Below, piece by piece: positions 1-64,000 of a DNA stretch of 64,000 nt. Where the stretch lies: assembly GCF_032854445.1 (NCBI RefSeq), contig NC_088300.1, forward strand, positions 41,506,458 through 41,570,457, in the 5' to 3' direction. The notes under the pieces are model-generated. The model saw nothing but the letters and a program-made list of their open reading frames with translations. It searched no databases and had not been told where the DNA came from. Positions within the stretch are counted from its first letter, which is position 1, and the number at the start of each line of letters is the position of its first letter. The translations under genes were made by a program, and so were the position numbers. Source of the stretch: Liolophura sinensis. Taxonomy: Eukaryota; Mollusca; Polyplacophora; Chitonida; Chitonidae.

Positions 1-107
1 CATTTACAGTACCTGGAAAAGTTTTACAGAAGTTTCTTAACATGAAACACACCCTATGGTAATCTGCAGCAACAATGAACATCACAACTCTGATTCCAAA
101 CAGGTAT

Positions 108-300
108 AAAATGGATATGGTGATAAGCTCAATGGATATGGTGATAAGCTCAATGGATACGGTGATTAGCTCAATGGATATGGTGTTAAGCTCAGTGGAT
201 ATGGTGATTAGCTCAATGGATATTGTGATTAGCTCAATGGATATTGTGATTAGCTCAATGGATATGGTGATAAGCTCAGTGGATATAGCATAACGCTCAA
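108..300. repeat. 21-bp minisatellite in MMS19 intron 12
   Basis: About nine copies of a 21-base unit (ATGGATATGGTGATTAGCTC plus A) run nearly perfectly from about 108 to 300. Because 21 is divisible by three, the plus strand stays open in one frame, giving a spurious repetitive peptide. Confidence 0.9.
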
Positions 301-725
301 TGGATATGGTCACTGACAAAACATATATGGTGCCTGGCCAAATGGATATGATGATTAGCCAAATGGAAAAGGCCACTTGCCCAGTAGTTAGGGTGGCTGG
401 CTAAATTGATAGAGTGACTTGCCAAATGGCCATAGTCACTTTCCAAATAGGAATGGTGACTGGTCAAGCGACACGGTGACTGGCCAAATGGATACGGTGA
501 CTGGCCAAATTGATAGGGCCAAATGGATAGGGCCAAATGGATATGGTGACTGGCCAAATGGATACAGTGACTGGCCGAATGGATAAGATGACTAGCCCAC
601 AAAATGTGACAACTAGCCCAGTAGATAAAGTGGGTGGTTAAATTGATAGAGTGATTGGCCAAATGGCTGCAGTGACTTTCCAAATAGATATAGTGACTGC
701 TCAAATATTTATGGTGACCTTGAGC
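301..725. repeat. Diverged continuation of the intron 12 minisatellite
   Basis: Degenerate units related to ATGGATATGGTGACTGGCCA continue to about 725, with imperfect length and sequence. They look like an older, decayed part of the neighbouring 21-base array. The array stops about 65 bases before the exon 12 donor. Confidence 0.8.
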
Positions 726-791
726 ATTAGGACATACTTGCAAATCTAGTACTAAGAAAATAAAATCAAACAGTCCAGAAGCAGCACCTAC

Positions 792-3700
792 CTGTGTATG
801 AGACGAAAACTGCTCCATCAGTGTTGGCATGACAACCTGGGCTATTTTACAGAAGGCTGGGTCAGAACTTCCTCCCATGGCCTGTAGCATACGAGCAGTA
901 GGTGCAAACAAACGCAGACCTGGCTCCTTTAGGGCTACCCTACAATCTGTGAGAGAGCAACAGCAGTTCATGTTTTACACATTATATCCAGTACATTATC
1001 TACATTCATACTTTACATGCATGTTTTACACATAATATCTAGTACATTATCTACATTCATATTTGACATGCACGTTTTACACATAATATCTAGTACATTA
1101 TCTACATTCATACTTTACATGCATGTTTTACACATAATATCTAGTACATTATCTACATTCATACTTTACATGCATGTTTTACACATAATATCTAGTACAT
1201 TATCTACATTCATATTTGACATGCATGTTTTACACATAATATCTAGTACATTATCTACATTCATGCTTCACATGTATGTTTTACACATAATATCTAGTAC
1301 ATTATCTACATTCATACTTCACATGTGTGTTTTACACATAATATCCAGTACATTATCTACATTCATACTTTACATGCATGTTTTATACATAATATCTAGT
1401 ACATTATCTACATTCATACTTCACATGTATGTTTTACACATAATATCTAGTACATTATCTACATTCGTACTTCACATGTATGTTTTACACATAATATCTA
1501 GTACATTATCTACATTCGTACTTCACATGTATGTTTTACACATAATATCTAGTACATTATCTACATTCATACTTCACATGTATGTTTTACACATAATATC
1601 TAGTACATTATCTACATTCGTACTTCACATGTATGTTTTACACATAATAACCAGTACATTATCTACATTCATACTTCACATGTATGTTTTACATATAATA
1701 ACCAGTACATTATCTACATTCATACTTCACATGTATGTTTTACAAATAATATCCAGTACATTATCTACATTCATACTTCACATGTATGTTTTACAAATAA
1801 TATCCAGTACATTATCTACATTCATACTTCACATGTATGTTTTACAAATAATATCCAGTACATTATCTACATTCATACTTTACAAGTATATATCCAATGA
1901 ATATGATAGTCAATGGTGGGTTCTGTTTCCAAAGTTTTAATTTATGTGAAAATGACGTTACAACAATGTCAGCCAGTTTGGCAGGCTGATTACTGTGAAA
2001 TGTTTATAAGTTGAACAAAAGAAGTAATTCTTAAAACTTACCCTTTAAAACATCATCCAGGAATGAATCCAAAGACGAGACACTGCCCTTCTGTGATGAA
2101 AGGAAAAACGGGTAAAGGATTCAAGTTTCAATATTCAACTGAACATTTCAATGTAAAGATAAAACCATTAGAGCAAAAAATCATTTCTTACAAAACCCAC
2201 TTACCTCATTTACTGAATTTGACAGAGTTTTGACAATGGCTGTCAGAGCATTCAGAGCCGCATCCTCAATAACCTGGTCACCTGAAGAGAACACCTACAA
2301 ATACAGGTCAAAATTAACACAGTCGTTTTTGACAGATTTCATGATTTCAGTATATAATTAATCTACCCAAAAATAAATGAAAAATTAATCACATAGAATG
2401 TTAGCTTAAAGATCAAGACGATGCCAAGTGAAGACATTATTAACTGAACAATAAGTTTTTCGTAATATGCTTCTGTTGAATGAGAATAAATTGAAAATGT
2501 GAAAATGGAGGAAATGGCTCCACCATCTTATGCTAAAATGATAATAATGCATATGAATCTAAATTTAAACAGTGGTACATGTTTGCATAAGGCTACAACT
2601 GATACCGCTCATGATCCACTATACCAATTCTTTCACAATGTTCAAACAGATCCTATTCTTTCCACTCAGTCAGTTGAATTTTCACTTCCTCCAGTTCTCT
2701 ATTGACTTTGCATAATAAATCCGAGAATGCTTTTTTGTCTAGCAAAGATATTTTTATTTCTTGTATCTGCTTTCTGCATATGAAGTGAAGAATACACTGA
2801 AATTGAAACTTCAAAACTGTAGCTGATCTACATAATAGGGTCAGACATATTCTTAGCCCTCTGAAAGGCTAACCTGGATGGTGAAAGCATCAATCTCGGA
2901 AGAATAATACTACATGTTGGGCAAGGTTATTATGGGTTAAGTATGTGGTTATTTCTTTATATATTCACCCCAGTAGGCCTTAACTGAACAGCCATTAGTA
3001 CATACTTGTACTACAGGTCTAATTAATAACTGTTTTAATGGTTTGGGGAAAATGTGACAGCACATTGAAAGCTTTTTTATAACAGGGGTACTGCATGAGA
3101 ATAAATCTTTGGTTTAACCAGGTGCCATCTTATCCTTTCAGTTTTGTAACAGGAAATTGGTGAGCTTAATTATGTAATACGTAATTATGTAATGCATGTA
3201 ATACATGAGTTATGAGTTATTCTGTATGTTACATACAATAAATAAGACCATTCACATTACAGCCCATTATCTCTTTAAGTGGCTTACCTCCCTTTTGATG
3301 CTGGAAAACAAAGATCCCAGAAACTCCTGTAAGCCAGAGGCTCCATACACCTCTGAACACTTGACCTAAAACAATAAAACCCACATCAAAGGAGAGGTCC
3401 ACAAATACCATCATTAGTGTCTTCAGTACCGCTCTTTCATTACAGTGGCCTTTCAACCAACAACTCCAATAACATACTTTTCTTCAACAGCTGTGTACCT
3501 TTATTCCCTATTCATTTGATTACTGTACATGACCTAAAATTTCAACCATGACTAAGTTGCTCATTTTGCCCAATTCTGAGAGTTCTATTGCTTTTAGACA
3601 GTGGTTTTGAGCTTTATTAGTAGGGTAAGATGATATCCTACTTTAAAAATTTTCAGCGCCAGAGTTCACATTTATTTGTGTCCAAAATGCACTTCTTTAC

Positions 3701-6700
3701 GTTTTTAGTGTCATGTAGTGTTTTTTACAGTACACACACGAATATCTCACTTCCTTCACAGGTGGAGAAAACTGGAGTATGATTTTCACTTTTTATACAT
3801 TCTCAGAAGCTGGCCAATGTCAATTCTACCATCACAATGTTTCTCAATCTCTAATTTTTTAACTTCCTATATTACAAAAAAAGACAGGCAAAAAGAAAGG
3901 CCATACCGAATGCTGCTGAAAATAAATATGCCCATAACCTCTAACTGATACAAACTTTCCCAGCCAACAACAAATATCACAATTTATTTTCATGCACAGA
4001 AATATTACTTCTTAATTCCATGTACACTGTCATCATCTTACCAGGGCATGGAATGAATCTATCTTGGCACTGGACAGGTTTGATGAAATCTTCTCCAGTA
4101 GTAATGGTAAGCAGAAAGGGGCAAACTTGGCTGAGGCAGACATACATCTCTCCAGTCCCTGTACTAAGTCTTCCCTCTTAACTCCTAACACATCATCAGG
4201 CGGCTGTCAAATACAAGCGAGATTTACACGATGTGGGATGTAGAAGACCCATTGGCCAGTACCTAACAAACCTTTCGGCATAAGAATGCGGTCAAATTAG
4301 CGACAGCTGGATTTGAGCTTGCCACCCCACTGGCGACGGGTTGCGGAAAATTAGATGATTTGAGCCAGCCAGGGTTCCCAAGAAGACAAAAAATAAAACA
4401 GCCTCTACACAGTGCTTTAACACAATCCAGTCAGTTGACCTATGGCTTGGAAATTCAAAAATCACACGCAGAGCTCTGCAAAACACTGCAAATTTACATA
4501 TCAATACAACTCAGCTGTTTATATTCAAATGCTCAGTTGGTTATAGTTTGACATTTCTTCTCAAAAATTTCTACACGATATGAATGCTATTTTTTGATAA
4601 TTAGGACCTACATTGGCAAGGTATAGAGATGAGTGCGCATTCTGGACGAAAATGTATACTCCTTAAACGAGAGCAAACCTGGTTAGTGTTTTACACGGTT
4701 TGCCTCACTGAATTTACGAAAAGAAAGACCAAACTTGTTATCCAGCATGTTACAAACAAACTGTCCAACATGTGACATACAAACTTGTACCCCATGTTAG
4801 TGGAAGACAGTGTTCACTGAACAAATAACTATGCAAACAATGTAACTCTGTATTCAAGGATTAATTGAACAAAGAGCACATAATGGCATGTTTTTTATTT
4901 GATTTATTTATTTGACTGATGTTTTATATTTCATTTATACGACGGTGGCCAGCATCATGGTGGGAGGACACTGGGCAGAGCCCAGTGGGTAAAAACCCAC
5001 GACCATCCGCAGGTTGCTGGCAGACCGGAAAGGAAGCCAGCATAAGCTGAACTTAAACTCACAGTGCCTGTGCTGGTTAAAGGCTCCTGAGTTATTGCAC
5101 CGCTTAGACAAGCTAACCTCCTCGGTTATGGAGGCCCCGGGCATGTTTTTTAGGACTGTGACATTTTTTAATCCTGAGAAATGGTGCAATACGGAAAAAG
5201 GAAATATGTTAAGTGTAACACAAAAATTCACTCAGGAGTGATGTTCAACCTGACACAAAGATCTGCAGTTTGCTTTTGGCAATGAATTTTAGATCATTCA
5301 CAAATTTTGTGACTATGATGAGCCAAGGAAAGCAAACAAACACATGACAAGAGGTCTTAACGTCTTCTTTGGCCAGGGGACACTAACTTACGGGAGAAAA
5401 GTCCACCGGGAAGTAACAGGAGAAGACTTCAAACATTTCCTCAACAAAAACACCTGAAAAATAAAGGAGAGGATTACAAAAGAGATCAAAAATTCACAGC
5501 TTCCTGTTAGTATTACTGGAATCAGATAAGTCTGGTATTACAGTGAAGCTTGCAAATGCAGAATACTTTGAATGCACCAACCTTTTCTGCTTGAATTCTG
5601 CACTGAATATTAATGAGTGTAATGAACAGCTGACATTTGGTCTCTTCCTATCAATGTGGTCAGGTTTTCCTGTATCATGTCTATAAGATTTTAGTTGTTC
5701 TCACTTTTTAAATTAAATGAAGATACCACTGTTTTTTTTTTAAAAGATATTATCTCTAAAACTTAAATTTGGTAGCAAGACTACAGAAGAGCTCACCTAT
5801 AAGAGACACATGAATGCAAAACTTCATCGCAATACATAACATAATGAAGTTGTGAATTTAGTAATTTACGGTAATTAATATGCACACAGACCATTAGCGA
5901 TGGATCATCAACCTGGTGTAATTGTGCTTTAAATGCATATAAAACTTCAGGTGAATAATGTAGTACTTTTTGAAATACCATGCCTAACATTTACATTAAC
6001 ACTGATTGCATTACACAACACTGGTACACTAAGTCGTGAATTTTGTAATTCACAGTAATTAATATTCACACAGCTAACGAACTATGGAACATCACCCCAC
6101 ATGTTATTGTGCTCAACATGTGTGCAAAAGCTGAGCTCAATGCATGCAGTTAAGATACCACCCCTAACATTTTGTTCAACATTGATTCTCATACACAATA
6201 CACCAAGTGATAAATTTTGTAATTTACGGTATTTAATATGCACACAGCAAATCAACAATGGAACATTTCCCCTTAACATTGCTTTCTCTGTTTCCGGGCG
6301 CTGATGCCCAGGGTATCAAATATTTATTTATTTATTTATTTATTTATTTCACTGCTGTTTTATGCCGTTCTCAAGAATATTTCACTTATATGACGAAAGC
6401 CTGCATTATGATGGGAGGAAACCAGGCCTGAGGAAAACCCACTAACCATCCGCAGGTTGCTGCCAGACCTTTCCATGTACAGCTGGAGAGGAAACCAGTA
6501 TAAGCTTGACTTTAATTCACAGTGACTGCATTGGTGAGAAGCTTTTGGGTCACTACGCAGGGCTGGCATGCTAACCCCTCTAGGAAGGTATCATACAAGC
6601 TATGCCTGTAGTAACTTGAGCTAAGTCCCTACAATATGCACCATCATCATGAGATATCCATGGGATACCGCAGGAAGGACTGAGGTCCCAATAAAATAAG

Positions 6701-9700
6701 TAACACATAGGCCTACATGTGTGTACATATTGAAAGCATGTAACTTTGAGGGGTGCATGTATATTTTTAACTTTTTATGATCAAGTGATAGGAGGATTCA
6801 TATACCTAATCATTTATTTATTTGATTGGTGTTTTACGCCGTACTCAAGAATATTTCACTTATACGACGACGGCCATCATTATGGTGGGAGAAAACCAGA
6901 CAGAGCCCGAGAGAAAACCACAACCCTTCGTAGATTGCTGAAGACCTTCCCACTCACGGCCGGAGAGGGAGCCAGCATGAGCTGGACAAGAACTCACAGC
7001 GATCACATTGATGAGACGCTACTGGGTCATTGCGCCACACTGGCCTGCTAATAACTTTGGCCATGGAGGCCCTGGGGATTCATATACAGTGTCAGTCATT
7101 TTTACCTAGGGACAAATTGTGACAGATGGTCTCCACACACTGGAAGGCGATGACCAGGTTCCGGGGATCCTTCTCCATATCCAGAGCCTGGATAAAACCA
7201 TGTACAAACTCCCCAGACATCTTCTCTAGTTCTGGTAACAACAGGCATGGTTAGAGGCAGTTATGTAACTTTTATTAAACGGCCTGAAATTTCACTTAAA
7301 ATATTTGATGTATACTTGGCCGTTGTTCCTTTGATGACTTTTCACTAAAAACTAGAAGGTTTTTTAAAAAAAAGAAAAAAAGACAAGAACATACGTCAAA
7401 GATTAACGTGTACTGTGGTAAGTTTTTCTTTTCAATTTGTTCTTCTTGTTTTAGTTGATCTGTAAAGAATACATAACAATGATGAGTTTATTTGCACTTT
7501 TAAAAAATCTAAATCACTACATTGTACTATAAACACTGGAAGAAAGGTGAAACTATAGTGTATTTAATGTTTTACCTTTTAATCTAGATTTCAGTAAGTT
7601 CAACAAGATCTGGTAAACAGATCGCCTGTCGCGTTGGGCCAGGGATTGGTTGTACACCTCTGTAAAAATGGCGTGGCAAATTTTTCCGGCAGCACCATCT
7701 GGTAAAGAACAGGAAGTCTGTGGATTCCAACAAATAAGAGATGATCAGACATCAGAGTTTCAGGAAATCAGAGTTTTGCCATAATATCATGTCATAAAAT
7801 CCGCTCACCTTAACCATATTAAGATCAGTCAAATGTACTGGTGTCATGCTGTATTTCGAGCATTAAATCCTCTTACCAGGGCTATGTGGTTCTGTATTTA
7901 GAGCACTGCATCCTCTTACCAGGGCTATGTGGTTCTGTATTTAGAGCATTACATCCTCTTACCAGGGCTATGTGTTTCTATATCTAAAGCATTAAATCCT
8001 CTTACAAGGGATATGTGGTTCTATGTCTAGAGCATTAACTCATCTTACCAAGGCTATGTGGTTCTATATATAAAGCATTAAATCCTCTTACAAGGGATAT
8101 GTGGTTCTATGTCTAGAGCATTAACTCATCTTACCAAGGCTATGTGGTTGTATATCCAAAGCATTAAATCCTCTTACAAGGGATATGTGGTTCTATGTCT
8201 AGAGCATTAACTCATCTTACCAAGGCTATGTGGTTCTATATATAAAGCATTAAGTCCTCTTAAAAGGGATATGTGGTTCTATGTCTGGAACATTAACTCA
8301 TCTTACCAAGGCTATGTGGTTTTATATATAAAGCATTAAATCCTCTTACAAGGGATATGTGGTTCTATGTCCAGAGCATGAACTCATCTTACCAGGGCTA
8401 TGTGGTTCTATATCCAAAGCATTAAATCCTCTTACAAGGGATATGTGGTTCTATGTCTAGAGCATTAACTCATCTTACCAAGGCTATATGGTTCTATATA
8501 TAAAGCATTGTCCTCTTACAAGGGATATGTGGTTCTATGTCTGGAACATTAACTCATCTTACCAAGGCTATGTGGTTCTATATATAAAGCATTAAGTCCT
8601 CTTACAAGGGATATGTGGTTCTATGTCTGGAACATTAACTCATCTTACCAAGGCTATGTGGTTCTATATATAAAGCATTAAATCCTCTTACAAGCGATAT
8701 GTGGTTCTATGTCCAGAGCATGAACTCATCTTACCAGGGCTATGTGGTTCTATATCCAAAGCATTAAATCCTCTTACAAGGGATATGTGGTTCTATGTCT
8801 AGAGCATTAACTCATCTTACCAAGGCTATGTGGTTCTATATATAAAGCATTGTCCTCTTACAAGGGATATGTGGTTCTATGTCTGGAGCATTAACTCATC
8901 TTACCAAGGCTATGTGGTTCTATATATAAAGCATTGTCCTCTTACAAGGGATATGTGGTTCTATGTCTGGAGCATTAACTCATCTTACCAAGGCTATGTG
9001 GTTCTATATATAAAGCATTAAGTCCTCTTACAAGGGATATGTGGGTCTATGTCTGGAGAATTAACTCATCTTACAAGGCTATGTGGTTCTATATATAAAG
9101 CATTAAATCCTCTTACAAGGGATATGTGGTTCTATGTCTAGAGCATTAACTCATCTTACCAAGGCTATGTGGTTGTATATCCAAAGCATTAAATCCTCTT
9201 ACAAGGGATATGTGGTTCTATGTCTAGAGCATTAACTCATCTTACCAAGGCTATGTGGTTCTATATATAAAGCATTAAGTCCTCTTACAAGGGATATGTG
9301 GTTCTATGTCTGGAACATTAACTCATCTTACCAAGGCTATGTGGTTCTATATATAAAGCATTAAATCCTCTTACAAGCGATATGTGGTTCTATGTCCAGA
9401 GCATGAACTAATCTTACCAGGGCTATGTGGTTCTATATCCAAAGCATTAAGTCCTCTTACAAGGGATATGTGGTTCTATGTCTAGAGCATTAACTCATCT
9501 TACCAAGGCTATGTGGTTCTATATATAAAGCATTGTCCTCTTACAAGGGATATGTGGTTCTATGTCTGGAGCATTAACTCATCTTACCAAGGCTATGTGG
9601 TTCTATATATAAAGCATTAAGTCCTCTTACAAGGGATATGTGGTTCTATGTCTGGAACATTAACTCATCTTACCAAGACTATGTGGTTCTATATATAAAG

Positions 9701-12700
9701 CATTAAATCCTCTTACAAGCGATATGTGGTTCTATGTCCAGAGCATTAACTCATCTTACCAAGGCTATGTGGTTCTATATCCAAAGCATTAAATCCTCTC
9801 ACAAGGGATATGTGGTTCTATGTCTACAGCATTAACTCATCTTACCAAGGCTATGTGGTTCTATATATAAAGCATTGTCCTCTTACAAGGGATATGTGGT
9901 TCTATGTCTGGAGCATTAACTCATCTTACCAAGGCTATGTGGTTCTATATATAAAGCATTGTTCTCTTACAAGGGATATGTGGTTCTATGTCCAGAGCAT
10001 TAACTCATCTTACCAAGGCTATGTGGTTCTATATATAAAGCATTAAGTCCTCTTACAAGGGATATGTGGGTCTATGTCTGGAGCATTAACTCATCTTACC
10101 AGGGCTATGTGGTTCTATATATAAAGCATTAAGTCCTCTTACAAGGGATATGTGGTTCTATGTCTGGAGCATTAACTCATCTTACCAAGGCTATGTGGTT
10201 CTATATATAAAGCATTAAGTTCTCTTACAAGGGATATGTGGGTCTATGTCTGGAGCATTAACTCATCTTACCAGGGCTATGTGGTTCTATATATAAAGCA
10301 TTAAGTCCTCTTACAAGGGATATGTGGTTCTATGTCTGGAGCATTAACTCATCTTACCAAGGCTATGTGGTTCTATATATAAAGCATTAAGTCCTCTTAC
10401 AAGGGATATGTGGTTCTATGTCTGGAGCATTAACTCATCTTACCAAGGCTATGTGGTTCTATATATAAAGCATTAAGTCCTCTTACAAGGGATATGTGGG
10501 TCTATGTCTGGAGCATTAACTCATCTTACCAAGGCTATGTGGTTCTATATCGAAAGCATTAACTCATCTTACCAGGGCTATGTGGTTTCCTATCTACACC
10601 ATTAAATTCTCTTACCAGGGCTATGTGATTCTGTATTTAGAGCATTCAATTCTCTTACCAAGGCTAAAAGTCCATACAAGGCATGGGGTTGGATAGAATG
10701 ATGATCCTTTAGTTTCTCCACCATGTACGTCACCAGTATGTCAGCTACAGAGAAATGTTTAACACAGCATGAAAACATAATTGTAACAGATATTATCAGT
10801 TCTGAGGGCTGGCAGACGGTGGATACCAGATATTTATATTATCAGTCTGGTGAGCACACCCCTCACTAAAACATCTATATTTTGTGACTTGAAAGTTTTA
10901 CAAGTTATTGTGTTTTGTTCTGTTACTTTCATCCAAAAGAAGCAGACTCTGATCATACATTACACTCATGGCAAAGAATTACTTTCACTTAAATTATCAA
11001 ATAATGTTTATATGATATTAACAATGTCTTGGTCACTTACTTTCCTTTTCATTTAAAGTCCCTCTTGGCAAGCCATGAGCAATATCTGCTAACAGTTGTA
11101 CACCTCGAGCTCTCACACTGGCATCCGGATTAGTTAAGGAGGATCTAGTATTGAAAAAAGGTATTCGCCACAGGGTGGATTAGAAGTGATATCTACCTCC
11201 AGGGGTTGGGAGTTGTAGGGGGCTGTTAGGGGTGTTGGTGGATATGAGTGAACATGTGTTCTGATTCCTGTAACCCCTATCCCAATCCCCTAATTTGTTT
11301 GGGTGATGTATTTCGGTTATATTTATGTTGTAAAGAAAGTACATGTAAGTGCAGGTACATGAATTACATAAGCTATCCAGCAACTAAATTTGTTCCAAAA
11401 GACCTGATCACAGCTTTGAGGATGCATACTTCTTCCCTCTGAATACATGCTCAAACACATGTATAGCTACGTACGATCCCAGAGCTTTTGGGACTTATAT
11501 GGCCTCTTAATTGAAGGGGATACTGCAGCCATCCACCACCACCCCCAACCACCAGACTCCCTTCATTTTTTAAAAATAGAAACAGCTGTGTTTGATTTCT
11601 TTATTCATCTGAATTGAGTCAACTTTTAATTCAGTTCATTCTACATTAATTATTGAGTACAACATTTACTTAAAGTGCTGGCTAATTTCAGCTCATGAAA
11701 TATTTGATCTTTGTAAACTTATTCTGTTTTAGAAATATATTTATATTTTAGTCTAGACAGTCTCATACATCACCCTTAGAATGTGTCAAAATGTGTACAA
11801 ATTATCACTCTCATCATTCAGTATTCAAAAGTATATGAAACCCTTGTGATGTGAAATGAATGTTGGAGGCATGGGCGGCAATGTTCATCACAATTACAGC
11901 TACAGCTGTCCAAAACACCCCATTACTGACTTGATGACTCTTTACAACAGTTTGAACTTAATAACAGTTTATATTTCAGTTCTTGCATACCTACCCCACA
12001 TGTTCAACAATTTCCACAAGTGTAACATTTTTCTTCAGTAAATCTGAAATTAAAATATAAGAATATATGAAAAAGAACTGTCGCTTAATTCACAGCTAAG
12101 CAAAGAAATTCTGAAGAAATGGATTCTGAGGATCTCAGTAGTTCATCATTATTTCAGGACTTGGCTGAATAAGTAATACATCTAGCGGTGATAAATCATA
12201 GTCCAGACTTCCAGAAAAACCTAACAAAATGGAGGGGGTAACATGAAACAATTCTGTTTAGTCAGCCAGAGACACATCTCGACTACTTTAACACTACAAC
12301 CATGCCTGTATTAACATGCTGAGTGTGTAAGTCCATTTTTGTTAGCCCGGGCCTTTGGTGTTGTTTGTGCATGTATTTCATATCATTACCCAAGCGTACT
12401 TTCGAAATTAGCTTGTTTTATATTTAAAACATTGATATTTATTATTTCTGAAAACATGTCAGTTAAAAACTATTAAGATTGCTCTGTAATGCATATAATG
12501 ACTAAAGTATAGGCATTAATGACCAAAAAGGCCTGTACATGGAAATACCAGGTATGAGTGTAAAAACAGGACAGCATCTCTCCCTTTTTTATACAATATA
12601 TTACTGCACCATAGCGTGCATATATAACATAGACTAACTGTTAATATTTCCAGTCTACGTGAGAACATGTCCCCAGGCTCCCCAACTGTATTTATTTATT

Positions 12701-15681
12701 GTATTTATTTGACTGGTATTTTATGCCGTATTCAGGAATATTTCACTTACATATGACGGTGGCCTGCACTATAGGGGGAGGAAACCTGGAAGAGCCCATC
12801 TGCAGGAAGCTGGCAGATGTACGGCAGCAGAGATTACCAGCATTAAAGGGGATGGCTTAAAGACCAGAATGATGGACTGGACCAGAATAAAGACAGGGAT
12901 TTGAGATGGGTCGACTACACATGTGACCATGACTACTGTGCACCTCTTTCACAGAGAAAGGAGCACATTTCAAGCTATCCACAAATATATTATTCATTTA
13001 TTTGATTGGTGTTGTATCCCGCACTAAAGAATATTTCACTTATATGACCCCCTCCAGCATTATGGTCAGAGGAAACAGGGCAGAGCCTGGGGAAAATCCA
13101 CAGCCATCCGCAGGTTGCTGGCAGACTTTCCCATGTACGGCTGGAGAGGATGCCAGCACGAGCTGAATTTCAACTCATAGCGACCCCACTGGTGAGACAC
13201 TAATGGGTCATTGTGCCTCGCTGACGTTGTAACCACCTCGACCAAGGAGGCCCCTCCATAAATATGTTATATGAAGAATTGCTTTATTTTCAGGTCTATT
13301 TCCTTGCCATTGCTCTACTCATTGTTGTTCGAGTCATGTGATCAACCACTGAAAGGGCAAACAAGGGAGATAACCCATTCAAAGTGGCTTCCCAGGCCAG
13401 CATTCATGGCCGTTTTTTTCTTTTTTCATATGAAACTTGGCACGAAATTAAAGGATTAGTGCCCAGATTTACTACTAATTAGCTACCCCAAAAAATACTG
13501 GAAAAGGGCACATTAATCTGAGTAATATAGCACGGAAAATCACTTGATAATGAGGCAATTTTTATGCATTTTTTCCACGAACACTCGGTAGTCTCTGCCC
13601 ACCCAAACAAACTGTCAGATCTTCTTTTCTGAAAACTCTGAATCTTAACATCTTCCACAATGGGTTCAAATTCATATGCCAGTATATTTGCCTCTGTGTA
13701 GTTAAAATCCATCACGAAAATGACATCACTTTGATATAAATTCCCAGGTTATTTACGCCAGCTAGACTTGGCTAGAGATCGCCTAGGGCAGTAAATCTAT
13801 TGCTTTTGGTGGATATAAAGTCATGGCGTTTCTCAGAAGCTCTCTCTGTAATATACTGTTTAAACAGATTATAATCTTATAATTAGGATCAATAGCTAAA
13901 TCTGGACACTAATCCTTTATAAATCGTGATATACTGAATATTTTTGGATAGCTTGAAATGTTTTTGAATTTGTTGCCTTCATAGATGCCCAAGCTGTAGT
14001 TTCTGTGTTACGAACACATCAATCTCTAACACATCTGCGGAATGTGTACTACACAGAGAATAGAGACGTCGAATGCATATATTGAACCGTATATGCAGTG
14101 AATTTTCTCACACGACCCAACACTGTTCTCGAAGAGTAGCGTCGTAGCGTTCAGCTGGGTTGTTCCAGCTGCTAGGAGGATAGGTTGGTGCTGAACAGTT
14201 TAAACATACGAAAACAAACCATATGACGTCATCAGCATGAAGCAGTGTAATCTATATGTAAGTCAACGTGTTTAACTTGAGGGTGGATTACTTACACTCG
14301 CTGACCGATCTATGTATACTTTAGCAACTACATGTATGAAGTATAAATAACTAAAAGCAACAGCAAAATTGTACTTACACATGTTAATTTATTTTTTTTA
14401 ATTTTCGATCAAAATTTTGATATGTCCAGCTCAAAATATCCAGTCTTTATCATTTTAAATGGCAAATAAAAAAGTCTTTTCCAGTGCTCACATTAAAGGC
14501 CTACGTGGTACCTCTTTTTCTGATGTTTGTATGGCACGCTTGGCGTGCGAATATCTGGTGAGAGGGGAAAGTAAGTGTTTGAATATACAAGCCTGCAGGC
14601 TTTCATCCCGGGCTACATAATGCCAGTGACGACATAAAGCAGTTGAGCGAGCCGAGAGTCTGTAGCTGGTAATATCTTTTGTCCGGCACCGGCGTATGTG
14701 TGGACAGTTTACCGAGTGTTAACCCTGTTTACCGAGTGTTAACCCTGTTACCCTGTTAACTAAATATCTCGTTCATGATTGTAGTCTGTCGATCTCTTTT
14801 CCACATGTTTAATTTCCACATCTCAACACTCCCGACTGAAATCTTCGCGCTCATCCAGCAACCAGTATGGATAAATCACATGCGAAATTTGGTATTAATT
14901 CTTACTAGTTCTTGACATGTAAACCCTGTAGTAGTGCGCACCTTCTTTAAAGTGGACTCTTCCATGGAGTGATTGACGCGAGAGAAGTGTAATCAAAATA
15001 AAGCGGCGAATAGGTATCAATTTGAAAATCGAAAGGGAGTAAAAACTGAAAATTAATGTAAAATACATGTGAACAGGTGATTTAACAAACTGGTCAGCAT
15101 ATTTACGAAATGATGGCTTCATTCACTGCGTATACACTGTGATAACTGCAGTGAACTGAGTCCTAAAAAAATGGACACTTCCTATTATACCGCCGTTATC
15201 ACAGCGTATACACGGTGAATGAAGCCATTATTTCTTAAATATACTGACCAATTTCTTAGAACATCAAAAGAATGGGGGGACTGGTAGTGAAACACTTTAT
15301 ATACCCGGTCAGTTACCGTACTGGTAGCTAGTTTAAGATGTTTCTGATGTCATCAGTGAAATAACACTAAAGTGTTAGCAATGCATTGCAATCCTCAAGA
15401 ACCAAAGGCAGCAAATTGGTCTTTTCGAATAGGGGACGCAACTCCACAACATAGTAGGCTACATCTGTCAAATAGCGTTGTTTTTGTTCCCAGAGGAAAA
15501 AGTGGCAGGTGATTAATATAAATAAGTAACCACACAACCACGAAAGATATAACTAGTGAGTTATCATGCAAAATACCTTACGCAACAAAAGATTCATACC
15601 ACTGACAATATCGGCTGAGGAATTAGCAGCAAGTCCTACGATATAATCCTCAACTGCACTTCGCCACATGGGCGCAGCCAT
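792..15681 (-). CDS. MMS19: MMS19 homologue, N-terminal 401 codons (12 exons; continues off left edge)
   Basis: MMS19 is a HEAT-repeat adaptor of the cytosolic iron-sulfur assembly targeting complex; it delivers Fe-S clusters to DNA replication and repair enzymes. Exons in transcript order: 15582-15681, 11995-12043, 11041-11144, 10659-10744, 7576-7717, 7106-7231, 5392-5453, 4042-4203, 3288-3365, 2205-2294, 2042-2090, 792-946. All have GT/AG borders and the phases join without a stop (1203 bases). Family matches include RARGVQLL (exon 3), KLKDHH (exon 4), EKDPRNL (exon 6), VEEMFEVFSCYFP (exon 7), and in exon 12 a CQAM-type helix ending MPTLMEQF. The start ATG at 15681 gives MAAPMWRSAVEDYIVG, like the animal N-terminus. 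Exon 1 needs the GTAAGG donor after 15582; the next possible donor breaks the frame. Human MMS19 is about 1030 aa, so roughly 630 aa lie beyond the left edge. Oddity: a minisatellite of about 2.8 kb repeats the exon 4 donor. Confidence 0.93.
969..1895. repeat. 51-bp minisatellite in MMS19 intron 11, about 18 copies
   Basis: The unit is 51 bases, beginning CATGTTTTACACATAATATC and continuing with TAGTACATTATCTACATTCA. Copies are highly similar with a few base changes that group by position (TTTGAC, TTTACA and TTCACA variants). It ends about 22 bases from the exon 12 acceptor at 947, so it fills the region where the branch point and polypyrimidine tract should lie. Confidence 0.95.
4898..5139 (-). 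mobile_element. SINE-1 copy in MMS19 intron 7
   Basis: Minus orientation: the tail (TTATTTATTTGACTG on plus) is at the left and the tRNA-like head (GAGGCCCC) at the right. It is flanked by a perfect 13-base target-site duplication, GGCATGTTTTTTA, at 4885-4897 and 5140-5152. Confidence 0.9.
5793..6265. repeat. Degenerate tandem repeat, about 180-bp unit, 3 copies (MMS19 intron 6)
   Basis: The block GTAATTTACGGTAATTAATA followed by CACACAG recurs at about 5861, 6045 and 6219, and weaker similarity extends through the intervening sequence. No coding potential is seen. Confidence 0.7.
6319..6586 (-). mobile_element. SINE-1 copy in MMS19 intron 6
   Basis: Minus orientation, with a (TTTA)n tail on the left and a diverged head on the right (CTAACCCCTCTAGG). 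A short target-site duplication GGTATCA is visible at 6312-6318 and 6587-6593. Confidence 0.85.
6806..7075 (-). mobile_element. SINE-1 copy in MMS19 intron 6, next to exon 6
   Basis: Full-length minus-oriented copy with a perfect 12-base target-site duplication GGATTCATATAC at 6794-6805 and 7076-7087. It lies only about 30 bases from the exon 6 donor. Confidence 0.92.
7848..10668. repeat. About 43-bp minisatellite spanning the MMS19 exon 4 splice donor
   Basis: About 65 copies (estimated from length) of a roughly 43-base monomer, arranged mainly as 87-base dimers. On the minus (gene) strand nearly every monomer contains CCTTGGTAAGA or CCCTTGTAAGAG. The rightmost copy contains the last 8 bases of exon 4 (TAGCCTTG) and its authentic donor GTAAGAG at 10658. 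The array fills intron 4 to about 130 bases from exon 5. Confidence 0.95.
12689..12846 (-). mobile_element. 5'-truncated SINE-1 copy in MMS19 intron 1
   Basis: Minus orientation. The tail and central part (TTTATTTGACTGGTATTTTA, then GGAATATTTCACTTA) are present; the tRNA-like head is missing. Confidence 0.8.
12985..13256 (-). mobile_element. SINE-1 copy in MMS19 intron 1
   Basis: Near full-length, minus orientation, ending with the head GAGGCCCC at 13248-13255. The flanks ATATATTAT and ATATGTTAT may be a decayed target-site duplication. Confidence 0.85.
13451..13917. mobile_element. TIR element of about 467 bp flanked by TA (non-autonomous DNA transposon)
   Basis: The ends AAGGATTAGTGCCCAGATTT and its complement AAATCTGGACACTAATCCTT form terminal inverted repeats of about 20 bases with one mismatch. 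TA flanks both sides (13449-13450 and 13918-13919). A minus-strand open frame (about 13479-13715) inside has no recognised domain and may be a remnant of the element's coding region. No superfamily can be assigned beyond the TA flank. Confidence 0.65.
15090..15251. repeat. Fold-back inverted repeat, 57-bp arms with 48-bp spacer
   Basis: Arms 15090-15146 and 15195-15251 are inverted copies of each other (for example GAATGAAGCCAT against ATGGCTTCATTC) with only a few mismatches. The repeat lies in MMS19 intron 1 about 330 bases from exon 1. It could be a MITE relic or a local inversion duplication. Confidence 0.85.
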
Positions 15682-15966
15682 TTTGCTTTCTCTCTACCCT
15701 CCGTTTTTTCCCGTTTTTTTCAAATACTATTACAAGGATGTGTTAATTTGCAGATTACTGCTAATTATCCAACATATGCTTATACTAAGTTCATTTTGAT
15801 CAAATTTCGTTATTTCTGCTTTCTACTTTTTTTTTTTGCCCATTCGCTGCAGATATGAACATGCGCTGTAGGTATATGACGTCACGGCAGAGGCGGAAGA
15901 AACTTTTGTGGAAGGGATTCCCCAACGAAATATACAGTTACCACCGTCGCCCTACCCTCGGGCAAC
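15682..15966. promoter_or_regulatory. Divergent promoter between MMS19 and UBTD2
   Basis: The two start codons are 285 bp apart, head to head. A perfect CRE (TGACGTCA) lies at 15877-15884, followed by an ETS-like GCGGAA near 15893 and preceded by an NRF1-like half-site, ATGCGC, near 15861. The MMS19 side is pyrimidine-rich (15682-15720), and a T tract lies near 15830. No TATA box is evident. These element types are common in bidirectional housekeeping promoters. Actual transcription start sites cannot be placed from sequence alone. Confidence 0.7.
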
Positions 15967-18900
15967 ATGGGTGGGTGTATTGGTGCTCACAGAGACGGTA
16001 ATTCACCATCGGGTGAGTCTTCAGATGTCACAGGTATGGTGTATAATGGACAGCGGACTTGTATTGAGATTAACTCACCAGTGTGTCAGTGTCTCTGTTC
16101 GTGTATCAATCATAACAAATGTCGGTCCCATTCATTTCACTTGCTCACTTGACGTGCAGTTTGATTCAATCGGTTATCAAGATTACAGTTAGGTTTTGCG
16201 ATTCCGCATCTTCTGGGAATGTGTATATTGTGCCATTGCACATTTGCTTAATTTATTATGTTTTATCAATGAAAGCATTAGTGAGAACGGACAATTGCAA
16301 CTGCAAATGTTCTGATTTGCAGCAGGTAAATGTTCAGTAATTGCACCAAATTATGATTTAATCATGGCAGTTACAGATTTAGATGGAAATACAACATCTT
16401 CCTTTGTTCTGGGGAATTGCACCAATGCGTCAAACCATTCCTTTGATCTGAAATCAGCTTAGACTATAGTTACTATTACTTTTAAAAATGTTTTGTCTCG
16501 TGGGTCTACTCAATGAAGATTAGCTTGCATGGGATAGTCGCCATGCTGTCAATGCCTAGAGCTTAGTGTTAATAAGCAGTCCTTACTCACATAAGATTAG
16601 TGTTTAGTTTTGAATACTCATTTCCAGTGATCATCACTCATAGATTTCATGCTGTGGTGAAAAGAATAAACATAGGCTAGGTTCGTGAAACAGAATCACA
16701 GGTCATGTGTGTGATGATACTGTAAGTGTTTTAATTGTGAAGATGCACATGTATATTTTACTGTGTATGGATACTGTATCTTGAGATTATGTACATGGAA
16801 CTTAGCTCTGTGGTTCCTACCTGACAGGACAGGGTATCACTACACATGTTTATGGAATATTCTGTCCTGTCCCCCCCCCCCCCCCCCCCCACCCAGTATT
16901 GGACTGGCCTGCCTTGCTGAGTGTACCGGATGGGTCTGTATGGCTGAGTGGTACATGTACCAGACCGTGCCCTTTTGCTAAATGTATCGAATTGAGATCT
17001 CAGGATGAACGTGTCAGAGAGGGCTCTCAGGATGAATGTATCAGCCTGGGCTCTCTGGTTGAATGTACTGAAGAGGGCTCTCTGGGTGAATGTATCAGCA
17101 TGGGCTCTCAGGCTGACTGTATCGGATGGACTTCAGGGGCTCTTCAGTTGAACGTATCAGACTGGCCTCCTTGGGTGAATGCATGCGGTTGAGCTCCGTG
17201 ACCGAGTGCATGGAGATGACATTGTAGAGGAGTATGTAGTACTGTAGATGAAGGTCGGTTCCCTGTGGTACATGTATATGAGTACACAGGGCTGAGGGCT
17301 GGCTAGTTGCACATGTATGGGGTTGTTTGGGATGGACACCTTGGACAGAGGTATGAGGCAGGGCTCTAGTACTGACTGCATGGGGGTGTACAGCGGCTGA
17401 AGCGATGGGACATTATTCTCTGACATGATCAGACCAGTCTATAAGGTTGGGCATTCTGGCCCAATGTAAGGGGGTAGACACCTGGACAAAGGTATGGGAC
17501 TGGATTCCCAGGCTGAAAGCATGTAACTGTGCTCTTTGGCTAAATTGTGAGGATGGACATTTAGGCTGGATTATGGATCTGGGCTCTTTGATTGATTGCA
17601 TGAGGCTGGGCTCTGAGGTTGAGTATTTTAGGCTGCCACTTCGCTATGAGTATTTTATGCTGGAGAATTTTTGTTGAGTATATGAGGCTAGGCTCTTTAG
17701 CTGAGCATATGTGGCTCAAGAGGCTGACCTGCCAAAGCCATGCAGTGGCTGGTCACTTGTCACCTTGCCTACACTGTATATGTACATGTATATAGTGCTA
17801 GCAGCCAGTCGAATTGTGCATTGTAATTGAGAACAGCATAAAGTTATAAACCATGGCAAACCATGTCATTCAGCATACAACTATCATTTTGAACCAAGAA
17901 CCTTTGACTGTTTAATAGGTGGTTGACAGTGACAGCTGACAGAGCATTGGATTGTTGCTTTTTCCTTGTTGAAATATCACATGAAGATTTGAACAAGCTG
18001 ACCCCCGAAACCATCCCATAATTTTAAGAACAACTAAAACTGGCAAAACAAACCATCTGTGAACGTAGGCAGTATCTACATGTATGAATGAATGCTGTTG
18101 TTTGCTTGAAGAAAGTCTCTGCGAAAAAAAACAAATGGCACCAACTGATCAGTTAAATATACTCAGGGTAGTCACTATTGTGACCAAGTTCACCAGCCTC
18201 GGAGCACTTTGGGAGTTTTCACCGAGCTCCGAGCAAGATCAAAGATGACGTAATTTCCAAACAAAATCTGTCCATTGACAGAAAATATGCATAAAATAGA
18301 GAGGTAATGAACAGATGTAAAAATACCTCAAAAATGAAAATTTAAGAAACATGATTTTCATCTTCAAAATCCTCTTCATGTATGCATTAAGTGTAAGAGG
18401 CTGGGTTACTTAGCTGAATGTATGTGGGCAGGTTCTTTGATTAAGTGTAGGAGGCTGGGTTCTTTGGCTGAATGTATATGGGCAGGTTCTATGATTGAGT
18501 GTAAGAGGCTAGGTCCTTAAGCTGAATATATGAGGCTGGGTTCTTTAGTTGAATGTATGTGGGGAGGTTCTTTGATTAAGTGTAGTAGGCTGGTTTCTTT
18601 AGCCGAATGCATGTGACTGTTCTCTTTGATTAAGTGTATTAAAAGAGGATGGACTCATTCGGTGAATATTTGTGGCTGTGCTCTTTGCTTGTGTGTAAGA
18701 GGCTGGGCTCTGGTTAAGTAGGCACATCTCATCAGGTACTTTGTACTGGACACATCTGGTGACAAAATGCTGTAGTGGAAGAAATGAGAGTTGGATTTGA
18801 TCTGGATTCCTGATTACTATCCAGCAGAAGTAATTGGTGCCCTTAGTCAAAGAAGGCTTATGTTGTCTTGCAATCATGTTCACTGTCTTTTGAGTCAAAT

Positions 18901-21900
18901 TATCTTACCGGTAATTGCTCCAGGCTACTGCATTCTCGGCAACATAATCACAGGCCAAGTGTGTAGTCTAAAAAGACAGATGGATAGCACATGGAAGATG
19001 TTACATGTGTTTGTGTATGTGTGTATATTCTAATCTTCAGTTTTCACCTGATTATTACAATGTAACAGTGTAATATGATGTCTGTACCGGTCAGGTAGAC
19101 TCTGGGAAACATCTTCTCTGATAAGCATAAACTGTGTAAAGCTGTATCTGCAAGGTGAATATCATTAATCTCATATTTGTAAATACATTTAGTAAATATT
19201 CGTCAAATGACCCAGTTTACAGATTATTTAGATACGCATAAGGATACATTCATGTACATGTGTATATAAATTGCCGTTTTCACACGTTGTGCGTATATCA
19301 CATGCATGTGCATGCAACTAGACTACATCAAAACAGTGAACTTCTATTAATGTAATATCAAGACACCCTCTCATTTATTTCAAAATATTGGTTTAAAATC
19401 TTTAAATACATTTTAAATGTTTAGCCTGCTTGACAGTTACATGAATCTGTTACTAATCTATTTTTGTAGAAAATTTCTAAGATATATTTGCTTGTATATA
19501 TTTTATGTTCCTGTACATATATGTATTGTACTTTGGTTCGGCCTATATTGCTTGTAATAAGCTTATGAAGTAGAAAATTACTCAAATTGATTCTTAAGGT
19601 GACAAACACTTGACTCAGTTTGGATGGTGCAAAGCAGGGGTGTGCCAGTATACAGGCAGATTTATAGAAAGTAGAACAATTTCAGTATCACCCAATGTAC
19701 ATGTACTGTGCATGCATGTGACTTCCTGGTAAGTCTGCACCAAGTTTGGGTCTTAAGCCAATGTCAAGTCCTCAGCTTTCTTATTCTGTTTTATCTTCCT
19801 GATTTGAAGAAGAAAATCATCTTACACAGGAGATAAGAATCATATTTCCTTCCTGCAGCATCTGAGGACCTGTCGCCAGATGACCGCCCTAATAGCTCAG
19901 TAGGTAGAGCGTCCGCTTCGAGAGCGTTAGATCCAGGGTCAGTCCTAGGTCGGGTTACACCTAAGATCTTAAAGGAGGAAGTTACACTTCGCTTGTTCAG
20001 CATTAAAAGGAATAGTGCAATGACTGGTTGACCTGTATCAGTATAATGGCTTCGGCGGGAGGGCTTACTTGCCTTCGGTAAGTCGTCTCAGTGAAGCAGC
20101 ACTAAATAAAAGAGCGGTGTAAATCCGGTGTAGGCTCGGACGGGGAAGCTTACTTGCATTTGGTAAGTTCACTCGGTGAAGCAGCACTAGATAAAAGAGC
20201 AGTGGAAATCCGTGCTGCACAAGGAGGCACATTCACTTTAAGGTCATATGAAATTGCTGAGTACCATGTTAAACCCCAAGCACTCACTCACTCACTCACT
20301 CTAGCTCCACATTTCCCCCCACCCCCCCACCAAATCACATTGGCATCTGGACACCATAACTGTCATTACTCAAATTATAACTGAAATGCTGTGTTATGCA
20401 CATGGTTAGTCTCCACAGAAGAAACTTTCACAACAGGGTGAAAGAGGGAGAAGATAAGAATTTGCCAATCTCCAGTTGAGAATTTCGATATTTAGGTTCA
20501 CTTATGACATACATGCGCAGCAGCCATCTGTCTTATTTGCGCCACTTTATCATGAGGTGGTGAGGATGAAAAGGAAATTATGTCTGAGCATTATGACAAT
20601 CTGCCTGACATGAACATCTGAATACGATACATGTAACAGAAGAATGAGATGAGCTATATTGTACATTTAACCTGTTATTTGCTGAAATCAACTACATGTA
20701 CATTTTAGTTCATTTGTGGCACAGGCACATACTGTGACCATTAGAGTAGAAATTCATGTTTGATCCAAGAATAAACAGTGTAGTGCTGCTTTGGAAGGCT
20801 CATGTTTCTGCAATATGAGTACGTGTATTATATATGTACAGTAAGGGGGAGTTAAGTGATAGCCTATCCTCGGGAGAGTGCTTGGTGTTGAGTTGATATT
20901 ACTCCATGCAACTGTATACACTTCTACTCAACCCACAAGAATATAAACAAGTAGACCAATGTGTTTTTTGTTACCTTACAAGTTACAGTATACATTTTCT
21001 GCCAGCCTTGCAGCACCTGTTAGAAACCCATAAATACTGCTTGACATGAACGGATACTAGACATAAAGAAATCACTTCATAATGTGTGCGTGCATTTTTA
21101 TACTCCTTGTTAATTTCTTCAAAATCTCTATCATTGTTATTAACTAGAAAAAAATTCCCTAATGTCAGACTGATTCTGTTTTTGTTTTTCTGCTGGGGTC
21201 GGGCTTCGCCCAACAAAGAACTTTTAAGCATAGCCTTATTGTGCTTTTGAATGCATATGTGTAATTTTATAAAATTTATTTCATTGAAAGGTTTTACAAG
21301 TTATGGTAGCTACACATACAGATGCATGTACATGTAGTTTAGATATTCTTTATCTTCACTGTTTGACCACAGTTCTGGTTGCCATCATGTAAGTGAAATA
21401 TTCTTGAGCATGGCATAAACACGAATCAAATAAATAAGTAAATAAAATAAATCATGACTGTTTAAAGCAGTGATGGGGAACACATCAGATTTAAACCGAT
21501 GTATGTATCTGTTAATAAAAAATTAGAGGATGGAGAGATCATGGCAGCTGACATGAGCATAATTAGCGAGTGAACAGTATGTAGATATAAGGGAAGGACA
21601 TACAGAGTAGTCTACATGTATGTGCTATATTAATCTCTGAGGTGAACATGCACTGGATTGACTTGGCTGGTTAAAGGCAGGGGGCTAGCAGATAAAGCCA
21701 GGCATCAAGCCAGCACTTCCGTGCAGTGGTCTGAATGTCTGATTGACTAACCACAGACAGGTTTAGTATTAGCTGTGTCCTTACCTGCTTAACGGTTAGT
21801 TCCTTGTCTAACTGCTGATCCCTACCTATCCTGACATTTACACTTGCTACAGCCTGCTAAGACTTGGGCCTGCATGACGGGCATCCAAAAAGCCTCTTCT

Positions 21901-24536
21901 AAAACCTGACCAGGTTGACATTTGAGCTTACTGCTGTGACATGTATGGTTTCTCTTTTAATTATAGAAGATGTTAGTTGCTCATTTTCAGATAACATATC
22001 TTACAGAGAGTTATTAAGAATTACTGGTAGATCCATGTTCACAAAGTGAGACCATATCAGGTAAAATAATGGTGAAGCAAAGCTTCGATGTGGTGTTCTG
22101 TACATATCATGTATGTTTATGGGGAAGGATGAAGCAGATCACAACACTGTCTCTCACGTTTGAACATGCATGAATGTTGCGGCTGAGTGCACCCTTGTCT
22201 GTTGAAACCAAGCCAATGATTTGTCAGTGCACATGTTCTTGTATACTATCATATGAGTGGGATGTACATTTTTCTGGAGGGCTTTTCCTGTAGGGCTTTG
22301 TGTACAGTAAATAGATGTTGCTCACATGACATAACTGAAATACAATATAAAACACAATTAGTAAGTCACGTGTAGGGCCTACTTTTACTATTACCTGCTC
22401 GGCCACCAATCTATATAAAGAAAAAAAAAAGGTCAGTGAACATTTTGATGTAGACTAGTGTGACACGTACTGTGGAAAGTTGAAAAACAGTACATGGATA
22501 GAATGTATACATTTACATTTAGAGTAGGTACACATGTACTAGTGTCTTTTCATTGAAAGCAAACTGTTCAGCCTGTACAGAAAAAATGTAAATAACTTAT
22601 AATACTGTCTGACGGAGTTGCTGACTTTCCCATATTCTGGGTTTTATTGATCTTAGAAAGGTGTTGCAGGGTTTGTTTAGAAGGAAGAGCAATATTCTAC
22701 TGAAAAATACACGTTTCAGGACCAAAAATAGTATTGTATAACATTTATTTGTATTGAAAGCTGCACTTTGAGGAGTGAAATTTTAGTGTGCTAGTGTCAG
22801 ACTATTTTCTATAAATGCAAAATTAAAATGTTTTCATACATATAAATATGCATGACATTTTTCAGGTCGAAATCAACCACTGAAGCCAGAAAAACCAAAG
22901 TGGAAAAGTGATGTGCCTTTAACAGAGGGTCAGCTGCGAAGTAAACGAGATGAATTCTGGGATACTGCACCAGCGTTTGAGGGCAGGAAGGAGATTTGGG
23001 ATGCTCTGAAAGCAGCAGCCTATGCTCTAGAAACAGGGGATCACTCGCTGGCACAAGCTATCGTCGATGGTGCCAGTATATCTCTGCCAAATGGTAAGAT
23101 AGCGTCAACCATATGACATTATTATGAATGATCCTGTGAGTCTTAGGTGGAACCAATTATAGTTTGTCCAAAAAAATGCTATAAAAAATAAAATTGATAA
23201 GCCACTTATTCGTTTTATCAGATAATATTTTTATGATTTTCCTGTTATTCAAAGTTTGCTGATCATTTAAATATATCTACAACAGGAAAAATTCCGTGGA
23301 CAGCCCACATTGGCCAAAAATCAGATGGTTTTTAAGTTTTAGTTTTATTTTTATACTCTTATACTGACATTGAAAAAAGATTTATTCTACCCATAAAAGA
23401 GCAGTTTAGATGGATGTGGGCTTAGTTCATAAGTAGAGTGTTTTAATTGGAGATTTCAAGACCAGTGGAAGACAGATATTATAAAAATTGTTTCAGCACA
23501 ATTGTGTTTATTCAGCAATAATACATATATTCAATCATACAGTTTTAAATCTATAGTGTTAACTTTATGTTTGTGGCTACTTTTAGGTGAGATAATGGTG
23601 TTAAAACAACCAGTTTTATCCATGCAATTTGCAAAAGGTGACATATTGATGGTGAAAATGAAACCTGTTCTGCCACATGCACCAATATTCATGAATATTT
23701 TGAAAGGAACATGTCATTGGCTTAAGAACATCATCAAGCTTCAAATGGGCCTCCATGGCCAAGTGGTTAGCATGCTAGTGCAGAACACTGAAGAACTACA
23801 CATGTATTAAATTAGATCAGAAATTAGAAATTCTCTTGATTCCTGCAGGTGACATCAAATGTGTCTGATGAGTAGGTTATCTCCCTTTGTTGGGCTGTAA
23901 ATACAATGGTCATATCGCTGAAGCGATTCACCTACACATCGGTCGTCTGCACTGAAATAAAGGGTCTGTACAGGATAAATGTGTTTCATGGTTACTCAGT
24001 GATAGAATAAGGAAATATATTTGTTGTCAACAATCCTCATATTCGACAATATGAGGATTATTTTAATATGAGGATCACAGTTTGATACACCTAGTATATG
24101 ATGGCACCTCCACTGTTGTAAATCAGCGCTGTTGTTGATGTTCCCAGGTACGCTGATGGACTGTTATGATGAGCTCGGGAACCGTTATCAGCTACCTGTG
24201 TATGTTCTGAGTTCCCCAACAAACCTGATAGAGGATGTGAGTGAGACAGACACGGCTGTGGACACAGAAAACTCCTCCCCAGGCACAGAAATACCCATCA
24301 AATTCAGGCTGTCTCACACAAACAAGGACCTCAAGCTCTTTGTAAGGACCACAGACACTGTTATGAAACTGAAAAAGAGGATAGGTGATGAACAAGGAAT
24401 TGAGCCGTCTAAGCAAAGGTGGTTCTTCTCTGGCCGACTACTTAATGACAAATTAAGAGTTGTGGATGCAAAGATACCCAAGGGTTACGTTGTACAAGTG
24501 ATTGTATCCGAGCCAGACCCGTCAATAGAGAGCTGA
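15967..24536 (+). CDS. UBTD2: Ubiquitin domain-containing protein 2 (UBTD2), complete, 3 exons, 220 aa
   Basis: Exons 15967-16012, 22866-23093 and 24148-24536 join in phase (1, 1) to 663 bases including TGA. The N-terminus MGGCIGAH fits vertebrate UBTD2 (MGGC start; possible myristoylated Gly2 and palmitoylated Cys4, inferred). Exon 2 encodes the conserved UBTD N domain: KPKWKSD, then [20 protein letters not shown] and [11 protein letters not shown]. Exon 3 holds [14 protein letters not shown], an acidic linker, and a C-terminal ubiquitin-like domain with [19 protein letters not shown] and [15 protein letters not shown] proteins interact with ubiquitin-conjugating enzymes. The sequence resembles UBTD2 more than UBTD1 (GRNQPLK, MGGC), but a single invertebrate gene may be ancestral to both. 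Intron 1 is 6.9 kb and full of degenerate repeats; its branch to exon 2 is a clean TTTTTCAG. The gene shares its promoter with MMS19. Confidence 0.95.
16871..17700. repeat. Poly-C tract and degenerate 27-bp repeat in UBTD2 intron 1
   Basis: A run of 20 C (16871-16890) is followed by decayed units like GGGCTCTCTGGGTGAATGTA with TCAGCAT. Units are about 27 bases near 16990-17130 and become irregular later. No gene is present; the open frames here reflect the repeat. Confidence 0.75.
18370..18720. repeat. Second cluster of the intron 1 degenerate repeat
   Basis: Units such as GAGGCTGGGTTCTTTGGCTG with AATGTATGTGGG recur every 27 bases or so, alternating in pairs. The sequence is clearly related to the 16.9-17.7 kb cluster, which suggests one old array interrupted by other sequence. 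Confidence 0.75.
19882..20300 (+). mobile_element. SINE-2 copy with internal duplication (UBTD2 intron 1)
   Basis: The tRNA-like head (TAGCTCAGTAGGTAGAGCG) starts near 19892 and the tail ends GTTAAACCCCAAGCACTCAC then (TCAC)n. The segment from GCTTACTTGCCTTCGGTAAG to about GGAAATCCG is present twice in tandem (about 20060-20130 and 20145-20213), diverged from each other, so this copy is longer than the others. Confidence 0.85.
21372..21452 (+). mobile_element. SINE-1 3' fragment (UBTD2 intron 1)
   Basis: Plus orientation. Only the last 80 bases remain: TAAGTGAAATATTCTTGAGC, ATGGCATAAACACGAATCAA and a (AATA)n tail. Confidence 0.8.
23746..23808 (+). mobile_element. SINE-1 5' (tRNA-like head) fragment (UBTD2 intron 2)
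   Basis: GGGCCTCCATGGCCAAGTGG then TTAGCATGCTAGTGCAG matches the SINE-1 head in plus orientation; the body is absent. Confidence 0.65.
24032..24059. repeat. Perfect 12-bp hairpin 88 bp upstream of UBTD2 exon 3
   Basis: AATCCTCATATT and AATATGAGGATT flank a 4-base CGAC loop. A third partial copy (AATATGAGGATC) follows at about 24064. It lies in intron 2. Confidence 0.85.
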
Positions 24537-27500
24537 GCCTGAAGTAGTCTGTCAAGCCTGAACAGTCATGGTGATATGATCACAGCTAGTTTGTCTTTGT
24601 CCCCCATCCACCACTCTCCCAAGGTTGTCACTGGTTGTGGGAGCGCCAGGTACACTCTGACGACATGTATCCGGATACCTTCACAACACCACACCTGTAT
24701 TGCTCATCATATATAGGCCTGATTTGCATCATCAGAGAACCCTCCATGGAGTTGTGAGGTGATTTATTAAGTAACACTGTGTACATCTGCATTTCTTGAG
24801 GCTGGATAAGGCAAAAGATGGAGTGTTATATTCACATCAGTGAACCAAGGTTTGTTCTGTCCACAAAGCAGCCGACGTGGTAGATTCATGCCTGGTCAGT
24901 GTGCACTGTACATGTACGAACCATGAAGGAAAAACCAACACATTTGTCCATTACAGATGGTGGACAAGCCATTCATATGTAATATAAAATTTACATCCTA
25001 ATATTGACCCACTGATTCAATGTGTATTTCACTGAAAACACAAGCTCTTTTCATATTAACACCATTGTTTTTAGCTGCACTTGCTTTTTCAGCAGAAGTG
25101 CTTGTTACAGATTATAACCAAGGCTTGTAGAAAAGGTTCACAGACATCGTCTTGACATCTGTAGCTTTGTTGCCATTATGAGGCTTAAATATTGCCAATG
25201 TGGTGTTAAACCCCATATCATTCATTCTGTAATTTTGTTTCCCCCAGCTCTTTACATACATGTATGGACAAAAATCAAAAGAAGAACCTTTTATTTTGGA
25301 ATTCACTTGTTTTAATATCCCTGATTTCAGGGCATCATCAATTATATTTGTACATGTGTGTTTGAAAAACAGAATTGCCTCTCATGTTCAGGTCAGCGCA
25401 ATTACAGAAGTACATGTACATGCCCTTATGTAGATACATGTATGTGAACCCTAACAGAACAAATAGCTACACCAGTGGATTATAGTAGGACTGATCACAG
25501 CAGGAAAAAAGAATGAAGTATAGCTTATACATTGTGGTTTCCTTGTGAAATGAGCATTAAAAAGTTTCTAGCTTAGCAGAAGAAAGACAAATATTGTATT
25601 GATTCCAACTTCTTAGTTTATTTACTGTTTGCGGCAGAAAAATGGTTTTTGAAGTAAAACCAAGACGTTGCAAGATATATATGTAATATTCTATGACTTT
25701 GGCTTTTTTTATGAAATTGTCTTTCCTTTGTAAAATTAAATTTGTATAAATGTATCTTATTTAATTATGTAAATATTTTCAGTTGTTTGAAATAAGCTTT
25801 TAAAATCTTTTACAGGTGACTGTTTTTGGAATTGTTTTGTTAAATTTTATCTTAATATGGGTTGGACTGTAAAATTTGTAAATATATAAATATTTGATTT
25901 GATATGTTTAGTGATTTGATTGTTGCAGTTACAAAAAGGCTTAGAATAAACATCACACTCTTACTAGGGTCATTCCATAAAGTACATGTACATTTTATGA
26001 ATTTTTTAGAATTAATAATCATTTATGTGTATGATATAAACAACATTTTTGAAAACTGGCAACATTTGTGATACGTGTCAAGCCTGAAAATGATTTTTTT
26101 TTAAGTTAGTGCGGGACATGACTGACAAATTTTCCAGCTACCTGCAATGTTTAAAAAAGCTACAATATTCACTTGTTATTGTGTGGCAGTTGTCCTGTAC
26201 CAAACACTTGGCACATGTCAAACTACTGTTAGATGCAGACCATTGTCCTTATCCTGCTACTTTCCTCCAGGCTTGCATGTGATGTTGGAGTGTAACAAAG
26301 TCAACAGTGTGCATGCACCTTTCTTTCATGTACATTTCACTTGGAGAAAACCTACACATATATACTGCTGTTGGATATAAAACATATTAAATGCTCCAAT
26401 TAGTCATATTACCAGTTATAAACCATTCCCTGTTTTATTTACAAGAACCATTACCTACATCTAAGTTTGGTTCAACTTTTCTTGTTTAAGTTAAATTCCT
26501 TATTGGTAATTTTAAATGTGAAATAAATTCATTGGCTAAATAAGGAACAATGAAAACTTGCAAGACATAAGTTTTTAGGACAATATTGAAAAGGCTGTCA
26601 AATACTGACTTCACTTAATCCTTTGTAGTAAGTGATGATTTGTAATGTACTTTTTAAAATATGCAATCAACAATTTGCCGGAAACGTGTTTCTATTTTGT
26701 GTTCTAAAGTGTATTGATATGAGAAGTAAGAATTGAGTTTGAACTTTGAATCGTTGTATATTTAATTCTGCATAGACTTGTTTATTTTCTCTGTCGGTGT
26801 GCTTGTTTTAATGCAGTAAAAAATTTCAATCCCAGTGAATAGCTCATGCAAATTTTCAACTAGAATAAACATTTCTGCATATATCACACCAAAGTCAACT
26901 CTTTCCAAGGAAGTCTTGAGGTGTTTTTAGATTGTTTTTCCCCCGACATAATTGATAAGTAATACAAATACCTTCTGCCCTGTCTAGAAGACATGCACAG
27001 CCTAACCATTTCAAAGAATGCATTTTAAAGATAGCATTTGGCAAACTTTTGATTGGAGTGGCTAATGGACTAGATGTATTGACATAAATCGTTCAGGATA
27101 ACTTTGTAATCAGTTCATCCAGTACCTTACAAAGCCATGAGCCATCAGATTTCCTAAACGTGGTTTTGAAAGACCATCAGTAGAAAATTGTGTCGGGGGA
27201 AAAAACAGCAAAGAAGTATGTGGTTGAAGAGGTCAAATTGTGTAGAGAATCCTGGGTACTATGATCCACTAACAATGTAATACTTCTAATGGTAGAGGTT
27301 GTTTCAGTTACTGGGCATCATATTGTCTATATGTAACATGAGTGTACACTTGGTTTGATGATGTGCACACGTGATGAAAGCAAGGAGAAAGATAGTCAAA
27401 ACCTTCACTTTTCCCTTAAAACACTGATTCAGAGCTCTTTGTGACTTTGTACATGCAGATGCCTGGGACAGTTCACTAACTAGCCCAGCTTTGTTGCTGT

Positions 27501-28545
27501 ACACAATAAAAAAAAATGCATTGCTGTATATTGTACTGTTTGTGGAATTTCCTATCGGTAGAGAAGATGATGTACTTTTTGTGGCCTAGAACCGTGCAAA
27601 TAAACATAACTTGTACATATCATTTATGTAGGCAATATATCAAATTTTTGTACAAATATTTATAAGGCTCAGTCGATCTCCATGAAGTTTTGAACTTCAA
27701 CGAATCAACTGGACTGAGAATGAATCTATGGCCACCCTGGACATGACCAACATCATTAAATCTCTACACAATGCTGTATGTAGGCAACACACCTTCTCTT
27801 ACTTCAGTAACTGGACACTCACGTTTTGAAGGCCTGCATTGCCTTTGTTGGTGTCAAACCATGTGATCTTCAAATTTGTGAAGACTATTAATGGGTATTC
27901 GTGTCCAAGACATTTCTAACTACCGTGTTGTATCCCACTTATTACTGATAAATGTAACCTAATATGTAATGTGATCAAAATTTGTACCTGTATATGTAGT
28001 ATATAGCTTCAGACTGCTGTCGCAGAACTTTGCGCTTTATGTATGCAATGCTATCTTGTGCTCCGTATACAGTTGAACAATACCTAGAGATCAAGGCCAT
28101 GTGCAGCTTGCTGTAAGTACAGTTATGACATCTGGCTTCTGTGGTGCTTGTCTGGACTGGTATATTGTTGATTCAATAACATTGTTTGAGTAAGTATCTC
28201 AATTTTATCTTTTTATCTGTACTAGAGAAACTGACCTAATAATATTGCTATAGTTTGGAAGGAAGTTTAACCATCCTTTATAAAGTGTGTATGGGCACAG
28301 GTAAAACCAGAAAACAATATATGCATGTAAATATCCATTAGAAATCACGTCTAATTAAACAAACTACTGTTCAAGTGATTGGCATTCCATGTAGGACTCA
28401 CTCCAATTGTCACCTATTCAATAAGTACATGTAATTCATTGTCAGTGTGTTACTGAAATCATGCATTGTTTCAATTTTCTGTATATTCATGTCAGTGTGT
28501 GTATACTTTGTTTTATTTGGTTTGTATATTACCCTATATAATAAA
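24537..28545 (+). other. Probable long 3' UTR of UBTD2
   Basis: AT-rich noncoding DNA follows the UBTD2 stop, with no recognisable coding exon. Candidate AATAAA poly(A) signals lie at 25945-25950, 27505-27510 and 28540-28545. The last is followed by a T/GT-rich stretch (GGTGTTTTCATTGTG) that would suit a cleavage region. A short motif near 25195 (GGTGTTAAACCCCA) resembles the tail of the second SINE family. Which signal is used cannot be told without transcripts. Confidence 0.4.
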
Positions 28546-29509
28546 GGTGTTTTCATTGTGATTCCTTTGTTTTCTAGTCTTTTGTTTATCAGACAGTTTG
28601 ATTCCTAAAGTTAAAGAATAATCTCTAGCTTCTTATTGTAACGAAATAAACATGTATAAACAAATCTGTTTATTACTGAAGGGTTTAGAAAATATTCAAA
28701 ATTTACAAAATGATACTGGTATATATGCATATTCATAAGTAAAACTTTTAGGCGTGTATGTTAAATCCAAGCGTCATAACATGCAATCTTTCTGTTAAGC
28801 TGATTGTTATGCATGTCGAAATTTGATTCAGGAATGGCTTTGTGGAATCGGCCCCTATTTCCTTGATTTAACATGTCTAACCACTCTGTGATTCAATCTC
28901 AGATCTTAAAGTCGTAGTCCAAAGTCATACATATTCATGTATTGTATTATACATATTGTATACCGTAGAGAAAATGTCAATCTGGTAACCATTGCAGCCT
29001 TGAACACATGAGCTAGACATGCCATATCAATGTCAACTCATTAGCATCTATCATCTATCCACCAAAAAAAAAAAAAAAGAAATGTGTGCAGTTATATGGC
29101 TTCCAAGTGGTCTGTACACACCTTTTAGTGTCCACTTTCTAAAACCTTCCACTTTCTTCATCAAAGACTGTTCAAATCTACTGGTTCTATGTTCTTCTGA
29201 AAACTCATGGTTTGTCTAATACCAGCAAAAAAATAAGACATAATCCTTATTAGACAATGAATTTTCTGAACGCGTGAATTGCATGCACCTTTTGGAAACC
29301 ACGTCTCGTATTTTCAATGAAAACAAAACTATTTCAGCAATACCCGATGTCACAATCTCCCACAAATGACCCATAGTGTCCACACTTAAATCTGAAATGA
29401 ATCTGGTAAGAATGGTAAGGAGTAACTTCATGATAATTGAAGAAAAAAAGAGAAGAAAGATTGGCAGGAATTAACTGGATTTGAACCGCTGATTGCTAGG
29501 GGCAATGTT

Positions 29510-29660
29510 CATTGAGACAATAGTGAAAGACAGTGAAAAGCCAAAAAAAAAAAAAAACATTGCCCTCAAATAGCAGCACAGAGCATTGGGGCAATAGTGA
29601 AAGACAGTGAAAAGCAAAAAAAAAAAAAAAAAAACATTGCTCTCAAATTGCAGCACTCTA
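29510..29660. repeat. Tandem duplication with internal poly-A tracts
   Basis: The segment CAATAGTGAAAGACAGTGAA, a long A run, CATTGC, CTCAAAT and GCAGCAC occurs twice in succession, with A runs of different length (about 15 and 20). Confidence 0.85.
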
Positions 29661-30795
29661 CAGTGAATAGGTTTTATGCAGTGTAGCACAAAGCTCTCAT
29701 GTTATTTGAATGAGAGGTCTTGTCAACATTTGTATGTATTTACACCGGGAGGCTTTAAGTCATACTTCATATTTTTGAAGGTTTTTGGGTCATAACTTGA
29801 AAACTATATCAAGTACAAAAGCAATTCTTACAGATTTGTAATCCGGATGTCAAGCGTACCAGACAATATGTTTGATCATTTTAAGCAGTTTTTAGACTTT
29901 ACCTACTTTTAAGCTAATTTCATTGGTCAGTTACAGTACAATTTGCATACCAAACAAAAAGTTTTCGTTTAATATAGGTACGGCGATCCACCTAAAACTT
30001 TACGGAAAAAGATGGTTTAACCCTATCAATAAAATTCAAAATGTCTAATAAATCACGTGACTGGCCAAACAGCACAAAAACGTCAGAAGCTCTCTACATG
30101 TTGACTATTAAAAGTAGCAAGTTTGTTTTTTCTGCCTTCATTGGTTTTGGAGATATTGCAATTTTACGAGCTGACTATGAATAAAAACAACAAAATTTTT
30201 TATATGCTTTTTAATGGCAATCAGTCGTAGTTGTGCGATCCACACTCAAAAATGACGATCTGTACTTGACCAATTACCAGCTTCGTAGATGGTGTGCGGT
30301 CACATGATTTGAAACATGAAACTGAAATGAGCTATAATTGCAGTTTAAAGAAAAACTACACATCATTGGGGAAAAACTAAAACCGCCCTTGTATTCAGCC
30401 GCCCAAAACACAACTAAATGCTATCTTGTTTTTTTCAAAATTCATCCACAAATCATCACGTGACTAGTACAACCAATAGAGAGCTTCCACATTTCTCGGC
30501 CGATTTGCATAAACTTTTCAATCCTGATACCCCGAGTAGTCTTGTACATGCATACCAGTTTTCAATACAATCCGCTCAGCGGTTTTGGAGAAGAATTTTT
30601 TTATTTATTTCCATACTGCTGCAATGTGGCCGAAAAGTGGGTCACAGGTGTGTATAGTTTTATACTCCACAAGGTAGCCCAAGCGATTTGGTAATGAACA
30701 GGAGTAGAAAGTTTACAGCCGTGACACGCAGTTTTCTGACAAAACGAAAAAAACAGTAGTCACAGAAGAAGAAAAGTAATCTGAGCGAGAACAAC

Positions 30796-30822
30796 AGTCT
30801 TCCAAGTGAAGCTTGGAAGACT
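30796..30822. repeat. Perfect 11-bp hairpin
   Basis: AGTCTTCCAAG and CTTGGAAGACT enclose a TGAAG loop. It sits at the right end of the unclassified 29.7-30.8 kb stretch and may mark an element boundary. It is not followed by a gene end that would make it a terminator. Confidence 0.7.
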
Positions 30823-30970
30823 AAAAAATGGTGTTGCCTAGATTAAAGATAATGAGATATTGGTGGATGACCAGCCAGACAAGCAGGCAAAATCACGATA
30901 CCGTCCTCTAATATTATGATCTGAAAATTGAGTTTCCATATTTTCTCTCTCTAATAAACTATTTTTATGA

Positions 30971-31327
30971 GTGAGTGAGTGCTTGGGGTTTAACGTCGCA
31001 CTCAACAATTTTTCAGTCATATGACGACGAAGGAATCCCTAGGGTGCATGTACGTGTAATGTGCCTCCTTGTTGCAGGACGGATTTCCACCGCTCTTATT
31101 TAGTGCTGCTTCACTGAGACGACTTACCGAAGGCAAGTAAGCCGCCCCGCCCGAGCCATTATACTGATACGGGTCAACCAGTCGTTGCACTATCCCCTTC
31201 ATGCTGAAAGCCAAGCGAGGAAGTTACAACTTCCTCTTTTAAAGTCTTAGGTGTGACTCGATCAAGGATTGATCCTGGATCTACCGGTCCCGAAGCGGAC
31301 ACTCTACATACTGTGCTATCCGGGGCG
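30971..31327 (-). mobile_element. Full-length SINE-2 copy with perfect target-site duplication
   Basis: Minus orientation, from the GAGTGAGTGAGTGCTTGGGG tail to the tRNA-like head ending near GGATAGCACAGTATGTAGAG (reverse strand). It is flanked by a perfect 12-base duplication CTATTTTTATGA at 30959-30970 and 31328-31339, evidence of fairly recent retrotransposition. Confidence 0.92.
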
Positions 31328-32111
31328 CTATTTTTATGAAGATGAATGAATGAATGCAAAGTTACATGGCCAATTTTCAGAAATGGCCGCAAAACGTACA
31401 ATCTCATCCTCGAATGATGTACAGGAAAGGGCCCCACGCGTGATTCTGAACTGCTGTGCCGAAATCAAGTGTCGAGTCTGCCAGTCATTTAGCAGTGTAC
31501 ATGAGCATTTTTAACTTGAAAAACAAGAGTGTGACGTTGATATTGTTATTGTTAGTATTGGTGTTTTTGTGGCAAATAATGTTTCAGCGTTAATATATAA
31601 AGGACTTAATTGGAGATAAATCATTTTATTATATATTATGATGTACGTCAAATTGTGGTTTATAATAACTTTGCAAATCCACAAGTGTGTTTTACAGGTA
31701 TATCACGGGCAACACATCTTTAAAAGGTATATCCACCTACGTGGGTGGACACAGCACTGGAGTATATTACAGCATACTTTGTAACACTGACACATAGACT
31801 TAAATGCCTGACAAAAGATCCTTGTAAGTTACCCTTAATGCAAGGCAAAGAATGAGTAATATTGTAATGTGTATATATATATATATACATGAATATGAAG
31901 AAACCGTTGTAAAAGACTGGGCTAAGATGTATATATTGGTTTAGTATGCAAAATGTACTTTTTATCATAGAAGACTGTGACTATAGGCGTGGGGAAGTGA
32001 ACTGATTACTATAGTTGAAATTTTATTCTATTTCTATCAAATTTATTTAAATAGCAGTATGTTGCTATAAACAGTCTAATCCTTTATTTTTTGGCTTTCC
32101 GATTCAATGCA

Positions 32112-32305
32112 GTGCAATGACTTTGGAGCCTCTCATGAATGCAGTCAATGTGAGTTTGAGGTCAGCTAATGCTCGCTTCTTGTTTGGCAAATAGGAAGGT
32201 CTTGCAGCAACTTGCAGCTGGTCATGGGTTTCCTCCGTGCTCTGTTGTATAAGTGAAATATTTTTGAGTATGGTGTAAGACATCAATCAAATAAATAAAT
32301 AAAAA
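32112..32305 (+). mobile_element. SINE-1 copy lacking its extreme 5' end
   Basis: Plus orientation. AATGACTTTGGAGCCTCTCA, then the body, then TAAGTGAAATATTTTTGAGT and CAATCAAATAAATAAATAAA. Confidence 0.85.
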
Positions 32306-33020
32306 CAGCACAATTTATTCGGCCAATAAATCTAAGTTTGTCTTTTTCCTTTCAGAAAGCTCACATCCTTCTGAAAATACTTTCAGAAAGATAGATATGT
32401 TTGCAAAGGACTCTGTATTAATGCTTGCATGAAATGATTTTTAAAAAAGCTATTATTAGGCTATTACATGTATATTCTTCTGGCCCCAGTCTTTGTGCTT
32501 AATGGCAGTGTTTACTTTTGGGAGGGGGTGTGAAAATCGGAGGTATTGTGCTGCCTAAGTACCCAAGTCATGCAGTTAGCACTTGATCAGGCGATCACAA
32601 ACGGCAACAGCTGAGAAGTATTTAAGCCAAGTGTTAACGATTCTTCAGCTACATGCTGTTCTACCATACTGAAACTCCCACCCCACCCTCAACCCAATCC
32701 CCACCCCAACTCTTCTGTTAGCCCTTTTGTTCCATTTGAAATTACTAAATGTAAACTATTATGATTATTTAAATAATCATTTAATTTTTTCATACTGATA
32801 CCAGTCTATTTTAACATGTAAATGTCCTTGCGTTGAAAAAGGTAAATGCGATCAAGTGTCGCCAAACATTGCCTATTTTAGATCCAGATGTACCATCCCA
32901 TCCTATCATATTCTTAGAACAATCTGATCTCCGATAGCTGCAAATACACATGATTTTAACCGGATGACATGTTGGCTCAAAACATGAATTTTGGAATTTT
33001 GGAAAAGGCCCAAACCTCAC

Positions 33021-33387
33021 TAATGTTTTTTGAGACGATATCATTAGGTGGATGATTTTCTATATTTCCCACACTGACATTTCTTTCAATAGTTTTATCA
33101 TCTGGATCAACATTTCCATTTACAGTTTCTACAGTGTTCTCCTCCTGTTCATTGCCTAAGCCGACTTCTATGTCTGTAGACTCATTTTGCTTCTTAACAA
33201 AGTTAACTATTTCGTCTGGGTTAATCAATTTATGAGGAGTTATCAGATCAGTTAACTGATCAGAAGGAATTGCGCCATTCTTGTGCTCTGATTTTAAGCT
33301 GTAGTTTCCAACCCCAACTTGGCCGCATTGCATTTCCCCCAAAATAGCAGTTTTGCAGATAGATATACTCAGAACTAGGAATGCGAA
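33021..33387 (-). CDS. Unrecognised candidate exon with hydrophobic leader-like start
   Basis: A stop-free minus-strand frame of about 122 codons runs from a possible acceptor (CATAG|TTC at 33387) to a possible donor (ATTA|GTGAGG at 33021). It opens with a hydrophobic segment (FLVLSISICKTAIL) and continues with a polar, acidic, Asn/Glu-rich sequence (for example ITPHKLINPDEIVNFVKK). There is no clean ATG at the head, so a first exon would have to lie to the right. It reads like the second exon of a secreted protein, but I recognise no family and see no partner exons. It could equally be chance or a decayed fragment. Confidence 0.25.
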
Positions 33388-34750
33388 CTATGAATGTACG
33401 TGATATACACAGATTCACGAATGACAGTGAACGGTGTAATTTTTATGCGCATGCCAAGGTAAAATTCATGGCATGTACAGAAAATAAAATGGAAAATATA
33501 TATCAATTAATACATTTACTGCACTTTTGAAGTAAAAATCATCCAGTAATTACCATTTCAAAGATTACATGTTAATATTATAAATAAATGCTATTACTTA
33601 ACCCAAACGAAAACAAATAAAAACATATAGTCAAAACATTAAGTTATGAAGTACAAATATATTTACTAGACCGCAAAGTTTCTGCCATACAGCTTTATAT
33701 CAAAGATTTATATAAACAAAGACACATTTAAGTAAATAGTACATGAAAAAGAATTTAAGCGAGTCCCAACAAATGATGTACAACGCCTGTGTTGAAGTGT
33801 TTAATTCGCAGGATTTTTGCTCATGGAATAACAATTTTATTTTTATCAAATTTTTTTGGACACATCAGATAACTGTGGGCAACAGAAATGATATTTAGGT
33901 TTTTACATTTGATTTTACATTCAGGATTATAGATCTTAGCATCTGTTGTGTTTTAGATACTGTGATTTTTAGATATCCGCTCACGGCTGAAATTAGCAAG
34001 TTTTTAAATGCATATTGGCACATTTTCTGATTTTCCATTTTCTTATCTTTCTTCTAGGTTAAAGATGAAAAACTATCTGAATCATAAATACTGCATTTCA
34101 CTTAAAGTTTATGGGTATTTCATGTATAAAAGTTATTTTTGTGAAGTTTGATTAATGTTTTATCAGAAAAGCATAAGTGTTTGCATCAAATCTCTCACTT
34201 TAAGGCTTTTATGTGCTTCTGAAAGTGCATTTTCACATACCAAATTTTAAAGAGAGAGAAATACAGTAGCTTAAATTTGACAAATTATATAACTTGTATA
34301 ACAAAGATAGTCATGTTTTTTTAGTTCCTTCAGATTATGGGGATTAACTCACCTATGGGGATTGGCTGCTGTGAGTACACATGCCTCTGCTAAATGTTTA
34401 TTGCCCCCTGCCAACATTTGTCTGTAAACTGAAAGCCACAAGTAACCCCCATGGTGGCATCAGGGGAGGACTATGTAAAAGCATTCCAGCAGGTTTTGCA
34501 AAGGACCTTTCAAGATAAAACATTAATGAACACTTTTATGGACCATTATAATTTTTAAAACTTTATACATAAGTAGATTGATCTGTTCACAGTTTGACTG
34601 GAAGGAAGGCACTGAATACCTGACTGAAATTAATTTGCAAACGAATTAATGACAAAGTTTGTTATGCATGAGAATGTTTGTTTGCTCCAGAATGTTTGCT
34701 CTTGTATTAATTCCTTTCTGTTTCTGAGAAAGTCGTCACGGTGTAGTGTT

Positions 34751-35014
34751 GGGGGGCTTCCATGGCTGAATTGCTTAGCACCAGTGAGGAGCAATGATGC
34801 AGGAGCCTCTCACGAATGCAGTCGCTGTGAGTTCATGTGCAGCTCATACTGGCTGTCTTTGGCGGCACAGGGGAACTTCTGTCAGCAACTTGTAGATAGT
34901 TCGGGGTTTCCCTCATGGCTCAGCCTGGTTTCCTCCCAACATAACGCTGGCCGCAATCGTGTAAGTGAAATATTCTTGAGGACGACGTAAAACACCAATC
35001 AAATAAGTAATAAA
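34751..35014 (+). mobile_element. Full-length SINE-1 copy
   Basis: Plus orientation. Head GGGGGCTTCCATGGCTGAAT, body with GAGCCTCTCACGAATGCAGT, tail GTAAAACACCAATCAAATAA. It lies in intergenic DNA. Confidence 0.9.
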
Positions 35015-35999
35015 ATTCTGTATTTATATTTCATAAATCTGTTTTACCTGAAAATATGAAAATACAGAAATATACTTTGAAATAAATTATTGTCTTTGAA
35101 AAAATGAAATTTGTTCATATACAAAATAAATTCTATAAATATTCTTTCAGATATATAAGTGCTGAAGTGGCTAATATTCATTTATCACTTAGACCTAACT
35201 GGAAATAACGACAAAACTTTGTAAGAGGATTCACTTGGAAGGTATGAATAAGTTGTCTCTTTTTCAATTATATATTAAAAAATGGCCAGTAAAACTAGAA
35301 GATAATCAGACACAGTAGAATGATGTATCTGGAGTAACCATTTAGACATTTATATATCTGAAAGTATGTTAAGCATATGAATCATGTACATCTGCATTGA
35401 TATATACATGTACAAAAACGACGTTTACTTGTGCTGTAATTAATATATTACAAGACAGTAGCATCTCCATGGCACGCATCTTTTATGATTAATTTGTGTA
35501 CACATTTATTTTAGCTGAAAAGAGAGACTTTGTTTATGTTAACTCTTTATATAGCTATGTTAAATGTTCTTAAATCAATATTCAACAATCAGTTATATAT
35601 TTTTTGTATGCATTCTCATAATCTATGCATTACAATCAAATGTAACCTTGTAACCTAGGCTTAAGATGTAATATTATACCTGAAACCAGATAACGGCACG
35701 TACTTGCCACATTAGTCCTGCTTAATTATAGGCCGTTTAAGTCCGTTTCCGTCTTCGTAAACGAAGTCAAAGACGGCGATAGCGGCCGTCTTTAGAAATT
35801 TGGCGATTTCTCGGCAAATAATGGATCAGTTTTAACATAGGCCTATAAAGTATGTATAGACAGGCCAAGTCAACCTACGCACGCAAGAAGCGGTTTTACA
35901 TAGATTTGTCCAGTTCTTATACCCTAAACTGACAGGCCGTCATTAGGCTGTCCCGTGAGAGAAGCATAAATTTAGGCTGACATGCAAGCCTTTTCGGCA
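35015..35999. other. Intergenic DNA before the zinc finger gene
   Basis: Low-complexity AT-rich sequence to about 35700, then the rising G+C/CpG content that marks the presumed promoter. No gene is seen. Confidence 0.4.
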
Positions 36000-36169
36000 T
36001 CTTGCTGCATTTTCGGTAATCGACCTGTACACCCTCGGCACTCACCGCACGGCAGCTTGTGGCATGACAGCGCTCTGAAACCGATGTACAGGTGTCTTCG
36101 CGGACTGATTTAATGGGGACTACTTTCAACCGGGCCCGTCGCCGAAACTTTCTCCGCGAAGGACAGGTG
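36000..36169 (+). other. Possible noncoding first exon or promoter of the zinc finger gene
   Basis: From about 35740 to 36400 the DNA becomes richer in G+C and CpG than its surroundings, with a hairpin-like CTTCGTAAACGAAG near 35753. A strong donor (GTG|GTAAGC) at 36169/36170 could end a 5' UTR exon that splices to 38908. Overlapping open frames on both strands here are unrecognised and may be by-products of base composition. Entirely inferred. Confidence 0.25.
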
Positions 36170-38907
36170 GTAAGCGACACCAAATTCAAAATGGAAACTG
36201 TAGACAAGACTGTCACCCTTTGCGGCTACATGTTCACATGGACGAGAAAATCGTCACGTCTATCCAATGCACCGAAAAAACGGGTGCTGTGTGGGATGTT
36301 CTTGAAAAATGAAAGATGGAATCGTGTATAAGACTCTCTATGCATGCAACAACAACGACATCACACTATCGCCGACGGTAGCCTAACCGCATAATACATG
36401 TGTCATGGGTTGTAGGCTGTGAAATTGTCAGGTCATGGTTGTCATATACTTATGGTAATAAATTACAGGCTGAATAGTCAGACAGGAAATAAATTTATGT
36501 TAATCTTCAACAGCTTGACATGGTCCATTGTGTTTTGCACGTTAGGGCTATGTAGCCCAGGAACCCTTGGGGCTTATGTAGCCTACAATGTCTAACAAAG
36601 GTCCAGTCCAAATGCCCTGGGCATTTTCCTATCCGCACATTGAACCTCAATCTGTAATGTTTCTTACCAGATATTTTTCTCAATCGGTGTATTGCGCTGT
36701 CACTAGCTGAGGAGACAACACTTTTTTTTGATTATAAATGGATACTAATCAGCTCAAATTTGTTGTCATTTGTTGACCTCAAACTTGGCAAGGTTTTTGA
36801 CAGGCAGCCATGTTTTCCTTCTTGAAGCTAGCTTTAGGCCTACTGCGTCTTAACAATAACAACTTTTAACCCTGATGTTCATGATGGCAATTCTTGACAG
36901 ATACAAATTGTTTGCTGTTCATGACAAAAACAATGCTGCATCATGGAGAATAGTCTGCTCCACACCCACTTATGCGCAAACATGGCTGCCCCTTTGAGGC
37001 TAAAACTGGTTCTTTGACTAGAAATAGTCAATAAACACATAAAAAGAACCCGATATTGTGGTTCAACAAAGGTGCGATCACATTGGCTTGGCCACAGCCA
37101 TGATCATGATGATTATAGTGTATTTAAATATTTTTCAGTGCACTGATACAAGTGTCATAGTTGCAGAAAAAGCATGATTTTTGCAACACCTGCATCTACA
37201 ATTCTCACTGGTAGTTGTACATAGTATTTGACCACTCATCGCAAAGAGCAATCCCACCAAGAAGCATGCATTTTGGCATTATCTCTTTTTTTCCAAGAAA
37301 GGTCACTGTTAAAAGAGTTCAATTTAATCAAGGTACCGGACAAAATACAACTCCTCTGGCCAGAGACAGTGCAAAATGTCCTATAATACAGTTGATCCCA
37401 TTTCACATTGTAACTCTTGTGGCTGCACCAGTCAAATCAGTCCTCTGAGTGCATTAACCCAGAAAAACCTGGACTCTTTTTTTTTTTATACACACTGGCT
37501 AAAATTTAATGTTCATGAGAAAGTTCTTAATTGGGCTAGTAATGGAATAGTACACACACAATGGCATGGGATGTTGTTTTGATTTGATAGGAGCTGTCAC
37601 ATTTAAATAAACTCACTCACCCATTGTGTGCATGGTCGACCATACCAATCCAGCATGGTTTCATTAGTTGTACGCATAAGAGTCTGAGGCTATTTGGGCA
37701 TAGGCACAATGTTGATCATTGACCTGAGGGATGATGCTATACTACCGTAAATAGGACAGTGTGGTAGCAAACTGTCGACTGAGGTAGTTTCATTTCAACT
37801 TTCAGTTGAACATTTGTGGTGTTTTAAGTATTATGCGATTGTTTGATTGCAGAAGACTCCTGAGTCACCAGTTTAAATCTAAATGGCCAGCCTTGTAGCC
37901 TTGAACACAGTGAGGTCCAATTATGTCTTCAGAGCCATTAGTTTTAGAGCCAGCAGTTGATTTAAAGTGGAAGTTACAACCTCTTTGTGAGAGGAGCCCA
38001 AAATCCTGTAGATTTCCACACAGCTGCCTTGGCAGCCATAGACTGTACTTGTTGAGTGGAGTATCTCCTATTCAAGGAACGCGCAATTCCAGGAGTTGTG
38101 GTGAAAAGCAGCCAAAAATGTGTCGAATTTATGCTGAGGAACATTTTACCCTGTTCACATTTGTATTGAATTCTTTGTAAGCACCATTAAGTGTTGGCAG
38201 AGTGTACCTGATAACAAAGTAACCTGTTAAGAGACGAGCCAAACCAAAAGTTGGCCATGACAATCATGACAATGCATGAAACAAGAACATTTTTTGAGTT
38301 TACATTAGCAGTCATTTTGCCGCTGGTCCAGCTAGAATAAAATAGACCTTGAGCTTACTGTGTGTGTCAAAATGTGCAAAATAACGTGTTGAAGTTTGTT
38401 ATTTAATTGCCAATGGCTGATGGTTTACTCCAGGCCACATGGAAAACTGACCACTCCTTGTAAGAGAAATATTCATGCAATCTTGACTAGCAGTTTGGCA
38501 TTAACACCATTCACCAAGTTAAATAATTATGTGTATTTATGATGTGAAACCAACCTGGACACAGGGTGTCACACACAGGGTTTCACACACATGGGCAACA
38601 TTTAGCATGGGTTGTTTATGGTCATACAAACTCCAGCTACTGTGCTGATCCCAACACTTTTGACTGGACATCCTCATGTTTGTATTTGGATTTGTGTCTG
38701 CATGCCTCAACGTTTAATCTGTAAAGTAATGAGCCTTCTTTGGTTTATCAAAAGGGCTCAATATGGCCTTGAAATTTATGTGAATCCTGATAGACTGTTT
38801 CCATCAATATTCTCCCTGACAATGACAACGCTGATTTAGTAATGAACTGATGAAGTTTCATGTAATTTCCTGATGTATGGTAATGAGGTATGTTTGTATA
38901 TTTTCAG
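36170..38907. other. Presumed 5' UTR intron of the zinc finger gene
   Basis: No recognised coding exon or complete mobile element. A T run and short open frames near 37.4-38.2 kb have no family resemblance. Confidence 0.3.
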
Positions 38908-39021
38908 GTGATTCTTTGAGATGACATTGACAGGGCTCTGTGTTGTGCAATGGCAGATTGTAATTACATGTATGGGAAGTGATTGAGGAAGCAGTATATT
39001 GAGTGGTATTAAGATGTTGAT
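38908..39021 (+). other. 5' UTR part of the main zinc finger exon
   Basis: A good acceptor (ATATTTTCAG) ends at 38907. The sequence to 39021 has stops in the zinc finger frame (TAA just before the ATG), so it is best read as 5' UTR, which implies at least one upstream noncoding exon. Confidence 0.45.
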
Positions 39022-42000
39022 ATGAAGATGGAATTGAACAGGAGGTTACAGAGAGTGGTAGAGGTGCTCCCAACAGGACCTGCCTCCCCAATATGGGACC
39101 TGGATGGGACAGACTCACCAATAGCGTCAGAAGCCTGTCCAATGTCGTCCATGTCAGATCTGGTGTCAGCGGAGTCTAATATTGGGTGTTCCTCACCAGG
39201 CCTATCCTCCTCATCACTGTTACCTGATCCGTGTTTAGGGGGTATAGGTGACCTGGGTGATGGACTTCACGGTGATGGTGGGCTGTTTGACACAGCTCAG
39301 GTGAGCTGCTCGTTCTCTGTCCCACCCGACAATTCTGTCACATCGCTGGATTCTATGAGCACAGGGCTGGACCCTTGTGACGATAGCAATGACACACTGA
39401 AACACTCGGGAGTCTCGTACAATTTGTCAGAATGTAACACCGACATCCTGGACTGTGTGAAGGATACCTGTGATAAAACACCGGCTAGTCTCGTTTTCTC
39501 TGACCAGTCCTCGTTGGCTGTTGGTGAAGACTTCGCCAAGATAGATGATGGGTCAGTTGTAGATGATCTACACGAGTCGTCTTGTCTGGGGCTTTCATCT
39601 GATGGCACATCTCAACAACTGCCCAGTACATGTGATAGCATTCCAGTGGCAATCAGTGCTACCAGCTCCGCTAATTTGACTGGATTTAACTTACCTATGC
39701 TACTGTCTTCTCCATCAGGCCAGCCTGTGGCAACTAGTGTAGCTGAAGGTCTCACTGTTATCAACTTGAATATTCCACTTGTTGCAAGCTCTTGTGCGCA
39801 GTCATCAAATACTACCAATAACTGTTCTCTTATCAGGGTAGGTCAGCAAAATCTGGCATTTACAAACTTAGTTCTATTACAAGGACCGACCCCTGGAGCA
39901 CCTGTGGCTTCAACTAGCTTTACAGTCCCCTCATGCAATTTAGTGACAGCATTACCATGTTTGCGGCAGACTACCTCAAGCTTTGCTGGTCAGTACGTGC
40001 ACGAGAGCCCTGGTCAGTCTGGTGTCCGTGTAACAGACCAACCAATGTCCTCAGACACTAGTGAAGAACTGACCAATGCTGTCTCTCTCCCAGTTATTCT
40101 TAGCCCAGTGTCCACTGTCCCACCAGCATTCCGGTTAGTGAGTTCTGTGTCTGAATCCAACAAAACAGGCAGTACTGTTCACAGTCCCATATCCTCGCCT
40201 TATGAAAACTCATTTGAAAGCTCCAGTAGTGTGAATGAGCAAAGTATTGAAATGGACACTAATCGATTCTTAAACTTAGAAACAGACTGTTTGCCTGGGT
40301 CTTCTCCTACTGTCTCTGAGGACAAGAGTACAGTGGCCAATACTAACACCACAGAAGGTCAGACCTGCGACACTGGAGTGACAGCTAAAGGGATATCACC
40401 TCCTCCAGCCTCTTCAGCGGATTTTTTAACTGTGAGAACACAAGAAGGTGGGACCAACAAAGGGCCAGAGTTAAGTGAGAATCAGGTTTGTCCACAAGAT
40501 AAAACAAGTATTAAGACGGATGCAGAGCTGCGACCTGCAGAGACATCAGGAGAATTGCCTGGTGAGGCTCTCTCCCCTCAGGTGCCACATGGGCCAAGTG
40601 CCACAAGCCTGTCGGTGACCAGTTTGGTACAGCTGATTCCTGCTAAGAAGCCTCCCCACATTTTCCGGTGTGACTTGTGCAGTGCCACTTTCAACCGTTT
40701 GGGGAACTATTCTAGGCACAGGATGATCCATACTGTTCATGTTAAGGTGATTGTGCCCTTTATCATTTATTTACTGGTGAAATATCATGAATGTCTTCAT
40801 GATACATGTAAATGTGATACATGATGTATTTCACACTATTTTGAAACTTGTCTATTTCTTATTTCTCAGGAGATTGATTTGTCAATAGATTGATTGTTTA
40901 ACACCATACACGAGATCTTTCCTCTAATATGACAGAAGGAAACCGGTGTGCCCGGGGAAAACAACCTACCGTTGACAAGTTACTAACAAGCTTTCCCACA
41001 TGTGATATACACATTTGCATATCATGTTGGTTAAAGACAAGGGCCCTTCAACAGAATGTTAATTGCACAATCTACCAAGGCCGTACAAGCAGTGATAGCT
41101 GGGTAATGCACAAGTTCTTTGCCCAATCACCAATGCCAGGTTTGAACCTCGTTTGCCCTAGTGATTGAAAGGCCTTCTAGCTGCTATATGATGACCCCCT
41201 CCCTAAATTGTGAATAGAAATGTTGAAAAAATACATTGTGAACTTATGCTATGAATACCATAATACTCAATACTTGCATCTTCTGGGCTGCTTCTCACAT
41301 CTCTCAAGGTCAATGTTTGGTAATACTCAGTCTTTACATTCAGTGTCCAACATGATTGATGTTTTTAGTAGCTACCAAAAATTAGCTGCTTTTGAAAAAT
41401 GTACAGCTTTTTAACTGTCCTGTTGGTAAAATAAAATCAGTGTGAGATGTTCATCGACTATTTATTTTTACTGCTTGCTGAAAGGTGACTAATTTTTAGA
41501 CATGCTGATGTAGGGCAGGCAAGTTCACTAATGTTGCAATGGTTTGACATTAATTATCACCACACACCTAAGCCTCTTTCCTCTGACCTGTGATGTATGT
41601 TTCTTTTCACAGGATGACTATCGGTACAAGTGTGAGCACTGTGAACGAATGTTTCTACAGAAATGTGACCTGAAACGACATCAGCTGATACACACTAAGG
41701 AAGAACCCTACAAGTGCTCTGTGTGTTCTAAAGGTAGGATGATAATATACTTCATGGTATATGTCAAGATAATGTGTTTCTGTTCAAAACTTCACTTAAA
41801 TCAAATTAGGATTTTGAATCACTGTATCTCTGGTGATGCAGTCTGTGATGTGTAACTTGCTCCAAAATGAAAAATTATGATCATTTGTGTGTTTTTATAT
41901 TGTATGTATCTTTTTTAAATACCTATGTATTATTTTTTTTCATGCTACTAGTAGACATTTGATTGTCCTGTTTGTCAAATGTTCATATTTATTGCCACAT

Positions 42001-43711
42001 GTTTTTAATGCCCATTAATTCATCCAATACATTGTCAATGGTTGTATTTTGTTTATCAAGGGTATATCAGACAAAGTGATCTGCGGGTTCACATGAGGTT
42101 TCACAATCGAGAGAAAGTCTTCAAGTGTTCCTACTGTCCCAAGAATTTCTATCAGTCGGGTAAGTGTTATTTAAATGTATTATTTAAGGGTGTGCCACAA
42201 CCTATTTTTGATGAAAGGATGGTATGAATCTGTTAAACTGTTCCATGCAATTTCAGAGGTTGGAACCATTCAATGTAGAGATAGGTGGCTTGAGGTTTTG
42301 ATTGCTTGGACACATTAGGGGAATTTTTGAGATTACCATACCTCTGCTGTGTTTGGTGTCAAGTGGCAGTAAGCTGTCGACAGCACTCTTAAGGCCGCTT
42401 AGGTGGTATTCAGTGAATTTATAGGAGATTATCAATATACATATATAGCATACACCTTGCTCTGTGAATGGAAACTGTTCATCACATGTAAAAAAAGTTT
42501 GTCAGATCCTTGCCAAAGGCCAGCAGTTTACTCCAAGCACTCCAAATTCTTGCACTTGTGAAACTGAGTACCATTGTTTAAATGAAATATTACTGTATAC
42601 ATCAACCATCAAACTGATGTTAAACCAATCAGTCAGTGAATCAAGGTAGTTCAGACAACAGAAAGACATAAACTAGGTACACATGTACTTTTTGATGGCA
42701 TCAAGGTCATGTACCAGTCAGATAAATAAATAAATCTGTGTGTGTTTGTTAACAGGAGATTTAAACCGACATGTGAGGTCAGTGCACCTTCAGACTAAGA
42801 TGCTGACATGTGGACATTGTGACCAACCGTATGGGTATGCTAAGGAAGCCACGCTGATACGCCACATGCAAACCAAGCATAAAGACATCATCCGGCAGTC
42901 TTTAAAACAAAAGTTGGGGGCCAGTATGGATAGTGATAATACAGAGTAAGATTGCCAGGTTTTTAGCTTCTTCAGTGTGGCAGTAGTAAGCTTCCCACTT
43001 CATATTTATGATTACCAGTACATAGGCATCTGTTATGTTCCTTTGGATCCATTGATAAAGACACAGACGCTGTCGCATTGTAGCCGTGATGAACATGGCT
43101 CTCAACAGAAGGAACTGTTGGCTTGGACACTCTTGGCTTCCTTCATAGCCAGTATATCTTTTCAAAGTGAAAGAATGTTGGAAGTGTAGAAATTTGCTTA
43201 AATATGAGAATGAGATACATGTAATTTCAAGGAGAGAATATGGGGCCACATTCACTAAGCTTCCTTTTGCAATTTCTTGCAGCTGTTTGGAAATGTGATT
43301 TGCGATGTGAGTTTTGAGGTTTTGTGAAAGTGAGACCTGGCCTGTTAAACATTTATTTTGATGATAAATTGTTTTTATCTTGCACTTAATGAAACCTATT
43401 TATCTGCTTGCAGGTCAGCTAAAGAAACTGGCAAGAAGGAAGCTGTGGAGGTCAGCTCAGCAGTACAAGTACCATCGAGATCTGCAGCTGTTGTTCCGAT
43501 ACCTGCAGGGGGGAATACCCAGGAGAGCTTGCGTCCCATGGTGCCTGTGCAGAATGGATTAGGCACTAATGCCCACTGCAACACCCAACAGACAGCACTG
43601 GGAAATGATTCGTCTGAGTGCCCAGTAGGGGATGGGGACAGTCAGGCCACTCATCAGAACTTACACCCCCCTGCTACTATCGCTACACATGAGAAAATGA
43701 AGATATCTTAG
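39022..43711 (+). CDS. C2H2 zinc finger protein, 5 fingers, 810 aa, 5 coding exons
   Basis: Exons 39022-40746, 41613-41733, 42061-42159, 42756-42945 and 43414-43711 join in phase to 2433 bases. Residues 1 to about 540 are a long Ser/Thr/Asp-rich, low-complexity, probably disordered region with no recognised domain, encoded by one exon. Five fingers follow: C550/C553/H566/H570; C582/C585/H598/H602; C610/C613/H626/H630; C638/C641/H654/H659; and a finger with wider Cys-His spacing, C667/C670/H685/H690. Fingers 3 and 4 are split by introns. Linkers (TKEEPYK, NREKVFK) differ from the classical TGEKPY. The C-terminal tail of about 120 aa is low complexity. It is probably a nuclear DNA-binding regulator (inferred from the fold). 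I do not recognise the orthologue. The ATG at 39022 is the first in frame after an upstream TAA; a second ATG lies two codons on. Confidence 0.85.
40888..41200 (-). mobile_element. Probable old tRNA-derived SINE (third type) in zinc finger intron
   Basis: The left end (GATTGATTGTTTAACACCAT) resembles a SINE tail read in reverse. Near the right end the minus strand carries GAGGTTCAAACCTGG, a good RNA polymerase III B box. The body (GAAACCGGTGTGCCCGGGG) partly resembles SINE-1. The copy is strongly diverged and its borders are approximate. Confidence 0.5.
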
Positions 43712-43814
43712 CTTGTATGTGACACTTGCCTTCTAAACCTCTCTATTTATACCTTGTAATGAACATAGCTTGTGTCTGCCACTTGCTTGCTAAACATCTA
43801 TTTGTATCTCTGCA

Positions 43815-43855
43815 CTTGAGTATGTTGTTAAACACAAATCAAACAGAAATAAATA
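43815..43855 (+). mobile_element. SINE-1 tail remnant supplying a poly(A) signal to the zinc finger gene
   Basis: TTGAGTATGTTGTTAAACAC, then ATCAAACAGAAATAAA, resembles the 3' tail of SINE-1 (TTGAGTACGGCGTAAAACAC, then CAATCAAATAAATAAA). The AATAAA at 43848-43853 is the first good poly(A) signal, 137 bases after the stop codon. The match is short and diverged. Confidence 0.4.
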
Positions 43856-45291
43856 TTTTAATTTAAATAAATTTAAATCTTATAAGCTGTTTGAAGATCT
43901 TCAAGAAATGAAGAAAGTTCAGAAATATAATTTTATGGATGTATTGTATTAATTTAAAAGTGTTTTTTTTTTGTGGCTAATTTTGTGTTGAAATATTGTC
44001 CACGACTCTTACAAAAAGAAATTAATTTATCCTGCCGTATTTACATTTTGTGATGGACATATACTTGCACATTATAGAATATGGTTGTGCTTCACTGGAT
44101 AAACACATGGAAAATGATGTATTGTAAATTGAAATTTATTGGTTTTGATGATATAGCTATGTCCCATGTATACCGTACATCTATCTCAAGAGCTGAATCA
44201 CCATAAGGGCACACACAACCATAGAAAAAAGAAAGATAATGAAAAGGAAGGAAAAACATGAAAATATTGGCATTGTTTGTGGGATTTTATTGACAGTAAG
44301 TCCACAACAGCAATAATGGGTTCCTTTGCACAATCTTACGTTTGGTGGATACTATTACTCTTCCATCAATATGTGTGGACATGTTCCTCAGTAACTGCAA
44401 AAGTCAGAAATTTTTTCCTGGACACTGTTCCTGTTTTCTTCCACTCATGAAACTGACCGTCAGCATTTAAGTAAAGAATTTTGGAATATGGCTCTAAACA
44501 GCAACCAGATATTATATTTATAAAGTGTGCCATCATTACAAATTGCTCAGTGTTTAATGGTTTTATTATCCTCTTGATCTGAAACACATTTGAGAGATGG
44601 ATAGGTTTTTCATAACATACTTCTGTTAAAGGGAAATAAGGAGCAACCTTATTTTAATTTTGTTCAGTATTTTGACTTTTTGTAAATGTAATTTTTTTTT
44701 GTGTTTTTGCAATTCATATACTTTGTACAGTGAAGCTAATAGATGACCTATTGCCACTGTGGTATACATGAATAAAATAGAAACTGTGATCTTGTCTTGG
44801 TATTACTGTTAATTTATCTTGAATTGTACTGGCTTTGGAGTTTCTGTGGCTTTGTGCATGTGCTTGAAATAACATTTGAGCCATATATCAAGGAGAGGGC
44901 AACTTTTTACTGGATATTACATTTGGTATCAAGAAGTTAATGGGAATCTATTATTGCTGAGTCGGAACATTTAAACTCCATTGTTGAAGTCAGTGCCATA
45001 AAGTTTATATACCGTAGTGAGAAAGAAAAGATGAAGATGCTAATGTCTTTGTGGGTCATTGAAACCGTTGAGAGCTGAGTGTAGTGATAATAAGGAAAGT
45101 TGCATTTTTGTGTGACTGGTAAACTCAGCATTTCGTATTTTCTCTGTACCGAAATTTGTGATATAACGCGGTGCTTGATTGTTCATACGGTACCAACGCC
45201 TAAGTGATTTGAGTTTGGTAGGTTGATATTAAATTTGAAGGAAATTGGAGACGGTCCCATATGATTAAAACCGGAAATGTAATGTTAACAT
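43856..45291. other. Intergenic: zinc finger gene to SLC49A3
   Basis: AT-rich DNA with no supported gene. A further AATAAA lies near 44773 and could be an alternative end of the zinc finger transcript. The last 100 bases or so upstream of 45292 should hold the SLC49A3 promoter and 5' UTR, but no specific element is obvious. Confidence 0.4.
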
Positions 45292-48200
45292 ATGAGCCAG
45301 TTAGCAGAAACACGACGAGGTCCGTGGACTGTGATGGAAAGCGCAAGTATTCAGTCAGCGGGTGACAATAGATCAGACACCAGTACCGGATACCTAGTGG
45401 ACACAGAGTACAAAGTTTACAAGAGACGATGGTTTTATGTTTTAGTTGTAGCTCTTCTGAATATCTCCAACGCCGCGGTAAGCTGTTCCTTATCACTTGC
45501 AAAGATTAGCCAGCGGTTGGTGTCGAGATAGTCAGTGTCACATGATCACGGTGTCGACACACACCGGCCACTAGTTCTAATTAAGCAACTTTACATGGAG
45601 CGTTATGATGTACTACTCAGCAAAAACTATTGATGTGTGTCCAAGAAACTTAATTTTATAGCCTTACTTGATCTTTGATAGAAAATGAAAGCGAACGCCA
45701 GGGGCGCATGGTGAACGTTCGACGGGGACCACCACACATTATCAATAACTAAATTGTAACACCGATCTATTTCAACTTCAGTATACCGTTATACTTCAGT
45801 GCAAAACAACAATGCACTGTGAAAGATAGATGGATGTTGACAAATAAGTGTTTTAATTCATTGAAAATAAAGGCTTAAACAAACGTGCTCTGTAAGTGAT
45901 ATGAGTTAGCATCCCCCCCCCTTTTTTTTTTCTTTTTTTTTTTTTTCTGTAGATCTATACATAAAGTTATATCTAGGCCTACTTAGCTCTACATACCTCT
46001 ACACTTTCGGTAACACTATTGGGTAGAGCTACACAACTATTTCCTTATCTTGGAGTAATAGTGGAGTTCTGCCAACTTGCACTTCAGCCACCTTTCTCAT
46101 GTCTCCCGTGAAAGTACAGACCAAAACAAATATGCATGCTACAATTTCAAAGATCATTGCCCTATGTTAAAACAAAATATTTGTGTTGGTCTGCACTTTC
46201 ACAGAGATATGAGAAAAGTGCCTCAGGTGCGAGTTGACAGAACTGTAGCATTGCTCCTACAAAATCATATAGATGGTTTCGTAACTATACCCTGTAGTGT
46301 TAGGGAAGGTGTAGAGGTATGTAGTGCCAAGACCTACTCAAATACTATTAATAGTAAATGAATAATTAATAATAAATATTAATGAATTAATAGTAGTTAA
46401 AAGCTTAGCATTTTGCTTTCTTTGATGATTTACTCAGTGGATTTCTTTCAACAGATATGGATCTCATTTTCGCCAATTGCATACAAGACAGCTACTTTTT
46501 ACAATGTTGGATCCATGGGGGTGAACTGGTTGTCCCTGGTGTATTTGGTGGCATCCATTCCATGTGGCTTGGCGGCCACTTGGCTTATAGATACAATGGG
46601 TCTGAGAACTAGTGTGAGTATGTACCTTGCTTAAAATTTATGCTCTCACATAAACAGATGGAAAAAAAAAAAAACTAACATCACAGCCCCTATCTTCTCA
46701 ACCAGATCAAAAGAGCCTGAGGGAGAAAGTTTTTGTGTTGTTTTGACATTTATGCAAGAAGCTATATTTTTAAATGAATACCATCCATTGAATTCTGATG
46801 ATTTATGTATTATATTTCCTTCAGTGGATGCTGGTCAGGTCATACCACAAATTGGTACTTGTTGCTGCCTCACTTGGTGCTCAGCACTGAGAGGTTAGAG
46901 CAAGGAAACAGAATTGGTTGGCCCGGTGTCAGTGTAATGTGACTGGATGAGGTGTCATGTCTGATGTCTTTGGCATGATACTTCAGTGGCGGCAGCAATT
47001 TGGTGGCATGGGCTCGCCCTGCCATAAGAAGACATGGTATATGTAAGTTGTTAAGTACGATGTTAGACACCATGCGTCCATTCATTCAATCAGTGGACGT
47101 TATAATATGAGAACCCGTAATGAAGCTAATTGTATTGTGAATCATGTCTTCAATTATGGAGTGATAATTGTTTCAGATATTGCTTGGGACATGGCTCAAC
47201 TTGATCGGCTCAATTTTGCGAGTAGTGAGTACCCTTACAGGACTGAATGATGATGCACGCTACCCAATTGTGATAACTGGTCAGAGTCTAGCAGCTGTAG
47301 CTCAGCCTTTGGTCATGTTCACACCAACTAAACTAGCTGGCCTGTGGTTTAGTGATAATCAGAGAGCAACAGCCAACACATTAGCTTCCATGGGTGAGTC
47401 AAATAATTCAACTACTAGGGGAGTTTCAAATTAGAACACTTCTGTCGTTAAAAGTAAAGATAGTTTTACTGTGTCATGTGCTTTGTGAAAAATGTTAGGC
47501 AGCCTTGGTTGACATTAATTTACCGAGTACTTATTTCACCACGTTACTCTGAAGAAACTTTTTCCATAGTCACAGGTTGATTTCTGCACTATGGTTCTGT
47601 CTTTGTCTTTCTGTAATAATTATGTAATATAAACAAGATCCAAAGAATCAAACATGAGTACAACAATTGAGTATGGTACAAGTTTAGGATGTCGTGATAC
47701 ATGTCTAACAAGGACTTCTACCTTACGCAAACTCATCTGACAAAGGTTAACAATGTTTTAACCCAGGGTCACATGTTCTGAAAGTGTCTGTATGCTGAAT
47801 GGAACATTGTACTTTCTATATTTAGGCATCTGATTCCTGTATTCCTTTATTTGCAGCTAACCCAGTGGGTATCTTACTAGCTAATGTGTTATCCCCAGCT
47901 CTGTTGAAGGAAGAGTCTGACATGAAGTTGCTGGTAATAAGTATATAATGATATTCCTCTTTGTGTATGCTATTCTGCTGTGGACTTGTATTTAAAGAGA
48001 AATACTGTCCGTTTAAGATCATGATTTGAATTGGTTGATATCTACATGTAATGCATGTAGATTGTGCAATTATTAAACCAGAAAGAGGAGTAAGAGTGAG
48101 TGAGTGAGTGCTTGGGATTTAACGTCGTACTCAACAATTTTTCAGTCATATGACGACGAAGGAATCATTAGGGTCCATGTACGTGTAATGTGCCTCCTTG

Positions 48201-51200
48201 TTGCAGGACGGATTTCCACTACTCTTTTATTTAGTACTGCTTCACTGAGACGACTTACCGAAGGCAAGTAAGCCACCCCGCCCCGCCTGAGCCATTATAC
48301 TGATACAGGTCAACCAGTCGTTGCACTATCCCCTTCATGCTGAACACCAAGCGAGGAAGTTACAACTTCCTCTTTTAAAGTCTTAGGTGTGACTCGATCA
48401 AGGATTGATCCTGGATCTACCGGTCAGATGAGTAAGAAGGGGTTCTAATGATTGCAAACATATATTGAAATCCAAAACATCACTTCAAGGAGAATGTTTT
48501 GAGTTTTCTCAGACAAGCAACAACTTATGTCATTTACCATATTCACTTTATACTGATCAAAGGGGGGTTTTGTCCGCTGGGGTTTTGTCTGCCAGGGCTT
48601 TTGTCCGTCCGCCAATGCCCCCCCCCCCCCACTCTTGATCAGTAAGGTTTTATGCTTGAAACCAGACCCTGCTGTAGTATTAGAACATTTTCAAATGATT
48701 TATGTTTGTAGCTGCATTATAAATCTACCTGTGGTTTACCTGTGTGATGATCTTTTGTTACAGATGTTGATCTACACAGCTCCTGCTGCCCTGGTGACCT
48801 TACTGGCAACATTTGGTGTGTGTAGTTCTGTCCCTCCAACCCCACCCACAGCTAGTGCAGCAGAGTCCTCAGAGCCTTTCTGTAAAGGCTTAAAGAGAGT
48901 GAGCTCAAAACTACCTGTTGTGCATGTGGAAATCTTCTCTTTGTAAAAATGTACTTCAAAAGAATGTGATGTTTCACGGTCAAACTGGTTCAGCTGTGTT
49001 ATCCAGTTTGTAGAGTGAGGTGGGGTTCTCTCCCCTTCGCTTGTTTTGGTTACCTCCGACTTGACCACCACCAGTCCGATATAATGGAGATATTGTTGAT
49101 CAAGGCATAAAATATTTATAAACAAAGATGACAGAAGTACATTAATGTTTTTTGATGTATGGTTACTATCAAATTAAAACTTGTGATTTCTACATGTAGT
49201 TATTCCACTGATACAGCAAATATGTAAGTTCTTTGTGAGCAAATATCTTCACATAACAACGTAAATGTTTTGTTATAGATGAGGAAGATGAAGTCATACT
49301 GGATTCTGTGTTTTGTCTTTGGTGGGGGCCTTGGTCTGGTTACAACACTAAGCACTCTCTTTGAACAAATATTATGTCCCAGAAACTACACAGATGTAAG
49401 TACACCACACCAAGTATATGTTGTATGTACATCCATCAAGCAAGTGTGAAACTGTAGTATGACAGGCATTACTGTTCCCGTAGAACCATAGTTGTTGTGT
49501 GCAATGGTGTCTTTTGGCTTGCTACTTGACTTCGCCATTTTCATATCTGAGATCTCTAAATATTTGATCAAAATTTATTTTGTTGAATGTGTTTTTGAAG
49601 ATGGCTTTGAAATCCAGGTGTTCCTCATATGGCACCTGCACAGCACAAATCATTGGTTATTTATTCACAGCTCTTGGTTGATTTAGGAAGTTCTGGTATA
49701 TGGCCAAGTAAACGGGGTTAACTTTAGAACATGACATTGTTTCTTTTCCAGAGTTTCTCCGGTCTCTGTGGCGCTCTGATGATAGCTGGTGGTATCGTGG
49801 GTGCAGGAATTGCTGGGGCATATGTTGACAAAACCAAAAAGTTTGAAGAAGTTGCCAAATTGGCCTGGGCTTTGGCAGCTCTTAGTCTTATAGCCTTCAC
49901 AGAAGTGAGTGTTCACAAATATGCACGTAAATAATGACAGTGCTTGAATTTTAACTTTTATTTTATGCATTGCTTGTGTTTAAGGTTAAGCAAATAAAGT
50001 ATGGGTGCAAATCAGGGAATGGTTTTGGATAACATACTCTTGTCTATTGGACATGCCTATTGGACATGCCTGTTGGACAGTTTCTGGTTTTTCAGAGGAT
50101 ATTTTCCTACTTCTGCTTAGGTTACATCTTTACAGTGTAATACAGTGTACTATATGCTGACAAATACTAACGTACAAAGCACAAAATTTTATTCAGCTTC
50201 AACTTTCATTCTCATGTCTCCTGACCTAAACATGTATGGACATCATTCAGGAATGACCTGGCAGACTTCAACAAAAAAAAACTTTGCAGTATTCAACAAG
50301 AAATTTGTGAGTTCTTCAGTAAAAGCATTTTATTTTCAAGCATTTTTAAAAGTATGAAATACTGTACACCTGTTTGAGCATTTTTGTAGTTGAAGTTGCT
50401 GAATTATTCACATCATTGTTGTAGGTATCAAGACTGAGAGGGATGGAGGTAGCCATTGCTGTGACGGTCACCCTGTTTGGATTTTTTGGCTTCTCTCTCT
50501 ACCCTATTAGTCTGGAGTTAGGTGTGGAGTGTACATACCCAGTGGCTGAGGCTACAAGCGCAGGCTTCCTTATCATCTCTGGGTAAGAGATCAGATGCCA
50601 AGTTGTCAGTTGATACATGAAAGATACATGTTTCGTATCATCAAAATTATCAAAATTACTGATTTAGAACAGCTGTAATTTTTCAACCTTTTCTCATGCT
50701 TGCAAGATGTTAACCATATTCTGAGGGCATTGTTCTGTGTACGTGTAGATTAATAAAATTATACAATGTACTTTGTGATGTGCTGAAATTAGTGGACCCA
50801 ACTAATGTTGTTTGTCTCCAAAATCAAATTAAAAAGGTGTATAAATTAATGCAAGTTGCTCTTTCATATGTGAGAAGGTTGAGGAATTATGGAACTTTCA
50901 GCACTGTAAATGACTTATTGATGAATCCAAAATGTTTCATTTTTAAGGGCAAGGAAATGTAATAAAATTTTACTTTTGGTGCTAAGACTTAAATTTTGCC
51001 ATTAGGCTCTCATGCTACCTTTCAGACACATACCTTTCAGATCTTCAAAACACATCTAAGATCAACAGAAATCTCAGAACCAGGCAGAGTGTAAGATGAC
51101 CATAGCAACTATGCAGTTTTCTATCAATGTGAAAATCAGCATTCAAGAAATGAGATAAAGAGCAAAAATAATGCATCAGAATAAAGCTCATAGTTGACTA

Positions 51201-52398
51201 AACATAGCATGTAAAAGTTGCATTGATGTCCTCACTGTTTCTGTTTCAGACAAATACAGGGTATTGTGTTTATAATAGTTATGGGTTTGTTAGCCCAAGA
51301 CCTGCCGTCAGGACAGCAGTTCCTGCCTAATGGCTGTGTACAGAACTCCACCTCTGTGGATCAGATTATCCCCCAGGATTATACAGGTGAGGAGAGAACC
51401 GCTTCCAGCAGGGGGTGATGCCAGTCGTTAAGCAATATTCAACTATATCATAGTTTCCCGAGGGCGTTGCCTGGTTTCCTCCCACCATAATGCTGGTCGC
51501 AGTCGTATAAGTGAAATATTCTTGAGCACAGCATAAAACTCTAATAAAATAAGTAAATAAATAAATAAATAAAACAATCAAAATTTTTTTACAGTTGGCT
51601 ACAATACCACAGACCTCAAGTGAAATTCGGAAAAGATAAATGTATCTTAGCAGTGAATATTTTAGACCTATATGGACTGTATTTATATATCAATAAATAA
51701 CCCTCCAACATGATAGTGCACACAGTAATTTTGTCAGTGGTGATAATTTACAATAATAATGCATTTGAAAGACATGCTGTAACCAATGCTTTTGATACAT
51801 ATACAGTAGTTAATGGAATTTAAACTTACAAAGTAAGTGATACTTTTGAAAGTAATGTAATAGTTACATTACTTACATAATACTTGTAACTTTTTATTTG
51901 TTTGAAATTTATGAAGTAATTAATAAAATTTAAACTACATGTAATGTACTGATGCATTGAATAATGCACTTCAAACTGATGGATTTACACACTGGATGTT
52001 GATACAGAAATTGATGCTATTTAAAATTGATGTTATAGAGGTTGGTGGATTATAAATCTAAATCTAAATCCCACTGTACACCAGATTAAACGTGAAAATG
52101 GATGGTGTAATTTTGGCTTTTTACTGCAACATGTATGTAGACCACTAGCTGAATAATATTTAAAGATCTTTGATTTGTGTGGTCTGACAGATGATATCCC
52201 ACCTCTAATGGTGAGTGAAAGGTTTTGATTATAGTTTTCTTTCTCTTTTTTGCAGTGCCAAACCTCTCTGCTTCTGGGTTGACAGTATTTTTTGTGATAG
52301 TTTTCCTGATGTTTTTTAAGGCTGATTACCGAAGACTGAGGGCTGAACAAAAAATTGAGGCTGAAAAAATTCTCACCTTCAGCTCAAGGAACATTTGA
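45292..52398 (+). CDS. SLC49A3: SLC49A3 (MFSD7)-type major facilitator transporter, complete, 10 exons, 493 aa
   Basis: Exons: 45292-45477, 46455-46613, 47177-47393, 47857-47933, 48764-48898, 49279-49395, 49752-49904, 50425-50582, 51250-51386 and 52256-52398; GT/AG throughout, phases consistent, 1482 bases to TGA. SLC49 proteins are 12-helix membrane transporters related to FLVCR1/2; the substrate of SLC49A3 is poorly known. Visible signatures: YKRRWFYVLVVALLNISNA (TM1), NWLSLVYLVASIP (TM2), a motif-A-like loop IDTMGLR, QRATANTLASM, NPVGILLANVLSP, SVPPTPP, the most diagnostic block SFSGLCGAL followed by YVDKTKKF, LELGVECTYPVAE, and a C-terminal FFKADYRRLRAE. The cytosolic tail is short compared with mammalian SLC49A3. 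Introns carry a truncated SINE-2 copy in antisense and a SINE-1 fragment in sense. A poly(A) signal lies at 52737-52742. Confidence 0.95.
46860..47095 (+). mobile_element. Interspersed repeat fragment in SLC49A3 intron 2
   Basis: The segment with GTGTAATGTGACTGGATGAG, GGTGTCATGTCTGATGTCTT and TGGCATGATACTTCAGTGGC, ending in ACGATGTTAGACACC, resembles tRNA-derived SINEs of molluscs from memory. No second copy exists in this window, so the assignment is tentative. Confidence 0.45.
48096..48429 (-). mobile_element. 5'-truncated SINE-2 copy in SLC49A3 intron 4
   Basis: Minus orientation (antisense to the gene). Very similar to the 30971 copy but ending at GGATCTACCGGTC, without the tRNA-like head. 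A short duplication GAGTAAGA flanks it (48088-48095 and 48430-48437). Confidence 0.9.
51400..51574 (+). mobile_element. SINE-1 3' half in SLC49A3 intron 9
   Basis: Plus orientation. CCTGGTTTCCTCCCACCATA, ATGCTGGTCGCAGTCGTATA, then AAGTGAAATATTCTTGAGCA and a (AAATA)n tail. It starts within about 60 bases of the exon 9 donor; the first 45 bases are diverged. Confidence 0.85.
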
Positions 52399-52815
52399 CA
52401 TGGAGAAAGCTGAAATGGGAAAATTTTTGAGTGAGACTTTAAAAAGTGCTAATCATGGCTTCAGTCTTTGGCAGCTCATATGGCATTCCAGTGCAGATAC
52501 ATACCTGAAACACGCAAAGCTGAGATTTTAACTGTCTATAATTTCAATCTGTCTCGCTACTCATACAGGTATCTTAGTATTAACAGGTCAGTATATCCCA
52601 TTTTGGTTCTGCAAAATTCCACCTCCATGACTACCAGTAATATTTCTATATTTCTATTTATCCATTTCTCTATTTTTTAATACATGATAACTGGGAACTA
52701 TTTTAACCCACTATATCCCAATCAGAAAAATCTGAAAATAAAATTTAACTGGATGTTACAAAAGCCACATCTACATCTACATGTAGTAGCCTCTCCCTAC
52801 GCTGCTGTCTCGGTG

Positions 52816-52903
52816 ACATGTACTACAGTAGATATAAGGATTAGCAGCTTCTGGAATTAAAGGTCTTCGATTTCCAAAAGCTTGGTTTAGAAGGTTTGGA
52901 AGA
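52816..52903. repeat. Left copy of a direct repeat flanking the assembly gap
   Basis: GGTGACATGTACTACAGTAG continuing to CAAAAGCTTGGTTTAGAAGG is repeated almost exactly at 53107-53200 on the other side of the N run. Confidence 0.95.
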
Positions 52904-53103
52904 NNNNNNNNNNNNNNNNNNNNNNNNNNNNNNNNNNNNNNNNNNNNNNNNNNNNNNNNNNNNNNNNNNNNNNNNNNNNNNNNNNNNNNNNNNNNNNNNN
53001 NNNNNNNNNNNNNNNNNNNNNNNNNNNNNNNNNNNNNNNNNNNNNNNNNNNNNNNNNNNNNNNNNNNNNNNNNNNNNNNNNNNNNNNNNNNNNNNNNNNN
53101 NNN
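52904..53103. other. Assembly gap of exactly 200 N
   Basis: Two hundred unresolved bases, a likely placeholder length. It is flanked by near-identical sequence on both sides, so it may be an unresolved tandem repeat or an allelic overlap that failed to merge. Confidence 0.98.
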
Positions 53104-53200
53104 TTCTTGGTGACATGTACTACAGTAGATATAAGGATTAGCAGCTTCTGGAATTAAAGGTCTCCCATTTCCAAAAGCTTGGTTTTAGAAGGTTTGAAGA
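53104..53200. repeat. Right copy of the direct repeat flanking the assembly gap
   Basis: Near-identical to 52816-52903, with small differences (TCTTCGA against TCTCCCA; one extra T in GGTTTTAG). Confidence 0.95.
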
Positions 53201-56200
53201 GCTTATGGAAGCAGGAAAGCTCAAATCAAGCACTACGGCAGGTATATTCAAATCTAATCGACCCCAGAAGTAATATCTGCTTCCAGTCTGGTCTCTCTTT
53301 AAATAGAGAAGTTAGTTCTTAGTGCCAGTAAAAGTGTCCTTTTCAAAACTAAATACCATTTAAGATCTGACTTTGTTTCCCAAAATATGGGAGCAAGAAT
53401 TGAGTTGAACAGACGAGCTAGAAATAGGTCATTGATTGACCTAAACTTTCATCCATGAATAAGTTGCTCCTCTTGAGTGTTTCTGAGAGTTGTGTTGATC
53501 TTGAATAGAAAGGTGTTGAAAAGTTTTGGAAAGTAGAATGATATCCTACTGAAAAATGTATATTTCAGTACCAAATATAGTAAGCAACACATCAGAACAG
53601 AGAGCAGATCTGACATGGGTGAGATTGAACGAACTAGCGAAAAGCCGTCGACGTGTCTGCCGTTGCCTGTCTTGCCTGAAGTCCGCCACCATCTTGATAC
53701 TGGTGCTGTAATGAAGAAAACAAACAATTGTGTTCGTAGATGTTTTACTGTCATGTAGACTGGAACAAACAGTGCCTTGGAACAAAGACGTGGTTTGGAA
53801 TATAAAGTCCATATTCAAATACATGTATGTGTAAATTGAGTGGACAATTGTAGTTTTTGACCACATGTTTGTAGGCTTTGTAGAATTGAATAGTGGAGAT
53901 ATGTTTGTGGCTTTGTCAAACGGAACATCATTGGATGTACCTATCTGTGACCAGTCATTTGTATTCAAGTCATATCTCTTGTAATCAATAATCAACAGTG
54001 TCACAATAATGATTCACTTCTGAGGAACATGATTGGTTTTGGTCCTGATGAGGTCAAATTGTTTCATAGGTTATATGAATTATTCAACCATTGTTTACAG
54101 ATCTACTTTTTTTTTACTTCATTTCATGAATTCTTTTTTAAATCTTAATATAATTCTGTGATAGTCATCTGTAGCAGTTGTTATGTCTTTTTTTCTTCTT
54201 ATTTTTCCATTTATTACCTTCATAGTCATCTACCTGTATATTACAACCTAAGGCTTTTTATATTATTTCAGTACCTGAATGGAAAAAAGTTTGAAATTGA
54301 AAAATTAAATCGTGAAAAACAGAGTGTAACACATATGTTGATGAAACAATTTTGGTAAACTCTGTCAGGAAAAGAAGAGCAGTGATGGAGATATTTGAGA
54401 CAACTAAGAATGAATGGCATTCAGAAAAAATATCGTCACAGAAGTTTCCTGCGCTAAGTTATGTTCTCGATCTAGAAGGAAAATTATTACGGCAGGGACC
54501 TATTTAACAGGACTACGAATACCATTGGTAACTGCGATAGTAACCTTCAGATAACCAGGTTTAGACAAAAACTCTCCCCATTAAGAGAAAGACCTTGCCA
54601 ATGACGAAATTATTAAGTTAAACTTTTGACTTAAAGACATTAGGGAGTTCATCTGATTTCCAGAGCAACCTTCAAGTAACAGTCTCGTGTTAAAACTTTT
54701 TATCTCCCACTATCAATCGGTTATTAAGTATCCAGCTCCCTATAGTTTCTGTGGAAAATGTGGCGCTCATAAACGCCTTCGCTGCTTGCAGGTCGATGTT
54801 ACCCGTGTTCGACAAAGAAAGATATCAGATAATAGATAGACTTTAATAAATACTTTAAATGACGGTTCCTCCTGATTTTGTCATATAGTAAACGATATCT
54901 GATATTTCTGCAGACAACTGTAACTGTTGAATTTGGACGGTTGGGTAAAGTTGCCGCGAATCTTTGGTGCCTCCAGAACAGGCATTCAGGAAATGGCATT
55001 TCCAGTGTTCGTCCATGTAAATAATTCATATGCTTTGTGAATATTGGTAGATGTATGGTTTCGGTGCTTGTCATAGATTGATATCACATTTTTACAGTAT
55101 CTCTGGTCTTTTGGATTGACATTGGTATATTTCCAGCCGTGCGCTAGGGCGTGCACTTTTATTTCGGGGCCCTCTTAGACGAAGCGTCTTAACGTTACGA
55201 GCACGTAACTACCATGGCAACCAGCAATGTAGGTATTACGTCGTTATGGCCGTTGCGTGCTCATATCAAAACGTTGAGTAGGCTTCGTATAAGTGGTCCT
55301 TGATGGCTGTATCTGTAATGGCTAGCGAACAACTTTGCGTACCGTCAGTGGGATTACAGAGTACGAAGCGGTTGATGAACAACGCATATTCACTGAGATT
55401 ACCTTGTGCGGCTTTAGACGACAATGCGATGACCAGATACGATCAACAAGGAATCGTTAAGCGGGTGTACCGGTACTTTTAGTGTTAAGTGATATAGCGG
55501 TGTTCAGTGGACCTCGTGGTGTTCGATGGGCATGCCATTACTTCTACTGTTTGGCGGGCAGTACTCGTTTGGCAGACCGCGTATCTATTTTCTCATATCT
55601 GCGCAATCGTAAGAGTCAAGACAATTTCATGTCGACTGCTGAAGGAATTTCTTGTACAAGACCCTTTGGTAACGTAAAAACTCGTTTTCAACCCATCAAG
55701 ATACAGTATACTGACCAAAACGTATATGAATTTGTGTGATTACGAAAGTGTAAGGTACTTTTACTACGTCTTCAATGCATGCATGGTTATAGCTGCAATG
55801 TGTTTATGTCTCAAATATTTGATTGAAGATAGCATGACAATTGTATCAATCTACTTTTTAGTCCAGAAATGCTGTATTTCACCTAAAGTTTGGGAAGGCC
55901 CATATAACAGTGCACTTTCGGAATCACATTAACGCCTGACAAGGATACTTTTGAAGGCCTGACAATGATGTTTCTGATTTCTGTTAAGAAATCAATCAAA
56001 CCTCATAAAAAAAAAATTATGTGACCCTAATAGGTGGACGAATCAATCAAAATCAAACCAAATGCGTCATTTGAAAAATGCTAAACTGAAACCCAGTAAT
56101 TAGACAATTGCAGAAAGCAGATCATGTTATAGCCCGTGTGTTGTTTTAAATTCACAAGCAGTCTATACATGCGATTATAGCGATGCGAAAAGTCACAAAT

Positions 56201-57408
56201 TTGTCGGTCCGATGGGTCATAAAGACTTCAGTTCATGTTTTACATACACACATGCACATTGATGGAAACGTTAACTCTACACTAATGATTCTATATAGCT
56301 TTCACGGCATCTAGATCTGAAATATATAGGCCTGCAGAAGTTCCATTGATTGTGACTGTTCAACGTCATCTCCAGGGAATCATTTAGAAACCTTCAAATT
56401 GGGTCATACTTCAACAAAAAAGTGTCGCTTAATATTGATAAGGGGAACACGTATTATTCGAACATAGATATATGGTAAGCGAGCAATATCGACGGCTCTT
56501 TCGTGACAAACTATAGTCAAATGCCAAGAGGCAGTGTACAAAAAAAGTCTTCTTCCTCTTGATTCACACCGCTGTGTTTATGTATATGTACACGTATCAT
56601 CGCGAGACACCCACCCGTTTCTCTTCAGGAAAACTGTTTGAAGATTACTCATCTTTTGACACTTGTTCAATTCGCCACGTAACCGAAAAAATATGTCTGC
56701 ATCAATACAAAAGTATTTTTTTTTTTACTTTTATCAACTATATATGGCCCTGTGGATACCATAATTAATTGGCCTGCGTGTGGAACCTTCATTACAGATA
56801 GGGCTAAAGTACGCGCAGCAATGCATACCAGAATTATGCGCTTCCTGAAGATAATCTAACGGAACCACTCAGCTTATATAGTTCCCACCTTCCAAGATAC
56901 TTATAGACGATTTTTTTCCAGCTTCTGTAAGATGTACAACGGGTGCAAACGTACATAAGCCTATATTTATATATTATCCATGTAGCGCCTCCCACCTCGC
57001 GCGCGCACCACCCCCCCCCCCCCCACCCCCAACTATGCCGACAGCACCACGTCTAGTTGAAATAACTTAGATAACATTTTTCTACTTGTTTGTGCTTTAC
57101 CGCATTCGTGAGATCGTTTAAGAAACGTGAAGAAACTAACCATTAGAGAATATTTGTCTATAATTCCCAACACCGACTACCAACCCCCGGCGCCGACTTA
57201 TGAACTTCCTTTCCAATGCATGACAAATATGTTCTTAGCAATTGGTGTAGCTCATCACATGAGATGAGTGCCCACGAAGCATGAGGCAGGCCTCCACAGA
57301 CACGCCCGGGGAGAGGGCTGACTGATAATACTACACTAACGTCTATTTTTAACCCGGGATGAGGATACACGGCGTCTAAGACACACTACAAGCCATCTCT
57401 CCGGAAAG
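53201..57408. other. Intergenic stretch, no confident gene
   Basis: Two CpG-richer islands stand out, near 53620-53700 and 55150-55680. Short open frames occur at both (minus 53546-54004; plus 55300-55482 and 55482-55739), but none has a recognised domain or clear splice partners. An imperfect RFX/X-box-like palindrome (ACTACCATGGCAAC, 55208-55221) lies 90 bases before the plus-strand frame. A poly-C tract is at 57011-57024. The AKR promoter should lie just before 57409. Confidence 0.4.
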
Positions 57409-60400
57409 ATGGCTTCCCAACAACAAAAAGTTGTTCGCTTGAACACTGGGGCTTCTATGCCAATCGTAGGACTGGGAACATTTCAGGTATGTTAAACAAT
57501 GCTTGTTCCACTGATTCTAATTTAATATGCCTTCGGTATTTCCACAAATCGGGTCCACATCTACGAATTTACGATGCGAAAGTCCACTGGAACTTTGTAA
57601 CTTTAGACTCGACTACGTTAAGATGCACCATATAAAGTCATGGGATCAGATAAGGGGAGACAACTTTAAGCACTTGAAATTTAATTTTTCTCCTTTAAAT
57701 CACATTTTTTTTCATTGATTTCCATCTTCGTTGAACTGATTTAATGCCAAATTAGCAATCTATAAGGTGCTGTGGCACCATGCAAATACTGTTTTTGAAT
57801 TTGTAAATGGAACGGAAAGTTGAAATAATCCCATATTTGATTGGAATTTGGATTAAAGTAAGCTCACATCCTTAATTACCCCCCCTTGAGTGTGCCTGAT
57901 TTGTGGAATTTGGCAACTTTTGTCTGTTCTGGTGTTTACTTCGTTCGTTTGAAATTCAAGACCTGAGAATGTTTGTAAAATGACTCAAGAGTTTATTGTT
58001 TAATGAACAATAATCCTTCTCAACATAATCAGGGCCCGTACCTATCAAGTAACTCAAGACTTATGTTATAATGTACATTATTACGTACATTGTTCTACAG
58101 TCAAGAATCAGTGTGCAAATTTTAACCTTTCAAGAACAAAAACATTTTATTTGTAGTTGTGTTTGATTTAAGTCTTAATATGTTTGACAAATATGGACTC
58201 AGGTTTGTAATCAACTACCTAACTAAAGATAGGCGAACTGACGTATTCCTAGGCCACAACAAACGTTTGTCAACATTACGCCAGTCTCTCTACCGATATA
58301 AAAGTGCCTCACCATCTTTATAATCAGTAGTAAAGAATATAACAATATCTCATTTTCTAGGTGAAGGGTGAAAATGCGTGTAAATTGATAGAGGCTGCCA
58401 TTGATGCAGGTTACCGTCACATCGACACAGCCCAGACGTACGAGAATGAGAAGAAAATAGGCGAAGCAATCCAGAAGAAAATAGACAAGGGTGTTGTGAA
58501 GAGAGAGGATTTGTTTATCTCAACTAAAGTATGTACACTAAATATCACTGCATGTATGTCAGTTATACATGTGGTTCTGTGTGTAAATGATTGATTGTAC
58601 AGGCACCTGAGCAGACCCATTACTGGCCTTGTTCCATTATTCGCTCGTACACAAAGATGAATGTGGGCAGTAGCAGTTAGTGTTCTGGGTGTGGTTATTA
58701 TAAAGAGAGTATAGTTTTGTTGTTTTTATGACAACAGAGAGAAATCAAGGAATGTAGACATGACAGTTTCTTCAAAGTAGCCCTATCATTACCTGGTAAT
58801 ATGAAACCATTCATGCCACATCTTTAATACTACAAGATAGAAAGGTTATACATGTACCCTAGTTCTTCTAAAATTTGGGACAGGTATTAGTAGTGATGAA
58901 AGTAGAATATTACATTTACAAGCCTTTTGAAAAGTAAAGATATGAGTATGTTGTTCATTAGATGGTCTAACCGTGTGAGAAAAAAGAAACTCAGTATTCC
59001 TGCTAGAAGTACATATATATTGACTAAAATGAGGAGGCCAGGTGTCCCAAATTTTAGAAGATGTAGGATATGTATGTCTTTTGGTGTGAGTTATTTTAAT
59101 GCATAGACAGATGGCGGTATAATTTATGCCTGTTGACATGTGACAAGATCAGAATTTTCAGTCATTTCTTTTGAAGAATGATCAATCAACAATTAAGTGT
59201 CCTGTTTGCCTTTCAGCTACCAGCAGCCTGCCTGGGTAAAGATGCAGTCAAACCCTGCCTGCTCAAATCTCTCAAGGAACTCAACTTGAAATATGTAGAC
59301 CTATACCTCATTCACATGCCTTTTGGTTTAAAGGTAAATGACTTCATTTTTAAAACTTGATTCTTCTAGTGTTCAGTACATCATTACCTACAATGTTTAT
59401 TATCTGGATGAAATAAGTAAAATAATATTTCTAACAAAAATTTTTTCAGACACCATTAGTGAGTTCATACTGGCTTCCTCTTTGGTTGAACCTGAGGAGG
59501 TCAGCCAACTACCTGCAGATGGGCTTGGGTTTCCGGCGGGCTCTGCCCACTTTCCTTCCAACACAATGCTGGTCGCCATCAAATAAAAGTGAAATATTCT
59601 TGAATATGGCCTGAAGCACCAATCATATGAATAAATAAGTTTGAGCAGTAATGTATGTAATCTATTTATGTTTGTTGTAATGCAACAACTTACGCTCAGT
59701 GAACATGTTGTTTGTCTTTATATTCTCAGAACAAAGGGGATGGTACACTTTTCCCGACAACAATGGATGGAAAGTTGCTTCTTCAGATTTATGACATCAC
59801 TGAAACGTGGAAGGTGTGTGTATGGATAAATAGAGGATATTGCACAGTGAAGGTTGAATGCCATAAATATTTTTAGAGTGAGAGGTGAAAATGGAAACCC
59901 ACAAGACCTTCACTGTGCAATATTCTATTTATTATTTATATTTTGACAAATATCATGATTTTGTGTATTTGAACAAGTTTAAGCAATGTTTTTAGCTGTA
60001 GGCCATTGCAGACTTGTGTATATAGCATGACGTCGCACATGACATCTTGTATGATGTCGTGTTTTGTTGCATGATGTAAGAAATGTTAAAGTTGACTGAA
60101 CTTGTATTATGACATCATTCTGCTTTATGGAACCTCATAAAACAAAATGTTTCACCTTTATATAAATAATAATCAAATTAATTAAATAAGTCTTAGGACC
60201 ATTTTTTAAAGCTTATGGCTAATAAGTTTTGGTTTTAAGTATTTTTGACACAATTTTTGAAAGAATCAACAAGATTAGGCATGTTGAGTTTTTGCTGTGG
60301 GTTTTGATGTAATGACTTATTCATGCTCTATCCATATACAGTATTTATCTATATATTTGTAGGCCATGGAACAGTTAGTTGACCAAGGTCTCACAAAGGC

Positions 60401-62632
60401 AATAGGAGTCTGTAATTTCAGTCGATATCAAGTCTCCTCTCTCCTCATGATTCCTGATATCAAACACAAGCCTGCTGTCCTTCAGGTGAGTTTCATTCTG
60501 ATATCCTCTCACATAATGTCTGATATCAAACAGGGAAAGGTCTCCTTCAGCTAGGTGAGTGTCATTCTGATATCCCTAAACAGTATCAGATATCAAAAAC
60601 AAACTTTCTGTGTTTCAGGTGAGTTTCATACTGATGAAATGAATCATCTCATACATGATTTCTGATATCAAACACAATGCTTCTATCCTCAAATGAGTTT
60701 CATTCTGATATCCTCTTGCCTGATGTCTGAAATCAAACATAATCTTATGTACTTCAGGTCAGTTTCATTGTGATATCACCCATCAGCAACAAACAACAAA
60801 ATCATCTGATACAATATTTGATATCAAGCATAACCCCACTGTTTTGGAGGCGAGTTTCATTCTAATATCCTCTCACATGAAATCTGAAGACTTTATGGTT
60901 TTGAAGTCTATTTTCAACACATGTGAAAATGTTAACATTACAATGAAATTATATTTTTTTATAATTTTTTTTTTGCCTTATTAAACTCTCCTTTTCATTT
61001 ACTTGATTCGTAAGGCATCAGATATTCAGTAATCTATGATACTTTTGGAATGTTTTAAAATTGTTTCTGAATGTTTACCTCCAAGGTTGAAATGCACCCT
61101 TACTTGCCCCAGGAGAGGCTTGTCGAGTACTGTGGTGAGAATGGCATAGTGGTCACAGCTTACAGTCCTCTGGGATCCCCCAAACCCAAGTAGGTCGCCT
61201 TCAAGGTTCATGCGTCTCATCCAACCAACCCATTATTCTAATGATATGTATGCTAAATATTTTCTTAGAAAATTAGGTAAAATATTTTTGGGGGGATTTT
61301 GACTGACAAAAGATGACTAGATGTATTTATGAAATATTTGCCACTCTCATTTAAAGATTATGACCATTATTCAAACTCCATTTTCAATATGAATTTGCAA
61401 CATCAACACCAAGATGTGTAGAAAGGTAAACTAACCAAGTGACTCTGCATTTTATTGGACGACCTAAAGTTTTAACAACAGTGTGTTAAATCTGCAGTCT
61501 ATGTGAAATGCACCCACTTTTCTCAGCCCTCAGTGTAATCCACCAGTATTAATTTTTCCCTCTTATATTTGATACAGAAATGCAAGATCTGTAAAAGTAC
61601 ATTGTTTTTCCTTTTTCCACACTAATCACATTAATTATGTATGAGGTACAATTGTTAACATCTGGCTGTTTTCTGTTGATTAGTGGAAATCGTCCCATGT
61701 TAATAGAAGAAGCTCTGGTCAAAGGTATTGCTCACAAGTACAAGAAAACTGCAGCTCAGGTGAATATTTGGTGTTAAATAAATATCAGATCTCTTTCACA
61801 GTTGCTCAGTTGGTTAGCGCGCTAGCGCAGCGTAATGACCCAGGAGTCTCTCACCAATTCGGTCGCTGTGAGTTCAAGTCCAGCTCATGCTGGCTTTCTC
61901 TCCGGCCGTATCTGGGAAGGCCTGTCAGCTACCTGCGGATGGTCGTGGGTTTCCCCCGGGTTCTGCCCGGTTTCCACCCACCATAATGCTGGTTGCCGTC
62001 GTATAAGTGAAATATTCTTGAGTACGGCGTAAAACACCAATCAAAAAAAAAAAAAAAAAAAAAAAATCTTTCACAGTTTGCTTGAAGTTTATTTTTGAAA
62101 AGGTAAGAAAAGTGAAAGGGTTGAAATACAGTCATTTTCAGTAACTGTAGACCAGTCATGTCAAATATATTGCAGTTAACATCACTATATCAACACCACA
62201 CTATATCTTCTATTACCTAAATCTGGGTAAGCCATGGGGCTAAGGGGCATATCATTTGGCACAATTTAAGCATCTACATGAACAGTTAGAATAAAACACT
62301 AACTGAGGTAAATTGAAAAAAAGGCTGAAATTCACCAATTACTTGTGACCATTTGTCAACTGTATGTATCACACTGTTTTTGGTTTTACTCTTTATGCTG
62401 GAGTTGTTTCTATTTAATACACTGGTGTATGGAGATCCACAGCAGGAAATCATAGGGTGGATTTAAGAGAGTTGGGGACAAATATACTTGTATGTGAGCT
62501 CGCTTTTAAAATATTCGTCCCCTGATTATTATTTGTTGTATTTTGTAGGTGGTCTTAAGGTGGAACATTCAGAGAGGGGTAACAGTAATACCCAAAACTG
62601 TACAGCCCGAGAGGATGAAGCAGAATATAGAT
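57409..62632 (+). CDS. Aldo-keto reductase (AKR1-like), 8 exons, 278 codons; 3' end off window
   Basis: Exons: 57409-57486, 58361-58528, 59217-59333, 59730-59813, 60363-60485, 61086-61189, 61684-61759, 62549-62632; GT/AG borders and compatible phases. It is an NADPH-dependent carbonyl reductase of the (beta/alpha)8 aldo-keto reductase family, cytosolic. The catalytic tetrad is visible: Asp in GYRHIDTAQ, Tyr in TYENE, Lys in LFISTK and His in LYLIHMP. Other family blocks: [46 protein letters not shown], and the cofactor-binding [17 protein letters not shown] (IPKT rather than the usual IPKS). Typical members are 310-325 aa, so about 40 residues should follow beyond position 64000; I found no exon for them in 62633-64000. 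The 5' splice sites of exons 5 and 8 each lie in a tandem repeat. The AKR1 subfamily is inferred, not resolved. Confidence 0.93.
59465..59640 (+). mobile_element. SINE-1 3' two-thirds in AKR intron 3
   Basis: Plus orientation. CATACTGGCTTCCTC, then CCAACTACCTGCAGATGGGC, AAGTGAAATATTCTTGAATA and a tail ending CACCAATCATATGAATAAAT. Confidence 0.85.
60430..60890 (+). repeat. Tandem repeat of the AKR exon 5 end plus splice donor, about 6 copies
   Basis: A unit of roughly 65-85 bases, made of the last 45 or so bases of exon 5 (CCTGATATCAAACACAAGCC ... CTTCAG), the donor GTGAGTTTCATT and about 10 more intronic bases, recurs in decayed form through the first 400 bases of intron 5. A perfect TTTCAGGTGAGTTT recurs at about 60616-60629; other copies have GTGAGTG, GTCAGTT, ATGAGTT and GCGAGTT. 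Confidence 0.85.
61804..62066 (+). mobile_element. Young SINE-1 copy in AKR intron 7
   Basis: Plus orientation, nearly complete: GCTCAGTTGGTTAGCGCGCT head, central body, CGGCGTAAAACACCAATC and an A tail of about 23. It is flanked by a perfect 12-base duplication TCTTTCACAGTT (61792-61803 and 62067-62078). It is the least decayed copy here and a good reference for the family. The family might correspond to a known molluscan tRNA-SINE such as RUDI, which I cannot verify. Confidence 0.95.
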
Positions 62633-62945
62633 GTATGTAGGATACATACACATAGTATGTAGGACACATGTAGTATGTAGGACACACATAGTATGTAGGA
62701 CACACATAGTATGTAGGATACATACACATAGTATGTAGGACACACATAGTATGTAGGATACCCATAGTATGTAGAACACACATAGTATGTAGGATACATG
62801 TAGGATACATGTAGGATACACATAGTATGTAGAACACACGTAGTATGTAGGACACACGTAGTATGTAGGACACACGTAGTATGTAGGACACACGTAGTAT
62901 GTAGGACACACGTAGTATGTAGGACACGTAGTATGTAGGATACAT
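62633..62945 (+). repeat. About 18-bp minisatellite starting at the AKR exon 8 splice donor
   Basis: GTATGTAGG, the authentic donor of exon 8, is followed by sixteen further GTATGTAGG or GTATGTAGA copies in units like GTATGTAGGACACACATA. Unit length is mostly 18, with 16- and 22-base variants. Confidence 0.95.
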
Positions 62946-63729
62946 GCAGTGCAGTATAGTACCATGCAATTTAACTGTAAACAATAACTGATTTGTTGGA
63001 AGCAACAACATGTACCTTGGAAATGCATAAAAGCATAAATCTACCTTCAAGAAAAAGACCTCTAAAAATCAAAGCAGGCATCACTAAACAAACCTCTTAA
63101 AACTATGCACAAATATACTTTCATTTATTTTCTTACATTTTTATGAAAAGAGTTAAGTGCTCACGCTTAAAGAGGTGCTCAAACATTTGAATTCTAAGGT
63201 TGGCTTTATGGACCATACAGTGAGAGGTTAGCATCTCTGACATCACAGGAAATTTATCCCACTCTAATCACGACACTGAATGTTGGAATAACTCTGTTTA
63301 TCTATGAGTAAAAGATTACTGAAATAATGTTCCCAAAAATTCCTTCCTTCCAGTGAACATCAGGAAAACAAGGTCAGAATTCCTAGATACCATTAGTATG
63401 GCTCACAAAGCCCACTACAGTATTCAAATATTTGAATGCCTTTCAACACTCTAAAAAATCTAAAAAAATAAATGAATGTATTTTCATGCATAGTTTATAG
63501 TTTTCTGTATGTTGAACCTTACTTCATATTTTAGCTTTCTTTTACTTTTATATATTATTTACACTTTAATTATAAGCCTAATGATGTGGTTTATGCAGTA
63601 AACGAATCCCCAAAGTCAAAGCTACGCTATTGTTACCTCAGTGTTATACTGTTGCTGTTCCAGGGTGACATTTTGTTTATAAGTATTGCATTCCATTATT
63701 GCATTCATTGTTTAAGCACTTTTGCTATT
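62946..63729. other. AKR intron 8 sequence without further exon
   Basis: AT-rich sequence. I searched for the expected last AKR exon (FDFxL then DxDM) in frame and did not find it. Confidence 0.4.
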
Positions 63730-64000
63730 ATCATGTCCACTATACAACCACCCCCATTATCACACCTACAATACACCAACCGCATTATCACTCCCAGAAT
63801 ACACCAACCGCATTATCACATACACAATACAGCCACCCCATTTTTCACATTCACAGTATAGCCACCACATTATTAGATCTACCCCATTACGATGTCCACA
63901 ATACAACCTATCTATTATCTCTTCAGCAGTATTGCCAACCCTGTATCTCATCCACAATAGATCCATTTTAGTATCAAATCCACAATACATCCTCTCTGAT
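63730..64000. repeat. Degenerate tandem repeat of about 27-30 bp at the right edge
   Basis: Units like CCACCGCATTATCACATACA followed by CAATACA recur irregularly to the window end, with consistent CATTATCA and CAATACA blocks. It is in the AKR intron and continues out of the window. Confidence 0.75.

What the first reader, a model, noticed from the sequence alone, without database searches (positions are those of the whole stretch)
7848..62945. General hypothesis: minisatellites in this genome are seeded at 5' splice sites
Three strong arrays, in two genes on opposite strands, with unrelated units of about 18, 43 and 70 bases, each start at or span a splice donor. The 51-bp array in MMS19 intron 11 ends about 22 bases from an acceptor. 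If arrays arose at random in introns of 0.1-7 kb, three exact donor overlaps in one window would be unlikely. Possible mechanisms (inference): replication or repair slippage at co-transcriptional R-loops near exon borders, or selection that preserves arrays supplying redundant donors.
Basis: inference. Interest (0 to 1): 0.85.

Follow-up and report, generated by a model that had tools for sequence, protein, structure and literature searches.

The report
Splice-junction minisatellites in a chiton
In what is very probably the chiton Liolophura japonica, short stretches straddling the end of an exon and the start of the next intron have been copied in tandem into the intron, a pattern described before in lancelet genes, so some introns carry rows of spare-looking splice sites that the cell presumably has to ignore.

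Summary
The arrays are real. Two of the three named ones (43 bp in MMS19, ~70 bp in an aldo-keto reductase gene, AKR) truly span the 5' splice site: exon bases are copied in the units. The third (18 bp) begins exactly at intron base +1, but its exon side is not copied. The 51-bp array does end 23 bp from an acceptor. The genome fits the chiton Liolophura japonica.

I tested the general claim on 33 other stretches (242 kb), picked without regard to repeats. Eleven of 151 donors lie in the edge unit of a local tandem duplication, against 3.4 expected from intron control points (P 0.0006). For acceptors it is 5 of 150 against 3.7 (P 0.30). Seed placement on 69 arrays agrees: 11 at donors against 3.5 (P 0.0003), 5 at acceptors against 3.5 (P 0.28). 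So donors are over-hit about threefold, but 58 of 69 arrays are not at a known donor, and donors do not significantly exceed acceptors (Fisher 0.20).

The structures match the "mirages" of amphioxus genes. Selection for redundant donors is not supported. The cause of the donor bias is unknown. It is a known kind of structure in another phylum, frequent enough to study.

The parts
10659..10744 (-). MMS19 exon (VADILVTYMVEKLKDHHSIQPHALYGLLAL); 5' splice site 10659|10658 (TTG|gtaaga)
   Evidence: PDB 6tc0_C match; sequence; splice signals
7858..10666 (-). 43-bp donor-spanning array (86-bp higher order), 64 intronic copies found, 63 with intact GT; includes the last 8 exon bases
   Evidence: TRF; all 32 genome matches of the 201-base border query lie inside this locus
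60363..60485 (+). Aldo-keto reductase exon ending ...KHKPAVLQ|gtgagt
   Evidence: tblastn; a PF00248 hit to another exon of the gene
60450..60900 (+). Degenerate ~70-bp array whose units carry ~36 exon-derived bases plus the donor region
   Evidence: by eye; 5 copies; TRF sees only 60656-60777
62549..62632 (+). Aldo-keto reductase exon ([26 protein letters not shown])
62633..62945 (+). 18-bp array that begins exactly at intron base +1; exon side not copied; 15 of 17 copies keep GT
   Evidence: TRF
970..1889 (-). 51-bp array ending 23 bp from the 3' splice site of the next MMS19 exon; exon not copied
   Evidence: TRF
738..946 (-). MMS19 exon between the 51-bp and 21-bp arrays (donor CAA|gtatgt at 738 placed by eye from the extent of the 6tc0 match; the script picked 792)
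109..707 (-). 21-bp array starting about 30 bp after the donor of the same MMS19 exon; donor not copied
   Evidence: TRF

Best explanation
These are 'mirages': local tandem duplications that happened to include an exon-intron junction and then grew by copy-number change into intronic minisatellites. The exon-side copy stays fixed by coding selection, the other copies become intron, and splicing must use the copy next to the exon (inferred; no RNA seen). Junctions are hit recurrently and independently in this chiton, donors about three times more often than random seeding predicts, acceptors also but not clearly in excess. Shown: junction copies, their number, local origin of the MMS19 unit, the excess at donors, unrelated arrays on one intron in AKR paralogues. 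Inferred: duplication by replication slippage or end joining, growth by unequal exchange, neutrality, and a mutational rather than selective cause of the donor excess.
For: Junction copies with exon bases, judged by eye: donors L006, L011, L012 (two), L020, L021, L026, L037, L033 and L034, L015; acceptors L013, L019, L024, L026. Excess over intron controls at donors: set 1, 8 of 87 against 1.59, none of 5000 resamplings as high; still 6 against 1.36 (P 0.0024) at 22 or more of 24 identical, so slow exon decay alone does not explain it. Seed-placement null with array DNA collapsed: 11 of 69 against 3.54, P 0.0003. Young duplications show the first step: 2 copies (L021), 3 copies (L037, L019), homologous run = whole units plus 3-8 bases. 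All 32 genome matches of the MMS19 border query lie inside its own locus. The same AKR intron carries a 70-bp array (window), a 61-bp array (L037), a short degenerate row (L038), and no evident row in the first 200 intron bases of L035 and L040: the intron is older than the arrays.
Against: No RNA, so use of the exon-proximal donor is not shown. Set 2 alone is not significant at donors (2 of 29, P 0.26 at 19 of 24; 3 of 29, P 0.07 at 18; 1 of 29, P 0.59 at 20) and has 0 of 29 at acceptors. The acceptor excess of set 1 is fragile (P 0.024 at 19, 0.054 at 20, 0.42 at 23). A simple permutation of TRF arrays gives weaker support (donors 6 against 2.06, 29 of 2000, at score 100 or more; 92 of 2000 at score 50 or more; with narrower windows up to 298 of 2000). 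The fold excess could be partly inflated because exon-anchored edges decay more slowly. L013:3154 counts among the 8 of set 1, yet its exon side is not clearly copied, and L018:672 counts among the 5 acceptors on the same terms; L034, which looks real, scored 18 and is not counted. Exons are Pfam or paralogue hits with splice sites chosen by a recalled weight matrix. Pooled P values treat borders as independent.
Confidence: 0.75

Rival explanations
1. Chance: this genome is so rich in intronic minisatellites that some must touch splice sites; there is no preference for junctions.
For: 900 of 5439 intron control points of set 1 lie inside arrays with copies on both sides; random seeding already gives about 2.2% of donors in an edge unit; acceptors fit chance (5 of 150 against 3.7, P 0.30); set 2 alone fits chance.
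Against: Donors exceed chance in two differently built tests (P 0.0006; P 0.0003) and at high identity.
Confidence: 0.15
2. Selection keeps arrays because they supply redundant splice donors.
For: 152 of 161 intronic copies over 13 donor arrays keep GT, and 70 of 161 score at least as high as the used donor by a recalled matrix (summed); GT slightly better kept than the average pair (Wilcoxon P 0.037).
Against: Only 3 of 13 junction-spanning unit lengths are multiples of three, so downstream donors mostly shift the frame; conservation of -1..+5 is near average (mean rank 0.58).
Confidence: 0.04
3. The arrays mark recent intron gain by tandem duplication of coding DNA at AG|GT (Rogers model).
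For: Units carry AG|GT with exon bases, and repeats at exon-intron borders are said to form new introns in human genes (PMC2812944, passages).
Against: Units contain intron sequence as well as exon sequence; the AKR intron is shared by paralogues with different or no evident arrays. Not tested for the MMS19 intron.
Confidence: 0.03
4. Detection effect: array edges anchored in an exon decay more slowly than edges inside introns, so junction arrays are over-counted without preferential seeding.
For: The exon side of the border is under coding selection, intron edges are not (reasoning); some junction arrays are old (70-bp AKR array).
Against: The excess persists among nearly identical copies (22 or more of 24: 6 against 1.36, P 0.0024; 23 or more: 6 against 1.36, P 0.0030; set 1) and in TRF edges; acceptors should profit equally but show little excess.
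Confidence: 0.12

Closest known systems
Mirage minisatellites of amphioxus (Adh3, globins, troponin C, PGBD5)
   Same: Tandem units span an exon-intron junction, at 5' or 3' junctions, with variable unit length, many but not all units keeping AG/GT (PMC3087553 and PMC3902484, passages)
   Different: Host is a mollusc; here frequency is estimated (11 of 151 donors) and a donor excess over controls is tested; splicing and instability not examined
Intron gain by internal tandem duplication (Rogers 1989; Gao and Lynch 2009, known to me here only as cited in PMC3087553)
   Same: Duplication of a segment with splice signals
   Different: Here at least one intron predates its array (AKR), and units carry intron DNA
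Tandem repeats modifying human genes in segmental duplications (PMC2812944)
   Same: Minisatellite expansion, in some cases at the exon-intron boundary
   Different: Those change exons or may form new introns, often with alternative transcripts (passages)

Membership tests
Mirage minisatellite | Tandem unit contains both exon and adjoining intron sequence | tested here: met
   Window: 43-bp (8 exon bases) and ~70-bp (~36 exon bases) arrays; the 18-bp array fails; 11 donor and 4 acceptor cases outside the window judged by eye
Mirage minisatellite | Many units retain splice signals | tested here: met
   GT intact in 152 of 161 copies over 13 donor arrays, the 18-bp one included (summed)
Mirage minisatellite | Both 5' and 3' junctions affected | tested here: met
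   Donors and acceptors in the sample; in the window donors only
Mirage minisatellite | Regular splicing not disturbed | not testable with these tools
   No RNA data
Mirage minisatellite | Copy-number instability between haplotypes or in soma | not testable with these tools
   One search found a single copy of the MMS19 border in the assembly; no reads
Intron gained by tandem duplication | Intron younger than, and created by, the duplication | tested here: not met
   AKR intron shared by paralogues L035, L037, L038, L040; MMS19 intron not tested

The most novel reading that the evidence does not exclude
In chitons, as independently in lancelets, 5' splice sites are mutational hot spots for tandem duplication, through a process tied to transcription or splicing, so thousands of introns have been lengthened by arrays of near-perfect decoy donors, and these lineages have a splicing rule that reliably picks the exon-proximal copy.
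Probability: 0.3. Interest if true: 0.75.

Novelty: new member of a known kind. Interest (0 to 1): 0.5.

Why it matters
The papers I saw describe mirages in lancelet genes. Finding them at about 7% of sampled donors in a mollusc suggests a recurrent route of intron growth and gives natural experiments on donor choice: an exon end followed by 1 to 64 copies of its own splice site, about 4 in 10 of them as strong as the real one by a simple recalled matrix (70 of 161). It also turns the question whether splice sites attract tandem duplication into one that an annotated genome can answer directly.

Tried and rejected
Lancelet as the host: rejected, no GFP-family hit (a weak negative, as the tool itself says) and a mitochondrial gene order that I recall as the ancestral molluscan one. 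Simple TRF permutation: weaker support that depends on window and score. Alternative-exon copies in a myosin gene (L006:5800 donor, L006:6794 acceptor) were first counted as hits, then dropped. L013:3154, L017:9524, L025:6704, L018:823 (donors) and L018:672 (acceptor) have arrays near but no clear border copy in the stricter view; L013:3154 and L018:672 nevertheless remain in the automatic counts. L026 has a second likely acceptor case (near 2381) that the border count does not include, as its acceptor was not placed; it is among the 5 acceptor arrays. Extra exons found with paralogues: 38 donors and 37 acceptors; I dropped 3 of each (two copies inside the L019 array and an alternative exon) to reach 35 and 34, recounted; one of the two automatic donor hits was such a copy. 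In set 1, 94 exons gave 88 donors and 88 acceptors with acceptable signals, 87 each after the drop. Donor-strength purging of copies and GT protection: no clear signal either way. Haplotype copies of the MMS19 border: none in one search.
Full report
HOST. The window lies at C6:41506458-41570457 of a 609,464,459-bp assembly in 632 contigs. A 15,209-bp mitochondrial contig has a gene order that I recall as the ancestral molluscan one. The published Liolophura japonica assembly has 609,495,693 bp in 632 scaffolds, scaffolded with YaHS (PMC11068029, passages). I take the host to be this chiton; the totals differ by about 31 kb.

OBSERVATION. TRF confirms the arrays. The 43-bp array on the minus strand covers the last 8 bases of an MMS19 exon and 64 further copies, 63 with GT, filling nearly the whole intron. 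The ~70-bp array in an aldo-keto reductase gene repeats ~36 exon bases with the donor; copies are diverged and TRF sees only part. The 18-bp array starts at intron base +1, but its exon side is not copied. The 51-bp array stops 23 bp before an acceptor. Of 18 window exons, two donors and no acceptor have border copies at 19 of 24 or better.

GENERAL TEST. The window raised the hypothesis, so I tested it elsewhere. Set 1: 23 stretches, 188.3 kb, chosen by myosin, Sec1 and cullin Pfam hits, 94 exons. Set 2: 10 stretches, 53.3 kb, 30 exons: nine chosen by AKR hits (relatives of a window gene) and one because it holds the rest of MMS19 next to the window (exons). None was chosen by repeats. Splice sites were chosen by signals near the hit ends. 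Test A asks whether a 24-base window crossing the border recurs within 1.5 kb on the intron side only, at 19 or more identities; the control asks the same of intron points away from known exons. Against sequence from other loci, the chance rate was 0.0006 for donors and 0.0017 for acceptors. Set 1: 8 of 87 donors against 1.59 expected by locus-matched resampling (0 of 5000 as high), 5 of 87 acceptors against 1.67 (P 0.024). Set 2: 2 of 29 against 0.97 (P 0.26) and 0 of 29. Adding exons found with paralogues (35 donors, 1 hit; 34 acceptors, 0 hits, after drops): 11 of 151 donors (95% interval 3.7-12.7%) against 3.4, P 0.0006; 5 of 150 acceptors against 3.7, P 0.30; donor versus acceptor Fisher 0.20. 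These pooled P values treat borders as independent.

Test B placed one-unit seeds at random after collapsing every TRF array of score 100 or more: 11 of 69 arrays span or abut a donor against 3.54 (P 0.0003), 5 an acceptor against 3.54 (P 0.28); within 100 bp, 18 against 7.1 (P 0.0007) and 12 against 7.2 (P 0.05). Set 2 alone: 3 of 20 at donors against 1.24 (P 0.12), 0 of 20 at acceptors. A cruder permutation gave weaker results.

ANATOMY. Units at donors run from 31 to 140 bp with 8 to ~95 exon bases. Young cases have two or three copies: L021 (104 bp), L037 (61 bp), L019 (95 bp, acceptor). In L015 a 121-bp unit includes about 29 exon bases. The same AKR intron has unrelated arrays in the window and in L037, a short degenerate row in L038, and none evident in the first 200 bases of L035 and L040, so seeding was repeated and the intron is older. 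The MMS19 border query matched only its own locus (32 matches; that search can miss repeats).

MECHANISM. Local duplication across the border followed by unequal exchange fits all of this. Because an array grows from within, its outer edge stays where the seed was, so an edge at a junction points to a seed at the junction (reasoning). Selection for spare donors is unlikely: unit lengths are multiples of three in 3 of 13 and copies are not clearly protected. Why donors are over-hit is open; pausing or R-loops remain untested. How the exon-proximal donor is chosen among as many as 64 copies, if it is, is also open.

KNOWN. Amphioxus mirages are the same kind of structure (PMC3087553, PMC3902484, passages); those passages report that splicing seems normal in Adh3 and globin genes and that copy number is unstable. 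The original Adh paper (NAR 2002) is not held. Nine searches of the held library (a tenth, concerned the host) showed me no report of mirages outside lancelets; most lists were short or empty, one search showed 20 of 624, and subscription journals are mostly missing, so this is weak evidence of absence.

Noticed in passing
L006 (G000 C1:26636500-26646499) 5696-5800, 6189-6284, 6792-6887: Three tandem copies of one myosin exon (positions ~118-152 of the head domain), looking like alternative exons.
   Followed up: partly
G000 contig C99: Seven head-to-tail mitochondrial cox1 copies at ~15.5-kb steps: probably a mitochondrial concatemer left among the scaffolds.
   Followed up: no
window 16998-18638: 27/54-bp arrays between the MMS19 5' part and UBTD1-like exons; possibly intergenic.
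   Followed up: no
window 63737-63873 and L031 20-1571: A 28-bp array (55.7 copies in L031) appears to lie further along the same AKR intron as the 18-bp array, across the window end; the two pieces were not compared.
   Followed up: no
L026 (G000 C11:28508300-28514299): One cullin gene stretch carries junction arrays at one donor and probably two acceptors, so some genes seem especially prone.
   Followed up: partly
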